Below are positions 1 through 64,000 of a stretch of DNA of 64,000 bases, piece by piece. Position 1 is the first letter of the stretch, and each line of letters begins with the position of its first letter. Made by a program: the position numbers and the translations under genes. Where the stretch lies: contig NZ_JAAKZC010000001.1 in NCBI RefSeq assembly GCF_015230015.1, positions 1-64,000 on the forward strand. The letters are read 5' to 3'. The notes beneath the pieces were generated by a model that did not search any database, was not told where the DNA came from, and was given only the letters and a program-made list of their open reading frames with translations. Origin of the DNA: Campylobacter concisus. Its GTDB lineage: Bacteria > Campylobacterota > Campylobacteria > Campylobacterales > Campylobacteraceae.

Positions 1-423
1 TTGTGCCACTACCAATTATTTTGCCATCTTTATCTTTTACTACTACTGGAGCATTTGGCTCATCTGAATGACCTTTTACAATTCCTTTGTCTGGGTTGCC
101 ATCTGCTGGGTTGTTTTCATCTACTGGAGTTACTTTAACGTCTTCAACTGTTGGAGGAGTTGTATCTGTGTAAACTGTATTACCAGCTGTGCCATCACCT
201 TTACCTGTGTTGCCAGCTTTATCAGTTACTTCTACTGTTACTTTATCACCTGGTTTGATTGGATCAGTTGTAACTTCGAAATTTCCTTTGTCATCAGTTG
301 TGCCACTACCAATTATTTTGCCATCTTTATCTTTTACTACTACTGGAGCATTTGGCTCATCTGAATGACCTTTTACAATTCCTTTGTCTGGGTTGCCATC
401 TGCTGGGTTGTTTTCATCTACTG
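1..423 (-). repeat. Tandem 297-base repeats coding for 99-residue Ig-like domains
   Basis: The sequence at 1-126 recurs at 298-423 with no difference seen by eye; the period is 297 bases, exactly 99 codons. The intervening bases complete one Ig-like unit. The array continues beyond the left edge. In-frame repeats of this type let an adhesin gain or lose domains by recombination without a frameshift. Confidence 0.85.
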
Positions 424-970
424 GCTTAATAGAATTTATAGTTACTACTGGAGCTGTAGTGTCGATGTAAAAACCTGTGCCACCGCCAGTGCCGCCATTA
501 TCTAGGCCGCCTCTTACGCCTGTTTCTGGGCTAGCAAAACCAAAACCACCCAACGAATTTATCGCACTAGTGCTAGCACTTATATTTGAGTAGTGTCCAC
601 CTTGTTCAAAACTAGCACTGCCAAGGCTAACGCCATCACCAGCACGGCCACCGCCAGTGCCGCCAGCTGCTGTTTCCTCTAAGTCGCCTAGATTTGCGCC
701 ATTTAATAAAGCTTTTTGAAGTGCCGCTACTTGAGCATCTCCGGCAGTTGCCTTTGGATCAAGTGTTAGCGTATCTTCGCCGATCATTGATAGCTCTTTT
801 CCATTATTTGTTGCTATCACAACCTTAGAATCAGCTGAAGTTGTTTTTACACTCTCACCTTCATACAGGCTATCGCCAACTTTTAGTACTCTTTGGTTAC
901 CACTTTTATCTACCGCAATAACCTCAGCAGAACCTGATATAGACTTAATTGTGCCTAGTTTCTTTGCCAT
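1..970 (-). CDS. LapA-like surface adhesin, N-terminal part (cut by window edge)
   Basis: The ATG at 968-970 opens a frame that runs off the left edge, so only the first 323 or so residues are present. Residues 1-75 match the retention module shared by the other adhesins here (KLGTIKSISG, DKSGNQRVLKVGDSLYEGE). LEETAAGG follows, with the di-alanine at 101-102, the kind of site LapG proteases cut in LapA. Next come the conserved GDGVSLGSASFEQGGHYSNI segment, a glycine-rich stretch, and bacterial Ig-like repeats of 99 residues (297 bases) rich in VDENNPADGNPDKG. The repeats are identical in DNA over about 120 bases, so the full protein is probably very large. Retention at the outer membrane and type I export are inferred from the family; no transporter gene is visible here. 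A palindrome lies 63 bases upstream of the start. Confidence 0.85.
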   Translation of the reverse strand, partial: MAKKLGTIKSISGSAEVIAVDKSGNQRVLKVGDSLYEGESVKTTSADSKVVIATNNGKELSMIGEDTLTLDPKATAGDAQVAALQKALLNGANLGDLEETAAGGTGGGRAGDGVSLGSASFEQGGHYSNISASTSAINSLGGFGFASPETGVRGGLDNGGTGGGTGFYIDTTAPVVTINSIKPVDENNPADGNPDKGIVKGHSDEPNAPVVVKDKDGKIIGSGTTDDKGNFEVTTDPIKPGDKVTVEVTDKAGNTGKGDGTAGNTVYTDTTPPTVEDVKVTPVDENNPADGNPDKGIVKGHSDEPNAPVVVKDKDGKIIGSGT

Positions 971-1033
971 GTTAATTCCTTTAGGGCTAAATTAATTTTG
1001 GCATTATTTTATAACTATTTCAATGGAATGTAA

Positions 1034-1051
1034 ATTGTACCAAAGTACAAT
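1034..1051. promoter_or_regulatory. Palindrome ATTGTAC-CAAA-GTACAAT upstream of the left-edge adhesin
   Basis: Perfect 7-base inverted repeat with a 4-base spacer, 63 bases before the ATG at 970. On the minus strand the second half-site contains TACAAT, which could serve as a -10 box, so a protein bound here would cover the promoter. The same element precedes four other adhesin genes in the window. Confidence 0.7.
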
Positions 1052-1258
1052 ATAGTTACATTTCTTTATTATATGTTACATTTATAGAATTTTTTGTAGT
1101 TATTAGGTGATATTTATATAACACTTATATAAAATTTAATTTTTATGTAAGAATTGATTAATGATATTTTAAGTTTTAAATGTTTTTATTTTATTGTACT
1201 AAATTTTAAAAGAATAATAGAATTTATAAAAAAATATTTGTAAATTTATAATAGAAAG
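1052..1258. other. A+T-rich intergenic stretch
   Basis: The gap between the left-edge adhesin and the next adhesin gene contains, besides the palindrome and the terminator described separately, only A+T-rich sequence. No open frame with a ribosome binding site was seen on either strand. Confidence 0.5.
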
Positions 1259-1287
1259 AAATTTAGACCCAAGAAGGGTCTAAATTT
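1259..1287 (-). terminator. Rho-independent terminator of the 1478-residue adhesin gene
   Basis: Inverted repeat TTTAGACCC-AAGAA-GGGTCTAAA directly after the stop codon of the adhesin gene, followed on the minus strand by a T-rich run. The next adhesin to the left therefore probably has its own promoter. Confidence 0.8.
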
Positions 1288-4200
1288 TAATAATCGACGT
1301 GGATGTTTTCTTTTACATCGATATAAGCTGTAGTTGTGCCGTAATTCGCCTCATATCTTTCAAAGCCCTCTACTGCGTTAGCAGCAGATTTACTAAAGCC
1401 TTCAAGTTTTACTCCGCCACTTGCTTGAGTTATTTGAAGCAAATTATTACTATGTTCGTGTCCGACATCAAGCATATCAGCTATATCAAGAGCTTTTAGA
1501 GTGACCTTTTCATTGCTAGTAACCTTTAACTCTTCAAAGCTCTTAACCTTTGTAAAGTCTATCTGACCATCAACCAAAAGCGTATCGTGATCATAGCGAC
1601 TTCTATTGTCTGAGTATCCACCAAGAATGCTAGTGCCACCCTCAAGCTTCATATCTTTAGATATAAAGACACTATCACTGCCATCCGATAGATCTATTTT
1701 AATATTAGTTAAGCTTCCAGATCTTAGCTCCAAATAATCTTTTGCATTTTCATGTCCACTCAAAATCCAGTTCGCATGGTGTTCAGCTGGCAAACCACTA
1801 GCTGATGCGTGAGTATCTTCAACTACCACATGCATTTCATTTATATAAGCCATGATATCTACATCTTTTAGGGTAGATGACTTTAAATTTATATCTGTAT
1901 GATAAGTACTACCAAATGAAGGGACTCTACTGCCTCCATTTATTTCTACATTATCAAGGTTTGAGCTATCTATATTTATAGTACCTTTTGATGATCCTGC
2001 ATAGATCGCACTTTTTTCTGCTGATGTTGTTGAGTTAATGTCAGTGTATTTGATATTTATAACGTCTTCATCGCCTTTAATTAATTCATTACCAACCAAT
2101 TGGAAGGCACCATTAAGCTTATTAGCATTAGTGCTTATGTCAATATCTGTCATTTTTACATGATCAGCTTTTGTACCTGTTATATTTAAGATATCGCTGT
2201 TAATGCCAAGATAGATGGTCTCTTTGTTAAAAACGCCACCATTTATATTTATGACGTCATTGCCAAAGCCTGCATTGATCTCAACTTTTTCGTGTGTTCC
2301 GCCATTTATATTTATAGTATCGTTCCCATTACGGGTGTCGATAGTGACATTATTTAAATTTGAGCTCTTGATATCAATCTTATCTTTTCCAGTATTAGTT
2401 CTAATATCAAGCCAATTTAAATTTGAACTATTGATATTGACCTCAATGTCTCCAGAGTTACTATATACTTCACTAAAATAGATCTTACTAGGATCTTCTC
2501 CTTCTTTATGGCTTACAGTTGCATTGTTGAAATTTAATACATTATCTCCATTCTCACGAAAATCTACATCAAAGCGTTTGTCGTTGTGAAATTCGCTATT
2601 TACAGTTGTTATATGGTCATTATCTATGATACCACCATTATACGTATATTTAGCGTTATCTATACTAAATTCTAAGATGACACTCTCGCTGTAGTAGTGA
2701 TTGTTTTCAACGCCCTTATCTGCATCTTTAAATAACTTTTCTTTATCCCATTGATGATAAAATATTCCACTATCTTCATCTTCAGATAAAAGCTTGCCTT
2801 CATTTAGCTCTTTATCGTCTATTACATTTGCACGAACAACTACTTTGTTGATATCGCCCGCTCTTAGACCTTTTATGACGCCACTACTATCTAGATCTAT
2901 CCACTCTTTCCCGCCTATTGAGTACTGAATTTTATCGTAGTCTTTGCCGTAAGTCGCCTTGCCACTAAATTTAAGCTTTACATCGATTTTTTGATCCACA
3001 TCAGCCTCTGCTACATCACCCCTTAGCTCAAATATTAAATTGTTATGTTCCCACATATTCGATCTTTCATGGTTTTCGATCTGAAAGCCTTGTTTGCCAT
3101 ATATGCCTATGTTTTTTACATATTTTGAGTCATATTCATGTATATATTCTGGCTCTGGATCAGGCGCAGGCTGTGGTTCAGGTGTCGGCTCTGGCTTAGG
3201 TTCTGGTTTTGGCTCAGGTTTAGGTTCTGGTTTTGGTTCTGGCTGAGGCTCAGGTTGTGGAGCTGGATTTACAGGCTCGACTGGTGTAGGCTCTGGCTTA
3301 GCACCAAGATCGACATTGATACCATCTTTTACATCTATATAGCCTTTTCTCGTATAAGATCTGCCATTTTCCTGAAAGCTAAAGTCGCCCTCATATCTTG
3401 TAAAGCCATCTTTTAGACCTCTTGCGTAGTCCGAAGGCTTAAAGCCTGCTAGCTCTACTCCACCAGCTGCCTCTGTGACTGTCAAGATATGTTTGCTATC
3501 GCCATTTTTAATGTCAAGCATATCATATAGCTCTTCTAGTTTTAGGCTGACCTTCTCGTTGCCAGTCACTTGTAGCTCTTCAAAGCTCTTAAATTTATCA
3601 AATTTAACATTACCGTCAATCACAAGCGTATCGGTTTCGTAGTTGGTGCCACCATTTATCGTAGTGTATCCATCAAGCTTCATAGCTTTTGAGACGACGA
3701 CTTTATCTTCGCCGTTACCAAGATTAACAGTCATATCGTTTAAAGTGCCTGATCTTAGCTCTAAAGTATCATCTGTATCTGCAAAATTCCACTTTGTAGC
3801 ATTTTCTGGGAAGTTGCCATTTACCTTTGTATCTTCAACTACTACGTGAGTTTTGTAGATAGTGTTGAGATTTACATCATCAAGAGTAGATGATTTTAAA
3901 TTTAGATCGAAATTTAGTGGATTTCTATTTACATCGGTGCCTGTGTTGGTCTCTGTGCCTATGTTGATGCCCTTTAAAGTTGAGTTTTCAACATTTACGG
4001 TGTTGTTTTTTGATTCGGCGATGATGTGGTTGGCTGAATTTTTGTATGTTGAGTCCATCTCAGTATATTTGATATTTATCTCATCTCTATCGCCAGAGCC
4101 AGTTCTTAGGTACATATCTGTCATTTTTACATGATTATCTTTTGTGCCATTTAAATTTAATACATCGTTTCCGCTATCAAGCGTGAAGCCACTTTGATAA

Positions 4201-5723
4201 GGATCGGTGCCTATGTAAGTTCCGCCGTTTAAATTTACAGTATCGTTGTCTGCGCCAGTTTCGACGTGAAGTCTCTCGTGTCTTCCGCCATTTATATTTA
4301 TGGTGTCATCTCCGCCTTGGGTGTTGATATTTAGCCAGTTTAAATTTGAATTGCTTGAGTTTATAATATCTACTCCATTATTTTTCTCACCATCACCAAA
4401 AACTATGTCACTAGGTATCTTTTTATTCTCATCACGGCTTATAGTTGCATTTTCAAAATTTAAAGTGTTATTGCCATTGTTTTTAAACGTAGCATCAAAG
4501 AATTTATCATTGTGAAATTCGCTTGTGATAGTAATGTTATGATCATTATCAACAATATAGCTATTTTTTGTGGCTTTGTTATCTCCTATGCTAACTTCTA
4601 ATGAAACGCTCTCTTTAAAGTAGCCATTATTTTCTACGCCCTTATCTGCATCTGTGAAAATTTTCTCTGATAGATCAAGTGTGCCTTCGTTTTGATCGTG
4701 ATCGTTTGCCACTTCAACACGAACGCTTACGTTGTTGATATCGCCTGCTCTAACGTCCTTTATCACGCCGCTTTTATCAAGCTTTTGCCAAGTTTTGCCA
4801 CCATCAAGCGAGTACTCTGCGCCTTCATAGTCTTTGCCAGCAGTTGCATCTCCGCTAAATTTAAGCGTCACATCTACCTTTTTATCAGCGTCAGCCTGTG
4901 CTACTTCACCTTTTAGGTTGTACTCTAGGTATGATTTGTCGTCTGAGCTCTTTTCATAGCCAAATTCTGACTTGTTTTCAACCGAGATATTTTTAACTAT
5001 ATCTTTGCTCTCGTCAGGTTTTGGCTCTGGCTGTGGTTCAGGCTTAGGCTCAGGTTTTGGTTCAGGTTTTGGTTCAGGTTTTGGAGTTGGTTCTGGAGCA
5101 GGTTCTGGAGCAGGTTCTGGCTTAGGTTCTGGCTCTGGAGTTGGTTTCTCTGGCTCTACCGGCTCAACAGGTTTTGGTTCTGGTGCAGGAGCTGGCTGTG
5201 GAGCTGGGACCACGTCATCAGCTTGAGCGCTTGGTTGGCTAGAAGTGGCTGCTAAATTTTCACTCGCGCCACCCTTTACTTCAGAATTTGTAAGATGAGC
5301 TGCTGGCAAAATAGCTGCTAGCTCGCTAACTCTTGCTGTGACGTTTGAGCTCTCGTGGCCACCATGTTCAAACCTTGCATCACCAAGGCTCACGCCCTCT
5401 CCACCTCTGCCGCCACTATTTCCACCAGCGGCACTATCTTCTAAATTTGCTAAATTTTCACCTTTTAACAGGGCTTTTTGTATGGCTGCTGCCTCTTTAT
5501 CTGAGCTAAGATCGCTATTTAAATTTAGCGTTTCCCCCTCTTTTAGCTCAAATTCCTTACCGTTATTTGATGTGATTATGACGTTTGCACCATTTGCTTT
5601 TACAACGTCGCCCTCATATATACTATCGCCCACCGCAACGACTCTTTCGTTGCCATTTTTGTCTATAACTACCACTTCCTTGGAGCCAAGAATGTTTTTA
5701 ATAACACCTACTTTAACAGCCAT
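1287..5723 (-). CDS. LapA-like adhesin with two tandem passenger modules (1478 aa)
   Basis: Residues 1-75 are the retention module (KVGVIKNILG, DKNGNERVVAVGDSIYEGD). The di-alanine site at 98-99 is LEDSAAGG rather than LEETAAGG. After GEGVSLGDARFEHGGHESSN comes a PEPKPEP-rich linker (about 170-240). A Calx-beta/Ig-like domain follows (GKDYEGAEYSLDGGKTW, then YIVDNDHN), then a long stretch with repeated GxDxxxI turns predicted to form a solenoid, ending near residue 850 in GYIDVKDGINVDLG, which resembles an export tail. A second PEPKPEP linker and a second copy of the same Calx-beta plus solenoid module then run to the true end, AYIDVKENIHVDY. The gene has a good ribosome binding site (AGGAGG) but, unlike most of its paralogues, no ATTGTAC palindrome. 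Type I export and adhesion are inferred from the family. Confidence 0.85.
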   Translation of the reverse strand: MAVKVGVIKNILGSKEVVVIDKNGNERVVAVGDSIYEGDVVKANGANVIITSNNGKEFELKEGETLNLNSDLSSDKEAAAIQKALLKGENLANLEDSAAGGNSGGRGGEGVSLGDARFEHGGHESSNVTARVSELAAILPAAHLTNSEVKGGASENLAATSSQPSAQADDVVPAPQPAPAPEPKPVEPVEPEKPTPEPEPKPEPAPEPAPEPTPKPEPKPEPKPEPKPEPQPEPKPDESKDIVKNISVENKSEFGYEKSSDDKSYLEYNLKGEVAQADADKKVDVTLKFSGDATAGKDYEGAEYSLDGGKTWQKLDKSGVIKDVRAGDINNVSVRVEVANDHDQNEGTLDLSEKIFTDADKGVENNGYFKESVSLEVSIGDNKATKNSYIVDNDHNITITSEFHNDKFFDATFKNNGNNTLNFENATISRDENKKIPSDIVFGDGEKNNGVDIINSSNSNLNWLNINTQGGDDTININGGRHERLHVETGADNDTVNLNGGTYIGTDPYQSGFTLDSGNDVLNLNGTKDNHVKMTDMYLRTGSGDRDEINIKYTEMDSTYKNSANHIIAESKNNTVNVENSTLKGINIGTETNTGTDVNRNPLNFDLNLKSSTLDDVNLNTIYKTHVVVEDTKVNGNFPENATKWNFADTDDTLELRSGTLNDMTVNLGNGEDKVVVSKAMKLDGYTTINGGTNYETDTLVIDGNVKFDKFKSFEELQVTGNEKVSLKLEELYDMLDIKNGDSKHILTVTEAAGGVELAGFKPSDYARGLKDGFTRYEGDFSFQENGRSYTRKGYIDVKDGINVDLGAKPEPTPVEPVNPAPQPEPQPEPKPEPKPEPKPEPKPEPTPEPQPAPDPEPEYIHEYDSKYVKNIGIYGKQGFQIENHERSNMWEHNNLIFELRGDVAEADVDQKIDVKLKFSGKATYGKDYDKIQYSIGGKEWIDLDSSGVIKGLRAGDINKVVVRANVIDDKELNEGKLLSEDEDSGIFYHQWDKEKLFKDADKGVENNHYYSESVILEFSIDNAKYTYNGGIIDNDHITTVNSEFHNDKRFDVDFRENGDNVLNFNNATVSHKEGEDPSKIYFSEVYSNSGDIEVNINSSNLNWLDIRTNTGKDKIDIKSSNLNNVTIDTRNGNDTININGGTHEKVEINAGFGNDVININGGVFNKETIYLGINSDILNITGTKADHVKMTDIDISTNANKLNGAFQLVGNELIKGDEDVINIKYTDINSTTSAEKSAIYAGSSKGTINIDSSNLDNVEINGGSRVPSFGSTYHTDINLKSSTLKDVDIMAYINEMHVVVEDTHASASGLPAEHHANWILSGHENAKDYLELRSGSLTNIKIDLSDGSDSVFISKDMKLEGGTSILGGYSDNRSRYDHDTLLVDGQIDFTKVKSFEELKVTSNEKVTLKALDIADMLDVGHEHSNNLLQITQASGGVKLEGFSKSAANAVEGFERYEANYGTTTAYIDVKENIHVDY
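3145..3300 (-). repeat. In-frame minisatellite coding for the second PEPKPEP linker
   Basis: Short degenerate units of the ggttctggtttt type code for alternating Pro-Glu-Pro-Lys residues between the two passenger modules. Unit changes would be in frame and alter linker length only. Confidence 0.65.
5020..5205 (-). repeat. In-frame minisatellite coding for the first PEPKPEP linker
   Basis: Repeats of the ggttcaggtttt type code for a Pro/Glu/Lys-rich spacer between the retention module and the first passenger module. The same kind of linker recurs near 3.2 kb. Confidence 0.65.
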
Positions 5724-5752
5724 CGCTGCCTCCTATAAAATCAATTTGACAC

Positions 5753-5758
5753 ATTATA
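5753..5758 (-). promoter_or_regulatory. Candidate -10 box TATAAT for the 1478-residue adhesin
   Basis: On the minus strand TATAAT lies about 30 bases before the ATG at 5723, followed by an AGGAGG ribosome binding site. No ATTGTAC half-site is present, so this gene may be controlled differently from its paralogues. Confidence 0.4.
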
Positions 5759-5860
5759 AATATTTCTTTTAAATATAAAGTAATGTAAATATGATGTTAA
5801 TTCTTAAGATTGCGCTGTTGCAGTGGGTTTTAAAATTTAAATTTTTGATAAATATAAGTA

Positions 5861-5878
5861 AGATCCCAAAAGGGATCT
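5861..5878 (-). terminator. Hairpin after the 468-residue protein gene
   Basis: AGATCCC-AAAA-GGGATCT just downstream of the stop codon of the 468-residue gene. The T tract beyond the stem on the minus strand is weak, so some read-through into the 1478-residue gene is possible. Confidence 0.6.
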
Positions 5879-5882
5879 AAAT

Positions 5883-7289
5883 TTAAAGATCGACGTGAAT
5901 GTCTTCTTTTATATCTATATAGACTGTGCCTTGACGATCACTACCATCTGCTAAGTGCGTATTATAGGCACTTTCATATCTATGGTAGCCATTTTCTGCT
6001 CCGCTAGTTTCACTAAAACCATTAAGTTTTACGGTCCCATGCGCTTCACTAAATTTAACTACATTAGAGCCATTGTCTAAAATGTCACTCAAATGAGCCA
6101 CATCATTGCCATTTAATGTCACATAAGCACCGCTCGTTACTTTTAATTCTTCAAAACCAGAGACCTTTGAGAAGTCGATATTATTATCAAGTACAAGCGT
6201 ATCATAGCCCTTGCCACCAAATATTTGAGTATTATTATCTATATCTGTTCTTGTCATAGTTAAACTAACTGTATCATCTCCGCCACCTAGATAAAATTTA
6301 GAATTTTTTATGATAGCTGATGTCACATTTAAAGTATCATTTTGATTATCTGAGAAGTAAAATTCGTTATTTTTACCATGAAATTCTGAGTCGTCTATAT
6401 GCATATTGACCTTGTTGTTTCTGCCGTCAAATTTAACGTCACCCATAAATTTTGGCCCAAGAAAATTCATATCAAAAAGCGGTGTGTGGTCTAAATTTGC
6501 GTGCGAGCCTTTTATATCTATCTCGCCGTCTCCACCGCACACTTTTATATTCATAGTGGTCTTTTCGCCGTCGTTTGCTTCGATAGTAGTGTGTCCGTTA
6601 AAGATAGTGTTGTCCATATTTAGCGTATCTACTTCGTTTGGATTTGTAAAGCTAGAAAGAGAAATTTTTGTATCACCAAAAAAGCCCACCCAGTCGGTAT
6701 TTATAGTGTCATTTCCTCCGCCAAGCCTTATATCTGCGCCATTTTTGATTTCACATCTTTGGATATCTATGACATCGTTATCTAGACCTGTATGAATGGC
6801 AGCATTTTCCATCGTCGCACCATAAATTTTTACGCTATCATCGCCGTCATTTGTGTATAAAAGCGTATGATCTTTTATGCCGACGTTGTTTCTTATCTCT
6901 ATCTCGTCGTTGCCAGCTCCAGCGTCAAATCTCAGCCCTCTAACCTCGATATTATCGTGAATTCTTAGCTTGTTGTCACCATCTCCTGCGTCTATCTTAG
7001 CATCATTTACGATAGATCTTGTCATATCGACTATATCGTTGCCATTGTCAAAACGCACATCATTTGCACTCGTGGTTGCGTCTGCGATGTTTAAAATTTG
7101 ATCCTGCGCTTTTGGCCTTGCATCTGCCACCCTTCGTCCGTATAGCTCAGCAAGAAAATTCTTGGGCTCAAGTATCTCAAGCGACTTTACCTCCTCTATG
7201 ATCCTCACGTGAGGGTCATTTTGCCCGCCATTTTGAATCACGCCACCACTTAAATTTAACCCCTCTTTGTCGGCTACTTCTACGCTCAT
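5883..7289 (-). CDS. Secreted repeat protein without retention module (468 aa)
   Basis: The protein begins MSVEVADKEGLNLSGG and lacks the 100-residue retention module and di-alanine site of its neighbours. Most of it (about 70-400) consists of repeats with GNDxxxI or GDDxxxI turns spaced roughly 20-35 residues apart, like the solenoids of the flanking adhesins. The end, YIDIKEDIHVDL, is nearly the same as the end of the 1478-residue protein, so it probably uses the same type I exporter. Without a retention module it should be released rather than held at the outer membrane; that is inference. It may also be a passenger module that lost its N-terminal part, although its own ATG and ribosome binding site look intact. 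No palindrome is seen upstream. Confidence 0.75.
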   Translation of the reverse strand: MSVEVADKEGLNLSGGVIQNGGQNDPHVRIIEEVKSLEILEPKNFLAELYGRRVADARPKAQDQILNIADATTSANDVRFDNGNDIVDMTRSIVNDAKIDAGDGDNKLRIHDNIEVRGLRFDAGAGNDEIEIRNNVGIKDHTLLYTNDGDDSVKIYGATMENAAIHTGLDNDVIDIQRCEIKNGADIRLGGGNDTINTDWVGFFGDTKISLSSFTNPNEVDTLNMDNTIFNGHTTIEANDGEKTTMNIKVCGGDGEIDIKGSHANLDHTPLFDMNFLGPKFMGDVKFDGRNNKVNMHIDDSEFHGKNNEFYFSDNQNDTLNVTSAIIKNSKFYLGGGDDTVSLTMTRTDIDNNTQIFGGKGYDTLVLDNNIDFSKVSGFEELKVTSGAYVTLNGNDVAHLSDILDNGSNVVKFSEAHGTVKLNGFSETSGAENGYHRYESAYNTHLADGSDRQGTVYIDIKEDIHVDL

Positions 7290-7434
7290 ATTAATCCTTT
7301 CTTAAAAAATTGACTTTTGGATTTTAATAAGCGTTTTTAAATCACATTGAAATATAAATTATATTGATTATCAAAAGAAATGCCTAAATTTAGGCTTTTT
7401 GTATAAAAAATTTTATTAAATGAAGCAAGGGGAG

Positions 7435-7459
7435 TTTAGACCCAAAAAATGGGTCTAAA
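7435..7459 (-). terminator. Rho-independent terminator of the 1076-residue adhesin gene
   Basis: TTTAGACCC-AAAAAAT-GGGTCTAAA just after the stop codon. The stem is identical to that after the 1478-residue gene, suggesting the gene ends were duplicated together. Confidence 0.75.
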
Positions 7460-7462
7460 ATT

Positions 7463-10400
7463 TTATGCCAACAACTCATTTACATTGACATCTTGTATAG
7501 TAAGCGTAAATGTCTGACCGCCTTCATTTACGTTATATATATGGTTTCCATTGCTATCTATTGTAGAAGCATTTGCTACTTCAGCTGAGCCTTCCGTAAA
7601 TGAGCCAACAAATTTATCACCTTTTACGATTAGCGATGTTGCACCTTCGCCACCGACATTTTTTATGAAGTTTGCGATATCTGAAGCATTGAAAAATGTA
7701 AAATGCTCATTAGCGTCTGACATATCAAGCACCTCAAAACCACTTATCTTGCCAGCATTTGTCGTATTAAATGATGCGTCATGAACTTTTAGCGTATCTA
7801 TGCCGTCGCCTCCATTTATAGCAGTGCCATTTAGGCTTACATCCTTGCCAAGATCGACTAAGTCGCTACCGTCACCGCCTGAAAGGTAGGTGTTGGTTAG
7901 CGTCACGTTATCAGCTATATTGATAGTGTCGTTGCCTTTGCCTGAGTTGATGTTTGATGTATCGTAGTCATGCGCAGCTTCGCCTGCAGCTGGACTTAAA
8001 TTTACACTTGATGTGCCAGTTAGATCAGCGTTGATATTTATCGTATCGTCTCCACCTTGAGTGAAAATTTTAACATCAGTATTATCATGAGTGCCAGCTC
8101 CGATAGTCACGCTATCGCCGTCATCTGCGGTATTTATGGTGACCCTTCTAAGCTCAGCGTTATCGATAGTCACGGTTTTTACGCCAGCATTTCCAACGCC
8201 TGCACCCTCTATGTTTGTATCAACTAGACCGGTAGCCTTTGCGACATTTAGCATTACGTTGCCATTTTCAAGCATGATGTTTGAATCCACCATAGAGACA
8301 TCACCATCTACATTTACATGGTCATCTCCGCCATTTGTGTAGATGATAGCCTTGTCAAATGAGCTATTTCCAGAGACGTTAATAGTGTCATTTCCGCCGC
8401 CTGCACCGATATATGTGCTAAATCCATCATTTGAGATCATGGTAACATCTTTTAAATTTATCACATCATCGCCATATCCAGTCTCAATGGCAGCGTTGTT
8501 AAATTTAGCGCCAGTAACATCTATGCTGTCTCTATCGTCACTTACTCCAGCATCAGCTGAGCTAGTGTTTATCTTAGTGTTTGAAATTTCAGCGCCTCTT
8601 TCGATAGTTAATGTATCGCGACCTTTGCCCATCTCTATGTAGTTTGAGTGAATTCCAGCTTGGTTAGCTACTGGATTTGCTACGTGAGCTGGTGAGCTTA
8701 TAGGGTCATTATGTGTGGCGCTATTATTTTTTATTTCAGTGCTGCCTTTGATAGTTAGGCTATCATTGCCCTCGCCTGTGTAGATATCCATAACATCTGC
8801 TTTGGTATCTTGAAGTACGATCTTATCATTGCCATTGCCACTTTTTATTTCAGAGTTATATATACCTGCACTGATGAAATTTAGCATATCACCTGTATCT
8901 GAATCGCCTGTATCGATATCAACTCTGCTGATACTTGCATCAGTAACATTTATAGTGTCATCGCCCTCACCTGTTTTTATAAAGCTATCAGTTCTGCTTC
9001 CTGCATACTCTGTCTCGTCAGTTGTTCCGTTATTAGTAACATAAGCATACATATCGCTTTTAATATTTACAGTGTCATTATCAGCACCAGTATCTATTTT
9101 GGTATTTTTTATAAGCTGATGATTATCGCTTTTTTCGATATTTACAGTATCGTTGCCACTTCCTGTTTTAAACAAGACATTGTCTAAAATCGTACTGCTA
9201 AGGCTTGGACCAGAATCATCTTTTATAGTAAATACATCATTGCCATCGTGGCTTGTAAATCTTGTATCTGTTATAACAGTTCCATTTATATTGAGTGTAT
9301 CTTGATTTTTCTCTCCACCAGCGTTTCCAAGGTCTATCCTAGTACTTTCTACTACAGCATCTTTTCCGGTATTAAACACATCGTCGCCATCGCCCATTTT
9401 TATAACATCATTGGCATTTTCTTTTAGATCATATAACCCACTTGAAAAATAGACTTCCTCTTTGATAGTTATAGTATCATCACCATCTTTTGTGTCTATG
9501 ATAGTTTTCATGGTGTTGCCATTGTCTGGGTCAGAATTTACAAGAGCAGGGTTTAAGCCCTCTGTAGATGCATCTATATTTTCTGTGATATTTATATTGT
9601 CATCATTATCAATGATCTTGCCCTCAGCCTCGCCAGATGTGATAGCAGCGTTGTTTGTAGTTACGCTAAGAGTTACGCCCTCTTTATAAACGCCGTAGTC
9701 TTTTATACCAGGAGCGATATTTGCGCCTAGATCCTCGCTGCTTGCGCCCTCGTTTTGGTTGCCAGCTGTTTGACCGTAGTCATCTATCACTTGCACTCTA
9801 ACCTTTACATTTGCGATATCGCTTGGTGCCACACCACTTATCGTGCCGCCATTTTGTATCGCAGTCCAGCTATGTCCGCCATCAAGTGAATACTCCATAG
9901 CGTTTGAGTAGTCTCTGCCTGCACTTGCACCACTCAAATTTAGCGTTAGATCAGTAGGTGTAGTTGAGCTTGTAGCAGCCGATAGGCCTAGATTATAGAC
10001 TAGATACTCGTTTGGAGTTGCCTCTCTTGCTTCGCCGTTACCATCAAGTGATACACTTAGTGCTACAGGTGTAGCTGGAGTTGCTGGAGTAATAGGGCTA
10101 ACTGGAGCAACTGGAGTTACTGGTGCAACAGGGGTTGTTGGATTTGTTGGGTTTGCTGGGTTTTGCGGTGCAACACTATCGCCTTCGCCATTGTCGTTAT
10201 TATCAGCATAACCGCCGATTGGGCTATTAAAAGAGTCAAAAGCTCTGTTTGCATCGGTTAAATTTCTAAAATTTTCATTGATATTTGCGTAGTGGCCGCC
10301 CTCAGCAAAGCTAGCAGCGCCTAGACTTATGCCATCTCCGCCAGCTCCACCAGCTGCTGCGTTACCACCAGCTGCTGTCTCTTCAAGATCTGTGATGTTT

Positions 10401-10693
10401 GCACCATTTAAAAGAGCATTTTGAAGTGCTGCGATCTCTGGGTTAGCACTTTGTGCGTTTGCCGCCTCTTTTGGATCAAGCGAGATAGTATCTTCGCCTA
10501 CTATCGAGACTTCCTTGCCATCATTTGCAGCGATGACTACCTTCGCATCAGCCGAAGTTGTCTTTATACTCTCGCCCTCATACAAGCTGTCGCCAACTTT
10601 TAAAATTCTCTCATTTCCACTTTTATCGACTGCGATCACTTCAGTTTGACCTGAAATTGATTTTATACTTCCTAGTTTTGCTGCCATATTCAT
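7463..10693 (-). CDS. LapA-like adhesin with GxGxD solenoid repeats (1076 aa)
   Basis: Retention module at residues 1-75 (KLGSIKSISG, DKSGNERILKVGDSLYEGE), then LEETAAGG with the di-alanine at 107-108, close to the position known for Pseudomonas LapA. The segment GISLGAASFAEGGHYANI and a PVTPVAP linker (about 175-210) lead to one Calx-beta/Ig-like domain (AGRDYSNAMEYSLDGGHSW, ending GKIIDNDDN). From about 370 to 1000 there are many repeats of the form TGxGxDTVNI with spacings near 20-35 residues, longer than classic RTX nonapeptides. The tail is FTLTIQDVNVNELLA. The start is supported by the paralogues, a ribosome binding site and a perfect palindrome 50 bases upstream. Calcium binding and adhesion are inferred. 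Confidence 0.87.
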   Translation of the reverse strand: MNMAAKLGSIKSISGQTEVIAVDKSGNERILKVGDSLYEGESIKTTSADAKVVIAANDGKEVSIVGEDTISLDPKEAANAQSANPEIAALQNALLNGANITDLEETAAGGNAAAGGAGGDGISLGAASFAEGGHYANINENFRNLTDANRAFDSFNSPIGGYADNNDNGEGDSVAPQNPANPTNPTTPVAPVTPVAPVSPITPATPATPVALSVSLDGNGEAREATPNEYLVYNLGLSAATSSTTPTDLTLNLSGASAGRDYSNAMEYSLDGGHSWTAIQNGGTISGVAPSDIANVKVRVQVIDDYGQTAGNQNEGASSEDLGANIAPGIKDYGVYKEGVTLSVTTNNAAITSGEAEGKIIDNDDNINITENIDASTEGLNPALVNSDPDNGNTMKTIIDTKDGDDTITIKEEVYFSSGLYDLKENANDVIKMGDGDDVFNTGKDAVVESTRIDLGNAGGEKNQDTLNINGTVITDTRFTSHDGNDVFTIKDDSGPSLSSTILDNVLFKTGSGNDTVNIEKSDNHQLIKNTKIDTGADNDTVNIKSDMYAYVTNNGTTDETEYAGSRTDSFIKTGEGDDTINVTDASISRVDIDTGDSDTGDMLNFISAGIYNSEIKSGNGNDKIVLQDTKADVMDIYTGEGNDSLTIKGSTEIKNNSATHNDPISSPAHVANPVANQAGIHSNYIEMGKGRDTLTIERGAEISNTKINTSSADAGVSDDRDSIDVTGAKFNNAAIETGYGDDVINLKDVTMISNDGFSTYIGAGGGNDTINVSGNSSFDKAIIYTNGGDDHVNVDGDVSMVDSNIMLENGNVMLNVAKATGLVDTNIEGAGVGNAGVKTVTIDNAELRRVTINTADDGDSVTIGAGTHDNTDVKIFTQGGDDTININADLTGTSSVNLSPAAGEAAHDYDTSNINSGKGNDTINIADNVTLTNTYLSGGDGSDLVDLGKDVSLNGTAINGGDGIDTLKVHDASFNTTNAGKISGFEVLDMSDANEHFTFFNASDIANFIKNVGGEGATSLIVKGDKFVGSFTEGSAEVANASTIDSNGNHIYNVNEGGQTFTLTIQDVNVNELLA

Positions 10694-10742
10694 CCTTGTT
10701 AAATTTTTTGACGCATTTTAATGAATTTTATAATTCATGTAT

Positions 10743-10760
10743 ATTGTACCTAGGTACAAT
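10743..10760. promoter_or_regulatory. Palindrome ATTGTAC-CTAG-GTACAAT upstream of the 1076-residue adhesin
   Basis: A perfect 18-base palindrome including the spacer, 50 bases before the start codon at 10693. On the minus strand it continues as TATACA, as in several of the other copies. Confidence 0.72.
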
Positions 10761-11000
10761 AAAGCCCTTAAATTCGGCATTTGTGACACATATATGACAA
10801 ATTTACGTTATCAATTTATATGCTATTTTGATCAAAATAGACCAAATTTCATTTTATCCGTCTTATCTTTTAAGAGCAATTTAAATTTGACGTGTGATTT
10901 GCGTTATAAAACTTATTAAAAATTTTCTTTTAAATTTTGTAAAAAACTTTTAAAATTTTTGATACTTTAGATGTGATAAAATCCTCTCAAATTTTAAAAA
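10761..11000. other. Intergenic region between an adhesin and ilvD
   Basis: Divergent upstream region. It holds the adhesin palindrome at its left end and presumably the ilvD promoter at its right end (an A+T-rich GATAAAAT near 10974). No convincing gene is visible in it. Confidence 0.45.
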
Positions 11001-11012
11001 AAAGGATCAAAT

Positions 11013-12686
11013 TTGAGAAGCGATATTATCAAAAAAGGCTACACAAGAGCCCCACACCGCTCACTTTTACGTGCGACCGGGCTAAAAGACGAGGACTTTG
11101 CTAAGCCATTTATCGGCGTTGCAAACAGCTTTATAGAGATCATACCTGGGCACTTTTTCTTAAACAAATACGCTCAAATTTTAAAAGATGAAATTCGCAA
11201 AAATGGCTGTGTGCCTTTTGAGTTTAACTGCATAGGCGTGGATGACGGCATCGCGATGGGGCATAAGGGCATGCTATATAGCTTGCCTAGCCGCGAGATC
11301 ATCGCAAATTCTATCGAGACCGTGATGAACGCGCACGCGCTTGACGCGCTTGTTTGTATGCCAAACTGCGACAAGATCGTCCCTGGCATGGTTATGGGCG
11401 CTTTAAGGGTCAATGTCCCGACCATTTTCGTAAGCGGTGGCCCTATGAGAAAAGGTCACACAAAAGATGGCAGGCCGATAGACCTTGCGACTGCGTTTGA
11501 GGCGGTTGGTAAATTTGAAACCAAAGAGATAGACGAGGCCGAGCTAAGAGATATCGAGTGCAACGCATGTCCAAGTGGTGGCAGCTGTAGCGGTATGTTT
11601 ACGGCAAATTCTATGAACACACTTTGCGAAGCGATGGGCGTAGCACTCCCTGGCAACGGCACTATCCTAGCACTTACTCCAGAGCGTGAGGAGCTCATCA
11701 GGCAAGCTGCTCGCAGGATCTGCCAGATCGCCCTTGATGAGAAATTTAAGATAAGAAACATACTAAATGAAAAGGCGATCCGCAACGCGCTTGTCGTTGA
11801 TATGGCGATGGGTGGCAGCAGCAACACCGTCCTTCACATGCTAGCTATCTCAAGAGAAGCTGGCGTAAATTTAGACATAAAAGAGCTAAACAAGATCAGT
11901 CAAAACATCGCTCACATCGCCAAGATCAGCCCAAGCTTGCCAAACGTGCACATGGAGGATGTCGGCAGAGCTGGCGGTATGAATGCGGTGATAAAAGAAA
12001 TTTCACGCAGAGACCACGGCATGCTAAATTTGGACAATCTAACAGTTAGCGGCGAAACTTTGGGCGAGCGCGTAAAATCTAGCGACATCAAAGATGAAAG
12101 CGTCATCCACAAGGTGGAAAATGCCTATTCTCAGGTCGGCGGACTTGCCATTTTGTTTGGAAATTTAGCCGAGCAAGGCTGTGTCATCAAGACAGCTGGC
12201 ATCGTTGGCGAGCGTAAATTTAGTGGCAAAGCGGTCTGCTTTAACTCACAAGATGAAGCCATAGCTGGAATTTCAAGCGGTAAAGTGGATAAAGGTGACG
12301 TCGTCGTCATACGCTACGAAGGCCCACGCGGAGGCCCTGGCATGCAAGAGATGCTAAGCCCTACCTCACTCATCATGGGACGAGGCCTTGGCGCGGACGT
12401 GGCACTCATCACAGATGGCCGCTTTAGCGGGGCGACAAGGGGTCTAAGCATCGGCCACGTAAGCCCAGAAGCAGCTGAAGGTGGCATGATAGGCTTGCTA
12501 CGAGACGGCGACATCATCGATATAGACGTCGATAAATACGAGATAAACGTTCGCCTAAGCGAAGCTGAGATCGCAAAGAGAAGAGCAGAATTTAAGCCAG
12601 TCGATAAGGCACTAACCTCTCGCTGGCTAAGGCAGTATCAAAAACTAGTCACAAACGCAAGCAACGGAGCGATACTAGAGGCGTAG
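11013..12686 (+). CDS. ilvD: Dihydroxy-acid dehydratase
   Basis: Converts 2,3-dihydroxy-3-methylvalerate and 2,3-dihydroxyisovalerate to the 2-keto acids of isoleucine and valine synthesis in the cytoplasm. The 557-residue length is normal. The family motifs [11 protein letters not shown] (about 115-125) and [20 protein letters not shown] (about 184-203) supply the iron-sulfur cysteines, and [19 protein letters not shown] lies near the C-terminus. The start is TTG at 11013, with AAAGGATC just upstream; no nearby ATG extends the conserved N-terminus. It stands alone between adhesin genes and converges on thiD with a shared terminator. This is a housekeeping gene inside the adhesin array. Confidence 0.96.
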
Positions 12687-12699
12687 TTTCAAAATTATC

Positions 12700-12730
12700 A
12701 AATTTAAGCCTAAATTTTAGGCTTAAATTT
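12700..12730. terminator. Bidirectional terminator between ilvD and thiD
   Basis: AAATTTAAGCC-N9-GGCTTAAATTT lies between the two convergent genes and touches the thiD stop codon. Both arms end in A/T runs, so it can work in both directions. Confidence 0.75.
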
Positions 12731-13463
12731 ACTTCGCTCCATGCCAAAGTAGGCGGTTTTTGCCTAGCTTTGTGTCGATACTCTCTTTTATAATCTCACA
12801 AATATACTCTTTTGAAAGCCCTATGGCCTCCTCCAAGCTCTTGCCCTTTGCAAGGTAGCAAGCAAGTGCGGTTGAGAAAGTACAACCAGTGCCGCTCATC
12901 ACAAGCGGACTAGCAAGTGGAGTTTTGAAATTTTGCAGCGAGCCATCTTTTCTATAAAGCGTATCTATGCTGCTATCCTCACTTACATGTTTTTTCACGA
13001 TGATATCGCAAGGCAGATCTTTAAAATTTCCACCAAAAAGGACATTTGCCTCGTCTAAATTTGGCGTGGCGACGGTGGCAAGCTTCATTAGCTCTTTTAG
13101 CTTCTCTACTGCGCTATCTTTTATGAGCTTGTGGCCGCTCTTTGAGACGCAGACTGGATCAAGCACGATCTTGCACTTTTGAGTGAGCAAAAAATCATGC
13201 ACAACGTCCATTATCTCCTCGCTAAATAGCATGCCGATCTTTATGGCATCAAAGCTAAATTCCTCAGCAAGCGTGCTAAGCTCGTCTTTAACAAAGCTAG
13301 GCTCAAGACAAACTACGCTTTTTATCGCGTCTGTGGTCTCAGCAACTAGCGAAGTGACCGCCGTTGCGCTATAACAGTTTAGCCTAGCGCATGTCTTTAT
13401 ATCAGCCTGAAGTCCTGCTGTACCGCTATTGCAAGAGCCTGCGATGATTAAAATTTTTTTCAT
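12729..13463 (-). CDS. thiD: Hydroxymethylpyrimidine/phosphomethylpyrimidine kinase
   Basis: Phosphorylates 4-amino-5-hydroxymethyl-2-methylpyrimidine and its monophosphate in thiamine synthesis. The 244-residue ribokinase-fold protein has the N-terminal IAGSCNSGTAGLQADIKT, which corresponds to the family SDSSGGAGIQADIKT; KIGMLFSEEI; DPVCVSKSG; and the C-terminal ATP/anion-hole motif MSGTGCTFSTALACYLAKG. The N-terminal loop deviates slightly from consensus (CNSGTAG), but the rest fits. It is transcribed toward ilvD, from a short upstream gap next to the 170-residue mini-adhesin gene. Confidence 0.88.
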   Translation of the reverse strand: MKKILIIAGSCNSGTAGLQADIKTCARLNCYSATAVTSLVAETTDAIKSVVCLEPSFVKDELSTLAEEFSFDAIKIGMLFSEEIMDVVHDFLLTQKCKIVLDPVCVSKSGHKLIKDSAVEKLKELMKLATVATPNLDEANVLFGGNFKDLPCDIIVKKHVSEDSSIDTLYRKDGSLQNFKTPLASPLVMSGTGCTFSTALACYLAKGKSLEEAIGLSKEYICEIIKESIDTKLGKNRLLWHGAK

Positions 13464-13523
13464 CGGTTTCCTTTTGTAAATTTTGGCTTATTATAGGGGA
13501 TATTAGTTAATTTTTAGGATAAG

Positions 13524-13550
13524 AAATTTGAGCCAAGAGGCTCAAAATTT
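13524..13550 (-). terminator. Rho-independent terminator of the 170-residue mini-adhesin gene
   Basis: TTGAGCC-AAGA-GGCTCAA with A/T flanks directly after the stop codon. The small gene therefore has its own terminator like the full-length adhesins. Confidence 0.75.
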
Positions 13551-14061
13551 ATGAAAGTTTATTTAGATCGTTGTCGATCTCGATATATATCGTAGTTGCG
13601 TCAAAATTTGCATGCTCGTAAGAGTTATCTACTTTTGGCTCGTTTGAGTCAGTTAAAACGTCATCATTTGCGCTATGCTTGTCCGCTAAATTTTCACTGC
13701 TCTCGTGACTAATAGAGCTTTTTGCAAACATATCTTCTACTTTTTCATTCATCTGATCAAGTATCTCAGCGTAGTTTTCTCCAAGAAGCGCTCTAAAAAG
13801 TGCGTCAGTATCGATGCTATTTTCAGCGCTAGTATCAGCACTTACCACACTACTATCAAGCCATATCGTGTCATATCCATTTAGTGATATATCGCTACCA
13901 TCCACTGCAGTGATAGTCACGCTCGCACTTTGACTCTCACCTTTTATACTCTCTCCGATATAAACCTCATCATCTACGTTTAGAACTCTTACACGGTCGT
14001 TTTTATCTATCGCTATAACATCAGATGTGACGCTTTTTACCTTGCCGGCTACAGCTGCCAT
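13549..14061 (-). CDS. Mini-adhesin: retention module joined to an export tail (170 aa)
   Basis: Residues 1-75 follow the retention-module pattern of the neighbours (VAGKVKSVTSDVIAIDKNDR, VLNVDDEVYIGESIKG, VTITAVDGSDISL). The TAAG site and the GVSLGAASF segment are missing; instead an acidic linker (about 80-150) leads straight to TTIYIEIDNDLNKLS, which closely matches the tail TTIFIDVDNDINKQLV of the adjacent 1402-residue adhesin. There is no passenger domain. It has its own palindrome-bearing promoter and terminator and no internal stops, so it looks like a maintained gene rather than debris. It could be a deletion product, or a small protein occupying or regulating the shared exporter; the latter is speculation. 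Confidence 0.8.
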   Translation of the reverse strand: MAAVAGKVKSVTSDVIAIDKNDRVRVLNVDDEVYIGESIKGESQSASVTITAVDGSDISLNGYDTIWLDSSVVSADTSAENSIDTDALFRALLGENYAEILDQMNEKVEDMFAKSSISHESSENLADKHSANDDVLTDSNEPKVDNSYEHANFDATTIYIEIDNDLNKLS

Positions 14062-14117
14062 CTTTATTCCTTATTTTATTTTTTTGTTTATTCTAGTGTT
14101 TTTTATTAAATTTGTAT

Positions 14118-14135
14118 ATTGTACTTTGGTACAAA
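14118..14135. promoter_or_regulatory. Palindrome ATTGTAC-TTTG-GTACAAA upstream of the mini-adhesin
   Basis: The inverted repeat matches the other adhesin copies except for the last base of one half-site. It lies 57 bases before the ATG at 14061. Confidence 0.68.
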
Positions 14136-14188
14136 GATGGTTTTAAGAGCGTTTTTTAAGAGTAAAAATAGGAATTTTAAAAGAGAAA

Positions 14189-14211
14189 TTTGGGCTAAAA
14201 AGCCCAAATTT
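14189..14211 (-). terminator. Rho-independent terminator of the 1402-residue adhesin gene
   Basis: TTTGGGCT-AAAA-AGCCCAAA, with an A/T-rich extension of the stem and a T-rich run after it on the minus strand, just beyond the stop codon. Confidence 0.8.
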
Positions 14212-17200
14212 TATACAAGTTGTTTGTTTATATCGTTATCGACATCTATGAAAATAGTTGTCGGAGTGGCTGAGCTTGTTTGACCTTCATATCTTGTATA
14301 TCCAGCTTCGACACCACTTTGATCTCTAGCCTCAGTAAATCCTTTTAATGAAACGCTATCTTTGCTGTCGCCACTTATTTTTAAGATAGTACTTACATCA
14401 TCAGTGATGCTAAATACATTATCCGCTTTTAAATTTAGTAGCTTAACAGTTTGGTTGTCATTGCCATGCTCATCCATGCCAAGCTGGATCTCTTCAAAAT
14501 TCTTGATCGCATTATTTAAAGATTTATTGTCTATCTTATCAAAGTCGATAGTGCCATCCTTTGCCATTGGACGCATGATAAGCGTATCTGTACCCTCTCC
14601 GCCATCTAGACTTTGAGATAGAGCTGCTCTTGGATTATCAAAAGTAAATACAACCTTATCATTGCCAGCGCCAGCATTTACTAGATCGCCTTTGTTCATG
14701 CCATCATAGCCACTTCTGCCAGCGTCGATGTAGTCGTTACCACTTCCTGTGGTTATGACGTCGTTGTTGTCGCCAGTGATGATTACATTGTTGCCATTGC
14801 CTGTGCGAATTTCATTTTCACCGCGTCCTGCGTTGATCACGTTGTTTCCATCTCCAACGGTTATGATATCGTTGCCCTCAGTCGTTGTGATAACGTTATC
14901 GTTGTTGTTTTCTGCAACTACTCTTGTATTTTTAGCGATATCAGAAACTTGCAAATAGACATCACTTGCTTTTACATCGCCGTTAAATACTGCTTCGAAA
15001 TTTCCATTGTCATCAAGTTTTACAGAATTTGCAGTTATGATGTGTCCATCAGCATCTCTTAAAGTGATACTATCTTTTAGAGCTATGCCTTTTACCGCCT
15101 CTTCAAAGTGTTGTTTTAGCGTGTAGCTTGCACCAACACCATTTTCACTTAAATTTCCACTCCATGTGGTTTTATTTGCCGCTGCGTCATAGCTTAAATG
15201 TGAGTTATTTATAGTTGCGGCTGTTGCATCGATAGTAAATTGAATAGAGTTGTAAAGCAGCTCATCTCCACCTTGATATTTACCATCGATAGAAATTTTA
15301 TAAACACCATCAGCCATCTTGCCATTGCCATCAAGTCTGTTGTTATAGCCTGTAAGCCTGTCATAGTGATCAGGTGTTACATTGCCTATCGGTTTTTCTA
15401 TCGCTTGAGACAATAGAACTTTTGAAACGCCTGTATCAACGTTAGTTGCTACAAATCTAACATCACCAGTGCCCCATGTTATGCCTCTACCGCTATTTAA
15501 AAACTCGCTTACAGTTTGATTATTGCTAGCATTACCAGCTGTTGCATCTTCTGGGATCACAGCTCTTAGGTATGGGATAGCGTCGTTTGAGACGATCCTT
15601 GAGCCATCAGCTCTAAAGCCACTCTCACTCATATCCATAGTACCCCACAACTTCTCAGCTGAGCGGTTATTTGCATTTGTAGTTGTGTCGTTGCCGTTTT
15701 CAAACTGCGTCATAGTTGGAACTAAAATTTCATTTACATGAGTATATTTTGTACCAGCTTTGTCAGTCATCTCAACTTCTATCTTATCGCCTAGCTTTAT
15801 CTTGTGATCGTACTCAAAGCTTAGCACACCATTAGTTGGCTTAGTAGTGCCAACAGAGATGATCTCGGTAGTTCCGTCTGCCTTGACCACTTTTATGCTC
15901 TCGATCTTATCGCCATCTTCGTAGTTTTTGAGGTTAAATTTAAGCGTATGGTGCAAGCCCTCGCTATCATTTTCGATGATCTTGATGTTTTCTATAGTAA
16001 CTGGAGTCTTATCAACTACAAATTCGCTAACTATCGTGCTCTTGTCGCCATTTGCAAAGATCGCAGTTGCTTTGATGTTATATTTGCCGTCATTTAGTTC
16101 ATTAGATGTGACTTCAAATTTACCATTTGCAAATTCACTTTGACTAAGCTCTTTTGTAAATACTTTATGTCCATCTTTGTCAAGCACAGTGATGACCGCT
16201 TTAGTTGCACTGCTATCTATGCTGCCTGTAAATGTCGGAGTCTTATCGCTTAGTACTGGTAGTGGCGCATTAGATGAAAATTTATCAGTTTGAGCGATGT
16301 CATCAGTTGTATATTTATAATATTTAGTTGCATCGTTTATACCTGTATTTGTATTTGCACTTACACTGCTTGCATCATCATCGGTCGCATCTATTAGGTC
16401 TGTAGCGACATTATTTAGTTTAGTTGATTTTGCCTCTGCCTCGTTGCCTACAAGGTCGCTAACTTTAGCTGTGTATGTCGCTTTTGTATCGCTTGTTTTA
16501 AACTCAACCTCGTATTTACCGTCTTTTACAACTGCTGTATGGCTCTCGCCGGTGCTTGATGTCACAGTTACGATCTGTCCATCTTCTACATTATCCACAG
16601 TTCCTGTGATCTTTTGAGTTACTTTATAGACATTTCTTGTTACTGTATCTACGTAACTGTCAAAGTCGGTTGAATTTAGTTTTATGCCACTTGCCTCTGA
16701 GCCAAGTATGCTCTCAGGTCCGCCATCTTTTGAAACTGTTAGTTTTAGCTTGCCCCAATAGATGTAGTTTGCATAGCTCATATCAAAGTCGTAGTATCCT
16801 GCTTTATCAACGTGTAAAGTTGTAACTGTAGCTCTATTTTCTGAGTGGATAGTGTCATAATCGACCATTGTAACGCCATCAACCTTAAATCTCACGCTAT
16901 CGTCAGTGCCTTTTGCGTCAAATTTATAGTCCCCTGGCTCAAGATACATAGTGCCTTTTAAATTTACCATCGCACCAGCTGTTGTGTTTTTGCCATTAGG
17001 AGCATCTCTTAGGGGATGAATATCGCTACCTTTTGCATTGTCGATGAAGTACTCAAGTGCTCTAAAATTTGGAGCTACCCACTCACTATTTGGAGTTACT
17101 ACATTACCATCAAGATCGATCTTGCCGACCATATTGTGAGCACCGTCAAGTCCTGAGACTGTTCCTGCGTCGTTATCAGTGTTATCCCTATCTCCACCTT

Positions 17201-18419
17201 TACCTTGTTGGAAATTTAGCTCTTTTGCTTTAAAGCTCGCCCAAGGTTTAGTATTATTTGTATAGTATTCTATAAAGTCATTTTGTTTCATATGATCATG
17301 AGCGTATGTTGTATTATTAAAAGCATAAGGTCTTAGCTCAGTGCCACTTACGCCTGGCTCATAGATGTGGTTAAACCAGAAATTTCCTTTTAGTCCCTCG
17401 CTCATCTCAGACTCTTTTACAAGACTCATCTCAGTTTCAACGTTTATAGTTATTTTTGCAACTGTATCAAGTACAAAGCTACCACTATCAGTTGCTGTTT
17501 GGCCATCTCTTCCTGTAGCTGTTATCTCTACTTTATAATCGCCATCATGGCTACCATTTACGCTTAACTCATCAGTTGTAAATTTAAATTTACCATCAGC
17601 ATAGTCGCTTGGATTTAGAGTTTTTGTAAAGACTTCGTGTCCGTCCTTGTTAAGCACGCTAACAACCGCTCTTACAGCAGCTGGATCTACTGTGCCGCTA
17701 ATAGTTGGAGTAGCGTCATTTGTGCGAGGTACGCTTGGTGCATCTAGGCTGTAGTCGCCTTTTATAGTGCCAAAATCATCAGTTAAAGTTTTGATATCAA
17801 CACTAATTGGAGGTATGACTGGTGAGACAGGAGTTACTGGAGTAGGTGGAGTGGACGGTGTAACTGGAGTAGGTGGAGTTACAGGTGTAGCTGGTGAGAC
17901 AGGAGTTAAATTGCCTGTATCATTGCCGTCATTGTAGCCACCGATTGAGTTCTCTGGAGTTTGAAAAGCCCTACTTGAATCAGGTAAATTTCTATAATCA
18001 TCAGTAATGTTTGAATAGTGTCCACCCTCAGCAAAGCTCGCTGCACCAAGACTAACGCCGTCTCCACCAGCGCCACCACCAGTATCTCCACCAGCTGCAG
18101 TCTCTTCAAGGTCTGTGATGTTTGCGCCATCAAGAAGTGCTTTTTGGATAGCGCTTACATCAGCTACACTATCGTCACCAAAGCTCTCATTGTGAGCTAC
18201 ACTCTTGTCTAAATTTAGGGTATCTTTTCCGATGATCGCAATGTCTTTGCCATCGTTTGCAGTTATGACTACTTTTGAGTCAATATCAGTTGTCTGTATA
18301 GTCTCACCAAGAAAAATTTCATCGCCTACTTTTAACACTCTTTGTGTGCCGTCCTTTGCAGTTGCGATTACAGTTGCGCCTTGTGAAATGCTTTTGATTA
18401 TACCAATCCTTGCTGCCAT
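14211..18419 (-). CDS. LapA-like RTX adhesin with PA14-like and Ig-like domains (1402 aa)
   Basis: Retention module at 1-75, LEETAAGG with the di-alanine at 108-109, GVSLGAASFAEGGHYSNI at about 121-137, and a PVTPPTPVTPSTP linker at about 170-205. An Ig-like domain follows at about 225-325 (TNDATPTISGTVDPAAV). At about 342-566 is a PA14-like domain starting GLKGNFWF and containing YLEPGDYKFDAKGTDDSVRF, whose adjacent Asp pair is the usual calcium/sugar site. More Ig-like domains follow, one with TVDNVEDGQIVTV and one with DKTPTFTGSIDSSATKAVI. True RTX nonapeptides (EGNDIITVGDGNNVI) lie at roughly 1165-1255, and the tail is TTIFIDVDNDINKQLV. PA14 domains in RTX adhesins often bind carbohydrates, so glycan binding is a reasonable inference. 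A palindrome variant lies upstream. Confidence 0.88.
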   Translation of the reverse strand: MAARIGIIKSISQGATVIATAKDGTQRVLKVGDEIFLGETIQTTDIDSKVVITANDGKDIAIIGKDTLNLDKSVAHNESFGDDSVADVSAIQKALLDGANITDLEETAAGGDTGGGAGGDGVSLGAASFAEGGHYSNITDDYRNLPDSSRAFQTPENSIGGYNDGNDTGNLTPVSPATPVTPPTPVTPSTPPTPVTPVSPVIPPISVDIKTLTDDFGTIKGDYSLDAPSVPRTNDATPTISGTVDPAAVRAVVSVLNKDGHEVFTKTLNPSDYADGKFKFTTDELSVNGSHDGDYKVEITATGRDGQTATDSGSFVLDTVAKITINVETEMSLVKESEMSEGLKGNFWFNHIYEPGVSGTELRPYAFNNTTYAHDHMKQNDFIEYYTNNTKPWASFKAKELNFQQGKGGDRDNTDNDAGTVSGLDGAHNMVGKIDLDGNVVTPNSEWVAPNFRALEYFIDNAKGSDIHPLRDAPNGKNTTAGAMVNLKGTMYLEPGDYKFDAKGTDDSVRFKVDGVTMVDYDTIHSENRATVTTLHVDKAGYYDFDMSYANYIYWGKLKLTVSKDGGPESILGSEASGIKLNSTDFDSYVDTVTRNVYKVTQKITGTVDNVEDGQIVTVTSSTGESHTAVVKDGKYEVEFKTSDTKATYTAKVSDLVGNEAEAKSTKLNNVATDLIDATDDDASSVSANTNTGINDATKYYKYTTDDIAQTDKFSSNAPLPVLSDKTPTFTGSIDSSATKAVITVLDKDGHKVFTKELSQSEFANGKFEVTSNELNDGKYNIKATAIFANGDKSTIVSEFVVDKTPVTIENIKIIENDSEGLHHTLKFNLKNYEDGDKIESIKVVKADGTTEIISVGTTKPTNGVLSFEYDHKIKLGDKIEVEMTDKAGTKYTHVNEILVPTMTQFENGNDTTTNANNRSAEKLWGTMDMSESGFRADGSRIVSNDAIPYLRAVIPEDATAGNASNNQTVSEFLNSGRGITWGTGDVRFVATNVDTGVSKVLLSQAIEKPIGNVTPDHYDRLTGYNNRLDGNGKMADGVYKISIDGKYQGGDELLYNSIQFTIDATAATINNSHLSYDAAANKTTWSGNLSENGVGASYTLKQHFEEAVKGIALKDSITLRDADGHIITANSVKLDDNGNFEAVFNGDVKASDVYLQVSDIAKNTRVVAENNNDNVITTTEGNDIITVGDGNNVINAGRGENEIRTGNGNNVIITGDNNDVITTGSGNDYIDAGRSGYDGMNKGDLVNAGAGNDKVVFTFDNPRAALSQSLDGGEGTDTLIMRPMAKDGTIDFDKIDNKSLNNAIKNFEEIQLGMDEHGNDNQTVKLLNLKADNVFSITDDVSTILKISGDSKDSVSLKGFTEARDQSGVEAGYTRYEGQTSSATPTTIFIDVDNDINKQLV
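17806..17910 (-). repeat. In-frame repeats coding for a TPVTP-type linker
   Basis: Units of the ggagtaggtgga type code for a Pro/Thr/Val-rich spacer between the retention module and the Ig-like domain. It differs from the PEPK linkers of the 1478-residue protein. Confidence 0.55.
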
Positions 18420-18475
18420 ATCATGTCCTTATTAAAAAATTTCGTGTATTGTAATATTTTTTTAAAGCTTTGTAT

Positions 18476-18493
18476 ATTGTACTATGGTACTAA
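18476..18493. promoter_or_regulatory. Imperfect palindrome ATTGTAC-TATG-GTACTAA upstream of the 1402-residue adhesin
   Basis: The left half-site and both inner GTAC cores are intact; the outer part of the right half has diverged. The distance to the ATG at 18419 is 56 bases, as in the other copies, so position and core are conserved even where the flanks are not. Confidence 0.6.
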
Positions 18494-18516
18494 AATTTGA
18501 AATTTTGTAAGAATTT

Positions 18517-18540
18517 GCCCTAGTTTTGGGAGACTAGGGC
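18517..18540 (-). terminator. Hairpin after the 1003-residue adhesin gene
   Basis: GCCCTAG-N10-CTAGGGC, 11 bases after the stop codon. It separates this gene from the palindrome of the next gene to the left. Confidence 0.65.
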
Positions 18541-18551
18541 ATGAAATTTGA

Positions 18552-21500
18552 TTAGGAAATTATTTCGTCTTTTACTTCGATAGTAAATGTATTGGTGCCA
18601 GAAGTTGCCGTAAATGTTGTATATCCACCGCTTGACACACCTGGGCCAAAATCACTACTCATATGTACATGATCGCCACTTTCGCCATCTATCCTAAGAG
18701 TGCGGTTAGCGCCGTTGCCATTTGTGATATTTAGCACGTCATTTATAGTTAAATTTAGCGTTACGTTGTTTTCACTGCCACCAAGAGTAATTTTCTCAAA
18801 GCCAGCTACCTTGCTAAAGTCGATATTTCCAGCAAGATCTAGCGTATCAGTGCCTGCACCACCTTGGATAACGATACCCTTATGCTCTTTATGCCCAATA
18901 CCACCAGAAGTAGTCCAGCCATCTGCATTTATCTCTGCGTCCTTGCCGATATGTATTATGTCGTTGCCATTACCTAGATCAATAGTACTTGAGCCATCCC
19001 AGTATGTACCACCAGCATGTTTTAAACTACCATTTAAATTTACAACGTCATCGCCATCGCCCATTTTTATGGTAGTGCTTTTTAGCTCAGCGCCTTTGTC
19101 GATACTTATCGTATCGTCGCCATCACCCATGTTTATGCTAGAGAACTGAACGCTTTTATATCCATATTTTTCATGTGTTCCGCCAAATTTAGTTTCGCTA
19201 CCGATATTTATGGTGTCATTGCCAGCGTCAGTATTTATAGTGATGGCACCAGCTACGTTTTTGCCTTCAAAATTTATAGTGTCATTGCCACCTCTTGTAT
19301 CTATATCGGCACTACTTGAATCCTCAAGGTTATTTAAGATGTTATTACCTTTAAAATTTATCGTATCATTACTTTCGCCATAGCTAGTTACCCACACACG
19401 AGTTTTAGCTGTTAAATTTGATATATCAGCTGTAAAATCAACACCTGTTTTATTACTAAAGCCCGCTTGACCTATGCTTATGCCGTCAGCTATAACGTGA
19501 GCTGAGCTAAATGATCCGGTTTCATAGTGGCTATTGCCATCGTTATTGCCCTTTACTTCAAGTAGATCTTTTGCATAAGCTGTAACGCTCTCACCTTTGT
19601 TATTATCTAGTTTTAGGCTTTGATATCCTAACACTGCATCTTGTGACTCTCTATTTAAATTTACATTTGTTAGCGTAGAGTTTGATATCTCCATAGTATT
19701 TACATCTCTTGCCTCAGAGTATCTATCGCTAGTATCTACCCAAGCATCTGTCATAGTTATATTGTTTGCTTTAAAGGTATTGCTACCAGTATCCATCAGG
19801 ATATTTACTCTTTCTATCCTCACACCATCTTTTACATTTACCACATCATCGCCGTCACCTGTATGTATCTGGTTATCGTTGTACCAGCTATTGTGTATGC
19901 TAGGGTCTATAACTTTAAATGTTTCTTTACCAAGGATATTTGCATTGATATTTAAAGTGTTGTTTCCTGCTTCATCATGAGCGCTATTGCTTGAGCTAGG
20001 TGTGTATGCGCCAAGGTTGATGTTGGCTTTGAATATAGTAAGATCAGCATTGATATTTACTACGTCATCGCCTCTACCAAGGTTTATAGTAGTGCTATTA
20101 TAATGTCCAAGAACGCCGCCTACGCTTGCTGTGTTTTTAGTACCGCTTATAGTGACCTCTTTATCAAAATTTACTACATCGTTGCCAGAGCCAGTATCTA
20201 AGTGCAAATTCTCTAAATTTGCCTTTATGCTGACCGTATCATCGCCATCATTTGTATTTAAATTGGTATGGTTTGCGATATTTCCTTTGATATCTTTATT
20301 TAGCTCGATGTTGTCGTCGTTGTCTATGATCTTGCCTTCAGCCATATTTGCATTAGTTGTTGGTAGCAAATATCTGCTGCTTGGCGTAACGCTTAGTTTT
20401 ACACTCTCTTTAAACACAGCAAAGTTATCAACCATATCAGTTTTTTGTACGTTGTCGATAGTCATACCTTGAGGGCCAGTATTGTCACCTTCGTTTTGGT
20501 TGTGATGTAGCGGGCCTTTTGTAGTGTCTTGTCCGTCGTCGTCAAGCACTTTTATCCTTACTTGCACTTTTGAGATATCCTCTACGTTTACGCCTGGTAT
20601 TGTGTTGTTGGTATTTAGAGTTACCCAACTTCCAGCAGCGCCGTTATTTAGCGAGTACTCGATCAAATTTGCGTAATCCTCTCCTCTAGTGCCGCCTATG
20701 AAATTTAGAGCAAGGTCTGTTGTCTCGCCACTTGGGCTTACCGGAGTGCCTGATAGACCTAGTTTATAAACAAGATAGTGTCCGCCCTCGCCGTTTGCTC
20801 CAGCGCCGCTCTCTCTCACTTCGCTATTAGCTGGGTCCATACTGGTAGTCACCTCAACAGCACCTGGATGTGGTGGAATGACTGGTGGGTTTGCAGGTGA
20901 AGGGGTGCCTGGGGTTACGGTGACGCCAGGAGTACTTGGTGTGCTCGGAGTTGGTGGTGTTGGTGGTGTGCTTGGAGTACTCGGCGTGACAGGTGTAACT
21001 GGTGTACTCGGAGTTGGTGGTGTGCTTGGGGTACTTGGAGTGACAGGTGTAACTGGCGAGATAGGAGTTGTCGTATCTGCATCTGTACCTGCATCGTTAT
21101 AACCACCTATTGAGTTTTCTGGTGTTTGAAAAGCTCTATTTGCGTCGGTTAAATTTCTATAATTTTCATTGATATTTGAGTAGTGGCCGCCCTCGGCAAA
21201 GCTAGCAGCACCTAAACTTACACCATCTCCAGTAGCGTTGCCACCGCCTTGGTTGCCACCTGCTGCAGTCTCTTCAAGATCTGTGATGTTTGCGCCATTT
21301 AGCAAGGCTTTTTGGATAGACGCGATCTCTGGGTTGTCACTAAGTGCGTTTGCCTCTTTGTCTAGGCTCAGGCTTTCGCCATTTTGCAAGCTCACCTCTT
21401 TGCCGTCATTTGCTGCGATCACTGCTTTTGCAGAGCCATTAGCCTTTATAGTTTCGCCTTCAAAAATGCTATCACCCACCTTTAAGACTCTTTCGTTGCC

Positions 21501-21563
21501 ACTTTTATCAACAGCTACGATTTCACCGCCTAGGATGTTTTTGATAACGCCTAACTTTTGCAT
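18552..21563 (-). CDS. LapA-like adhesin with GxGxD solenoid repeats (1003 aa)
   Basis: Retention module at residues 1-68 (KLGVIKNILGGEIVAVDKSG, VLKVGDSIFEGETIKANG), LEETAAGG with the di-alanine at 100-101, then GVSLGAASFAEGGHYSNI and a long TPSTPPTPSTP linker (about 165-220). A Calx-beta/Ig-like domain (GEDYANLIEYSLNNG, closing GKIIDNDDN) leads into solenoid repeats such as TNDGDDTVSI, TGSGNDVVNF and MGDGDDTISI up to about residue 900. The tail is FTIEVKDEIIS. DNA near 21.1 kb is very similar to the matching part of the 1402-residue gene near 17.95 kb, so the two can recombine. A perfect palindrome lies 68 bases upstream. It is the first gene of the array after the two-component system. Confidence 0.86.
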   Translation of the reverse strand: MQKLGVIKNILGGEIVAVDKSGNERVLKVGDSIFEGETIKANGSAKAVIAANDGKEVSLQNGESLSLDKEANALSDNPEIASIQKALLNGANITDLEETAAGGNQGGGNATGDGVSLGAASFAEGGHYSNINENYRNLTDANRAFQTPENSIGGYNDAGTDADTTTPISPVTPVTPSTPSTPPTPSTPVTPVTPSTPSTPPTPPTPSTPSTPGVTVTPGTPSPANPPVIPPHPGAVEVTTSMDPANSEVRESGAGANGEGGHYLVYKLGLSGTPVSPSGETTDLALNFIGGTRGEDYANLIEYSLNNGAAGSWVTLNTNNTIPGVNVEDISKVQVRIKVLDDDGQDTTKGPLHHNQNEGDNTGPQGMTIDNVQKTDMVDNFAVFKESVKLSVTPSSRYLLPTTNANMAEGKIIDNDDNIELNKDIKGNIANHTNLNTNDGDDTVSIKANLENLHLDTGSGNDVVNFDKEVTISGTKNTASVGGVLGHYNSTTINLGRGDDVVNINADLTIFKANINLGAYTPSSSNSAHDEAGNNTLNINANILGKETFKVIDPSIHNSWYNDNQIHTGDGDDVVNVKDGVRIERVNILMDTGSNTFKANNITMTDAWVDTSDRYSEARDVNTMEISNSTLTNVNLNRESQDAVLGYQSLKLDNNKGESVTAYAKDLLEVKGNNDGNSHYETGSFSSAHVIADGISIGQAGFSNKTGVDFTADISNLTAKTRVWVTSYGESNDTINFKGNNILNNLEDSSSADIDTRGGNDTINFEGKNVAGAITINTDAGNDTINIGSETKFGGTHEKYGYKSVQFSSINMGDGDDTISIDKGAELKSTTIKMGDGDDVVNLNGSLKHAGGTYWDGSSTIDLGNGNDIIHIGKDAEINADGWTTSGGIGHKEHKGIVIQGGAGTDTLDLAGNIDFSKVAGFEKITLGGSENNVTLNLTINDVLNITNGNGANRTLRIDGESGDHVHMSSDFGPGVSSGGYTTFTATSGTNTFTIEVKDEIIS
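20880..21070 (-). repeat. In-frame minisatellite coding for a TPSTPPTP linker
   Basis: Degenerate units such as ggtgtgcttggagta are repeated many times and code for Pro/Ser/Thr/Val residues. Unit number can change in frame. Confidence 0.6.
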
Positions 21564-21630
21564 CTTAATGCCTCCCTTTGGATTTTATTGATCTATATCA
21601 AGATTTTAGCTAAGAAAAAAATTTAGTTAT

Positions 21631-21648
21631 ATTGTACTTTGGTACAAT
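21631..21648. promoter_or_regulatory. Palindrome ATTGTAC-TTTG-GTACAAT upstream of the 1003-residue adhesin
   Basis: A perfect 7-base inverted repeat, 67 bases before the ATG at 21563. On the minus strand it runs into ATATAAC, so a -10 box overlaps or directly follows the right half-site. Confidence 0.72.
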
Positions 21649-22087
21649 ACCCTTAAGAAAAGCCTAAGTTTAGGGGTTAATAATGTTTAAATTTTTTATA
21701 AATGTATGAAATTTTAGATTTTAAAATGCCATAAAATTGAAAATTTTAAGCTTTTGTTCATCAAAATGGCACGGTAGTTGATAAAATAACCCAAAAATGT
21801 CACTAACTAAATTTCGTTTTTAACGCGTTTATTCTTAATCAAAAAAGCCTTTATATCGCCTTTTAGTTGCTAAATTTAGGCTTTTAAAGCTCAAAATGTT
21901 TTTTATTTATAACTAACATAAATTTATCCCAGTTTGTGACATAAATTTTCTTAAGTTTATCTATCAAATTTTGCAAATTTTTATCTCTTTTTCTATAAAT
22001 TTTAGCCTATAGTGACATAAATTTATCACTACTTTTAAGATATTCTTAGATAAATATATTAGTTTTATTATTTTGAATTTATACTTT
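21649..22087. other. Gene-free spacer with short repeated motifs
   Basis: About 440 bases with no supported gene between the adhesin palindrome and the response regulator stop codon. It contains three copies of a motif like ACATAAATTT (21917, 21939 and 22016), the last inside the inverted repeat GTGACATAAATTTATCAC (22012-22029). What they do is unknown; they could be regulatory sites or simple A+T-rich chance repeats. Confidence 0.4.
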
Positions 22088-22768
22088 TTAGCTCTTGGCG
22101 ACTAAGATATACCCGCTCTCGCTGATGTTTTTAAATTTCACGCCAAGCTCGCGTTTTAGGCGCAGTACGACGTTTTGTATAGCAGCCTTGCTCACCTCAG
22201 TGCTCTCATAGACAAACTCCTCTATCATCTCGTAGGTAACGAGCTTATTTAGGTTGTAAGCAAATAGCCAAAATATCTTATTTTGCAAAAAGCTAAGGTA
22301 TAGCTCGCTGCCGTTTTTATAAATTTTCTCTCTTTTTAAATTTATACTCACCTCATCACTTAATCGCACTAGCTTCTCATCTCGCTCGAAGCTTAGGCTT
22401 ATTAGCATCGATCTAAGATCCTTTATATCGATAGGTTTTTTCAAAAACAAGGTCGCACCCTGCTCATAACTCTTTATCAAATTTTCATCGCTGTCATACG
22501 AGGTAAAGACGATAAATTTCTGATGAGGTTTTAGCTTTTTTATCTCATTCATCATCTCAAAGCCATTAAGTACTGGCATGTGGATGTCGCTCATCACGAT
22601 GTCAAAGCCATGTTTTTTAAATTTCTCCAGCCCATCTTGTCCATCTTTTGCGCCTACGACCTGACCGCAGTATGGCTTAAGCCCTGTGATGATTAGCTCC
22701 CTTGCCATCTCATCATCTTCTACTACTAAGATAGATACTTTTTTTAAAATTTCTAGGGCCTCTTGCAT
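22088..22768 (-). CDS. OmpR-type response regulator
   Basis: A 226-residue cytoplasmic regulator. The receiver domain (about 10-125) has the acidic pair EDDE at 17-20, the phosphorylation site Asp61 in SDIHMP and the conserved Lys near 111 in KKPID. The C-terminal part (about 130-226) is a winged helix of the OmpR/PhoB type, with SFLQNKIFWLFAYNLNKLVT and AIQNVVLRLKRELG. It lies immediately downstream of the histidine kinase gene with one base between them, so the two form a pair. Its position next to the adhesin array makes it a candidate controller of those genes, but OmpR-type proteins usually bind direct rather than inverted repeats, so this link is only a guess. Confidence 0.9.
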   Translation of the reverse strand: MQEALEILKKVSILVVEDDEMARELIITGLKPYCGQVVGAKDGQDGLEKFKKHGFDIVMSDIHMPVLNGFEMMNEIKKLKPHQKFIVFTSYDSDENLIKSYEQGATLFLKKPIDIKDLRSMLISLSFERDEKLVRLSDEVSINLKREKIYKNGSELYLSFLQNKIFWLFAYNLNKLVTYEMIEEFVYESTEVSKAAIQNVVLRLKRELGVKFKNISESGYILVAKS

Positions 22769-22769
22769 T

Positions 22770-24419
22770 TTAGTCCTTCAAATTTGTTTCAAAACATAGC
22801 TCAAAGAGCGTTGGTTTCGCGTTATTTACGAGCCTTAGGTCGCCATTTAGCTTCTCACGTGCGAGCTTTTTAGCAAAGTAAAGTCCTATGCCATTTCCTT
22901 GTTTTTTTGTGGTGTTTAGCCATGTGAAAATTTTCTTACTCATCTCGTAGCTCACGCCGCCGCCATTATCGTAAACGCCGATGTAGCACTTATCTTCAAA
23001 GCTTCTAAATTTAAGCTCTATGACGCGCTTTAGCGGCTCATCTTTGTAGCTCTCAACTAGTGAGTCCTTTGCGTTGTGGATTAGGATTAGTAAAATTTGC
23101 TGGATGATGTTTTCTATTTGGCAGACTTTCATCTCTTCAAATCCACTAAATTTCACGCTCACATTTGCACGGCTAAGCTCTGTGTGCATAAGTGTTATTA
23201 AATTTCTAACACTTGTTTGGATGTCAAATTCACTCACATTTTCAGCGCTTTTGTAAAAATTTCTAAAAATTTCGATTGTTTTTGAAAGAAGCTCGATCGA
23301 GCTTTGCCCTTTTTTTAATAAATTTAAAAGCTCCTCATCACTTAGCTTGCCCTCTTTTTTTAGCATTATCGCCGAGCTTAGCATAAGTTTTAGCGAATTT
23401 ACTGGCTGGATGAACTGATGACTTATGCCACTTATCAGCTCCCCAGCCTCGCTCATCTTGGCTCTGTGCGCTAGCAAGGTCTCATACTCATCTTGCACCT
23501 TTTTTATCTTGTTATACATAAAGTTGTGCAGGCTATTTGCCAAAAATGCAAGTGCAACGAAGGCAAAGAGTAAATTTAGGGCGTTTTTTAGCGCCTCTCT
23601 TGTCATGGCTAAAATTTCTTCTTCGTTGTTTGTGCCAGCTCCGATAAACCAGTTCATCGTCGGTATCTCGGCTACTTGGATCAAATTTTGCCCTATCTTT
23701 AAGCTGGTGATGTCCTCATCTTTTAAAAATATCTCTTTAAATTTCTCCTCGATCTCTCTTTTAAGCGTCGCATCAGCCATCGATGTGAGGATCTCACCGC
23801 TGTGAGTTACCAAAAATGAGTAAGAATTTGGCGCAAGGCTAAAGTTTTTGATGCTATCAAAGATAGTGCCTATTCGCACGACGCCACAAAGTGCCGCCTC
23901 AAATTTATCATCCTTTTCAACTGGCACGCATAAATTTAAAGTAGAGTCCTTTAAAATTTTGTGATTTTGCATGAAATTTACGCTTGGGGCATTTGTATTT
24001 TTTGTCTCGACATACCAGATAAGCCCCGCTCGCTCACGCTTTGACATCACCTCTTCTGAGATCTTTTGCCCATCTACAAAGATCTCGCCATCCTCTCTTA
24101 GAAGCTGCATGAGATCAAATTCTTTTGCATTTTCTTTAAAGAGCTTTATGAAATTTGCCACCTTAGCATCGTCATCTATGATGCCAGAGTTTTGGATAAA
24201 TTTTGACGCACGGACGAGTGAATTTAAGCGCTCATCAAGCCAAATTTGAAAGTTGCTAACGATGTTTTTGCTAACTGCGATGTTGTTTTTATCTGATAGT
24301 TCGATGATCTTTTCTTTTGCATTGTTATAGCTGTTTAGCCCAAGAAGCACGACAAAGAGGCTTGCTAGCAAGATGATCGCATAAATTTTAATATTTTGTG
24401 ATTTTAAATTAATACCCAT
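22770..24419 (-). CDS. Cache-domain sensor histidine kinase
   Basis: A 549-residue inner-membrane kinase. One transmembrane segment lies at about 11-29 and another at about 279-298; the 250 residues between form a periplasmic dCache-like sensor (WYVETKNTNAPSVNF, LCVPVEKDDKF). The dimerisation helix carries His334 in GISHQFIQPVNSL. The ATPase domain has the N box IHNAKDSL (447-454), DNGGGV (484-489) and GNGIGLYFAKKL (508-519). Similar Cache kinases sense small organic molecules, but the ligand here cannot be told. It is paired with the OmpR-type regulator downstream. Confidence 0.9.
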   Translation of the reverse strand: MGINLKSQNIKIYAIILLASLFVVLLGLNSYNNAKEKIIELSDKNNIAVSKNIVSNFQIWLDERLNSLVRASKFIQNSGIIDDDAKVANFIKLFKENAKEFDLMQLLREDGEIFVDGQKISEEVMSKRERAGLIWYVETKNTNAPSVNFMQNHKILKDSTLNLCVPVEKDDKFEAALCGVVRIGTIFDSIKNFSLAPNSYSFLVTHSGEILTSMADATLKREIEEKFKEIFLKDEDITSLKIGQNLIQVAEIPTMNWFIGAGTNNEEEILAMTREALKNALNLLFAFVALAFLANSLHNFMYNKIKKVQDEYETLLAHRAKMSEAGELISGISHQFIQPVNSLKLMLSSAIMLKKEGKLSDEELLNLLKKGQSSIELLSKTIEIFRNFYKSAENVSEFDIQTSVRNLITLMHTELSRANVSVKFSGFEEMKVCQIENIIQQILLILIHNAKDSLVESYKDEPLKRVIELKFRSFEDKCYIGVYDNGGGVSYEMSKKIFTWLNTTKKQGNGIGLYFAKKLAREKLNGDLRLVNNAKPTLFELCFETNLKD

Positions 24420-24436
24420 GCGCGCAGTATATCCTA

Positions 24437-24461
24437 AGTTAGCCCAAAAATAGGGCTAACT
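24437..24461 (-). terminator. Terminator after the dsb pair
   Basis: AGTTAGCCC-N7-GGGCTAACT lies just beyond the stop codon of dsbI and before the kinase gene. It leaves little room for a separate kinase promoter. Confidence 0.7.
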
Positions 24462-24466
24462 AAAAT

Positions 24467-25087
24467 TTATTTCTTAAAAGATAAAAGCTTTGAAACAAGC
24501 ATAAGTGCAAGCACAACAAAACAAATGCCAAAACCAAGCAGCGTGCAATCAGCCATCGACATAAATTTAGACGACGGCACAAGATACCAGCCGTCTGCAT
24601 AAAGATCAACTATGCTCTTTTGTAGATCGCTTAGCACCACGCCATCAGGCACCATAGGGCTGTCATATCCGCAGTCGCCTGTTGGCATAAACCAATCAGG
24701 CGCCCACTTTTCAAGCGGCAAGCCAAATGGATAGTGCGGCTCAGTCGAGCAGCCCTGCACGCCAAAAGGATCGTCGCCATGCACTGCATCGTGAATTTTA
24801 GCTAGCTTTACGCTATACATTATGCCCTGCACCGCTCCCCAAAAGGCAAAAACGTAGCCGATGATGGCAAATAGCAAATTTTTAGGATTTATGATAGCTA
24901 TCACGCCGCCAAGTGCCATACACAAAAAGGCAAAACGTATATAGACGCACTGCTCGCAAGGTGGCATATAGGCGTAGTTTTGAAAGAGCGAGTGCGCGAT
25001 GACAACAAGCGCAACGCTGACAAAGACTAAAAGCGCCCAAGAGATGCGTGAGTCTTGAAATTTAGCCATTTTTTTAAAAAAGCTCAT
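24467..25087 (-). CDS. dsbI: DsbB/DsbI-family disulfide oxidase
   Basis: An inner-membrane protein of 206 residues that should pass electrons from a periplasmic DsbA-type partner to quinone. The first membrane segments enclose the active-site pair CEQC (Cys44, Cys47). A long periplasmic loop follows with two more cysteines (VQGCSTE and TGDCGYD) and a final membrane helix at about 182-202. The layout with a long second loop fits the DsbI type rather than E. coli DsbB. It sits 8 bases downstream of the DsbA-like gene, so the two are probably one transcript. Confidence 0.87.
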   Translation of the reverse strand: MSFFKKMAKFQDSRISWALLVFVSVALVVIAHSLFQNYAYMPPCEQCVYIRFAFLCMALGGVIAIINPKNLLFAIIGYVFAFWGAVQGIMYSVKLAKIHDAVHGDDPFGVQGCSTEPHYPFGLPLEKWAPDWFMPTGDCGYDSPMVPDGVVLSDLQKSIVDLYADGWYLVPSSKFMSMADCTLLGFGICFVVLALMLVSKLLSFKK

Positions 25088-25095
25088 GTGGCGCC

Positions 25096-25752
25096 TTATT
25101 TTTTAAGTAGCTCTTCGATGAGTGCTGCCATGCCGTCAAGCGAGCTGATTGATTTTGTCATGATGAGATATTTGCCATTTACGACAAATGCTGGCACGCC
25201 TTGAATTTTAGCCACATCATAGCTCTCATCCCACTTTTTAAGTAGCTCAGTCACTTTTGGATTAGCTAGCCCTTTTTCGTAGTCTGCTTTGCTAACGCCA
25301 GCAGCGTCAAGGCCAGTTTTCAAAAAACCCTCAACATCTTTGCCATCGCCCCAGCGCTCTTTTTTGTCGTGATAAGCCTTGTAGTAGGCAAATTTAGCCT
25401 TTTTAAATAGCGAATTTTCATCAAATAAACTAACACCCTTTGCCTCGTCCATAACGATAAGAACGGCAAAAACCTTGCTCGCAACCTCGCCATAATCGCC
25501 CTTTGTCTTTAGGTGAAATGGCTCGTATTTTAGGCCAGGAATTTTCTCAACTACCTTTGGAGTGACGCTCTTGTCGTATTTATAGCAAAATGGGCAAGCG
25601 TAGCTAAAAACCTTAACTAGTGTGTTTTGTCCGACACTTAGTGGCTTTTCGAGCTTGACATAGTCCTCGCCCTCACTAAATGCACTTGCACTAATCGCTC
25701 CAGCTACTGCAACTGCAAAGATAGCCTTACTAAATTTAGATAGAAAACTCAT
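25096..25752 (-). CDS. dsbA: Periplasmic DsbA-family thiol:disulfide oxidoreductase
   Basis: Oxidises cysteines in exported proteins. The 218-residue precursor has a signal peptide (about 1-25, ending SASAF), the thioredoxin-fold active site FSYACPFCYKYD (Cys53, Cys56), an inserted helical domain, and the cis-Pro loop IQGVPAFVVNG near 191-201. Campylobacters often carry several DsbA paralogues; being paired with DsbI makes this the partner of that oxidase. Calling it DsbL would need AssT nearby, and none is seen. Confidence 0.87.
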   Translation of the reverse strand: MSFLSKFSKAIFAVAVAGAISASAFSEGEDYVKLEKPLSVGQNTLVKVFSYACPFCYKYDKSVTPKVVEKIPGLKYEPFHLKTKGDYGEVASKVFAVLIVMDEAKGVSLFDENSLFKKAKFAYYKAYHDKKERWGDGKDVEGFLKTGLDAAGVSKADYEKGLANPKVTELLKKWDESYDVAKIQGVPAFVVNGKYLIMTKSISSLDGMAALIEELLKK

Positions 25753-25890
25753 GATGATCTCCTTTGGATGATTTATTTTGAGTTATTCTACAACCAAGCT
25801 CAACCGCACTTTTAACGCTAGAATAAATTTTGGCTGAAATTTATCTATTTTAAATTTATGATGATGGATTTAGTGATTTTTTTGTTAAAT

Positions 25891-26160
25891 TTATTGAAAA
25901 AGTTCGCTATGACTTCCTATTTCAACGCATGTAAGAAGTAAAATTTCATTTTGTTTTTTATATATCAAGAGCAAGTCTGGCTTAACATGACACTCTCTAA
26001 AGCCTTTATAGCTTCCGATAAGAGCGTGATCTTTATATTTTGATGCTAATTCCTCGTTATTTGCTAATTGCCAGATGATATCTTTAGTTAATTTTTTTTC
26101 ATTTTCATTTAGCTTTTTAAAAGCTTTCTTAAAACTCTTTGAATACTCTATCTCAAGCAT
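25891..26160 (-). CDS. YafQ/RelE-family mRNA interferase toxin
   Basis: An 89-residue protein starting MLEIEYSKSFKKAFKK and ending CVEIGSHSELFQ. The YafQ-type core is visible: HALIGSYKGFRECHVKPD followed by LLLIYKK, including the His and the GSHSELF end that contribute to the ribosome-dependent RNase site. I place the start at the ATG at 26160, which overlaps the antitoxin stop by 8 bases (ATGCTTGA); an in-frame upstream ATG at 26184 would add eight residues lying inside the antitoxin. The tight overlap is typical of coupled toxin-antitoxin genes. Confidence 0.83.
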   Translation of the reverse strand: MLEIEYSKSFKKAFKKLNENEKKLTKDIIWQLANNEELASKYKDHALIGSYKGFRECHVKPDLLLIYKKQNEILLLTCVEIGSHSELFQ

Positions 26161-26350
26161 CAAGGCTCTTTTCAAATTCTTCAAATGTTTTAAATCTCTC
26201 TACTTCACCATTTTCTATCTCTTTGATAGCTTTGTCAAGCCTTGAGACTTTATCTCTTTGCTCAAATTCTACATTTGCCTGCCTAGCCATCTCTTTTATA
26301 AGCTCGATAAATCCATAGTCAGCATTTTTAAAATCAATAGTTGTAGTCAT
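26153..26350 (-). CDS. Antitoxin of the YafQ-like pair (RelB/DinJ-like)
   Basis: A 65-residue protein, MTTTIDFKNADYGF at the N-terminus and a charged C-terminal tail ENGEVERFKTFEEFEKSLDA that probably wraps the toxin. The N-terminal half would form the DNA-binding part, so autoregulation from the region just upstream is expected. The family is assigned from size, charge and its partner rather than from a strong motif. Confidence 0.75.
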   Translation of the reverse strand: MTTTIDFKNADYGFIELIKEMARQANVEFEQRDKVSRLDKAIKEIENGEVERFKTFEEFEKSLDA

Positions 26351-26449
26351 CTTACACCTTTAAATTTTCGTCTTATTATAACTTCAAATTTATAAAAATA
26401 ATATACGTTATCAATAAAAATTATTATTTACATATTTCATTTTTTGAGT

Positions 26450-26455
26450 TATAAT
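26450..26455 (+). promoter_or_regulatory. -10 box TATAAT of the desulforubrerythrin gene
   Basis: TATAAT lies 31 bases before the ATG at 26487, with AGGAG in between. Upstream, from about 26407 to 26430, is an A+T-rich TTATCAATAAAAATTATTA that loosely resembles Fur or PerR operators; I cannot say more than that. Confidence 0.5.
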
Positions 26456-26486
26456 CGGCTCAAATTTTATCAAAATAGGAGTCAAA

Positions 26487-27131
26487 ATGAGACAGTACGA
26501 AACATACAAATGCGAAAAATGCGGCAACGAGATCGAGGTTCAAAAAGTTGGCGGCGGCACACTAACCTGTTGCGGCGAAGAGATGAAGTGCGTGACTGAA
26601 AATTTAACAGCAGTAAATTTGATGAAGGCATTTGCTGGCGAGTCACAAGCTAGAAACAAATACGAGCTTTACGGCGACCTAGCTAAGGAAGCTGGCTATC
26701 ACGCGATAGCTAGACACTTTTATGAGGCAGCTGAGAATGAGAAATGGCACGCAAGGGCTGAATTTAAGAAATATCACGAGATGATGAACGATCCGATCGA
26801 TAAGATGGATAAAAATTTACTTAACGCTGCAGCTGGCGAAAACTACGAGCATACGACGATGTATCCAGACTTTGCAAAGATCGCAAAAGAAGAAGAGCTA
26901 AGAGATGTTGAGAGGCTATTTAACGCGATCGGCAAGGTTGAGGTTGAGCATGAGAGAGAGTATTTAGAGCTTAAAAAGATGCTTGATGAAGAGGGCTTTT
27001 TTGAGAGCGACGAAGAAGATATCTGGGTTTGCGAGGTGTGCGGACACGTTCACAGGGGCAAAAAAGCTCCGGGTGCTTGCCCACTTTGCAAAGCTCCAAA
27101 AGAGTATTTTAAACGCGAATTTCTAGGCTAA
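26487..27131 (+). CDS. Desulforubrerythrin (peroxide-reducing diiron protein)
   Basis: A 214-residue three-domain protein. The N-terminal desulforedoxin-like site uses Cys9, Cys12, Cys28 and Cys29 (CEKC and CC). The central four-helix diiron domain (about 45-170) has the Glu/His ligand motifs GESQARNKY, ENEKWHA and EVEHERE. The C-terminal rubredoxin domain has CEVCGH and CPLCKAP. This exact domain order is known from Campylobacter jejuni, where the protein reduces hydrogen peroxide. It protects a microaerobe or anaerobe from oxidative stress. It has its own promoter and terminator. Confidence 0.92.
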   Translation: MRQYETYKCEKCGNEIEVQKVGGGTLTCCGEEMKCVTENLTAVNLMKAFAGESQARNKYELYGDLAKEAGYHAIARHFYEAAENEKWHARAEFKKYHEMMNDPIDKMDKNLLNAAAGENYEHTTMYPDFAKIAKEEELRDVERLFNAIGKVEVEHEREYLELKKMLDEEGFFESDEEDIWVCEVCGHVHRGKKAPGACPLCKAPKEYFKREFLG

Positions 27132-27139
27132 AAAGCCAA

Positions 27140-27173
27140 AAATTTAGCCAAGGCGCTTGTCTTGGCTAAATTT
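27140..27173 (+). terminator. Terminator after desulforubrerythrin
   Basis: AAATTTAGCCAAG-N8-CTTGGCTAAATTT, a strong 13-base stem shortly after the stop codon. Confidence 0.8.
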
Positions 27174-27207
27174 AATAAATTTAAATCTATTTAAAATAAA
27201 AAAGTTA

Positions 27208-27213
27208 TATAAT
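27208..27213 (+). promoter_or_regulatory. -10 box TATAAT of the small exported protein gene
   Basis: TATAAT 28 bases before the ATG at 27242, followed by the strong ribosome binding site AAGGAG. Confidence 0.5.
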
Positions 27214-27241
27214 CTCCTTAAATTTTCACAAGGAGAAAGAG

Positions 27242-27532
27242 ATGAAAAAATCACTTTTAGTTTTAGCTACTCTTGGCTTTGCACTAAGCCTAAACGCTGC
27301 AGATCTTACAGATACTTGCAAGTCTTACTTCTCAGACATCGATAAGATGGTTGAGGCTTACAAACAAGCTGGTCAAGAGCAACAAGTAAAAATGTACGAA
27401 GATCAAAAGAAACAATCAATGGATCAACTAGCTTCTTTACCAAAAGAGCAACAAGACGCTACTTGCAAACAAGCTAAAGAGATGTTTGCTCAAGTAATGG
27501 ATCAAATGAAAAAACAAGGTCTTTTAAAATAA
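27242..27532 (+). CDS. Small exported helical protein (DUF5339-like)
   Basis: A 96-residue precursor with a clear signal peptide (MKKSLLVLATLGFALSLNAA, cleavage around residue 20). The mature part is helical and rich in Gln and Lys, with two cysteines (DTCKSYF and ATCKQAK) about 50 residues apart that may form a disulfide. It resembles the DUF5339 family by overall pattern; its role is unknown. It has its own promoter and a downstream hairpin, so it is a single-gene unit. Confidence 0.8.
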   Translation: MKKSLLVLATLGFALSLNAADLTDTCKSYFSDIDKMVEAYKQAGQEQQVKMYEDQKKQSMDQLASLPKEQQDATCKQAKEMFAQVMDQMKKQGLLK

Positions 27533-27540
27533 ACCTTCAC

Positions 27541-27561
27541 GTGGCTAGGCTCTCTAGCCAC
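27541..27561. terminator. Terminator between convergent small genes
   Basis: GTGGCTAG-N5-CTAGCCAC between the exported-protein gene on the plus strand and the small membrane-protein gene on the minus strand; it may serve both. Confidence 0.7.
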
Positions 27562-27570
27562 ACTTCAAAT

Positions 27571-27801
27571 TTACCCCTCTTTTTTACATAAATTTTGCGT
27601 GATCTTTGCTACAGACGGCGAAACTAGCAAAAGCACAGGATACGCCACCACAAAGGCTTTTACATAAGCAGTTAGCCAAATTTTCACAAAACCATCAACA
27701 AAGCCAAGGTTTAGATACGTAAGCACAAATGACATAAAAAACGCCATAAATGCTGACATTATAAACGCAAAAACATATCTATAAAATTTTACTGGTATCA
27801 A
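27571..27801 (-). CDS. Small DUF2798-like membrane protein
   Basis: A 76-residue protein with two hydrophobic segments (about 8-28 and 38-62) separated by a short loop, matching the layout of DUF2798 proteins (FAFIMSAFMAFFMSF at the start of the first helix). Function unknown. It follows the 77-residue exported protein by 14 bases and may be co-transcribed with it. Confidence 0.72.
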   Translation of the reverse strand: MIPVKFYRYVFAFIMSAFMAFFMSFVLTYLNLGFVDGFVKIWLTAYVKAFVVAYPVLLLVSPSVAKITQNLCKKEG

Positions 27802-27815
27802 ATTTCCACCTAAAT

Positions 27816-28049
27816 TTATTTACAAACAAAGCTACTTACCTTGCTCGTGTCACCGCCCACGTATGTAGCCACCTTTGGATAGGCACACACTAAAAATTCC
27901 TTGCCGGCGTAGCTCTCACTCCACACCGCGTCTATCATCTCGTTATGTAAGATTTTCACATCTTTTAAACTCTCGCACCCTGCCTTATCAAGGGCAAAAG
28001 CCGTGCTGCCAATGAGCGCTAAGGCGCAAAAAAGTGAAATTTTCTTCAT
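27816..28049 (-). CDS. Small exported protein, unknown function
   Basis: A 77-residue precursor with a signal peptide (MKKISLFCALALIGSTAFA). The short mature part has three cysteines (GCESL, LVCAYP and the next-to-last residue), an odd number for such a small protein. It is not recognised. It lies 8 bases downstream of the tandem ABM-domain gene, suggesting one transcript. Confidence 0.68.
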   Translation of the reverse strand: MKKISLFCALALIGSTAFALDKAGCESLKDVKILHNEMIDAVWSESYAGKEFLVCAYPKVATYVGGDTSKVSSFVCK

Positions 28050-28057
28050 AACATCTC

Positions 28058-28741
28058 CTAAAATTTTACCTTGCTAAATGAGGTCTCGTTCTTGAGAGCA
28101 AAGCCATCAAATTCATCTATGAGCCCTGCTCGCTCTTTGGCGTAAGCCTTGTAGTTTTCGCTGTGGCGATAGCTCTCAAAGCTAGCTTCATCTTTGTAAA
28201 TCTCAACCAAGATCCATTTGCTAGGCGCGTCCTTTAGACTAAAGGCAAACTGGGCAAATGCGCCATCATCGACGCTTTTTTGCATATATTTTTTCACTAG
28301 CTTTTCAAATTTCGCATCGCTCTTTGCCAAAAGGTTTAAATTTGTGATGTGAAAGTAGCTATCTTTTAGTCGCTCTGGCGTTAAATTTTTTGAAAACGCA
28401 GCCCGTTTTTTCAAGCTTATAGCCTTTTTACTAGCCAAAATTTCAGCGCTTGCACTTGTAAATTTCTTATAGTGCGCTGAAGCTACGTGCTTTTTATAAG
28501 CCGCCTCGTCCTTGTAAAACTCGATCAGATAAAATAGCTCTGGCTTGCTCTTTGCGCTCGCAAAAAAGATCGCCTGCGTGCCTGGCTCGCTCTTTGAGCT
28601 TAGTATTTTTTCCCTGCCAAACTGTCTCAGCAAGCTCTTGTTATTTGGCGTTGAAAGCAGCTCTTGTAAGCTCACTTTCGCCTCCGCCCCAAAGGCAAAA
28701 GCCGCCAAAACCGCTAGTAAAAATAGCTTTTTAAACATCAA
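28058..28741 (-). CDS. Exported protein with two ABM-like domains
   Basis: A 227-residue precursor with a signal peptide (about 1-21). The mature part holds two copies of a ferredoxin-like alpha+beta unit typical of antibiotic-biosynthesis monooxygenase-like proteins: FYLIEFYKDEAAYKKHVAS in the first and WILVEIYKDEASFESYRHS in the second. Such domains usually act as dimers, so a fused tandem could be a single-chain dimer. Export is unusual for this fold. The substrate is unknown; quinol or haem-related activity known for some relatives cannot be assumed. Confidence 0.72.
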   Translation of the reverse strand: MMFKKLFLLAVLAAFAFGAEAKVSLQELLSTPNNKSLLRQFGREKILSSKSEPGTQAIFFASAKSKPELFYLIEFYKDEAAYKKHVASAHYKKFTSASAEILASKKAISLKKRAAFSKNLTPERLKDSYFHITNLNLLAKSDAKFEKLVKKYMQKSVDDGAFAQFAFSLKDAPSKWILVEIYKDEASFESYRHSENYKAYAKERAGLIDEFDGFALKNETSFSKVKF

Positions 28742-28751
28742 ATTCCCCTTA

Positions 28752-29243
28752 TCACTTCGCCTTTTTCATATCAGCTTTAGCCTTGATCTCTTCTGCTGCT
28801 TCAAGGTCAAGCTGTGCTTTTTTAAAGGCTTTGCGTGCTTTTTCTAAGCGGTTAGAGTTTTTGACACTTGGGTTATCAGCATAGGCTTTTTCTGCCTCTT
28901 CTAGCTCAAATTCCCTTTTACCATAGTTCATTTGAGCTTTTTCAAGGTTGTTAGTAGCTTTATTGCCACCTAGTAGTTCAGCCTTTGATGTGACCTTACC
29001 AGTGACTGGGTTTCTGCCGATAGTCATATCTAGTTCGCGTTTGGCTCTAGCAGCAGTTCCGCGATTGACATAACACTCTTTTTTTCCTCCCACTAACATA
29101 CCTGCAATCATATCAGGTCTATTTTTAGGGTCACTGCAATCAACCTCTTCTTTTGCATAGCTAAGTGTAGCTCCCAGAGCCGCTATTACCAACAAATTTA
29201 TAAATTTCACTTTATTCTCCTTGAAAATTTTTAAATTTCTCAT
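28752..29243 (-). CDS. Exported Lys/Glu-rich protein, paralogue of the one near 37 kb
   Basis: A 163-residue protein with a signal peptide (INLLVIAALGATLSYA), a short Cys-containing head (VDCSDPKNRP and GGKKECYVN) and a long helical, highly charged tail (KAQMNYGKREFELEEAEKAY). It is not recognised. The part from the VNRGTAARAKREL segment onward is almost identical to the 170-residue protein at 36984-37496. Two starts are possible: the ATG at 29243 with AAAGGAG in front, or a GTG at 29210 with AAGGAG in front, which gives a more usual signal peptide. It lies 16 bases downstream of the esterase gene. Confidence 0.75.
   Translation of the reverse strand: MRNLKIFKENKVKFINLLVIAALGATLSYAKEEVDCSDPKNRPDMIAGMLVGGKKECYVNRGTAARAKRELDMTIGRNPVTGKVTSKAELLGGNKATNNLEKAQMNYGKREFELEEAEKAYADNPSVKNSNRLEKARKAFKKAQLDLEAAEEIKAKADMKKAK
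28778..29077 (-). repeat. Copy 1 of a 300-base duplicated gene segment
   Basis: The DNA is nearly identical, without gaps, to 37011-37310. The identity covers the C-terminal two-thirds of both exported proteins; their signal peptides differ. Confidence 0.8.
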
Positions 29244-29259
29244 ATTTTCTCCTTTAAAT

Positions 29260-30696
29260 TTATTTTTTTAAAACTCTTTTCATCCAAGCAAAAAGCTCGT
29301 CTAAGTCGTAGTCTCCGCCGTGTCCTTGTCCCCAAACCGCTTCGAAATCAACCTCTTTGCCAGCATTTTTAAGCGAGAGTGCGAGCATAGCAGGCACGGA
29401 GAGGGCTAAGTCGGTGTCGTTTGTGCCCTGCCTTATGCGGTAAAATTTCGCCCCATCTTTGTTTTTAGTGTAGTTCATCGCATTCATCATCTTTATGACG
29501 CTAGCCTCCGCCATCTCGCCCAAGCTTCGCTCTTTTGCAAATTTAGTAAAGTGCTTTGCAGGCGTTTTGCTATCGCCAAAAAGGTCATTTTCAGGATTTT
29601 CTAGCCCAAGGCCGTCAAAGGCAACCACCGTTTTGGCGCGTTTTAGCGAGGCGATGAAGTCCTCAAATTTGAATGTATATCCAAGCGAGCAGCCCTGCGT
29701 GTCAAGAGTTATAAATTTAGGTGTGAGCGTGCTTTTGTCGCTGCTTTTTGTAGCGGTAAAAGCCTTTGAGATGAGGGCATTTATATACTCTTTGAAGCTG
29801 CCCTCGCCGTTTTCATCAAGGCTTAGCATGTGGCCTTTGGCGTCTTTTAAATTTAGCGAGTTTAGATAGGCTGGGAATTTACTCTTTAGCTCGCGCGAGA
29901 GCTCTTTTTGCGTGGCATTTAGCTCGCCTGCGATCATTTTTGGCTTTTTGCTCCTGTCGTTAAAGCTAGCCGCATCAAGACTTGAAAAGTCTATCCTTTC
30001 AAATTTATCCAAATCCCCAAACATCCACTCATACGCCTCGTCCTCATGCTCTAAATTTGTAACAGGACAGTAGGCTGAGACGGCATAAATTTGATCGTCA
30101 GCCTTTGCAGCGCCTAGCTCTTTAAGATATGGCTCATACTCTTTTGCATTTGCGCTAGTGCCAAGAAGTGCCGACATCGCGCCGCCTGCGCTCGTGCCGT
30201 TTGAGATGATCTTGTTTGCGTCACCTGGCATAAATTTATCGTTAAATTTAAGATATCTAACGGCCGCTTTTAGATCGACTATCGCAGCTGGCGCTTTGCC
30301 GATAAATTTCTCGCCATCTTTTAGCGTCCTGCCCCTAGCGCCAACGCTTGCCACGACGTAGCCTCTAAGAAGCGCTTCGAGGGTGGCATTTGGCTTTTCG
30401 TTTTGGATTTCTGGCTTTTGTGGTTTGGCGCTCATGTAGCCACCAATAGCATTTGGCATGAAAATAGCCCCCTTTTGGTCGCTAAATTTACCCTCTGGCA
30501 CATAAAAATTTAGCACCTCATAGTCGCTAGCTGGCTTTGCCACATAGACTATGCCCTCATAGGCTCTAAATTTAAGCGTCCTCTCACCAACTTGCACGCT
30601 TTTTAGCTCAAATTTGTTTTCATCAAATTTAAGCTCGCCGCCAAAGCAAGCGCCTGCTAAACAAACCCCTAAAATAGCAACTCTAACGCATTTCAT
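29260..30696 (-). CDS. Exported tannase-like alpha/beta-hydrolase
   Basis: A 478-residue protein with a signal peptide (about 1-19, ending ACFGG). The nucleophile elbow GTSAGGA with a catalytic Ser lies near residue 169, and a late GQGHGGDYDLDE region probably supplies the His. ASVGARGRTLKDGEKF and the overall layout recall subtype B tannases/feruloyl esterases of the alpha/beta-hydrolase fold. The natural ester is unknown; tannin is unlikely to be relevant in this host. It heads a minus-strand run with the small exported proteins downstream. Confidence 0.7.
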   Translation of the reverse strand: MKCVRVAILGVCLAGACFGGELKFDENKFELKSVQVGERTLKFRAYEGIVYVAKPASDYEVLNFYVPEGKFSDQKGAIFMPNAIGGYMSAKPQKPEIQNEKPNATLEALLRGYVVASVGARGRTLKDGEKFIGKAPAAIVDLKAAVRYLKFNDKFMPGDANKIISNGTSAGGAMSALLGTSANAKEYEPYLKELGAAKADDQIYAVSAYCPVTNLEHEDEAYEWMFGDLDKFERIDFSSLDAASFNDRSKKPKMIAGELNATQKELSRELKSKFPAYLNSLNLKDAKGHMLSLDENGEGSFKEYINALISKAFTATKSSDKSTLTPKFITLDTQGCSLGYTFKFEDFIASLKRAKTVVAFDGLGLENPENDLFGDSKTPAKHFTKFAKERSLGEMAEASVIKMMNAMNYTKNKDGAKFYRIRQGTNDTDLALSVPAMLALSLKNAGKEVDFEAVWGQGHGGDYDLDELFAWMKRVLKK

Positions 30697-30766
30697 GATC
30701 TGCCTTTTTATTTTGTCCTACTTTTTGTTTCGCTAGCCTTGGCGTAGGCTACCAGGGCTTTAGCGC

Positions 30767-31537
30767 CTAGTTATCTTTTGCATCATACTTGATCGCATAG
30801 TCAAATTTTGGCTGGTGCAGTGAAAACTCAAAGCTATCTCTATCGACCGAGCCAACGCAGTAATGGCTATCATAAAGACGAAGCAAAAACTCCGCCATCT
30901 CTTCACTCGTGTGGTACTTTTTAAACGCCTTGTCGTAGTCGTAGCTCTCTTTGCTAGTTGCCACCATGCCAAATTCTGTCTTTGTGGCAGCTGGGGCCAG
31001 CACTTTTGCCTGCATCTTTGCTTGCTTATCTTGTGCTAGTTCGTGGTAAAGCCCCTCACTAAAGGCACTTACGAAAAATTTGCTAGCGCAGTATGTGACG
31101 GCGTTTGGCACGATCTTGTAGCCGCCTATTGAAGAGATGTTGATAAGCTGTGTATCTTTGTCTTTATATTTTTTAGTAAAGAGCGTTGAGAGCGTGACAA
31201 GAGAGATGATGTTTAAATTTATCATCTGCGTGATTTTTTCTAAATTTTGCTCGCCGACCTTGTTATAGTCGCCAAAGCCAGCGTTGTTTATAAGCGCTTT
31301 TAGCTCAAATTTTTCTAAATTTCGCCAAAGCAAGAGGGCATTTTCTTGGTTTGAAAGGTCGCAAAGCTCTATCACTACATCGACATCTGCAAATTTAGCT
31401 ATCTCGCTTTTTAAATTTTCTAAAAGCTCCCCGCGTCTTGCAACAAGGATCAAATTCTCCCCGCGCCTTGCAAACGCCTTTGCCGCGGCCGCTCCTATGC
31501 CTGAGCTTGCTCCAGTGATGGCGATATACCTTTTCAC
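30767..31537 (-). CDS. Short-chain dehydrogenase/reductase
   Basis: A 256-residue classical SDR. The Rossmann nucleotide motif TGASSGIG is at 8-15, NNAG near 88-91, the catalytic Ser in NISSIGGY and the Tyr/Lys pair in YCASK. An Arg-containing VARRG after the second strand suggests NADP preference. The substrate cannot be told from sequence. Its start overlaps the end of the next gene upstream by 4 bases, so they are translationally coupled. Confidence 0.88.
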   Translation of the reverse strand: MKRYIAITGASSGIGAAAAKAFARRGENLILVARRGELLENLKSEIAKFADVDVVIELCDLSNQENALLLWRNLEKFELKALINNAGFGDYNKVGEQNLEKITQMINLNIISLVTLSTLFTKKYKDKDTQLINISSIGGYKIVPNAVTYCASKFFVSAFSEGLYHELAQDKQAKMQAKVLAPAATKTEFGMVATSKESYDYDKAFKKYHTSEEMAEFLLRLYDSHYCVGSVDRDSFEFSLHQPKFDYAIKYDAKDN

Positions 31538-32175
31538 TTTGCATACTCCATCGGACTGTAAATTTTCACACCTTCGCTGTGGTCATCTTGCGCTACTTGC
31601 ACGATCACTTTAGCGATATCAGCCGCCTTCATCGGACGATACTCGTCAAAAAAGCCTTTTGGGATAAATTTAAACGCCTTTATCGCTAGATACTCGCCAA
31701 GTCTAAATTCCTTTCTCTCAGCCTCGATAAGTGGCAGCCTAGCGATGTGAAATGAGCTATATCCAAGCTCTTTTATCTTTGCTTCTGCTTGACCTTTTGC
31801 CTTTAGGTAAAATGAGCCTGACTTTCTGTTTGCCCCTGCAGCTGAGAGCAAAATAAAGCGTTTTGCGCCGCACTCCAAGCCAAATTTGGCGAAATTTATC
31901 GGATAGGTCACATCGACTTTGTAAAACTGCTCTTTGTGCTTTGCCGCTTTCATCGTCGTGCCAAGCGCGCAAAAAACGTCGTCAGCGATAAATGGCACCT
32001 CATCTTTAAAATCATCAAAATTTACTATCTTTACTTCAAGCTTTTCATGGGTAAATTCTAGCTCATGCCTAACAAGGGCGACTACCTTGTTATAGTGCTC
32101 ACTCTCGCATAAATCTTTTAAAATTTCACTTCCCACAGCGCCGCTGGCTCCTGCTATAAGGGCGACTTTTTTCAT
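31534..32175 (-). CDS. Atypical SDR / NAD(P)H-binding protein
   Basis: A 213-residue Rossmann protein starting MKKVALIAGASGAVGSEI, with CALGTTMKAAKHKEQFYKVD and LLSAAGANRKSGSFYLKAKG, the arrangement seen in YbjT/TIP30-like oxidoreductases. These act as NAD(P)H-binding reductases or sensors. It lies between an alcohol dehydrogenase and an SDR, all on one strand, so the three probably work on related carbonyl or alcohol compounds. Confidence 0.8.
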   Translation of the reverse strand: MKKVALIAGASGAVGSEILKDLCESEHYNKVVALVRHELEFTHEKLEVKIVNFDDFKDEVPFIADDVFCALGTTMKAAKHKEQFYKVDVTYPINFAKFGLECGAKRFILLSAAGANRKSGSFYLKAKGQAEAKIKELGYSSFHIARLPLIEAERKEFRLGEYLAIKAFKFIPKGFFDEYRPMKAADIAKVIVQVAQDDHSEGVKIYSPMEYAK

Positions 32176-32204
32176 GTTTATCCTTTGTAAATTTTGGATA
32201 AATT

Positions 32205-33350
32205 CTATCTCGCTAAGGCAAAAATTTCGCTTATGGCCTCTTTTGTATAAATTTGCTCCAAGCCCCTGCCCTTGGCGTAGTCATAAACTAGCGCCATGAT
32301 CTCGTCTAAATTTGACTCATCAACGCCGATTTCGATGAGGCTTGTTGGTGTGCCGATCTTGCTAAACCACTCTTTTAGCTTCTCTATGGCTACGTCTGCG
32401 TCATCAACGCCAAAAATTTCTTTGCTAAAGCGCTTAAATGCCTTTAAATTTCTACCCTTATACCACTTCATCCAAGCTGGCATAACCACACTTAGCCCAG
32501 CTCCATGCGCGCAATCAACCACCGCACCTATGGCGTGCTCGATCATGTGATTTGGATATGAGTAGCCAGCCGTGCCGACGTAAGTTAGGCCATTTAGCGC
32601 CATCGTCGCAGCCCATGCAAACTCGCCTCTAGCGTCGTAGTTTTCTGGCTCTTTTAGTAAAATTTCAGTCGTTTTCATGACGGTTTTGATATTTGCTTCG
32701 ATGTATAAATTTATGATCTCAGGCTGAACGCTCGCCGTAAAGTAGCCCTCGATGCTGTGAGCGATGATGTCTGAGGCTGAATAGACCAAATACTCCTTGC
32801 TAACGCTTGCTTGAAGAAGCGGATTTACCACCGATACTTTTGGGTAAAGACAAGCGCCGTGCATGGCAAATTTCTCTTTTGTGGCTTCATTTGTGACGAC
32901 TGCGCCGCCGTTCATCTCTGAGCCAGTTGCAGCAAGCGTTATGATGTCAAAGATCATAAGCGCCTCTTTTGGACATTTGTCAGTAAAAAAGTCCCAAACG
33001 TCGCCGTTATATTTAACTCCAGCAGCTACGGCTTTGGCGCTATCAAGCACCGAGCCGCCGCCTATGGCTAGCACGCTATCGACGCCTTGCTTTTTAGCTA
33101 AATTTATAGCCTCATTTACCTTACTTAGCACTGGGTTTGACTTCACGCCACCTATCTTGCAAAACTCGATGCCATTTGCGCTTAGGCTCTTTATGGCAGT
33201 GTCAAAAAGTCCGTTTTTTATGATCCTATCGCTGCCATATATTATGAGTGTCTTTTTTACGCCAAATTCTTTCATATATTTGCCGATGTTTTGCTCTTTG
33301 TCTTTGCCAAATTCTATTTTAGTAGGGTTTAAAAAGCTGAAATTTTGCAT
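32205..33350 (-). CDS. Iron-containing alcohol dehydrogenase (BDH/YqhD type)
   Basis: A 381-residue cytoplasmic enzyme reducing aldehydes or oxidising alcohols with NAD(P). The cofactor motif GGGSVLDSAK is near 97-106 and TLAATGSEMNGGAV follows. Metal ligands are visible as Asp and His in SASDIIAHSIEG and two further His in NHMIEHAIGAVVDCAHGAG. These features are typical of butanol-dehydrogenase/YqhD proteins. It is first in a short minus-strand run with the two SDR-type proteins. Confidence 0.88.
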   Translation of the reverse strand: MQNFSFLNPTKIEFGKDKEQNIGKYMKEFGVKKTLIIYGSDRIIKNGLFDTAIKSLSANGIEFCKIGGVKSNPVLSKVNEAINLAKKQGVDSVLAIGGGSVLDSAKAVAAGVKYNGDVWDFFTDKCPKEALMIFDIITLAATGSEMNGGAVVTNEATKEKFAMHGACLYPKVSVVNPLLQASVSKEYLVYSASDIIAHSIEGYFTASVQPEIINLYIEANIKTVMKTTEILLKEPENYDARGEFAWAATMALNGLTYVGTAGYSYPNHMIEHAIGAVVDCAHGAGLSVVMPAWMKWYKGRNLKAFKRFSKEIFGVDDADVAIEKLKEWFSKIGTPTSLIEIGVDESNLDEIMALVYDYAKGRGLEQIYTKEAISEIFALAR

Positions 33351-33434
33351 AGTTTTCTCCTTGTTTGCTTTTGTGATTTGGGGTAAATTTTAGTTAAATT
33401 TTCTTATTTTTAGCTATTTTTATCTGCGCTAAAT

Positions 33435-34109
33435 TTAGAAATTTCTTAGTCTGATAGGTAGTTTTGATGTGATCTTGTCTGGATCAAAGCTATTTTTTGG
33501 ATCGCCTAAGCCTCCAAAATTTTCGCCAGTGTTAAAGAATTTTTGTAAGAAATAATCCCCTCTATACCCAAGTTCAAAAAGTAGCCCTGACATCTCAGAG
33601 ATATCCTTTTCGCTTAGCAAGTCCGCATGCACGGTCGTTCTAACTTCAAATTTAAAATTTATCTCAAGCAGATATCTAAGCGTGGCGGCAAATTTCTCAT
33701 ATAAATTTGAGCCACTGATGCCGATAAATTTCTCTTTTGGAGCTTTAAAATCAAGCGCGATGTAATCAATCAGCCCCTCGTCTATCGCCTCTTTTAAGAC
33801 GTCACGATACGAGCCGTTAGTATCTACCTTTAAGCTAAAACCGCGCGCCTTTACCTCGCGTGCTAGCCTTAGAAAGAGAGGATTTGCCGTGCATTCGCCG
33901 CCGCTAAAGACTATGCCATTTAGCTTGCCGACCCTGCGGTCTAAAAAGTCGCAAACTTCGCTTAGGCTTATAGAGCCGTTTGACCTTACGACCTCGACGT
34001 TATAGCAGTATCCACAGCGCATATTACACCCTGCAAACCAAATGACAGCTGCCACTTTGTCTGGGTAGTCAAGCGTAGTAAATGGCGTGATACTAAAGAC
34101 TTTTTGCAA
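33435..34109 (-). CDS. nrdG: Anaerobic ribonucleotide reductase activase (radical SAM)
   Basis: Activates the anaerobic reductase by generating its glycyl radical with S-adenosylmethionine. The radical SAM cluster motif is CNMRCGYC, preceded by TLDYPDKVAAVIWFAG, and FSGGECTANP follows. I choose the TTG at 34109 as start (AAAGGGTC upstream), giving 224 residues; a GTG at 34139 is in frame but lies inside the hairpin that ends the upstream unit. It is downstream of nrdD and the separate glycyl-radical gene, as expected for one pathway. Confidence 0.9.
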   Translation of the reverse strand: MQKVFSITPFTTLDYPDKVAAVIWFAGCNMRCGYCYNVEVVRSNGSISLSEVCDFLDRRVGKLNGIVFSGGECTANPLFLRLAREVKARGFSLKVDTNGSYRDVLKEAIDEGLIDYIALDFKAPKEKFIGISGSNLYEKFAATLRYLLEINFKFEVRTTVHADLLSEKDISEMSGLLFELGYRGDYFLQKFFNTGENFGGLGDPKNSFDPDKITSKLPIRLRNF

Positions 34110-34131
34110 GTTTTGACCCTTTTTTAAACTA

Positions 34132-34153
34132 AAAGGCACAAGGGCGTGCCTTT
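34132..34153 (-). terminator. Hairpin between the glycyl-radical gene and nrdG
   Basis: AAAGGCAC-N6-GTGCCTTT downstream of the 56-residue gene. The T run on the minus strand is short, so it may attenuate rather than stop transcription into nrdG. Confidence 0.55.
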
Positions 34154-34207
34154 GGTTTGCATTTTAGTTGATTTTTTTAAATTTATTATTGTTTTTAGGC
34201 AAAAAAT

Positions 34208-34378
34208 TTATCTTTTGCAGCAACTTGCGTATTCGTCAAATTTAACACGCTCTTTGTGCTCGCCTTTTTTACCGAGATTAAAGCTCTCAACTGGTCTGTG
34301 ATAGCCCATAACACGAGTATAAACCACGCATCTTGTGCGTTTGTCTTGCACTTTTTCTAAAATTTCTTTTTCAGTCAT
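34208..34378 (-). CDS. Separate glycyl-radical subunit of anaerobic ribonucleotide reductase
   Basis: A 56-residue protein, MTEKEILEKVQDKRTR at the N-terminus, then VVYTRVMGYHRPVESFN and LGKKGEHKERVKFDEY. The RVxGY...RP...GK..E..R pattern is that of the C-terminal glycyl-radical loop of class III reductases, with the radical Gly in VMGYH. The 701-residue NrdD upstream stops before this segment. The small gene has its own ATG and a GGAGAG ribosome binding site in the 9-base gap, so this is a true split rather than a read-through. Two Cys near the end (SCCKR) are notable. Confidence 0.82.
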   Translation of the reverse strand: MTEKEILEKVQDKRTRCVVYTRVMGYHRPVESFNLGKKGEHKERVKFDEYASCCKR

Positions 34379-34387
34379 ATTCTCTCC

Positions 34388-36493
34388 TTATTTGGATTTT
34401 TTCTTCTCATTTTCTATAAGCTCTGCATCACAAAGTGGGCAAAACTCATGCTCGCCAGCTATGTAGCCATGCTTTGCGCAGACGCTAAAGACCGGCGTTA
34501 TCGTGATGTATGGGAGTTTGTAGTTTGAGATTATACTCTTTACAAGCTCTTTGCAAGCTTTAGCCGAGCTTATGCGCTCTTTCATATATAGGTGAAAGAC
34601 GGTGCCGCCAGTATAGGCGCTTTGTAGCTCATCTTGCAGATCAAGCGCTTCGTAAGCGTCGTCTGTGAAATTTGCAGGTAGCTGGGTTGAGTTTGTGTAG
34701 TAGATATTATCCCCCTCGCCTGCTTGGATGATGTCTGGGTAGCGCTTCTTATCCTCTTTGGCAAAGCGGTAGGTAGTGCCCTCAGCTGGAGTTGCCTCAA
34801 GGTTGTATAAATTTCCACTCTCTTCTTGAAATGTCCTTATCTTATCGCGTAAAAAGCCAACCATCTCAAGGGCAAATTCACGTCCAAATTTAGTCGAAAT
34901 GTTCTCTTTATCATCAGTGAAATTTCTAAGTAGCTCGTTCATGCCATTTATGCCGATCGTGCTAAAGTGGTTGTTAAAGTGCTTTAGATACCTAGCTGTG
35001 TAAGGATAAAGCCCTCTGTCATACATCTCTTGGATAAATTTACGCTTTTTCTCTAGGGTTGATTTGGCTAGTTCTAAAAGGTAGCTTAGTCTATTGTAAA
35101 GTGCGACCTTATCGCCTTTGTAGTTATAGCCTAGGCGGGCTAAATTTATAGTCACAACGCCTATCGAGCCAGTCATCTCAGCACTTCCAAAAAGACCGCC
35201 ACCACGTTTTAAAAGCTCTCTTAGGTCAAGCTGCAAGCGGCAGCACATAGAGCGGACGTGGCCTGGTTTGTAGGCGTTTTCGTTTTCTATCTTGTTGCCA
35301 TTTTCATCATAAGTGTATTGCGAGCCGATGAAATTTTGAAAGTAGCTTGAGCCCATTTTGGCGGTATTTTCAAAGAGCACGTCGGCCACTTCGCTATCCC
35401 AGTTAAAATCCTCTGTGATATTTACAGTTGGTATCGGAAATGTAAAAGGCTGTGAGCACTTGTCGCCAGCTGTTAAAACCTCGTAAAATGCCTTGTCTAT
35501 GCGTGCCATCTCAGGCTCGAAGTCCTTGTAGGTCATATCGATCAAATTTTTTCTGCCACGCTCGTTTGCTTTTTTCAAAATTCTCTCATCTTTTACGTTT
35601 GTAAAGAGGTGTATATCATCGCTCGTTGGTATCTGATCTCTTAGGTCGCTTGGGCATGTGATGTCGATGGTTACGTTTGTAAATGGACTTTGTCCCCAGC
35701 GTGCAGGGACGTTTAGGTTAAATATAAAGCTAGTGATCGCCTTTTTGATCTCGGCGTCGCTTAGATCATCTTTGAAAACATAAGGTGCAAGGTAGGTGTC
35801 AAAGCTAGAAAACGCCTGAGCGCCCGCCCACTCGCTTTGCAAAATGCCTAAGAAATTTGCCATCTGATAAAGCGCCTCTCTAAAGTGCTTTGGTGCCTTG
35901 CTCTCGACCCTGCCACGAACGCCGTTAAAGCCCTCGTTTAGCAAGGCTCTTAGGCTCCAGCCAGCGCAGTATCCTGTAAGGCAGTCAAGGTCATGGATGT
36001 GGTAGTCGCCATTTCTGTGAGCTAGGCCCTCTTCTTTGCTATAAACAGCGTCTAGCCAGTAGTTTGCTATGACTTTGCCGGCGGTGTTGTTTATAAGGCC
36101 TGCGTTTGAGTAGCTCGTGTTTGAATTTGCAGAAATTCTCCAGTCGGTGCCGTTTATGTACTCATTTATCGTTTGGGTTGAGTTTATATAGGTCGTATCT
36201 TCGTTTAGGCCTAAAATTTGCTCGCGTTGGAGCTTGTGCGTGTGGCGGTAGAGCATGAAGCTCTTTAAAACTTCAAAATGTCCGCCGTCAAATAGCTCTT
36301 TTTCTATAGCATCTTGGATGTCTTCGACTGTTATCGCACTTGATTTTTGAAAGATATCTTGGACTACGTTTGTAAAAACTTGCTCGTCATAAGCTTTATT
36401 TTCGCTTGCAAATGCCTTTTTTATCGCATCTACTATCTTGTATGCTACAAATTCTTGCCTTGTGCCATCTCGTTTTAAAATTTCACGCATCAC
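34388..36493 (-). CDS. nrdD: Anaerobic ribonucleoside-triphosphate reductase, catalytic part
   Basis: Makes deoxyribonucleotides without oxygen. The 701-residue protein has an N-terminal ATP cone (about 1-92, KRDGTRQEF), the ten-stranded barrel core with HIHDLD and GYCAGWSLR, and a C-terminal zinc-type cluster (VCAKHGYIAGEHEFCPLC). It ends in a Lys-rich tail without the glycyl-radical motif found at the end of most NrdD proteins; that motif is supplied by the next gene. Upstream is an A+T-rich stretch that presumably contains the promoter. Confidence 0.94.
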   Translation of the reverse strand: MMREILKRDGTRQEFVAYKIVDAIKKAFASENKAYDEQVFTNVVQDIFQKSSAITVEDIQDAIEKELFDGGHFEVLKSFMLYRHTHKLQREQILGLNEDTTYINSTQTINEYINGTDWRISANSNTSYSNAGLINNTAGKVIANYWLDAVYSKEEGLAHRNGDYHIHDLDCLTGYCAGWSLRALLNEGFNGVRGRVESKAPKHFREALYQMANFLGILQSEWAGAQAFSSFDTYLAPYVFKDDLSDAEIKKAITSFIFNLNVPARWGQSPFTNVTIDITCPSDLRDQIPTSDDIHLFTNVKDERILKKANERGRKNLIDMTYKDFEPEMARIDKAFYEVLTAGDKCSQPFTFPIPTVNITEDFNWDSEVADVLFENTAKMGSSYFQNFIGSQYTYDENGNKIENENAYKPGHVRSMCCRLQLDLRELLKRGGGLFGSAEMTGSIGVVTINLARLGYNYKGDKVALYNRLSYLLELAKSTLEKKRKFIQEMYDRGLYPYTARYLKHFNNHFSTIGINGMNELLRNFTDDKENISTKFGREFALEMVGFLRDKIRTFQEESGNLYNLEATPAEGTTYRFAKEDKKRYPDIIQAGEGDNIYYTNSTQLPANFTDDAYEALDLQDELQSAYTGGTVFHLYMKERISSAKACKELVKSIISNYKLPYITITPVFSVCAKHGYIAGEHEFCPLCDAELIENEKKKSK

Positions 36494-36712
36494 TTGCTCT
36501 TTTCTGATTATTTTTTGATATGAAGTTTAAAAGTATAGGACAAGAAAGCTTAAAAGATAGATAACTATTTTCTTTTGTTTAATAATATTTATCAAAAAAT
36601 ATAAAATTTTATAGAGTTTTATTAAGTATATTTTTACGTATTTTAAGCATTTTAAAATAAAATTTGATTATTTTTACTTAAATAATTATTTTAATTTTAT
36701 ATTTTAAAATAG
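36494..36712. other. A+T-rich upstream region of nrdD
   Basis: Very A+T-rich, no supported gene. It should contain the nrdD promoter. A loose TTAAT-N7-ATCAA near 36580 faintly resembles an FNR/Crp-type site, but it is too degenerate to call. Confidence 0.4.
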
Positions 36713-36865
36713 TCTATTGATGACGACGGATATCTAAATGAAGCAGATCAAAAGGATCTAGCTGGGCTAATAAATGCTAAAAAACGTGGTGAATTAGAGT
36801 GCATAAATTTAGATGAATTTGACCTAGAGATGAGATCATTTCTAAAAAGAGAAAGGTCTAAATGA
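36713..36865 (+). pseudogene. Antitoxin remnant (C-terminal part)
   Basis: A plus-strand frame reads DDDGYLNEADQKDLAGLINA and ends FLKRERSK before a TGA. It has no start codon or ribosome binding site and a stop lies immediately upstream. The charged, ...GELECINLDEFD... tail is typical of RelB/Phd-type antitoxins. The stop overlaps the ATG of the following toxin fragment (ATGA), preserving the old coupling. Confidence 0.65.
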
Positions 36866-36960
36866 AGCTTTTATTAAGCAAACGCTTTCAATCAGACCTT
36901 GAAAAGATTTTAATATTCTACTCTCAAAAAAGCTTTGAAGCTTCAGAGAATTTAAACCCA
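36862..36960 (+). pseudogene. RelE/ParE-type toxin remnant (N-terminal part)
   Basis: ATG at 36862 opens MKLLLSKRFQSDLEKILIFY, the start of a RelE/ParE-like toxin, but similarity ends after about 33 residues. The frame then runs antisense into the 170-residue exported-protein gene. The catalytic C-terminal half is missing, so this is dead. Confidence 0.65.
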
Positions 36961-36961
36961 A

Positions 36962-36979
36962 GGCGTGAAAGATCACGCC
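36962..36979 (-). terminator. Hairpin after the 170-residue exported-protein gene
   Basis: GGCGTGA-AAGA-TCACGCC just after the stop codon at 36984; the T run beyond is weak. Confidence 0.6.
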
Positions 36980-36983
36980 ACTA

Positions 36984-37496
36984 CTATTTTGTGTTTCTTC
37001 TATCGTCTTTAGCCTTGATCTCTTCTGCTGCTTCAAGGTCAAGCTGTGCTTTTTTAAAGGCTTTACGTGCTTTTTCTAAGCGGTTAGAGTTTTTGACACT
37101 TGGGTTATCAGCATAGGCTTTTTCTGCCTCTTCAAGCTCAAATTCCCTTTTACCATAGTTCTTTTGTGCTTTTTCAAGGTTATTTGTAGCTTTATTACCA
37201 CCTAGTAGCTCAGCCTTTGATGTGACCTTGCCAGTGACTGGGTTTCTACCGATAGTCCTATCTAGTTCGCGTTTAGCTCTAGCAGCAGTTCCGCGATTGA
37301 CATCACACTCTTCCTTGCCACCAATCATGTAGCCTCCAACATATCTAGGTGTGTTTTTTGGATCATCACAATCAACCACTTCTTCTTTAGCTTCTCCTCT
37401 TAAATGTTTATTAAAAACATCAGATCCATAGGCATTTAAATTTATGCAACCAAGAAAACCTACAGCAAATGCTGCGATTAATGCTTTATTTCTCAT
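36984..37496 (-). CDS. Exported Lys/Glu-rich protein, paralogue of the one near 29 kb
   Basis: A 170-residue precursor with a signal peptide containing a possible lipobox (GFLGC, Cys17), a Cys-containing head (VVDCDDPKNTP and GGKEECDVN) and a long charged helical tail. The tail is almost identical to the protein at 28752-29243, while the signal peptide and first 45 residues differ. Not recognised; a coiled-coil periplasmic or lipid-anchored protein is the most that can be said. It sits between toxin-antitoxin debris and the conjugation-protein fragment, suggesting it was carried or copied here. Confidence 0.72.
   Translation of the reverse strand: MRNKALIAAFAVGFLGCINLNAYGSDVFNKHLRGEAKEEVVDCDDPKNTPRYVGGYMIGGKEECDVNRGTAARAKRELDRTIGRNPVTGKVTSKAELLGGNKATNNLEKAQKNYGKREFELEEAEKAYADNPSVKNSNRLEKARKAFKKAQLDLEAAEEIKAKDDRRNTK
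37011..37310 (-). repeat. Copy 2 of a 300-base duplicated gene segment
   Basis: Pairs with 28778-29077 without gaps and with few differences. Both copies are on the minus strand, so recombination between them would delete about 8.2 kb, including nrdD and nrdG. Confidence 0.8.
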
Positions 37497-37605
37497 CTTA
37501 TTTTTCCTTTCTTCTTGTTTGGTTTAAGGTTTTTGTACTCATCTTTTTCCTTTCTAGTTTGGTATCAAAGCATTGTAGCTTTTTTAGATAAATATCTCAC
37601 TTTTG

Positions 37606-38253
37606 TTACATATGGAAGGTGTATTTCTCTAGGTTGCGTGCTAGCTCTTGAGAAGCAAAGCTTGCTCCACTATCACTTATACCTACCATCTTTAAAACCC
37701 ATGTTGGTGCATGAAGTATGATCTTCCAAAGCATATAAGCACCACCTATTGCACCTATGATATGTAGCAGTGCCATAAATATATGAAGCATAATTGTTAA
37801 GAAGAACTGACTTTGAAGTTCATACATCATATTCATCTGCTCTTCGGCATAGAGTAAGAATATATCTTTAAATATACCATAGACAAATAGACCAAAGTAG
37901 ATAAATATAACTATCAAGATAGGTTTAAAGAATATAGCTAAAGCGCCTACCAAGAAATCGACTATCTTATTTGTTTTACCCATAGTGACTGAAAAAGCTG
38001 TAACAAATGGTGATATGTAGTAAAACTTAGCTAGCTCTATAACATAGCTTATAAAGGCTAGTGCTCCAGCTACTATACCAACAGTAAAAGGCATATAGTC
38101 TAGGACTATCTTATATAGGTATGATGCACTTACGTAGCCAATAAGACCTGAGATACCTCGTGAGCTTCTCTCTGTTTTTTCGCTTACAAATAGGTCTTTT
38201 ACCTTGGCTAGTGTGCCAAAGCAAAAGACCATCTTAAATTTAACTACTGACAT
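37606..38253 (-). CDS. Polytopic membrane protein, probable fragment of a DotA/TraY-like conjugation protein
   Basis: A 215-residue frame with about four membrane segments and the C-terminal SGASFASQELARNLEKYTF, which recalls the ends of DotA/TraY-type type IV secretion proteins. The first residues overlap the end of nrdA by 10 bases, and no proper start or ribosome binding site is evident, so it is probably the 3' part of a longer gene cut at this junction. The family call is tentative. It is best regarded as a remnant of an integrated element. Confidence 0.5.
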   Translation of the reverse strand: MSVVKFKMVFCFGTLAKVKDLFVSEKTERSSRGISGLIGYVSASYLYKIVLDYMPFTVGIVAGALAFISYVIELAKFYYISPFVTAFSVTMGKTNKIVDFLVGALAIFFKPILIVIFIYFGLFVYGIFKDIFLLYAEEQMNMMYELQSQFFLTIMLHIFMALLHIIGAIGGAYMLWKIILHAPTWVLKMVGISDSGASFASQELARNLEKYTFHM

Positions 38254-40619
38254 CCCTCACACTCGATCGAACGGTCGGCCACGTCGTTTAGCTTTTCGCT
38301 GTCTGGTGACTCAGAGCGTAGATAGTAGGTTGATTTTAGTCCGAGCTCCCATGCAAGCGTGTAAATTTCACTTAGATATCCACCACTTGCTTTGTCTAGG
38401 CTCATGAAGATATTTAGACTTTGACCTTGATCGATCCATTTTTGGCGGATCGCACCTGCTTTTATGAGGATTCTTTGATCAAGCTCGTATGCTGGCGTGT
38501 AAAACTGCCAAGTATCAGGGCTTAAATTTGGCACGACATTTGGGATCATACCGCTTAGGTTGTGCTCAAACCACTTGCGTTTATAGACTGGCTCGATGGT
38601 CTGAGTAGTGCCAACAAGGATCGAGATCGAGCTAGTTGGAGCGATCGCCATTAGATAGCCGTTTCTCATGCCGTCACGCTTGACCTTCTCTCTTAGCTTG
38701 TCCCAGTCGCAGACATTTTCGTCAAATAGTCCACCTTTGTCGTTTAAAAGAGCCTTTGCGTTCTCGTTTGCGGTGTCTATCGGCATGATGCCTTTGCTCC
38801 ATTTTGAGCCTTCAAAATTTGGATAGATGCCCTTTTCTACGGCTAAATTTGAGCTAGCATAGATCGCGTTGTAGCTTATGTTTTCCATTATGCTATCAAT
38901 GAGCGCCAAATGCTCATAGCTGCCCCATTTTACGTTTTTCTCAGCTAGCATTTGCGCCTCGCCCATGACGCCAAGGCCTATCGAGCGAGAGGCAAGGTTT
39001 GTGTGTTTTACCTTTTTGTGTGGGTAGAAATTTAGATCGATAACGTTATCAAGCATCCTGATAGCTATCGGCACGACACACTCGATGTCCTCTTTGCTGT
39101 TTATCTTGCTTAAATTTATACTTGCAAGGTTGCAAACAGCCGTTTTGCCCTCTAAACTCTCTTTTTCTACTATGAAAATTTGCTTGCCTTTTAGGCTGTC
39201 AAGTGCGCTAAGCTTTTTGGCTTTTTTGGTTATGCCACTATCAACCGTAACGTCTTCTTCTTCGTCAAATAGCTCCTCGCCGCCATCTTCATAAGTGATC
39301 TTGATCTTATAGTAGTTTGGCGCTGTGTTTTGGAAAATTTCGGTGCATAAATTTGAGCTTCTGATGATGCCCTCGTGGTCGTTTGGATTTGCTTTGTTAG
39401 CATTGTCTTTAAAGCATAAAAACGGCATGCCAGTTTCAAAATAGCTAGTTAAAATTTTCTTCCAAAGCTCTTTTGCAAGGATGGTGTTTTTCTGGATATT
39501 TTCATCGTTTTCATACTCCAAATATCTCTTCTCAAACTCCTCGCCATAAAGGTCGCAAAGGTCGCTTACTTGAGCTGGGTCAAAGAGGCTCCAGCGGCCA
39601 TTTTCTTTGACACGCTTCATAAATAGGTCGTTTATCCAAAGCGCAGGGAAAAGCTCGTGTGCACGGCGTCTCTCTTCGCCTGAGTTTTTACGAAGATCGA
39701 GAAAATCGCTCACGTCCATATGCCAAGGCTCGACGTAAACGGCGATCGCGCCCTTTCTAGTGCCTAGCTGATCGACCGCTACTGCGATGTCGTTTGTCAC
39801 TTTTAAAAATGGTATGATACCGCCAGCTGCGTTTTTGTGTCCGTCTATACTGCCGCCCATCGCACGCACCTTGCTCCAGTCCCAACCGATACCGCCACCA
39901 AATTTTGAAAGCAGAGCCATCTCTTTGTAGCTATCAAAAATGCCCTCGATATTATCAGGCGTGCTGCCTACGTAACAGCTGCTTAGCTGGTGGCGTGTAG
40001 TCCTTGCGTTTGAGAGCGTTGGGGTGGCTAGCATCACTTCAAATTTAGAGATGAGGTCGTAAAATTTCTTTGCCCAACCTTGGCTGTCTAGCTCATTTTG
40101 CGCTAAGAACATCGCGATCGCCATAAACATATGCTGTGGTAGCTCGATCGGCATACCGCTTTTGTCTTTGATGAGGTAGCGGTCATAAAGCGTCTTGATA
40201 CCAAGGTATGCAAACTGAAGGTCACGCTCGGGCTTGATGTAAGCGTTTAGATCCTCAAGATCGTACTTCTCTTTTAGTCCAGGGATGATGCGACCTACTT
40301 TTTCGCCCTTTGCGAGGTAGTCTTTTAGGTGGTTGTAGCCGTTAAAGCCAGTCACTTTGTGATAAAGGTCGAACAAAAATAGCCTTGCTGCAACAAATGT
40401 CCAGTTTGGGCGGTCGATGTCGATCTTATCAACTGCTGTTTTTATAAGAGTTTGCTGAATTTCCTCAGTCGTTATCATATCTCTAAACTGAATTTTCGCG
40501 TCTACCTCAAGCTCGCTAAGACTTACATTGCTAAGACCTAGGACGGCTTCATTTGTGTATTTTTTGATCTTGCTGATATCAAGCTCTTCTGTTCTGCCAT
40601 TACGTTTTATTACTTTCAA
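38244..40619 (-). CDS. nrdA: Ribonucleoside-diphosphate reductase alpha subunit (class I)
   Basis: Reduces ribonucleoside diphosphates under oxic conditions together with NrdB, which is not in the window. The 791-residue protein has an N-terminal ATP cone (KRNGRTEELDISKIKKYTNE), the catalytic core with SSCYVG and CTEIFQN (which hold redox and thiyl-site cysteines), GLGVMGEAQML, and the C-terminal redox pair ECEGCQ. Length is normal for Campylobacter NrdA. It sits close to the anaerobic reductase genes but is separated from them by the scarred junction. Confidence 0.95.
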   Translation of the reverse strand: MKVIKRNGRTEELDISKIKKYTNEAVLGLSNVSLSELEVDAKIQFRDMITTEEIQQTLIKTAVDKIDIDRPNWTFVAARLFLFDLYHKVTGFNGYNHLKDYLAKGEKVGRIIPGLKEKYDLEDLNAYIKPERDLQFAYLGIKTLYDRYLIKDKSGMPIELPQHMFMAIAMFLAQNELDSQGWAKKFYDLISKFEVMLATPTLSNARTTRHQLSSCYVGSTPDNIEGIFDSYKEMALLSKFGGGIGWDWSKVRAMGGSIDGHKNAAGGIIPFLKVTNDIAVAVDQLGTRKGAIAVYVEPWHMDVSDFLDLRKNSGEERRRAHELFPALWINDLFMKRVKENGRWSLFDPAQVSDLCDLYGEEFEKRYLEYENDENIQKNTILAKELWKKILTSYFETGMPFLCFKDNANKANPNDHEGIIRSSNLCTEIFQNTAPNYYKIKITYEDGGEELFDEEEDVTVDSGITKKAKKLSALDSLKGKQIFIVEKESLEGKTAVCNLASINLSKINSKEDIECVVPIAIRMLDNVIDLNFYPHKKVKHTNLASRSIGLGVMGEAQMLAEKNVKWGSYEHLALIDSIMENISYNAIYASSNLAVEKGIYPNFEGSKWSKGIMPIDTANENAKALLNDKGGLFDENVCDWDKLREKVKRDGMRNGYLMAIAPTSSISILVGTTQTIEPVYKRKWFEHNLSGMIPNVVPNLSPDTWQFYTPAYELDQRILIKAGAIRQKWIDQGQSLNIFMSLDKASGGYLSEIYTLAWELGLKSTYYLRSESPDSEKLNDVADRSIECEGCQ

Positions 40620-40935
40620 AAATATCTCTCCGTGTTAAATTTTAATTTGAGATTTTATCCAAAAAGAGATAAAAACTCTCTTTGCTAAAAACTACTCAAT
40701 AAATATAAAATTTATAGCCAAAATGAGAAAGATAAAGGCTATCAAAAGTCTTTTACAAGCAGCAAAAAATGCTAAGCGTGATGAGCTTTTGTGTTAGCTT
40801 TAACGACCAAAATTTAAATGCGCCAACATTACCACTAAATTTTACTGACACTTGTAAAAGCTAATTGAAAATGCCGCCACCAGCTTATAAATTTTGCGAG
40901 ATAAATTTAAGGTGGATTTGTATTGGGGTATTTTG
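40620..40935. other. Gene-free region between nrdA and purB
   Basis: Contains the upstream region of nrdA. A plus-strand frame of 24 residues (40723-40797, MRKIKAIKSLLQ...) resembles the end of a longer protein but lacks a ribosome binding site; I do not count it as a gene. Confidence 0.4.
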
Positions 40936-40958
40936 CAAGGGGCTAAATTTACCCCTTG
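40936..40958 (-). terminator. Terminator after purB
   Basis: CAAGGGG-N9-CCCCTTG, 10 bases after the purB stop codon. Confidence 0.7.
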
Positions 40959-40967
40959 TGTTTAAAT

Positions 40968-42299
40968 TTATTTGTCAAAAACTCTGGCAAAAATTTTATC
41001 TACGTTTTTAGTGTAGTAGTTGTAGTCAAAGCACTCTTTGATCTCATCTTTGCTAAGGCTCTTGGTTAGATCCTCATCGTTTAGCAAATTTTGTAAAAAT
41101 AGGCTGTGACCTTGTTCATCGATCGCTTTTTTGCCCTCTTGCAAGTCCGCCCAGACTTTCATGGCGTTGCGCTGAACGATCTTGTAGGCGTCCTCCCTAG
41201 AAATTCCACGCTGTGGTAGCTGCAAAAGCACACGTTGCGAAAAGACCAAACCGCCTGTTAAATTTAAATTTTTCATCATATTTTCTGGATAGACGACTAA
41301 ATTTGCTATCAAATTTTTGATGCGAACCAGCATAAAATCAGCCGTGATAAACATGTCTGGCAGGATAAATCTCTCAACCGAGCTATGACTGATGTCGCGC
41401 TCGTGCCAAAGGGCGACGTTTTCAAGCGCTGGTGTGACGTATGAGCGTAGCACCCTGCAAAGGCCAGTGATGTTTTCACTAAGAACTGGGTTGCGCTTGT
41501 GCGGCATGGCGCTTGAGCCTTTTTGTCCTGGGCTAAAATACTCCTCCGCCTCATAAACCTCGGTCCTTTGGTAGTGTCTAACGGCGACTGCGATCTTCTC
41601 GCAAGTGGAGGCAAGCACTGCGATAGCGCTCACCACGTGGGCGTAGCGGTCACGCTGGATCACTTGATTTGACGCTGGGGCAGCTTTAAGACCAAGCTCC
41701 TCGCATGTTAGCTCTTCAAATTCCATCGGAGCGTGGGCTAAATTTCCCATAGCGCCTGATAGTTTGCCATAGCTGATCGTATCTTTTGCGTCTTTGATGA
41801 GCTTAAGCGCCCTTGCGATCTCGTCGTACCAGATGGCAAGCACTAGGCCAAAAGTTATCGGCTCGCCGTGGATGCCGTGGCTTCTGCCGACCATGAGCGT
41901 GTGCTTGTGCTCGTTTGCCCTATCTTTGACCGCCTGCATAAACTCCTCGACGTCACTTATGATGAGCTCCAAGCTCTCTTTCATCTGAAGCGCGACGGCC
42001 GTGTCGATGCAGTCGCTTGAGGTCATGCCGTAGTGTACGAACCTGCTCTCATCGCCAAGGCTCTCGCTGACGCTTGTCAAAAATGCGATGACGTCGTGCT
42101 TTGTCGTCTTTTCTATCTCGTCGATGCGAGCCACTTCAAATTTAGCGTTTTTGCAAATTTTCTCGCAGTCGCTGTCACTTATGAAGCCGAGCTTATTCCA
42201 AGCTTTAACAGCAGCTTTTTCTACCTTGAGCCAAGCGTCGTATTTTGCTTGTATGCTCCACTTTTCAGCCATCTCTTTGCGTGAGTATCTTTCGACCAT
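40968..42299 (-). CDS. purB: Adenylosuccinate lyase
   Basis: Splits fumarate from SAICAR and adenylosuccinate in purine synthesis. The 443-residue protein has the fumarase/aspartase superfamily signature [11 protein letters not shown] with the flexible catalytic Ser, the His in [10 protein letters not shown] and TSSDCIDTA. Length and start ([15 protein letters not shown]) are typical. It is a single gene divergent from the RluA-type synthase. Confidence 0.95.
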
Positions 42300-42486
42300 T
42301 GTTGAACCTTTTGTGTTAGTTTGCTTTTGTCCTGAAAGTATAAATTTGGCTTTTTGGGCCAGAAATCACATCGTGTAATTTTCCTAAATTTAAGTTTTGA
42401 TTATATAAAATCCGGGCTGAAATGTCGGTTATACGCTTATAAATTTGGGCTTAAGATAGCTCGCTCATTTTTCAAAAGGATCATTT

Positions 42487-43401
42487 TTGCCCTATGTAAA
42501 TAAATTTATCACCACTGCAGATCATCAAAAAGCTTATGAAATTTTACTCCAAAATGGCTTTAACATGAGCCAAACCCAGCGCCTCATCGATAAAGGCAGG
42601 CTGATCTGTGGCGGCAGTGTCGTGAGCGAAAAAAATGCCGTTTTGTGTGGCGATGTTTTTTTGATCGACTATGAGGCGGAGCCAAGGGGGCTTAAGCCGA
42701 TCTTTGAGTGCGAGAGCTTTGCGGTATTTGACAAGCCAAGTGGCGTGCTCAGCCACCCAAATGGCAGGCACTGCGACTACTCGCTAAATGATGAAATTTA
42801 CACACTTTTTGGACGAGAAGCGAGCGTGGCACATAGGCTAGACTGCGAAACAAGTGGCGTGATAGTCGTTGGCAAAGATAGAAATTCCACGATAAAACTA
42901 AAGAAAATCTTTGAAAATAGAGAGGTTTATAAAAGCTACGTCGCAATGGTGCAGGGCGAGATCGAGCTAGAATTTGCGATCGATGCTAAAATGGATCTAG
43001 CGAACAACTACAACGATGTGAAAATGCGAATGCAAATTTGTGAAAATGGCAAGAGTGCGGTGACTAAAATTTTGCCTATAAAGTATTTTGACGATATCGA
43101 TACAACTTTGGTTCAGGCTATCCCACTCACTGGCAGGCAGCATCAAATTCGCTTGCATTTGTTTCATGTGAAACACAAGATCCTTGGCGAACCACTTTAT
43201 GGTTTGTCACGTCCGCAGATCGAGAAAATTTTAGACAAAGAGATGAGCGAGCGTGAACGGATAAATTTAACTGGAGCAAAAAGGCTCTTACTTCACTCGG
43301 ACGAAATTTCATTTAAATTTGATGAAATTTTTTACAAGATAAAAAGCAAATTTGACGCCGAAAATGAGTTTTATAAATTTGCAAAAGAAGCAAATAATTA
43401 A
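42487..43401 (+). CDS. RluA-family 23S rRNA pseudouridine synthase
   Basis: Converts uridine to pseudouridine in rRNA. The 304-residue protein has an N-terminal S4-like part (QTQRLIDKGRL-type helix-turn) and the RluA catalytic motif AHRLDCETSGVIVVGKD with the nucleophilic Asp, plus LTGRQHQIRLHL. The start is a TTG at 42487 with AAAGGATC upstream, the same arrangement as for ilvD. The exact target uridine cannot be told among RluC/RluD types. Confidence 0.88.
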   Translation: MPYVNKFITTADHQKAYEILLQNGFNMSQTQRLIDKGRLICGGSVVSEKNAVLCGDVFLIDYEAEPRGLKPIFECESFAVFDKPSGVLSHPNGRHCDYSLNDEIYTLFGREASVAHRLDCETSGVIVVGKDRNSTIKLKKIFENREVYKSYVAMVQGEIELEFAIDAKMDLANNYNDVKMRMQICENGKSAVTKILPIKYFDDIDTTLVQAIPLTGRQHQIRLHLFHVKHKILGEPLYGLSRPQIEKILDKEMSERERINLTGAKRLLLHSDEISFKFDEIFYKIKSKFDAENEFYKFAKEANN

Positions 43402-43599
43402 GCTATTTAAATTTTAAAAAGTCTTTCTGAAAAAATAATCTATAAAAATTTCATAGTTTTTGTTTTTAATTTTGAAACAGAATTTTTATTGAAAAATAGA
43501 ATTAGATTTTTAGTGTCGCCGCATTGTGAATTAAATTTTGGCAATCGACTTTGCGTTTTTGTTTTCCACTCACAAAATTTCATGCCAAATTTTTAGAAT

Positions 43600-43707
43600 T
43601 TATTTTAAAGTTTTATTTTCCTCTTTCAAAACTTTTAGGATCAGCCCAAGCCCAGCGCTAGCAACCAGCACTATAAAAATTATCTCAGAGATATCAAGAG
43701 CTGTCAT
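43600..43707 (-). CDS. Tiny membrane protein coupled to rlmN (35 aa)
   Basis: Starts [20 protein letters not shown] and ends EENKTLK. One hydrophobic helix (about 8-24) followed by a short charged tail. Its ATG overlaps the rlmN stop codon as ATGA, so translation is probably coupled. It is not recognised. The arrangement and composition favour a real gene, but there is no homology evidence. Confidence 0.5.
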
Positions 43708-44849
43708 TTTTTACTCACGTTAGTTTTATCGTTAGTTGGTTTTTCTTCTGCTTTAGCTGCGTTCTTATCGCTAACGTTAGCTCTGAATTTTGGATTTTCA
43801 TTTCGCTGTTTTAGCTGTCCGCAAGCCGCACTTATATCAAGCCCTTTGCTCTGTCTGATCGTGCAAGTGACGCCATGATCCCTTAGATATTCTTGAAATT
43901 TTAGCATGCTAGCGAGCTCAGGCCGTCCAAATTCACTACCTTCATGCGGGTTAAAGTAGATCAAATTTACCTTTGCCTTGATACCATGCAGTAGTTTAAC
44001 CAGTTTTTTCGCATCACTAACGCTGTCATTTAGGTCTTTGATAACAAGATATTCAAACATCACGCGCTTTCGCATATCGATAGGAAATCCCCTAACAGCG
44101 TCCATAACAGCCTCGATATTATACGCCTTATTTATCGGCATCAGGCGGCTTCTAAGCTCGTTAGTAACAGCATGTAGCGATATGGCCAGCAAGACCCCAA
44201 GGTCCATTTCGCCAAGCTTTTTTATCTGACTACCAAGGCCGCTAGTTGAAACGGTTTGGCGGCGTGGCGATATGGCTAGACCCTCATTTAGAGCTAAAAT
44301 TTTGATCGCTTTACTAACGTTAGCAAGGTTATCAAGCGGCTCGCCCATACCCATATAAACGACATTTATGCGTCTCTCGTATGGTATGTTATTTTCCCTT
44401 TTTATCCATAAAATTTGCCCTACGATCTCGCCAGCAGTCAAATTTCTAACAAGCCCACCCTTTGCTGTTAGGCAAAAAGCACAGCCCATTTTGCAGCCAA
44501 CCTGCGAACTAACACAAACAGTATAACGTGCATGGCGACTAATCTTACCATCTTCGTCGCTAATTTCCTCTTTCATCGGTAGCAAAACGCTCTCTATCTT
44601 TAGACCATCTTTTAGCTCAAAAAGATACTTGATCGAACCATCACTACTTTGCTCAAATTTCACACATTTTAGAGGGTCAAGATAAAATTTCTCAGCCAAG
44701 TCCTGACGCATATCCTTTGGTAAATTTAGCATTTGGCTAAATTCAGTCGCATTTTTTTTGTATATCCACTCATAAATTTGCGTCGCTCTAAAAGAGGGAG
44801 AGACTAGCTCTTTTAACTCTTCGATGCTAAGATCAAGCAAATTTTTCAC
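43704..44849 (-). CDS. rlmN: 23S rRNA/tRNA adenine C2-methyltransferase
   Basis: Radical SAM enzyme methylating A2503 of 23S rRNA and A37 of some tRNAs. The cluster motif CKMGCAFC is preceded by [16 protein letters not shown] and STSGLG are also family motifs, and the second catalytic Cys is in [11 protein letters not shown]. Residues after about 350 form a charged extension ([20 protein letters not shown]) beyond the usual end. It overlaps the upstream phosphorylase-like gene by 4 bases and the tiny membrane-protein gene by 3. Confidence 0.95.
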
Positions 44850-45526
44850 ATATTTTCCTTTACATATTTTGTTAGTAGCTCTTTGGCTGCAGAGTGATTT
44901 TTTATAAAATCAGCATGCGCATTTTCATCACAAAAATTTGTCGCTACGAAAATTCCATAAGCTGGAATTTTAAAAATTTGAGCCACTTTTAGAACAGAAA
45001 AAAACTCCATATTTTCTAAAAAATAACCCTTTTCAAACATCTTATGAGCCAAATTTTTGTCTGTCGTTATGAAATTTGATGAATTTGTTTTGATAGTTCC
45101 ACGTGAAACGATAGAAGAAATTTCACACTCGATGGGCGAGTAAGATCTATTTTCTATGCTAGAAATTTCAACATTCGCCCCAACCGAGCTTTCATAAATT
45201 TGCAAAATTTCACCATCTTTATATAGACCAGCCGAGCCAACAAAAACTATCTTTTCTGGCATCTGGTATAAATTTCGCTCGGGATTTTTTGACAAATTTT
45301 GGCTTAGATTTTGTAGCTCTGGGTTTGATGAGTTTGCAAATTTAGCCTCGATCTTTGCGAGATAGTGCGGATCAATATTTTTTAAATTTATACTCTTTTC
45401 ATCCACCTCAACACACGATCTTTTTTGCAAAAACTTTGTCAAATTTATCGCCATATCGACTAGCCCCACACCCATCGGCAAGGCAAAGTCAAAAATTTCG
45501 TTTTTCCCAGCTGAGATAACTAACAT
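44846..45526 (-). CDS. Purine nucleoside phosphorylase-like protein
   Basis: A 226-residue protein resembling the nucleoside phosphorylase/nucleosidase fold: [11 protein letters not shown] in the position of the phosphate or purine loop and [20 protein letters not shown] matching the VEMEx(A/S) ribose-binding signature near the C-terminus. Activity and substrate are uncertain because the N-terminal half is divergent. It overlaps hisF by one base and rlmN by four, so the three are one transcript. Confidence 0.65.
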
Positions 45527-46281
45527 CAGAGCCTAACCTCAACGCCATTTGCCTTGAGATACTCTTTTAGCTTTTTTATCTCGATCTCGCCGAAGTGAAA
45601 TATCGAAGCAGCAAGACACGCATCAGCCCCAGCCTCAAAAGCCTCTTTAAAGTGCTCCATCTTCCCAGCGCCACCGCTTGCGATAGTCGGTATAGAAAGC
45701 GCGCTAAATATCTTTGTTAGCTCCAGACTAAAGCCCTGTTTGACGCCGTCATTATCCATAGACGTTAGCAATATCTCCCCTGCCCCACGCGATTCAACCT
45801 CTTTTGCCCAAGCAAAGGCATCTTTTTTGGTATCGATCCTACCACCATTTATAAAAACGCTATAACCATTTTCGATCTTTTTAGCGTCGATCGCCACGAC
45901 AACACATTGCGAGCCAAATTTCTTAGCCGCTTCGTCGATCAAATTTGGATCTTTTATCGCTGATGAATTTAGGCTCACCTTGTCGCAGCCCGCATTTAAA
46001 AGGCGCGATATATCATCGATCGTGCGTATGCCACCGCCAACGGTTAGGGGTATAAAAAGCTTTCTTGCGACCTTTTTTACCACATCAACTATCGTATCAC
46101 GGCCAAGGTGAGAGGCTGTGATATCCAAAAAGCAAAGCTCATCAGCGCCCTCGTCGTTGTATCTTTTAGCTATCTCGACTGGGTCTCCAGCATCGACAAG
46201 TCCAACAAAATTTACACCTTTTACGACCCTGCCGTCTTTTACATCGAGGCATGGGATTATGCGTTTTGCAAAATGATTCAA
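45526..46281 (-). CDS. hisF: Imidazole glycerol phosphate synthase cyclase subunit
   Basis: Cyclises PRFAR with ammonia from HisH in histidine synthesis. The 251-residue TIM barrel begins [19 protein letters not shown], with the catalytic Asp in CLDV and VVVAIDAK, and phosphate loops LTVGGGIR and IASGGAGK. The other his genes are not here. It follows the helicase gene by 2 bases. Confidence 0.96.
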
Positions 46282-46283
46282 AT

Positions 46284-49200
46284 TTATCCTTTGTCTATCT
46301 TTCTAGCTGCCACCTCAAAATATGGCAAACTCGCCCAATTTTCTCGGTTTCCAACTATATAAATAACCTCTTTTGCTCTTGTTAGCGCCACGTTTAGCAG
46401 ATTTGGCTTGCTAGCAGCCCACGCTCTAGCGCCCTTTGTAGCTCCACCTAACACAAAGACGATAACATCAGCCTCTTTGCCCTGCATAGTGTGGATAGTG
46501 CCTGCACCTTTTAAATTTCTACAAACATCTTTAAATGGCGTTATTATCCTGATGTTATTTTTCTGGCTAGCTAATTCGCCTACCAAGAGCTCTTTAACCA
46601 CCTCGCCCTCGGCTTTGTTGTAGTTGCCTATCCACTCATCACTTCTAACGTCTATCCACTTTGTTTGCACGTTAGTGTTTGCAAATTTACTAGCCGCACT
46701 TCTGCCAAGTATCATCATATCGTCGTATGTAGTCTCGTTTGAGATCTCAAACATAGGGTTAGCGCACCTTCTATGTACGATCAGTGGCGAGCCGACCCAG
46801 ATACTCTCGCCACTACCTTTTATATATGTGCCGATCTTTTGAGCTTTGTCAGCCCTAAGCTGTACTGATGACTTAAGCAGGTTAAACTCCTCTTTTGCCT
46901 CGCAGTAGCTAAGTATCGCATTATTTAAACTAACTGGCAGCGTTACGACTGGCTCAAGCTGAAGCGGATCGCCGACCACGACAGCCATCTTTGAGCGAAG
47001 TAGTGCGCCTAACGCGTTAGTTAAATTTGCCTGCCCTGCTTCATCTATCAAAAGCAAGCCTATATCGCCATTTAAAAGCTCTTTAAAGGTGTTATTAAAC
47101 GAAGCAAAAGTCGAGCTAACAACTGGCGTTAGCAAAAATAGCCCCTTGATGATCTCACGTCTATGTTTTGCCTCTAAGCCGTTTTTCTCAGCCATCTTTT
47201 CATCGTTAAAGATAACGCTAAGTGCACGTAAATTTGTCCTTACAGCCTCTTTGCAAGCAAATATCGCTGCCTTGTGTAAATTTAGCGCCTCTTTAAAAAG
47301 CTCTATCCTAGCTCTAAAAAGCTTTGTCTTGTGAAATTTCTTGTCTATGCCAAATTCCATCATAAATGGCATACTCTTTTGCATTTCGTCATTACTCTCG
47401 CTAAAGCTGCCGTTTAAAAAGCTTTCTAGCTCCTCGCTCCTACCAAGTATCTTTTGGCGTCTAGCAAAGTCGCTTTGCAGCCTTTTGTAAAGATTTATCT
47501 TAGTGCCTAGCTCTTCAGCCCTGCTCTCAAGCTCTACTATCTCACTTTTTAGCTCGTTTAGCCTTGCCTCGTTTTTCTCTTTGCTCTCGCCATTTTGCTT
47601 GCTAGCTTTTAAATTTTGCTCGGCTATCTGGCGGTTTATCTCACCAACCTTTAGCGCCTCGTCATTATACTTTTCAAAGGCCTCTGTCTTAAAAATTTGC
47701 TGAAAGGCAAAAAACGCTGGCTTTTGCGGTAAATTTAGATACTCCTGCAACGCCTCATTTTGACTAACAAGCCTTGTTAGCTCCTCTGTCTCCGCCTTTT
47801 TGTCCCCCAGCTTAGCCAAAATTTCATCATGCTCGTTCTCTAAAGGCTCTAAAAGCTCCTCTATCTGCTTGGCTGAGTTATAGCTCTCAAGCCTCCTATC
47901 AATGTCAGCCAGCTCACTTTTTAGGCTCTTTAGTTCCTCTTCTTTGATCCTGATCTCACTAAAAAGTAAATTTACCTCGTGAAGTGCAAGGTTAAATTTC
48001 TCCTTCGCCACGTCAAAGTCATCTACGCCTTCGCCCACTGCAAGGTACTTGCCAAGCCCCATCAAAAAGCCATCTTGCTCCAAAAACTCGCCGTATTCGC
48101 TTGCAATCTTGTCAAACTGGCTGTGAATTGGCTCGATCTTTACGCCATTAATTGCATTAAAAACAAAATTTGACTTATTTTGCTTTGAACCAAGTGCCAC
48201 ACAAAATAGCCCCCAAGCTGGCTTTGAGATAAAGGACTTCTCGCCATATTTACTCTTTTCGTCAGCCGAGAGCAGCCTTGTGGCTATAAATTTAAAATAA
48301 TCAATCTCGCCCGCATACTCACCTATGCTTTTTAACTGGCTTAGCTCCTTGCTTAAAATCTCAACCGCGCCGTTATTACAAGAGCTAACAACCATCTCGT
48401 AGCCTTGAAGCTCGTCATTTAGCCTAAAATAAAGCGCCTTTTCGTCGCTGTCATAGACTGGCTTAAAGATATCGTGCCTGCTCATTTGCGCGAGCTTCAT
48501 CGCCCTAAGCGTCACCACTTCAGCCATCACGTCCTTTAAAAGTGTCGTTTTACCCGTGCCTGGAGCGCCATTTACGCTATAAATCCCGCCGTTACCTTCT
48601 TTAAATTTCTCTATGATGTTATTTAGCGCCATTTGCTGTGAGAAATTTAGGGCAAAATCACTCGCAAAAGCCGATCTTGGGTAGTGCTCAGCCTTAAAAA
48701 AGTTCCTAACCGTCCTTTGATTTAGCTCGTCTCTAACGTCAAGCCGCTCAAATTTATTCTCACTGCCCTCGTCTAAAAACTGATCCGTTAGCTCGTGCGT
48801 CCTGCCTGATTCATAAAATTTGATAAGCAAATTTATATCATCTATAAAAAAGCTATTTAAAAGGCCGTCCGTATCTTTAAAATTTGGATCAGCGATCCTT
48901 ACTTCAAGCCTGATCACGTCTTTGCAAAATGGCGTCTTTAGCGAGCTTTTTAGCTCCTCATGGACCGCTTTTACGTAGTCACTTAGACGCATTTTCTCTT
49001 TGTGGATAGAAATTTTATCCTTGATGTGTTCGCACTCTTTGTTAAAGTCGTTTTGGCTGATCTCTTTTAGGTGGTTTAGGCGCACCATCGCCCAAGGAGC
49101 CGTTGGGATAAAAAGGTCATTTGATGAGTTTGGCGTGAAAAATGGGCTTAGCTCATCATCTAAATTTGCATCTTTTAAAGCAAAACTTTGCTCTCCTTTG

Positions 49201-49562
49201 CAAAACGCTAGATCGCCAGAGAGCTTAAGCTTATAACAAAATGCCTTTTCAAAGCTCGTTTGCTCAGACCTCAGCTCCTCTAAAATTTGCTCTTTTTCAA
49301 ATTTTACCTTTGCTAGCTTTGATATCGCAAGGGCAAGCAAGTCAGTCTCAAAAATGCCACCATAAATCGAAATTTCCACACCGTTTTTTAAAAGCGACCT
49401 ATCAAACGCTCTTAAAATTTGCATAAATTTCTCATCTAAATTTGCGATCTCAAGGTCCATTGATTTTTTAAATTTGCTATTTGTCTTTTTTGGCTCGTCT
49501 AAGGTTTTTGGCTCTAAATATTGTGATAATAAAAAGTATTTTAAGGTATTTGCCCTACTCAA
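46284..49562 (-). CDS. Large UPF1-like superfamily 1 helicase
   Basis: A 1092-residue protein. A long N-terminal region of unknown fold (about 1-330) precedes Walker [13 protein letters not shown] Lys/Glu-rich coiled coil (about 540-720) is inserted before Walker [12 protein letters not shown] and [11 protein letters not shown]. The C-terminal half has [18 protein letters not shown] and [17 protein letters not shown], typical of DNA2/NAM7/UPF1 helicases. Its task is unknown; large helicases of this kind occur both in repair and in phage defence, and nothing nearby decides between them. Its neighbours are housekeeping genes, and it is divergent from ksgA. Confidence 0.85.
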
Positions 49563-49668
49563 ATTTTTGCCTTATTTTGTTGTTATTTAGTGATTATAGT
49601 CCATTTTATATATGATTAAACTAAACTTGTAATCATTGTATAAGTAATCTTTGGCTAATATCGCGGCT

Positions 49669-50511
49669 ATGATAAAGGCAAAAAAGCACTTTGGACAGAA
49701 TTTTTTACAAGACAAAGCGACACTAGATAAGATCATCCAAGCGATACCCAATGACGTAGAAAACGTAGTTGAGATTGGGCCTGGCTTAGGTGATTTGACA
49801 TTTAGACTTTTGCAAATTTACAAGACGACCTCTTTTGAGATAGATTGTGAGCTGTTTCAAATTTTAAAGGTCAAATTTGCAAATGAGATCCAAAATGGAC
49901 AATTAAAACTTTTTTGTAAAGATGCTTTAGAGCAGTGGCAAGAAGAGGGCGGACTAAGTAGCGAGAACTACTTTTTGGTCGCAAATTTGCCCTATTACGT
50001 TGCTACTAAGATGATCCTAAATGCGATAGATGACGAAAAATGTCTTGGGCTTATTGTGATGATACAAAAAGAGGTTGCTCTTAAATTTAGTGCAAAGAGC
50101 AAGGATAAAGAATTTAGCGCTTTATCGATCCTAGCATCGCTTCAAGGCAGGTGCGAGCTTTTGTTTGACGTGGATGCAAAACTTTTTAATCCACCTCCAA
50201 AGGTCACCTCCTCGGTCATAAGATTACAAAAAATAGAAAAAATTTTCGGCAAAGACGGGATTTTCAAAGATGCAAAACAATACGAGGCTTTTAAAGCATT
50301 TTTAAGAGCTGCGTTTGCTTCGCCAAGAAAGACGCTTTTGAAAAATTTATCCACAAATTTTGACAAAAAGGCGTTAGAAGAAATTTTTGAAGACCTAGGC
50401 TTAGCTCAAAATTTACGTCCACATGAGCTAGATGTCGATTCTTATCTAAAAGTATTTGAAAGATTAAAGGAAGATAATGAACGACAAAAACGAAGAGAAA
50501 GTTGTAACTAA
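49669..50511 (+). CDS. ksgA: 16S rRNA adenine dimethyltransferase
   Basis: Dimethylates A1518 and A1519 in 16S rRNA. The N-terminal KAKKHFGQNFLQDK, the SAM motif VEIGPGLGDLTFRL and the catalytic ANLPYYVATKM are all present. I use the ATG at 49669 (280 residues, MIKAKKHFGQNF); an in-frame TTG at 49651 would add six residues and has no better ribosome binding site. It overlaps rnj by 35 bases and leads a plus-strand operon ksgA-rnj-kdsD-rluB. Confidence 0.94.
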   Translation: MIKAKKHFGQNFLQDKATLDKIIQAIPNDVENVVEIGPGLGDLTFRLLQIYKTTSFEIDCELFQILKVKFANEIQNGQLKLFCKDALEQWQEEGGLSSENYFLVANLPYYVATKMILNAIDDEKCLGLIVMIQKEVALKFSAKSKDKEFSALSILASLQGRCELLFDVDAKLFNPPPKVTSSVIRLQKIEKIFGKDGIFKDAKQYEAFKAFLRAAFASPRKTLLKNLSTNFDKKALEEIFEDLGLAQNLRPHELDVDSYLKVFERLKEDNERQKRRESCN

Positions 50512-52630
50512 CCAAAGCAAAAACAACAAAAGACGAAGATTTAGACCAAAAAACAAGCCAAAACAAGAGGGTGAAACTACCGAGCAAACCTCACCAGCAA
50601 GCAAAAGCGTGATAGACAACTTCTTTGCAGCAGAGCAAGCTGAAAGCGAAACTCACACCGAGCCAAAAAGTCAAAATCCTCGCCCAAAAAAGCAAAGAAA
50701 CAATAAAAATCAAAACAAAAATGGCGAAAACAATAAGCCAAAAGAGCAAAAACAGCAAAAAGAAAAACCAAAACAAGAGCAAAAAGCTGAAGTTAAAAAC
50801 GAGACAAAAGAGCAAAAAGAGAAGCCTAAAAAGGCTAAAAAACCAAAGAAAAATTTGCCTGCAAAGCTAAATGGCAACGAACAGTGGCAGCAAGACATCG
50901 CAAGCGCGATGGAGGCAAACAAAGCCACTCACGAGCTAAGACTTGAGCCACTAAAATATCTAAATTCAAGCGAGCATAAAATCCGCATAACTCCACTTGG
51001 CGGTCTTGGCGAGATCGGCGGCAATATGACCGTCTTTGAGACAGAAACCAGCGCCATCATCGTCGATATCGGTATGAGCTTTCCAAGCGAGAGCATGCAC
51101 GGCGTGGATATCCTCATCCCAGACTTTGACTACGTTCGCAAGATAAAAGATAAGATAAAAGGCGTCATCATCACTCACGCACACGAGGATCACATCGGCG
51201 CGGTGCCTTACTTTTATAAAGAGTTTAAATTTCCTATCTACGCCACACCGCTTCCACTTGGCATGATAAATAATAAATTTGAAGAGCACGGGCTAAAACA
51301 AGAGCGCTCACTCTTTCGCTCGGTCGAGAAGAGAAAGCCATATCTCATAGGCGACTTTGAGGTCGAGTGGATACATATAACGCACTCTATCATCGACGCC
51401 TCAGCACTTGCGATCACGACAAAGGCCGGCACTATCATCCACACAGGTGACTTTAAGATCGATCACACACCGATAGATGGCTACCCAACAGACCTTGGCA
51501 GACTAGCGTATTATGGCGAGCGTGGCGTGCTCTGTCTATTAAGCGATAGCACAAACAGCTACAAAGAGGGCTTTACAAAGAGTGAAAGCAGCGTTGGCAA
51601 GACCTTTGACGCGATATTTTCAAAAGCAAAAGGCCGCGTCATAATGAGCACATTTAGCTCAAATATCCACCGCGTCTATCAAGCGATCGAATGGGGGCTA
51701 AAATACAACCGCAAAGTCTGCGTCATCGGCAGATCAATGGAGCGAAATTTATACACTGCGATGGAGCTTGGCTACATCAAGCTTGATAAGAAAATTTTTA
51801 TCGATGCAAACGAGGTTGGTAAATTTAAAGATGATGAGGTACTTATCGTCACTACTGGCTCTCAGGGCGAGACTATGAGCGCGCTTTACCGCATGGCGAC
51901 AGATGAGCACAAATATATAAAGATAAAGCCAAGCGATCAGATAATCATCAGCTCAAAAGCTATCCCAGGTAACGAAAATAGCGTCTCAACGGTGCTAAAT
52001 TTCCTTATCAAATCAGGTGCAAGTGTTGCCTACCAAGACTTTAGCGAGATCCACGTAAGCGGCCACGCAGCACAAGAAGAGCAAAAGCTAATGCTTCGCC
52101 TCATAAAACCAAAATTTTTCTTGCCGGTGCATGGCGAGTATAACCACATCGCAAAGCACAAAGAGACGGCTATTAGCTGCGGCGTAGACGAGAGAAATAT
52201 CTATCTAATGAGCGACGGCGATCAGATGGAGGTTTGTCAAAAATACCTAAAACGTGTAAAAACAGTAAAAACTGGCAAAGTTTTCATAGATAATCAAATA
52301 AATAAACAAATTGCAGACGACGTCGTCATCGACAGACAAAACCTAGCTGAAGCTGGGGTCGTCATGATAATCGCTCAAATTTCACGCCACGGCGCAAAGC
52401 TCATCAACAAGCCGCGCGTCATCAGCTACGGCCTTGTGGGTGACAAGCAAGACGCTGAGTTTAGAAAAGAGATGGAGGGCGTGCTGGAGCAATACCTAAG
52501 CAACGTCAAAGAAGAGCTTTTGAAAGACAGCAGGCTACTTGAGTCACAAGTGCGTCAAGTGATTAGAAAGCACATATTTAGAAAGGTCAAAAAGTACCCA
52601 ACTATCGTGCCGATCATCTATCTAATGTAA
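50477..52630 (+). CDS. rnj: Ribonuclease J
   Basis: Endo- and 5'-exoribonuclease of RNA turnover. A metallo-beta-lactamase core starts at about residue 167 (KIRITPLGGLGEIGGNM), with the metal motif THAHEDHIG, HTGDFKIDH and SGHAAQEEQ of the beta-CASP domain. The first 165 residues are Lys/Gln/Glu-rich and probably disordered, as in Helicobacter and Campylobacter RNase J, where the extension takes part in partner or RNA contact. The start is ATG with AAGGAAG upstream, inside the end of ksgA. 717 residues in all. Confidence 0.94.
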   Translation: MNDKNEEKVVTNQSKNNKRRRFRPKNKPKQEGETTEQTSPASKSVIDNFFAAEQAESETHTEPKSQNPRPKKQRNNKNQNKNGENNKPKEQKQQKEKPKQEQKAEVKNETKEQKEKPKKAKKPKKNLPAKLNGNEQWQQDIASAMEANKATHELRLEPLKYLNSSEHKIRITPLGGLGEIGGNMTVFETETSAIIVDIGMSFPSESMHGVDILIPDFDYVRKIKDKIKGVIITHAHEDHIGAVPYFYKEFKFPIYATPLPLGMINNKFEEHGLKQERSLFRSVEKRKPYLIGDFEVEWIHITHSIIDASALAITTKAGTIIHTGDFKIDHTPIDGYPTDLGRLAYYGERGVLCLLSDSTNSYKEGFTKSESSVGKTFDAIFSKAKGRVIMSTFSSNIHRVYQAIEWGLKYNRKVCVIGRSMERNLYTAMELGYIKLDKKIFIDANEVGKFKDDEVLIVTTGSQGETMSALYRMATDEHKYIKIKPSDQIIISSKAIPGNENSVSTVLNFLIKSGASVAYQDFSEIHVSGHAAQEEQKLMLRLIKPKFFLPVHGEYNHIAKHKETAISCGVDERNIYLMSDGDQMEVCQKYLKRVKTVKTGKVFIDNQINKQIADDVVIDRQNLAEAGVVMIIAQISRHGAKLINKPRVISYGLVGDKQDAEFRKEMEGVLEQYLSNVKEELLKDSRLLESQVRQVIRKHIFRKVKKYPTIVPIIYLM

Positions 52631-52639
52631 GGGAAATTT

Positions 52640-53593
52640 ATGCAGACAATGAACCAAATCGCAGCTGAAGTTTTAGAGATAGAAGCAAACGAGCTTTCAA
52701 GACACGCTAAAAGCGTAGAGATAGAAGATGCTGTAAATTTGATATATAACGCAAAGGGCAAGGTCATAGTCACAGGCGTAGGCAAGAGCGGTCATGTGGG
52801 CGCAAAGATCGCTGCTACACTTGCAAGTACCGGCACGCCAAGCTTTTTCTTACACCCGACAGAGGCCATGCACGGCGACCTTGGCATGATAGAAAAGGAC
52901 GATGTTTTGTTAGCCATTAGCTTTAGTGGAGAGAGCGATGAGCTCATCAAAATTTTGCCTCACGTAAAGCGCTTTGGCGTGAAAATCGTCGCCATGGCAA
53001 GAAGCAAAACAAGCTCACTTGGTAAATTTAGCGACGCATTTATCACTATCGACGTAGAGAAAGAGGCCTGCCCGCTAAATGCCGCCCCAACAGCATCAAC
53101 CACACTAACATTAGCTCTTGGCGATGCGTTAGCTGTTTGTTTGATGCAAAAGCGCGGCTTTAAAAAAGAGGACTTTGCAAATTTTCATCCAGGTGGCAGC
53201 CTTGGCAAGAGGCTATTTTTAAAGGTCAAAGATGTGATGAGAAGCGAAAATTTACCGATAGTTCGCTGGAATGCAACACTAAAAAGCGCGATCGATACGA
53301 TGACGCATGGCAAGCTTGGCACGGTTTTAATAGTCGATAAAGATGGCGTGCTAGACGCCCTTTTAAGTGACGGCGACCTTAGGCGTGCGCTTATGAGAGA
53401 GGACTTTGACTTAGACGAGCCAGCGATGAAATTTGCAACACTGCATCCAAAAGAGATAGATAACAAAGAGATGTTAGCTGTAGATGCGTTAGCCCTCATA
53501 GAAAAGTATAAAATTCAGCTTCTAGCCGTCGTAGAAAATGGCGTGCCTGTGGGCGTTTTACACATCCACGACCTTGCAAATTTAGGACTATAA
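52640..53593 (+). CDS. kdsD: Arabinose-5-phosphate isomerase
   Basis: Interconverts ribulose-5-phosphate and arabinose-5-phosphate for Kdo and lipopolysaccharide synthesis. The 317-residue protein has an N-terminal SIS domain (VTGVGKSGHVGAKIAATLAS, SFSGESDELIK) and two C-terminal CBS domains (VKDVMRSENLP, VLIVDKDGVL). HPGGSLGKRL in the middle is typical of the KpsF/GutQ family. It follows rnj by 9 bases. Confidence 0.93.
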   Translation: MQTMNQIAAEVLEIEANELSRHAKSVEIEDAVNLIYNAKGKVIVTGVGKSGHVGAKIAATLASTGTPSFFLHPTEAMHGDLGMIEKDDVLLAISFSGESDELIKILPHVKRFGVKIVAMARSKTSSLGKFSDAFITIDVEKEACPLNAAPTASTTLTLALGDALAVCLMQKRGFKKEDFANFHPGGSLGKRLFLKVKDVMRSENLPIVRWNATLKSAIDTMTHGKLGTVLIVDKDGVLDALLSDGDLRRALMREDFDLDEPAMKFATLHPKEIDNKEMLAVDALALIEKYKIQLLAVVENGVPVGVLHIHDLANLGL

Positions 53594-53594
53594 A

Positions 53595-54368
53595 ATGGAA
53601 AAAACAAGACTAAATAAATTTATCTCACATAATACAAACTACTCACGCCGTGAGGCTGATGAGCTGATAAAAGCTGGCAAGGTTAGCATAGCAGGGCGTG
53701 TGGTGAGCGACCTTGCTACAAGCGTAGATGAAGATGATAAAGTGCGTATAAATGGCCGTTTGATAAAGCTAAAAAAAGAATTTACCGTTATCGTTTATCA
53801 CAAACAAAAGGGCGAGCTAGTTAGCAAGAACGATGACCGCGGACGAAAGACGATATATGACACGTTAGATAAGAAATTTGCAAAATTTGTTAGCGTAGGG
53901 CGATTAGACTACGCTAGCGAGGGGTTACTTTTACTAACTGACGCTCCAGCTATCGCCACAGCACTAATGAATAGCGATATAGAAAGAGAGTACTACCTAA
54001 AGGTAAAGGGCGAAATTTCAAAAGAGGTGATAGAGGCGATGACAAATGGCTTTTTCGCCAAGGACGCCACAAAAGGCGCGCACGCAAAAACTACTATAAA
54101 ATCAATGGAATTTAAGCCATTTCTAGCCTATAAAGTCTTTGGCTCAAGCGGCGGCTATACAAAACTAAAAGTCATCATCAACGAGGGACAAAATAGGGAG
54201 CTACGCCGCTTCTTTGGCTACTTTGACCTTGAAGTGATGGACCTAAAACGTGTTAGCTTTGGGCGCATTAGCCTTGACATGCTAAAGCCTGGCAAATGGC
54301 GCTACTTCGAAAATAGCGAATACGAAGACCTAAGAGACTTTTTAAAAGTTAATAACATTAGATACTAA
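53595..54368 (+). CDS. rluB: RsuA/RluB-family pseudouridine synthase
   Basis: Modifies rRNA uridines. An S4 domain (RLNKFISHNTNYSRREADEL) precedes the catalytic domain with VGRLDYASEGLLLLT (nucleophilic Asp) and LKVIINEGQNRELRRFFG. The 257-residue length suits RluB; RsuA or RluE cannot be excluded fully. It follows kdsD by 1 base and is the last gene before a hairpin. Confidence 0.88.
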   Translation: MEKTRLNKFISHNTNYSRREADELIKAGKVSIAGRVVSDLATSVDEDDKVRINGRLIKLKKEFTVIVYHKQKGELVSKNDDRGRKTIYDTLDKKFAKFVSVGRLDYASEGLLLLTDAPAIATALMNSDIEREYYLKVKGEISKEVIEAMTNGFFAKDATKGAHAKTTIKSMEFKPFLAYKVFGSSGGYTKLKVIINEGQNRELRRFFGYFDLEVMDLKRVSFGRISLDMLKPGKWRYFENSEYEDLRDFLKVNNIRY

Positions 54369-54371
54369 CAT

Positions 54372-54407
54372 TTTGGCTTGTTTTTTCTAACAAATAGACA
54401 AGCCAAA
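54372..54407 (+). terminator. Hairpin after rluB
   Basis: TTTGGCTTGT-N16-ACAAGCCAAA between rluB and the Sel1-repeat gene. The loop is long, but the stem is perfect; it probably ends the ksgA operon. Confidence 0.55.
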
Positions 54408-54442
54408 CCACAATAACTACAAATTTACAAAAATGGAGAAAA

Positions 54443-55027
54443 ATGAAAAAGATTATTCTTTTATCCATGATCCTACTAACTACCAGCCTTTCTAAAGATC
54501 TTTTTGAGCTTGGGCTTGAAGCTTACGATAAGGGCGAGTTTGATAAAGCCGCCAAACAATGGCAAAAAGCTTGCGACGATAATGTTGCTCGAGCTTGTCA
54601 TAACTTAGGATTTTTATACGAGGATGCTCAAGGTGTAAAACAAGACTATCGCAAAGCAGCCGAGCTATATAAACGATCATGTGATGGTGGATTTGTTGGT
54701 AGCTGCCTAAATTTGGGTGTTTTATATATAAAAGATCAAGGGGTAGAGCAAGACTATAACAAGGCTATCGAGCTATACAAAAAGGCTTGTGACGGCAACA
54801 TCGCCGAAGCTTGCCATAACTTAGGTGCCTTATATGCGCTAGGCAAAGGCACAAAGAAGGACTATGACTCGGCAAAAAGATACGTTTTTAAAGCTTGCGC
54901 TCTAGGTTTCCAAGATGGGTGCGACTATCTTAATAAAATGATTGCCACAGATGATAATGATGAAAAGATTGAGATCATACTTAAAACTATGATTAAAACG
55001 ATCAATCATCTAAAACAAATCAACTAA
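54443..55027 (+). CDS. Exported Sel1-repeat protein
   Basis: A 194-residue precursor with a signal peptide (about 1-17). About four Sel1-like helical repeats of about 36 residues follow, each with the paired-Cys pattern AxxxCxxxxxxxCxNLGxLY (for example KACDDNVARACHNLGFLYED). Such Cys-rich proteins resemble the Hcp family of Helicobacter. They are periplasmic or secreted scaffold proteins; the partner is unknown. Converges on the NosL-like gene of the next operon. Confidence 0.85.
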   Translation: MKKIILLSMILLTTSLSKDLFELGLEAYDKGEFDKAAKQWQKACDDNVARACHNLGFLYEDAQGVKQDYRKAAELYKRSCDGGFVGSCLNLGVLYIKDQGVEQDYNKAIELYKKACDGNIAEACHNLGALYALGKGTKKDYDSAKRYVFKACALGFQDGCDYLNKMIATDDNDEKIEIILKTMIKTINHLKQIN

Positions 55028-55037
55028 CTTCGTAAAT

Positions 55038-55607
55038 TTATATCTTATTTTCTGAAAGTAGGATGTTTATATATGGATTTATGAGAGTTTCGCCGCGTGC
55101 TGCGTAGAGCAAGACCTCTTTAAAGTAGTTGTCGTTTATACCGTAAGTATGAAACTCATACGCCCCTATGCCGTATCCCATCGGCGTGATATCGACCCTC
55201 GAGTACCAGGCATTTTGCGCTGGGATGTAGCGGTTTGTATCTCTTGAATAAACATATAGCTTGATCTTATCTTTGCTCTTTTGCGCCATATACCAGATGA
55301 AAGAATTTGTGATGTCGTTAAAGAAGTAGATGTCGCCATTTGGCATGATCGCCTGGGCTGTGTCGTTGTTATCAGCGATGAGCGTCCTGCTCTCGTAACA
55401 TATATATTTATTTGGCGTGAGTACCTCGATCGGCTCTGATTTGTCGCTATGTGAAACTAAAATTTTATCGTCGCTTATGTCGGCATTATAGGCGAGCACG
55501 GCTAAAACTAGAGCTAACAAACAAAGAGAAAAAATTTGCTTTATCAAAATAAAAATCCTCTTAACAAATAGTATTTGAGCACGTAAAGCGAGCAGATCAG
55601 CACGCAA
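55038..55607 (-). CDS. Second NosL-like protein (membrane-anchored, atypical)
   Basis: A 189-residue protein with one N-terminal membrane segment (about 16-43). The rest follows the NosL pattern: a strand pair around AIMPNGDIYFFNDITNSFIW, then NAWYSRVDITPMGYGIGAYE, where the family has TPMGxGxxAF. The usual CxxCGM copper site is replaced by a single Cys in YICYESR. It is the last gene of the operon and overlaps the preceding gene by 64 bases. A copper or sulfur-handling role parallel to the normal NosL is inferred. Confidence 0.62.
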   Translation of the reverse strand: MRADLLALRAQILFVKRIFILIKQIFSLCLLALVLAVLAYNADISDDKILVSHSDKSEPIEVLTPNKYICYESRTLIADNNDTAQAIMPNGDIYFFNDITNSFIWYMAQKSKDKIKLYVYSRDTNRYIPAQNAWYSRVDITPMGYGIGAYEFHTYGINDNYFKEVLLYAARGETLINPYINILLSENKI

Positions 55608-56497
55608 ACACTTAGCCAGATCGATGAAAATTTAAGCTTGTGCGAGTAGTTTGTCTTTGTGATGATCTCCACAAGATATGGCATAAGGCCGTAAAAAACG
55701 CCCAAAAACAAACTGCCCCAGATGAGGTAGCCAACGTAATAATAGTCGCTTCTTAGCATGCAGTATGGGCACTTGTGATTTGGCTGCTCATAAATGTAAA
55801 GACCAAAAAAGTATGTGATAGCGTAGTAGCTAAGCACTAAAAATAGCAAATTTGCCACAAAGCTTGCCATGCTTTGCTTTAAGAAATTTAGCGCCAAAAT
55901 GACAAAAAATAGCACGAAAAATACGCTCACTAAGCCAAAATTTGTATAGCCAAATGGCAGCTTTGGAGCTTGAAAAGTGACAGAGCAGCAAAAGACTGGC
56001 ACCTTTAGCGGGATGTTATAAAAAAACGAAATTTCTATGCCAAGCTCGAGCAGTATCATCGCAAAAAGGCAGATGAAAATGGCATATTTTTTCTTTAGAT
56101 ATGGGAAATTTAGAGCCTGCAAGTCAAGTTTGTTTATAACCAGCCAGATGCCAAGCCCAAAGATGAGCAAAATTTTAGTGAGCATCAAGATGCCACCAAA
56201 TTTATTTGAGCCGATCACGCCAGCCGAGCACATAGCCCCTGGCACGATGTCAGAGAGCTCGTTTAGACAAAGTGCGAAAAATATAAACAAAACGATCTTT
56301 GTGCAGACGCTAAAGAGCAAGATCGTATTTACAAGGTAGTTTTGCTTTTCAAGTGAGTATTGAAGCGATGTTAGTGCATTATAGTCCCACGACTTCATGA
56401 TCCTGACGACGTAAAATAGCGAAATACTCATCAAAACTAACAGCACAAACTCCGCTAACAAAAAGGCGATAACGGCGTTTGATAAAAATACACTCAT
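55544..56497 (-). CDS. Polytopic membrane protein with CPYC motif
   Basis: A 317-residue protein with about eight membrane helices. Cysteines face likely periplasmic loops: MCSAG, FCCS and HKCPYCMLRSDYYYVGY. The last resembles the CxxC of DsbB/VKOR-type quinone-linked thiol oxidases, but the rest of the protein does not match them well enough to call. It is located between the ABC exporter and the NosL-like gene, so a role in maturing the operon's enzyme is likely. Its end overlaps the downstream gene by 64 bases. Confidence 0.62.
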   Translation of the reverse strand: MSVFLSNAVIAFLLAEFVLLVLMSISLFYVVRIMKSWDYNALTSLQYSLEKQNYLVNTILLFSVCTKIVLFIFFALCLNELSDIVPGAMCSAGVIGSNKFGGILMLTKILLIFGLGIWLVINKLDLQALNFPYLKKKYAIFICLFAMILLELGIEISFFYNIPLKVPVFCCSVTFQAPKLPFGYTNFGLVSVFFVLFFVILALNFLKQSMASFVANLLFLVLSYYAITYFFGLYIYEQPNHKCPYCMLRSDYYYVGYLIWGSLFLGVFYGLMPYLVEIITKTNYSHKLKFSSIWLSVCVLICSLYVLKYYLLRGFLF

Positions 56498-57162
56498 GCT
56501 ATCTCTCCGTTTTGTAGGCTTACAACCCTATCAGTTGCACCCAGCTCGTCAAAAATGCTATCGTGAGTGGCGACTATGACACTTTTTTTAAGCGCCTTAA
56601 ATGACTCTAACAAACCCAAAAACGCACGTGCGTTATCCCTATCTAAATTTGCCGTTGGCTCATCAGCCAAAATGATATCCGCATCCATTGACAAAGCCCT
56701 AGCCACCGCACATCTTTGGCGCTCGCCACCGCTTAAATTTGATACATTTTCATCTCTTTTGTGAGCTATATTTGCGAGACTTAGAGCCTTTTTTATCATC
56801 TCTTCACGCACATTTGCCTTAAAATTTGTTAGAGCAAACGGAGCTAACAAATTTTCATAGACGCTTAAGCCCTCTATGAGGTTAAAATTTTGAAAAACTA
56901 GCCCAAGCCTTTTATGTCTAAGCTCAGAGCAAAATGCGTCAGGCAGCTTTGCGATGTTAGTGCCGTCTATCAAAATCTCTCCGCTAGTTGGCTTTTGAAG
57001 TAGGGCTATGAGCGAGAGCAGGGTGCTTTTACCACTTCCACTAACGCCTTTTAGTATGACTAACTCGCCGTTATTAACATCTAAATTTATATTTTTTAGA
57101 GCGCAAAACTCGTTTTGTTTGCCTTGGTTATAGACTAGGCTAACGCCTCTTATATTTATCAT
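56494..57162 (-). CDS. ABC transporter ATP-binding protein (MacB/LolD type)
   Basis: A 222-residue ATPase. Walker A GVSGSGKST is near 39-47, the Q loop FQNFNLIEGLSVYENL, signature LSGGERQR near 142-149, Walker B IILADEPTANLD and the H loop ATHD. The closest types are LolD and MacB-like mechanotransmission ATPases that pair with FtsX-like permeases, such as the next gene. Overlaps of 4 bases on both sides show coupling within the operon. Confidence 0.9.
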   Translation of the reverse strand: MINIRGVSLVYNQGKQNEFCALKNINLDVNNGELVILKGVSGSGKSTLLSLIALLQKPTSGEILIDGTNIAKLPDAFCSELRHKRLGLVFQNFNLIEGLSVYENLLAPFALTNFKANVREEMIKKALSLANIAHKRDENVSNLSGGERQRCAVARALSMDADIILADEPTANLDRDNARAFLGLLESFKALKKSVIVATHDSIFDELGATDRVVSLQNGEIA

Positions 57163-58274
57163 TTTAGCCCCTCATTTATGTCGCCACACGCCACACGCCA
57201 CGATGGGATAAGCACAAATGCCAAAAATGGTATGACGCCAAAGACAAAGATCAAAAAGAGCTTATCAAACTCCAAAATAGGCGTGAAATTTGTAAAATTT
57301 AAAAGCTCATCGCCTAAAAATATCCCCTTTAAAAAAGGAGCATTTAAAACAAACACAAAGAGATAAGCTAACATAACGCCAAGTAAAAAGGCGCTAACGC
57401 TAACGATGAAATTTTGTATAAATTTTAAAAAGATGATGTCTTTTATACTAAAGCCAATACTTCGTAAAATGGCTATCTCGCGCTTTTTGCTGCCGTAAGC
57501 AAGCGAAATTTGATTTTTAAGTAGCACGAAAAATATGAGCATAACACTAACATAAATGCTCATAAAAATTCCGCCCTTATAGTAGTAAAGGTGCCTTACT
57601 TTTGCCACCTCGTCTTCTATGCTAAGAGCAAATGAATTTGGATATAAATTCTCTATCTTTAAAGCCACTTGGCTGATCTCGTCGGTGTTTGGCACGTCTA
57701 CATAGAGCTTTGTATACTCTTCGTCTTTTAAATTTAAGATAGCTCGCAAGGTATTTGGGTGTAAAAATATCGCGTTATTTGAGACTAGACCGCTTTGTTT
57801 TGGCATGGTTTTTAGAATTTTTACTGGTATCATGCGCTGTTCTGTTAAGAAGTTAAAGCTCTCGTCGTAGTAAAGCTCATTCATAGCCGCCTTTACACCC
57901 TCGCCAACGATCATCTCGTCTTCTTTTAGGCTATCATCCTCATATAGATGAAACCAAACTCGCTTTTGCACGAAGTAGTACTCCCCATCAACCACGCCCC
58001 TAACGTCAGCCACACCATCGATCTTTGAGATGTCGTAGATATAGCCAGGGTGCATGAGGTCTCTTTTGCCAGCACGAAATGCGCTAACAACGATACTTGA
58101 GCGATCTTTTACCAAGCTTATAAGATCATGCTGGATCGAGCCAGAGATGAAAAGCACCGAGCTTAGCACAAAGATAATGAGTGCAAATAGACAAAAGCTA
58201 AAAAGGTGGTCCTTTTTGTCTTTAAAGAGCAGGATCACAGAGTAATTTATGAAATTTCTACTTATCATACGCAA
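57159..58274 (-). CDS. FtsX/MacB-like ABC permease
   Basis: A 371-residue inner-membrane protein with a single N-terminal helix (about 26-48), a large periplasmic domain (about 50-225) and three C-terminal helices, with KKREIAILRSIGFSIKDII in the typical coupling position. This is the MacB-like layout of permeases that act on periplasmic substrates rather than transport across the inner membrane. Similar genes accompany respiratory enzyme maturation in related bacteria. Its own ATPase is the next gene. Confidence 0.85.
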   Translation of the reverse strand: MRMISRNFINYSVILLFKDKKDHLFSFCLFALIIFVLSSVLFISGSIQHDLISLVKDRSSIVVSAFRAGKRDLMHPGYIYDISKIDGVADVRGVVDGEYYFVQKRVWFHLYEDDSLKEDEMIVGEGVKAAMNELYYDESFNFLTEQRMIPVKILKTMPKQSGLVSNNAIFLHPNTLRAILNLKDEEYTKLYVDVPNTDEISQVALKIENLYPNSFALSIEDEVAKVRHLYYYKGGIFMSIYVSVMLIFFVLLKNQISLAYGSKKREIAILRSIGFSIKDIIFLKFIQNFIVSVSAFLLGVMLAYLFVFVLNAPFLKGIFLGDELLNFTNFTPILEFDKLFLIFVFGVIPFLAFVLIPSWRVACGDINEGLK

Positions 58275-58443
58275 AGCCCTTTTGCTCTTTTAGACTAAAG
58301 CTAGAAGCTAAATTTGCCCTTGTTATCTTTGAAATTTCTCTTAGCTCATCTTGCTTTGCTTTGTGGTCAAAGCTAAAGTAGTGCGCCGCTAAAAGCGTGT
58401 AAGAGAGTCCAAAAAATAACGCCAAAAATGCTAGAAATTTCAC
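58258..58443 (-). CDS. Small membrane-anchored protein, unknown function
   Basis: A 61-residue protein with one N-terminal hydrophobic segment (about 2-20) and a charged tail. It overlaps the permease start by 17 bases and is 1 base from the NosL gene, so it is an integral part of the operon. No family recognised. Confidence 0.6.
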   Translation of the reverse strand: MKFLAFLALFFGLSYTLLAAHYFSFDHKAKQDELREISKITRANLASSFSLKEQKGFAYDK

Positions 58444-58444
58444 T

Positions 58445-58903
58445 TTATTTACCGATATAAGTCTTTATCTCGTCAAATTTTATGACACCTTTGCCAGCGT
58501 GATCTTTCATAAAGCTCTGAGCCTTTGCTTCGTCTTTAAATGGGATAAATTCCTCGCCCATCGGTCCAAAAACATTTGAGCCATGGACATAAAACGCATC
58601 TTTTGCCTCGAGCTTTTCAAGCGTGTAATAATCACTCACATAAGCCTCTTTCGCCCTCTCATCAGCAAAGTAAAAGTGCGCCATATCTTTTACGCCGTCA
58701 AAGTAATAGTCCTTGCCATCAGCCTTGATAAGTGTCGCCCACTGCTTGTTTGTTATAGGCATGCCACACACCGCACATCTTGCATCTTTTGGTAGCTCGA
58801 TGCGCTCTTTTGCCACTTTATAGGCGTTTATGTTTGTCTCACTCGTCAAATTTCCAGCCCACAAGGCAAAAACCGCACTAAGCAACAAAGCTATAAATTT
58901 CAT
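58445..58903 (-). CDS. NosL-family copper-binding protein
   Basis: A 152-residue protein with a signal peptide (about 1-16). The NosL signature is clear: RCAVCGMPI with the CxxC and Met copper ligands, WATLIKADGKDYYFDGVKDM and later SNVFGPMGEEFIPF. NosL proteins bind Cu(I) and help load copper enzymes. No N2O reductase gene is present here; in sulfite-reducing mcc operons a NosL relative accompanies a haem-copper sulfite reductase, which fits the rest of this operon. Confidence 0.88.
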   Translation of the reverse strand: MKFIALLLSAVFALWAGNLTSETNINAYKVAKERIELPKDARCAVCGMPITNKQWATLIKADGKDYYFDGVKDMAHFYFADERAKEAYVSDYYTLEKLEAKDAFYVHGSNVFGPMGEEFIPFKDEAKAQSFMKDHAGKGVIKFDEIKTYIGK

Positions 58904-59439
58904 CTTATCTCCTTTAATCTCTCTTTTTCTAACTCGCCCTTTTCATAGAGCTTTTTTAACATCTCATTATCAAAGTCTATCTCGTAGTAGCCCTTTACAA
59001 ACTCACTAAATTTATCAAAATCATCAAAGGCATATCCAAGCAGCCAGCGTCCTCCGCTATTGCTACCGACTAAATTTTGATGCTCCGCTCCGTCATACCA
59101 GATAAAAAAGGTCGTCTGCTCTATCTCATCTGGCAAGAAGTAAGAGCGAAATTTAGCAGCCTCGCCACTATAAATTTGCTCTATCACGCTTTTATCTGCC
59201 ATGCTAAGCGCATTTAGCTCATTTTCATGGTCAAACCCTCTAACCAACACCGCCTCACGCGTAAATATCACATCTAGCAGATCACCCTGCCCGTTATCTA
59301 CTTTATATCTTAGGCTATTTTCGCCTTTTGTCTTAGAAATGAGCCTTAGATGTTCCTCTCCAGGCTCCGTCAAAGCACTATCTAGCAGATATAGCGCCTC
59401 AAGGCTTGCCTGCATATTGCCCCAGCTCATGAAAGGCAT
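58900..59439 (-). CDS. Cytoplasmic protein of unknown function in the respiratory operon
   Basis: A 179-residue soluble protein starting MPFMSWGNMQASLEAL; no signal peptide or membrane helix. It is Asp/Glu-rich with FFIWYDGAEHQNLVGSNSGG and GYAFDDFDKFSEFVKG. I use the ATG at 59439, which overlaps the Sel1 stop codon by 1 base (TGATG); an earlier in-frame ATG at 59472 would lie inside that gene. Not recognised. Confidence 0.65.
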   Translation of the reverse strand: MPFMSWGNMQASLEALYLLDSALTEPGEEHLRLISKTKGENSLRYKVDNGQGDLLDVIFTREAVLVRGFDHENELNALSMADKSVIEQIYSGEAAKFRSYFLPDEIEQTTFFIWYDGAEHQNLVGSNSGGRWLLGYAFDDFDKFSEFVKGYYEIDFDNEMLKKLYEKGELEKERLKEIR

Positions 59440-60263
59440 CAATGTTTTCCTAAAATTTCCAAATTCTCGCAAGCCTCTTTTAGGCCATTTTTGCAGCTTT
59501 TAGTGAAAATTTCACGTGCTTTTTCCACGTCTTCTTTCACGCCTTTGCCCTCAGCTAGCATGATAGCGTAGTTGTTGCAGCCTTTTTCATATCCATATAT
59601 GCACGCTTGCTCGTAAAGTTTTGTCGCTTTTGTTAAATTTTGATCAACCCCTTGGGCATAGACATATAAAAAGCCAAGGTTGTCACACCCTATGCCAGCT
59701 TCGTTTGCGCAAGCCATCTCGTAGTTTGCTTTAGCTTTTGCATAGTCTTTCTCGACACCTTCGCCCTGAGCGTATAGGTAGCCAAGGTTGCTACATCCCA
59801 TGCCATCCCCTGCCTTGCAAGCCTTTTCATAGAGCTCTTTTGCCTTTTTTAGATCTTTTCTCACGCCAGTGCCATTTGCATAAAGCAAGCCAAGCTCGGT
59901 GCAGCCCTCGTTGTCGCTACATGCTTTTTCATAAAATTTAACCGCTTTTGCTAGGTCTTTTTCTACGCCTTTGCCCTTTTCATAGACGTAGCCAAGGTTG
60001 CTACAAGCCATAGAGAAATTTTGATCGCAAGCCTTTTCATAAAGCATTGCCGCCTTTGCCTCGTCCTTTTTGACGTTGCCATCACCTCTGCTGTAAAGCA
60101 CAGCTAGGTTATAGCAGCCTGATGCCTTTTTCTCTTTGTCGCAAGCATCTTCATAAATTTGCGCTAGCTTATTGTGATCATCTTTTGCGCTTAAAGCCTC
60201 TTTGATGTAGCCAGCATTTAAAACGCACAAACTAGCAGCCAGTAAAACCAAACTCTTCATCAT
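59439..60263 (-). CDS. Exported Sel1-repeat protein of the respiratory operon
   Basis: A 274-residue precursor with a signal peptide (about 1-17) and about seven Sel1-like repeats of 36 residues with the ACxxxxxxxCxNLGxLY pattern (for example KACDQNFSMACSNLGYVYEK). Each repeat has a Cys pair that can cross-link its two helices. Such proteins are periplasmic scaffolds; being between CcsBA and NosL suggests help in assembling the enzyme. It is a relative of the protein at 54443-55027. Confidence 0.85.
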   Translation of the reverse strand: MMKSLVLLAASLCVLNAGYIKEALSAKDDHNKLAQIYEDACDKEKKASGCYNLAVLYSRGDGNVKKDEAKAAMLYEKACDQNFSMACSNLGYVYEKGKGVEKDLAKAVKFYEKACSDNEGCTELGLLYANGTGVRKDLKKAKELYEKACKAGDGMGCSNLGYLYAQGEGVEKDYAKAKANYEMACANEAGIGCDNLGFLYVYAQGVDQNLTKATKLYEQACIYGYEKGCNNYAIMLAEGKGVKEDVEKAREIFTKSCKNGLKEACENLEILGKH

Positions 60264-60268
60264 ATCTC

Positions 60269-62890
60269 CTAAACTACTTTTATATCTCTGCCGCGGTAGG
60301 CTAGGGCGATCAGCAAGGCAAGAGCTGCCAAGATCAAGTATATTAGCCCAGAAACGCCAAAGCTCTCGCCATTTGCGTATGAGTGAAGTCCGCTAAGGTA
60401 GAAATTTACTCCAAAATATGTAAAAAGCACCGAAGCAAATGATAGCACGCTAGCTGTTAAAAAGGTAAAAACGCCCCTTAGTTTTGGTATAAACCTTAGA
60501 TGAAGCACTATGGCATAGACGATGATCGTGATGTATGACCAGCTCTCTTTGCTGTCCCAGCCCCAGTATCTGCCCCAGCTCTCGTTCGCCCAGACGCCGC
60601 CTAAGAAATTTCCGATCGTTAGCAGACTAAGACCTATGATGAGGCTTAGCTCGTCGGTGGCTGCCAGGTATCTTATCTGCTCGATAAGCTTTTGCTCATT
60701 TTTGTCATTTTTTAGAGCCATCAAGATAAGTCCCACAAGCCCCAGCACAAAGCCAAAGCCCAAAAAGCCGTAGCTTGCTGTGATGACGCTTACGTGCACG
60801 CTAAGCCAAAATGACTTTAAAACAGGGACTAAATTTGTTATCTGAGGGTTTATAAAATTTAGATGAGCAACCAGCAAGCTAACGCTTGCAAAGAGCGAAG
60901 CAGCGCCTAGTGCGAAGCTTTGATGCTTGAAAAATAGCACTCCAGCTAGCACGCTTATAAGCGAGATATAGACTAAACTCTCATAAGCATCGCTCCAAGG
61001 TGCGTGACCTGAGATGTAAGCGCGTAGGGCTAAATTTAGAGCATGCACTATAAACGCAGTAAAAAACGCAAGGCTAATCGCTCTTTCAAATCTAAATTTC
61101 CTCCCAAAAAATAGCCTATAAAAGCCAAGAGCGAGCGAAGCAAGAGCTAGGATCATGTAAAAATAGATAAGAAATTTAAATATCTCCATTTGGTTGTAAA
61201 GCACTTCAAGACCAACCTTTGCCTCGCTTGGCGCAAGAGAGCCTAGAGTGCTTCTTTGATAGCCTGAAATTTGCTCCAAACTCCTATTGGCACTCTCGCA
61301 CTCGCCACTTTTTACGCAAAGGCTTAAATTCTCTATATAAGCGCCTAAAACACTTTTAAAATCGTTTGAAATTTCATCTTTGCTAAAGGCTTCATTTACG
61401 CCTAGCCACGTGATAGCATCATTATTTTTAGCTGGGATAAATTTTAAAATTTCTCCCTTTAGCGCAAGGTATAAGACATTTAGCCTCTCGTCAAATTTGA
61501 TCACATCATTGTCAAATTTATCTCTTTTTGAGGCGGATTTTTCATTTGCAGCCTCTACAAATTTAGCCAGCTTATACTCGCCATTTTCGTTAAAAACGTC
61601 CTTAAAACTAGCAAATTTCTCACTAACTCCAAGAAGCTCGCCCACACGATCGCTTGTGATCTTTACCATCCCTTTATCCATCCACTCTTGTGGCGAGATG
61701 GCAAAAGAGAGCATAAGCTCATCACTACTAAGCCCAAAAAGCGTAGTTTTGGTTGAAATTTTGCTTATCACAGCCCTTGTAGCCGAGCTAGCTGGGGCGA
61801 TCCTGCTATCAGTTTGAACTAAAATTTTGGCAAATTTATCTGCATGAGCTTTAAAATTTATGGCTTCATCGCTTGCGAAATTTGGCGTGGCATTTAGTAA
61901 AAGTAGAGCCAAAAATGCAAACTGAGTGCCTTTTATGAAGTTACAAAGTCTAAAAAATCGGCTCTTTTTGCTAAATAAATTTCCCACAAAGCCAAGGCAA
62001 AGCAGAAAATATCCGATGTAAGTTGGCACTTTACCAGGATCAAAGCTGATCTCAAAGGCGCTCCCAAGCTCGTCAGCGTCGTATGATGACTGAAAGATTT
62101 TATAGCCCATGATGCTTAGTGGGTGATTTAGTGAAATTTCATGCTCGGCACCTGCGATGTTTACTTTGCTCGTGTAAGATGATGGGCTATTTAGCCCTGC
62201 GTAGCGCTCTAGGATAAATTTATCAAGCCTTAGTGTAAATGGTAAATTTATGGCATCAGAGCTAAAGTAAAATTTCGCCTCTTGCCCATCAAAGCTTAAT
62301 ATGCTTGGCTCAAGATCATATCCAGCTCCGCCTCTTACCTTGGCAGTTTTGCTCTTTTGCCCAGCAAAGCCAGCCTCTATGCTAAGCGTAGCTGGGGCGT
62401 TTTTCTCATCTTTTTTATAGCCAGTTATCTTTATCTCAAATTCTTTGCCGTTTATATCTTTTTTAAAGCTAAAGTCATTTTTGCCAAGCAAGCTAAGTCT
62501 TAGTGGGAAGCTAAAGCTCTCATTTGGCATCTCAACTCTCAAATAAGGCTTTGTGCTTTGCATGGTGTTGCCACTCTCGCCCACTCTTAAGTGTAGTACG
62601 CCCTCTTCGCCAAAGTATCTTGTAAGCGCAGCACCGATAAAGATCAGAATAAAAGCAAGATGTATCAAAAATGCGCCAAATTTCTTATACATCTTGGTTT
62701 TTACGATGCTAATGGCTAAGCAAATGGCACAAGCTGCCATGACGCACTCGTACCAGAGCGCTTCATAAACAAGCACTCTAGCCGTCTGTGTGTCATAAAA
62801 ATTTTCCAAAAAGGTCGCCACCCCTGCACCAAAAGCAAGGATAAATAATAATATTAAAGACAAGCGATAAATGTTTAAAATTTTCATCAC
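60269..62890 (-). CDS. ccsA: Fused cytochrome c haem lyase CcsBA
   Basis: An 873-residue membrane protein that attaches haem to exported c-type cytochromes. The N-terminal ResB/CcsB half has several helices and a large periplasmic part; the C-terminal CcsA half carries the tryptophan-rich haem motif WGRYWGWDSKESWS and conserved His in the flanking helices (YVSGH-type loop and VLHLRF). Epsilonproteobacteria often keep several CcsBA paralogues, each for a special haem motif. Its presence between NrfD and NosL genes suggests it is dedicated to this operon's multihaem enzyme, probably like CcsA1 for MccA. Confidence 0.9.
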   Translation of the reverse strand: MMKILNIYRLSLILLFILAFGAGVATFLENFYDTQTARVLVYEALWYECVMAACAICLAISIVKTKMYKKFGAFLIHLAFILIFIGAALTRYFGEEGVLHLRVGESGNTMQSTKPYLRVEMPNESFSFPLRLSLLGKNDFSFKKDINGKEFEIKITGYKKDEKNAPATLSIEAGFAGQKSKTAKVRGGAGYDLEPSILSFDGQEAKFYFSSDAINLPFTLRLDKFILERYAGLNSPSSYTSKVNIAGAEHEISLNHPLSIMGYKIFQSSYDADELGSAFEISFDPGKVPTYIGYFLLCLGFVGNLFSKKSRFFRLCNFIKGTQFAFLALLLLNATPNFASDEAINFKAHADKFAKILVQTDSRIAPASSATRAVISKISTKTTLFGLSSDELMLSFAISPQEWMDKGMVKITSDRVGELLGVSEKFASFKDVFNENGEYKLAKFVEAANEKSASKRDKFDNDVIKFDERLNVLYLALKGEILKFIPAKNNDAITWLGVNEAFSKDEISNDFKSVLGAYIENLSLCVKSGECESANRSLEQISGYQRSTLGSLAPSEAKVGLEVLYNQMEIFKFLIYFYMILALASLALGFYRLFFGRKFRFERAISLAFFTAFIVHALNLALRAYISGHAPWSDAYESLVYISLISVLAGVLFFKHQSFALGAASLFASVSLLVAHLNFINPQITNLVPVLKSFWLSVHVSVITASYGFLGFGFVLGLVGLILMALKNDKNEQKLIEQIRYLAATDELSLIIGLSLLTIGNFLGGVWANESWGRYWGWDSKESWSYITIIVYAIVLHLRFIPKLRGVFTFLTASVLSFASVLFTYFGVNFYLSGLHSYANGESFGVSGLIYLILAALALLIALAYRGRDIKVV

Positions 62891-62903
62891 TTGCCCTTAA
62901 GCC

Positions 62904-63833
62904 TTAAATGCTATAAGTCTGTCCTGCATAAAGTATAAAAACCCTAAGCAATAAAACGCCAACGACTGCTGCAAATGAGCCAAGGTAGAAGCTAAATTTC
63001 ATCTTGCCAAGTGCGAAATTTAAAACAAGAGGCAAGACAAAGCCAACTAAAACAACCCCAAGCCAGAAGAAATTTGCCCAAACGCCACTATAAAATGCAA
63101 CTGCCGCGCCTTGCTGATAGCTTGAGCCAAGCAAAAGTGAGACAAAAAGCATTAATATAAGCAAAATTTCAGCACATAATACATAAAACTCCACGCCATG
63201 AAGCGAGCTAAGGTCGCTTGAGTGTGGATCTTCTTTGAAAAATAGTGCCGCTATCAAGCTGCTGCCACTTATGCCAGCACTTAGTCCTGAAGCTATGAAA
63301 AGTGCTGGTAAAACAGCGGTGTTTAAAAGTGGAAATCTAATAAGCACCGAGATCAAAAAGCCTGTATATGCGCAAATGATAACCGCAAAAAGCAAGCAAA
63401 GCGCACTTAAGAGCGGATAAAGTGGCGATAAAATTTTCATCACGCCATCAAAAAAGCCACAAAATGACTTTAACTCCGCGCTAAACGCATACAAACACAT
63501 CAAAAAGCTAAGCGGTATAAAGACACAAAGTCCAGCTACACCGATAGACATAACTGATGTGAAGTTGTAATTAATCAAAATTTTCCAAAACAAAAGTGGC
63601 TTTTCAAGGTCAGCTATCAAGCAAACCATGCCAAGCATGATGCTAACAAATGCCAAAAGCGAAGCAGCCTTGAAAAATGGGCTAAAGCTCTCTTGCCTTT
63701 TGTAGCGCTTTAGAAGTATGGCAGCTATTAGCGCTCCGCCACTCATACCAGCTAGCAGAAGATAAACAGCGATCGGCCAGCCCCACTCAACTGCGTGCGA
63801 AAATGTCGCAGTGAAATTTAATGCACCATCCAT
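62904..63833 (-). CDS. NrfD-like quinol-oxidising membrane subunit
   Basis: A 309-residue protein with about eight to nine membrane helices of the NrfD/PsrC family, N-terminal NFTATFSHAVEWGWPIAVYLLLAGMSGGA and ADLEKPLLFWKILIN typical of the quinol-binding side. It passes electrons from menaquinol to an NrfC-like iron-sulfur protein, encoded immediately upstream. In mcc operons this is MccD; in nrf operons NrfD. No nrfA is visible. Confidence 0.88.
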   Translation of the reverse strand: MDGALNFTATFSHAVEWGWPIAVYLLLAGMSGGALIAAILLKRYKRQESFSPFFKAASLLAFVSIMLGMVCLIADLEKPLLFWKILINYNFTSVMSIGVAGLCVFIPLSFLMCLYAFSAELKSFCGFFDGVMKILSPLYPLLSALCLLFAVIICAYTGFLISVLIRFPLLNTAVLPALFIASGLSAGISGSSLIAALFFKEDPHSSDLSSLHGVEFYVLCAEILLILMLFVSLLLGSSYQQGAAVAFYSGVWANFFWLGVVLVGFVLPLVLNFALGKMKFSFYLGSFAAVVGVLLLRVFILYAGQTYSI

Positions 63834-63834
63834 C

Positions 63835-64000
63835 TTACACCCCCGCTTTTACTTTAGGAATATATCTAAGGCTTGGTTTTGTGCCAAGTTCTGCTCTTAG
63901 CCTTATGCTATCTTTGACAGCTAAAAGCTGGCTAATGTGCGAGCTCTCATCGTTTAAATCACCAAATACCAAAGCCTCATATCTGCACGCCTCAACGCAG
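63835..64000 (-). CDS. NrfC-like 4Fe-4S ferredoxin, C-terminal end (cut by window edge)
   Basis: The minus-strand frame ending at the TAA at 63835-63837 reads CVEACRYEALVFGDLNDESS and ends LRYIPKVKAGV. The Cys pattern CVEAC followed by ALVFGDLNDESS is the end of NrfC/PsrB-type four-cluster ferredoxins. The rest lies beyond the right edge. The gene precedes the NrfD-like gene by 1 base, so the two form an electron-transfer pair. Only about 54 residues are visible. Confidence 0.85.
   Translation of the reverse strand, partial: CVEACRYEALVFGDLNDESSHISQLLAVKDSIRLRAELGTKPSLRYIPKVKAGV

Follow-up and report, generated by a model that had tools for sequence, protein, structure and literature searches.

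The minus-strand gene array at the start of the window, by which we mean the whole 64,000-nucleotide stretch of Campylobacter concisus DNA analyzed, probably forms the largest cluster in the multi-adhesin Lap system of the Campylobacter concisus complex. The system appears to combine adhesins with interchangeable bodies and a dedicated non-releasable module, E170, and most of its module genes are likely to run as a regulon through a putative operator, TTGTACN4GTACAA, with a regulator that we infer.

Array layout and retention heads

All seven minus-strand genes that the original prediction placed in positions 1-21563 are present (Table 1). Its description of all seven products as LapA-like holds in part: six (A, B, D, E170, F and G) have the retention head, but gene C is headless, and E170 is not an adhesin and is without a LapG site. 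Head matches reach E 4e-18 and synteny of the array is kept in related genomes; on these sequence grounds chance is ruled out as the source of the array. The whole genome contains 12 retention-module matches. When scored with the NCBIfam model retention_LapA (NF033682, cut-off 50 bits), A, D and G exceed the cut-off, and F and B fall just short. The 3' part of gene A lies beyond the contig of this assembly; orthologs in four relatives are 3644-4756 aa long, and a search of the assembly for the missing end gave only a 56% match that is part of another gene. Gene C is 98% identical across five relatives, with omega of 0.05-0.08. Comparison with plasmids gave no match.

Table 1. Coordinates of array genes, neighboring regulatory genes and palindromes in the window
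Feature	Position	Strand	Description
Gene A, LapA-like adhesin	1..970	-	first 323 aa only, up to the contig end; NF033682 56 bits, Big_6; head and TAAG site; Ig-like repeats
Palindrome before A	1035..1050	.	perfect
Gene B, LapA-like protein, 1478 aa	1287..5723	-	NF033682 44 bits; head, SAAG site; no operator
Gene C, 468 aa	5883..7289	-	solenoid-like body, export tail related to that of B, no head
Gene D, LapA-like protein, 1076 aa	7463..10693	-	NF033682 66 bits; head (model matches 5IX9), TAAG site
Palindrome before D	10744..10759	.	perfect
E170, bodiless 170-residue protein	13549..14061	-	NF033682 24.4 bits; head, long helix, linker, export-type tail; no LapG site
Palindrome before E170	14119..14134	.	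perfect
Gene F, LapA-like protein, 1402 aa	14211..18419	-	NF033682 49 bits; head, TAAG site, Ig-like, PA14, RTX
Palindrome before F	18477..18492	.	one mismatch
Gene G, LapA-like protein, 1003 aa	18552..21563	-	NF033682 63 bits; head, TAAG site, solenoid-like body
Palindrome before G	21632..21647	.	perfect
Response regulator and dCache-like histidine kinase	22088..24419	-	candidate regulators by adjacency only, lying upstream of the run G-F-E170; the response regulator occupies 22088-22768

The heads had been described as nearly the same, but their pairwise identity in the window is only 34-75%. Their predicted fold is like that of the solved anchoring domain of the Marinomonas primoryensis ice-binding adhesin (PDB 5IX9), compared as a single domain only. 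A head matched 5IX9 with E 9e-9 in phmmer, the model of the gene D head did so in Foldseek with probability 1.00 and TM 0.78, and 5IX9 was the only match that Foldseek gave for the head models (probability 1.00). With [T/A/P]AAG after a helix as the criterion for a LapG site, the sequence is TAAG in A, D, F and G and, as a slight departure, SAAG in B; helices precede the site in the gene D model. The "DP" that precedes the site in the Pseudomonas consensus, as described in PMC13090378, is absent here. The fold match to 5IX9, [TS]AAG in five adhesin heads and a complete Lap locus elsewhere in the genome support the proposed LapA-type retention, and the assignment of A, B, D, F and G as LapA-type proteins with a retention module and a predicted LapG site is likewise supported. 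Neither condition that the original prediction named as refuting it holds: the modeled N-termini adopt the module fold, and relatives have most of the genes unbroken.

As proposed, the middles of the array genes differ, and their bodies are unlike. Ig-like domains (Big_6, FlgD_ig) were found, as was PA14 in F (E 1e-4 when the piece was scanned alone; E 7e-5 to PDB 6m8m), but the proposed Calx-beta was not found by Pfam. RTX nonapeptides occur in F, which has the only Pfam RTX match, and the bodies of C and G are solenoid-like. The C-terminal tails of B, D, F and G are related; the end of A is unassembled. The segment GVSLG.ASF.(E/Q)GGHY, predicted for all full-length genes, is present in A, D (as GISLG), F and G and altered in B (GVSLGDARFEHGGHE), but is absent from C and E170. 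The idea that this segment is specific to the array was rejected, as it is a post-cleavage segment found genus-wide.

Lap machinery

The window indeed has no LapD, LapG or T1SS gene. A search of the rest of the genome found a complete locus, lapE-lapG-lapD-lapB-lapC-luxR-lapG2, on C8. LapB matches TIGR03375 (LssB type, 939 bits), and LapC and LapE match TIGR01843 (397 bits) and TIGR01844 (226 bits), all over the cut-off. LapD, with the domains LapD_MoxY_N-GGDEF-EAL, matches 3PJW with E 2e-25. LapG1 and LapG2 match 4U65 with E 8e-51 and 9e-19; at 228 and 88 bits the two stay below the 320-bit cut-off of the strict NCBIfam LapG equivalog, and both are above that of Pfam C93. The genome has 10 GGDEF and 6 EAL matches among c-di-GMP enzymes. 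The two genomes without any module are also without LapG and without a perfect operator.

In the literature searched we found no paper on a Campylobacter Lap system. The parts shared with LapA/LapD/LapG/LapBCE of Pseudomonas fluorescens are the retention head, the AAG site, LapG, LapD with the same domain order, an LssB-type ABC protein, HlyD and a TolC-like channel. The C. concisus system differs in its 12 module matches in one genome, two LapG proteins, the lack of DP before the site, the palindromic operator and an uncleavable bodiless member. Desulfovibrio vulgaris is similar in having more than one adhesin, DvhA and DVU1545, under one LapG-type protease, with DvhG and DvhD, and in a head that helps to contact the protease (PMC13090378); it has two adhesins and no array, and the available text of that paper does not mention an uncleavable member.

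A putative operator

Ahead of most module genes, at a distance of 50-90 bp, is the palindrome TTGTACN4GTACAA. This shared operator and the conserved bodiless member were missed by the original prediction, and head homogenization in relatives extends it. Perfect copies number five in the genome, and all five precede module genes, E170 among them; with up to two mismatches the palindrome is found at -71 to -90 in 57 of the 67 distinct module genes. The reversed pattern, used as a control, gave 0 matches in 48 genomes. A chance repeat was rejected on the basis of the five genomic copies and this control. The operator is absent before several genes, namely genes B and C and the C2 genes. Orphan operators in other genomes were considered as a second regulon, and this was rejected: 15 of them precede ilvD, which corresponds to the place of gene D in this genome. 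Co-occurrence gave no clear link between the operator and the LuxR-type gene (L004:4801-5442), which all lap loci in the comparison contain, those of G031 and G042 included; these two genomes are without a perfect operator. The block of identical DNA in relatives described below ends at or near the palindrome, as might be seen if the palindrome were a recombination site and not an operator; however, with a fixed promoter spacing it also stands ahead of lone adhesin genes throughout the genus and of the isolated E170, and we consider a recombination site improbable. An operator through which most module genes are coregulated is the preferred interpretation.

Head homogenization and body exchange

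Array paralogs in relatives have identical DNA over roughly their first 400-550 nt and the promoter, with bodies that cannot be aligned. Such identical 5' ends with variable bodies were found in G005, G007, G020 and G029, and not within this window. Judged from these sequences, heads are homogenized in relatives. Gene D of G021 carries the head of gene F, over 435 identical nt, and for A, B and G the orthologous bodies differ between genomes by replacement or by strong divergence. The comparison between genomes thus supports body exchange in the predicted module-swapping array, mainly in relatives; the heads in the window are not homogenized, and therefore exchange here is indirect. Shared heads with different bodies are expected from duplication and from conversion alike. 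That heads and promoter are exactly identical within a genome could reflect a very recent duplication followed by the acquisition of new bodies, with no repeated gene conversion. We think this rather unlikely, as at least four genomes show the pattern with a head version particular to each (94-99.4% identity between genomes), and the bodies are wholly unlike.

The sap S-layer locus of Campylobacter fetus has shared 5' ends, different bodies, type I secretion and one promoter with silent cassettes, and is not known to encode a retention-module protein. Identical 5' ends and variable bodies are thus common to sap and the relatives' arrays, but where sap has one promoter for the locus, each array copy examined comes with a promoter region of its own, in which the palindrome is complete or nearly so. 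DNA inversion at the sap locus is reported in PMC3364211.

E170, a bodiless member

E170 occurs in 27 of 48 genus genomes, as one copy of about 170-190 residues in each, and in all 27 it is preceded by a perfect palindrome. Its head scores below the NF033682 cut-off, but the predicted head fold matches 5IX9 (Foldseek probability 1.00) in a model that is confident for approximately residues 1-70 only. No AAG was found in the E170 orthologs examined, and no extracellular body: between helix and tail there is only a low-confidence, presumably disordered linker. The helix region that aligns with the targeting helix has the invariant sequence ALF.ALLG..Y..ILD..NEKV. Within the closer clade omega is 0-0.09 for the head and 0.18-0.31 for the linker, and for the export-type tail it is near 0 in most of the clade; by these values E170 is under purifying selection. 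The tail is short, approximately 18 residues without RTX, and may not suffice for export. A search of viral contigs found no relatives of E170. A 171-aa frame in G042 was rejected as an independent bodiless protein, as it has a TAAG site and a truncated end.

E170 is surrounded by adhesin genes and carries the two ends of such a gene, as would a decaying remnant of an adhesin with a deleted body. The identical layout in 27 genomes, the low head omega and the invariably perfect operator make this very improbable, and a pseudogene was rejected on conservation and omega. Lacking both LapG site and body, E170 is probably a dedicated non-releasable module, acting as a channel plug or a LapG decoy. 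As a plug it would be exported until its head stops at LapE, with the linker filling the pore and the tail just outside; because it has no AAG it could not be released, and it would therefore cap the channels open to adhesins or seal idle ones. The head fold, the conserved tail, the variable linker and the missing AAG are consistent with this, and by simple arithmetic an extended linker of 60-70 residues could span a TolC-type channel; the shortness of the tail, its lack of RTX and the presumptive nature of export speak against it, and we regard the plug as possible but doubtful. As a decoy, E170 would dock on LapG by head and helix as substrates do, and would buffer or inhibit the protease because it offers nothing to cut. 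The conserved helix region agrees with such docking, as do the contacts made with the Desulfovibrio protease by retention domain and helix (PMC13090378), but the tail would be superfluous unless E170 reaches the periplasm by another route, and this role seems rather unlikely. With either role in mind, we suggest tentatively, at slightly less than an even chance, that E170 is the founder of a class of retention proteins that have no body, cannot be cleaved, are co-regulated with LapA-type adhesins and set adhesin number by plugging LapE or release rate by occupying LapG.

A model for the system

From these sequence and model data we infer that a single LapB-LapC-LapE machine would serve all the large proteins, exporting them C-terminus first, and that an adhesin would be retained, threaded in the outer membrane, by a folded N-terminal head unable to pass LapE. 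When c-di-GMP falls, LapD would free LapG, which would cut at [TS]AAG so that the adhesin is shed. Recombination between genes that match at their 5' ends would exchange the bodies. The regulon under TTGTACN4GTACAA would include E170, which most likely acts on the system and not on surfaces, as a non-releasable plug in LapE channels or an uncleavable LapG decoy.

The array is carried by a mouth- and gut-dwelling Campylobacter. C. concisus, an oral bacterium, has been associated with inflammatory bowel disease (PMC3364211). One protease switch, perhaps tuned by a small conserved protein, would govern a dozen surface proteins together. With homogenized heads, adhesive bodies can change under what would be one constant export and release code. 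The putative operator provides a sequence handle on the regulon, and a strongly conserved miniature with a tether but without body or cut site could offer a way to test how release is controlled.

Array genes and their retention modules

All seven minus-strand genes predicted from the sequence of the window were found (Table). An N-terminal retention module of the LapA type (the head) was detected in six of them by profile search with NCBIfam retention_LapA, with 56 bits for A, 44 for B, 66 for D, 24 for E170, 49 for F and 63 for G (cut-off, 50 bits). The original prediction of nearly the same head was thus right as to its presence in six of seven genes but overstated the likeness, since pairwise head identity in the window is only 34-75%. 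The structure model of the gene D head (block-mean pLDDT 85-95, residues 1-70) had as its sole significant PDB match 5IX9, a cell surface anchoring domain (probability 1.00, TM 0.78), as expected of a LapA-type retention module; 5IX9 was also reached by sequence alone (E 9e-9).

Minus-strand genes of the array in the window
Gene	Position	Remark
A	1-970	cut off by contig end
B	1287-5723	
C	5883-7289	no head
D	7463-10693	
E170	13549-14061	bodiless
F	14211-18419	
G	18552-21563	

A LapG-type cleavage site is present as TAAG in A, D, F and G and as SAAG in B; directly behind it lies the segment GVSLG.ASF..GGHY, found in modules genus-wide. The LapG consensus published in PMC13090378 is [T/A/P]AAG, before which stand a targeting helix and then a DP turn; the DP is absent from the array adhesins.

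Twelve head matches were counted in the genome under study (G000, a 2.01-Mb draft in 39 contigs, with the window at C1:1-64000): six in the window, four on contig C2, one on C3 and one on C4. The count leaves out weaker matches on C5, C8, C10, C15 and C17 and a second one on C3. Heads occur in 46 of 48 genus genomes, with 1 to 14 per genome. Three of the head-bearing proteins, encoded on C2 (L023:7084-11874, 1596 aa; L023:12247-18141, 1964 aa; L024:4247-6280, 677 aa), have neither an AAG site nor the operator described below, and form a second class of apparently non-releasable retained proteins. On C3 and C4 (L026:10185-13801 and L027:247-4761), an ORF that has a head but lacks an export tail precedes a headless, tail-bearing ORF; these pairs may be split genes or separate proteins. 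An ending resembling the C3 type was seen in one relative (L186).

Gene C is headless and 98% identical in five relatives, with omega of 0.05-0.08; these features favour a protein that is secreted without being retained over a silent cassette. Between its genes A and B, one relative (G018) encodes an additional headless protein of 799 aa that has an export tail (L061:6361-8760; G018:C1:1944360-1946759), the sole case among the relatives compared. Elsewhere in the window, two small proteins without a Pfam family (28752-29243 and 36984-37496) form a further pair with a common end and different fronts, sharing a near-identical C-terminal part, RAKRELDxTIGRNPVTGKVTSKAELLGGNKATNNLEKAQ.

Head homogenisation and probable body exchange

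In four other genomes (G005, G007, G020 and G029), array paralogs are letter-identical from 58-95 bp upstream of the start to nucleotide 402-549, and their bodies are no more alignable than unrelated DNA. Since paralog heads are identical within a genome and differ by 0.6-6% between genomes, the copies are evidently homogenised within genomes. Exchange was also visible in the closer clade, the genomes having the array in common with G000 (G013, G015, G016, G018, G021 and G027): in G021, gene D has 435 nt of the gene F head behind its own promoter, gene G bodies are 53-70% identical vs 95-98% for the heads, and gene B of G015 has a different end. The predicted module swapping is supported mainly by shared heads with unlike bodies in relatives; the heads of this window show no such homogenisation. 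Two draft contigs of G017 (C13 and C15; L190 and L191) end within identical head DNA, so that copy numbers of head-bearing genes in drafts are probably underestimates.

A shared operator-like palindrome

Most module genes, those encoding a head, are preceded by a palindrome, TTGTACN4GTACAA (the operator). Exactly five perfect copies exist in G000, upstream of A, D, E170, G and the C3 gene; the copies upstream of F and the C4 gene have one and two mismatches, respectively, and none was found upstream of B, C or the C2 genes. The perfect operator occurs in 42 of 48 genomes, and a reversed control pattern in none of the 48. When listed coordinates were compared by hand, 59 of 75 listed sites were assigned to module genes or E170, three of them at contig ends (two continue into the shared head and one stops in the shared promoter). 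Another 15 lie upstream of ilvD (at a distance of 259 bp in both cases measured), which is the place taken by gene D in G000; one more, at a contig edge, is also upstream of ilvD. With up to two mismatches, the operator is found at -71 to -90 in 57 of 67 distinct module genes, a non-independent count because these genes are in part orthologs. A perfect copy precedes E170 in 27 of 27 genomes.

The bodiless protein E170

E170, of 170 residues, consists of a head, a long helix at the place of the adhesins' targeting helix, a linker modelled with low confidence and an export-type tail, TTIYIEIDNDLNKLS (counterpart in gene F, TTIFIDVDNDINKQLV); its sequence has no AAG and no body. The model is confident over about residues 1-70 only, and its sole significant PDB match was again 5IX9 (probability 1.00, TM 0.83). 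Single-copy orthologs with 66-96% identity were found in 27 of 48 genomes; those relatives with a species name are Campylobacter concisus, which would place G000 in the C. concisus complex. Wherever the neighbourhood was examined, E170 lies between a response regulator and a thiD-like gene, the place at which F, plus G in most members, is inserted in the closer clade. Omega in this clade is 0-0.09 for the head vs 0.18-0.31 for the linker, and head omega is 0.15-0.17 in four more distant genomes. That E170 is a remnant is ruled out by its 27 orthologs and low head omega, and these ratios point to maintenance by selection. The sequence of the protein is compatible with either of two candidate roles, a plug of the LapE channel or a decoy for LapG.

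Export and release machinery

As originally noted, no Lap machinery lies in the window. A search of the remaining genome for LapD/LapG and LapBCE homologues found all of them on contig C8, where the locus encodes a TolC-like protein, LapG (8e-51 to the solved LapG 4U65), LapD (LapD_MoxY_N, GGDEF and EAL domains; 2e-25 to 3PJW), an LssB/LapB-type ABC transporter (939 bits, cut-off 693), an HlyD-type adaptor, a DUF5416 protein, a LuxR-type regulator and a second LapG (9e-19 to 4U65). G000 has 10 GGDEF and 6 EAL matches. The LuxR-type protein of this locus and the response regulator adjoining E170 are candidate regulators acting at the operator.

The locus is conserved in all five of the other genomes examined, some of which lack the second LapG; many genus genomes have a single LapG. 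The second LapG (L004:5435-6061) is divergent and adjoins the LuxR-type gene, with the C, H, D triad apparently in place. The two head-less genomes among the 48 lack LapG and the perfect operator.

The literature searched, which leaves out most subscription journals, yielded no paper describing a Lap system in Campylobacter. It is well supported that the window genes and the C8 locus are a LapA-type system as a kind; it differs from known systems of this type, and is new relative to them, in its array form, its operator and its uncleavable bodiless member.

Follow-up and report, generated by a model that had tools for sequence, protein, structure and literature searches.

The gene at 13549..14061 (minus strand, coding sequence with stop codon) of the window, the whole 64,000-nucleotide stretch of Campylobacter concisus DNA that was analysed, encodes a 170-residue protein with a retention module and no passenger (ORF list, profiles and orthologues), hereafter the mini protein. 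It has a type I secretion system (T1SS) tail, has lost the LapG site, is conserved under selection, shares its upstream site with adhesin genes, and is found in a genome with one close exporter. By its domain, tail and genome context, the mini protein is probably a LapA-type retention-module T1SS substrate, and we infer from these features that it would be co-expressed with the adhesins, exported, retained, resistant to LapG and regulatory in effect. Tentatively, and as the first among several readings, it may be a functional, conserved and non-adhesive substrate of the single LapA-type exporter, which would occupy the pore permanently and limit or seal the channels.

Domain architecture and the missing LapG site

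The retention beta-domain was assigned to residues 1-72 (13846..14061, minus strand). In the profile search, residues 5-79 matched NF033682 (retention_LapA; E 2.6e-5) with 24.4 bits, which falls short of the curated cut-off of 50 bits; thus, the retention-module call rests on the fold and the orthologue alignment. The AF2 model, built from an alignment of 29 sequences (minis and adhesin N-termini), gave block pLDDT values of 90-96 for the beta-domain. Its only PDB match with E <0.001 was 5IX9, a Marinomonas anchoring domain (Foldseek, E 6e-5; TM 0.88 on the target, rmsd 1.3 A, 74 columns). Residues 85-116 (13714..13809, minus strand) were modelled as a continuous helix with moderate confidence (pLDDT about 70), at the place where the adhesins have, by alignment and by an adhesin model, the targeting helix and then TAAG. 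Amphipathicity of the helix, tested as the sign of a docking face, was not significant for the mini protein of the window (1325 of 5000 shuffles equally high). The linker, residues 117-153 (13603..13713, minus strand), is disordered (pLDDT <50), fast-evolving, and 8 residues shorter than in the clade-mates (170 vs 178 aa). The T1SS tail, residues 154-170 (13552..13602, minus strand), scored 13.6 bits with a profile built from the C-termini of 13 adhesins, the best score among 5000 shuffles of the same tail being 9.1; within the window, only adhesin-type ORFs scored above it. No hydrophobic stretch of a Sec signal was read at the N-terminus, and the mini protein has no Pfam domain above the cut-off and no repeats or ligand-binding passenger. 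The retention module, the adhesin-like export tail and the missing passenger described in the earlier note were thus all found.

The window also contains a 468-aa ORF (5883-7289, minus strand) with a T1SS tail (24.5 bits with the adhesin-tail profile) and with neither retention module nor palindrome. This is the converse of the mini architecture, and judged by its sequence such a substrate should be freely secreted.

Four retention-module adhesins with TAAG were assigned in the window, all on the minus strand: the 1402-aa neighbour of the mini protein (14211..18419; TAAG at residue 107), a 1003-aa (18552..21563) and a 1076-aa adhesin (7463..10693), each by profile and alignment, and the start of a further one that runs off the contig (1..970; alignment). 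The AAG of the LapG site was invariant in 14 of 14 aligned adhesin N-termini, most of which read LEETAAGG, and TAAG stands at the aligned position in the adhesins of this genome that have the same palindrome as the mini gene (see below). The patterns used in the cleavage-site script were TAAG and AAG. No [TAPS]AAG was found in the mini protein or the 22 aligned orthologous sequences, as the earlier note had claimed for the former; there was no di-alanine after residue 3 in the mini protein of the window and no AA dipeptide past residue 20 in any distinct mini of the same family (family 1). The mini protein retains the ALxxALL helix segment and then continues as the helix ILDQMNEKVEDMF with no di-alanine, and the glycine that is invariant after ALLx in the adhesins is shifted; in the adhesin model, two short helices are followed here by a disordered stretch (low confidence in this region). 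In published assays, LapG and DvhG cut at the di-alanine and no longer cleave once it is replaced by RR (PMC6890996, PMC13090378), so that release of the mini protein by LapG is not expected. Elsewhere in the genome of the window, three adhesins (1596, 1964 and 677 aa; L056:2587-15780, C2:83-96 kb) have retention-like N-termini without the AAG site or the palindrome, and they are possibly released by another route or by the second LapG.

Conservation, upstream palindrome and related proteins

In 28 of the 48 genus genomes, IlvD is at least 96% identical to that of the window. An intact single-copy mini gene with no internal stop was found in 27 of these, which are all the C. concisus-complex genomes with a Lap system; the remaining one has neither LapG nor the LuxR-type regulator, and no retention module was detected in it. 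The lengths fall by clade into 170-178 aa and 189-190 aa (two clades). The Nei-Gojobori dN/dS was 0.14 and 0.17 within the clades and 0.25 between them, with near-identical duplicates included and between-clade synonymous sites near saturation. By segment, it was 0.07-0.12 for the retention domain, 0.03-0.13 for the tail and 0.29-0.50 for the linker; between clades, the helix gave 0.31 as compared with 0.12 for the retention domain. Conserved versions in other strains and purifying selection, for which the earlier note proposed to look, are thus both present. The mini gene precedes thiD in all neighbourhoods read. In clade B and L033, its immediate predecessor is a two-component system, from which large adhesins separate it in clade A; the mini gene is therefore the stable element, and the giant neighbours are the variable ones. 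In the 15 other genus genomes with retention modules (14 with a LapG match), no mini was detected by searches with families 1 and 2, by which unrelated minis could be missed; thus, a Lap system can do without a mini. In the plasmid collection, no match was found.

An operator-like palindrome, TTGTACCAAAGTACAA (minus strand), lies at 14119..14134, 57 nt upstream of the mini ATG (genome pattern scan). It is followed by a promoter-like TATACA-17-TAGAAT (14090..14118, minus strand; consensus scan only), and the mini gene is followed by a terminator-like hairpin with an 8-bp stem that is conserved in the orthologues (13527..13546, minus strand; hairpin scan and orthologue comparison). The palindrome and the terminator reported in the earlier note are thus present, although the palindrome is not the mini gene's own: it is common to the mini gene and five Lap-type adhesin genes of this genome. 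The pattern TTGTAC-N4-GTACAA had five exact copies in the 2.01-Mb genome, each followed after 50-68 nt by the ATG of a retention-module gene, and the reversed control pattern had none, which is far beyond chance. In the window, the copies of the adhesins were located by the same scan at 21632..21647 (1003-aa adhesin), 10744..10759 (1076-aa adhesin) and 1035..1050 (contig-edge adhesin); a copy with one mismatch precedes the 1402-aa adhesin (18477..18492), and two further one-mismatch sites occur elsewhere in the genome. Upstream of the aligned minis the arms are invariant and the 4-nt spacer varies. The mini gene would accordingly be placed by its upstream sequence in an adhesin regulon, and would be co-expressed with it.

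The palindrome was found in 42 of the 48 genus genomes. Of the 34 exact genus sites retrieved, 28 lie before an intact retention-module ORF and one before an ORF of this kind with a frameshift; the other five occupy the intergenic position at ilvD in clade B. There (L151, L154 and L165, near position 1501), ilvD still has the palindrome on its upstream side, and a very short ORF, of about 40 aa in L151 and L154, stands in the place of the 1076-aa adhesin. The frameshifted gene (L166, near 1590-1660, of G065) appears to have its frameshift close to the start, within a run of A, which is perhaps phase variation of an adhesin; the mini gene is intact there. Retention-module genes from a different family of the order (L085, L086 and L089) likewise have the palindrome in front of them, so that the site appears older than Campylobacter. 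It offers a direct handle on the switching-on of Campylobacter adhesin genes.

The complete lap locus was found on contig 8, with genes for a TolC-like protein, LapG, LapD (LapD_MoxY_N-GGDEF-EAL), ABC, HlyD, DUF5416, a LuxR-type regulator and a second LapG; only one close LapB-type ABC exporter was found in the genome. The two LapG paralogues (L036:8067-8732 and 15435-16058) flank the LapD, ABC and HlyD genes, and the DUF5416 gene (L036:14292-14786) has the HlyD gene on one side and the LuxR-type regulator on the other; clade B has one LapG match only. The copy number of LapG was considered as the partner of the mini protein and ruled out, because the mini protein occurs with one LapG in clade B and with two in clade A. 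The LuxR-type regulator of the lap locus occurs in 46 of the 48 genomes and is missing from the two without LapG, retention modules and palindrome. This co-occurrence makes it the strongest candidate for the owner of the palindrome, and it probably runs the regulon. The response regulator of the two-component system that adjoins the mini gene may also be the owner, against which stands the fact that the palindrome and the lap genes go together with the LuxR-type gene.

Further minis were found in the order. A second family (219-231 aa) occurs in four other species, beside plsY in 4 of 4, and carries the palindrome of the mini gene (0-1 mismatch, 57-61 nt). No AAG site was found in these family-2 minis, and a gap-free alignment of two of these places VTTE or MTTE opposite TAAG. 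A third mini (191 aa; L109:5056-5628) comes from a different family of the order; it has a 1495-aa adhesin as its neighbour and groups with the adhesins of its own family (FastTree only). Families 1 and 2 were separated in the tree; one clade was not rejected by the AU test (p 0.24, 72 columns). Most of the short retention-like proteins fetched in the order-wide search were excluded as minis; they look FecR-like, with a Sec-like signal and often an OmpA-family neighbour. In the literature collection searched, nothing relevant was found on retention proteins that lack a passenger or on retention modules of Campylobacter.

Possible occupation of the export channel and alternative roles

The mini protein would be switched on together with the giant adhesins via TTGTAC-N4-GTACAA, and its C-terminal tail would lead it through the Lap exporter. 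The N-terminal beta-domain would fold in the periplasm and be unable to pass, and the chain beyond the helix would remain inside the LapE-like pore. In the LapA model, the adhesin is anchored in LapE (PMC6890996), and a protein with the anchor and the tail and with no release site is expected from this model to stay threaded. With a helix in place of its site, LapG could not release the mini protein, which as a permanent occupier of the pore would limit or seal the channels available to the adhesins; in this sense we infer the tuning of the number of free channels that the earlier note proposed. About 55 residues follow the helix, roughly 180 A if extended. A TolC-type channel is about 140 A long, so that the segment could span it by this geometry. 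Selection is strongest on the retention and tail ends and weakest on the linker, which fits a threaded plug. A permanently blocked exporter would be costly, and this counts against the reading. Occupation of the pore is most likely; a decoy of LapG fits nearly as well and is the main rival.

As a pseudosubstrate, the exported mini protein would show its retention domain and targeting helix to LapG with no scissile bond, hold the protease and protect the co-expressed adhesins, as a second brake beside LapD. We consider this role rather unlikely, though a serious candidate. Docking of both the targeting helix and the retention domain on the protease has been shown to make cleavage more efficient (PMC13090378); the mini protein keeps the adhesin-like ALxxALL segment, a part of the targeting helix whose retention a decoy explains as well as a plug does, the VTTE or MTTE of the two family-2 minis aligns with TAAG, and the shared operator would scale the decoy to its substrate. 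Against it, the helix diverges more between clades than the retention domain, the adhesin-invariant glycine is shifted, and a decoy in the periplasm could be exported by Sec and would not need the strongly conserved secretion tail.

The C-terminal end could also protrude as a short surface-exposed tether or accessory factor in adhesin assembly or spacing and not in pore control. The linker is long enough for the channel span and the tail is conserved, but only a few residues would be outside and the linker is poorly conserved and disordered, which makes this role improbable. Still less probable is a cytoplasmic competitor, never fully exported, that sits in the ABC exporter by mimicking a substrate: a complete secretion tail without passenger would suit it, but the conserved retention fold, the most constrained long segment, would be needless. 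That the mini gene is a decaying internal-deletion product of an adhesin, the sporadic single-strain case named in the earlier note, is very improbable, because, although deletion of a passenger would leave this architecture and the window copy lacks 8 linker residues, there are 27 intact orthologues with no internal stop under purifying selection, the palindrome and terminator are conserved, the gene persists without neighbouring adhesins, and four other species have a further family of this kind behind the same palindrome. An old deletion is a possible origin.

Comparison with known systems

In known Lap systems, adhesion is controlled at the retained adhesin, which is either cleaved or spared. 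With a conserved substrate that has the anchor and the export signal but neither passenger nor cleavage site, regulation would extend to how far the export channel, or LapG, is occupied. LapG-resistant, passenger-less plug or decoy proteins could be a recurrent control layer of LapA-type systems in Campylobacterales, under the same operator as the adhesins that they limit or protect, a generalisation that we put forward with somewhat less than even confidence. The mini protein is also a small natural tool for testing retention with no giant adhesin attached.

The short FecR-like secreted proteins of Campylobacterales resemble the mini protein in length (141-257 aa) and in a weak similarity to the retention profile; in contrast to it, they have an N-terminal Sec-like signal, often an OmpA-family neighbour, and no T1SS tail. 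With the LapA-type RTX adhesins (LapA, CraA, FrhA, DvhA and MpIBP), the mini protein shares the retention beta-domain, the following helix and the C-terminal type I secretion tail, and the genomes share a Lap-type T1SS with LapG and LapD. It differs from them in having no [T/A/P]AAG site, no repeats, and no ligand-binding or Ca-binding passenger, and in its length (170-190 aa, as compared with hundreds to thousands). The anchoring domain of MpIBP (PDB 5IX9) has the same fold; it anchors a giant ice-binding adhesin, whereas the mini protein anchors nothing recognisable.
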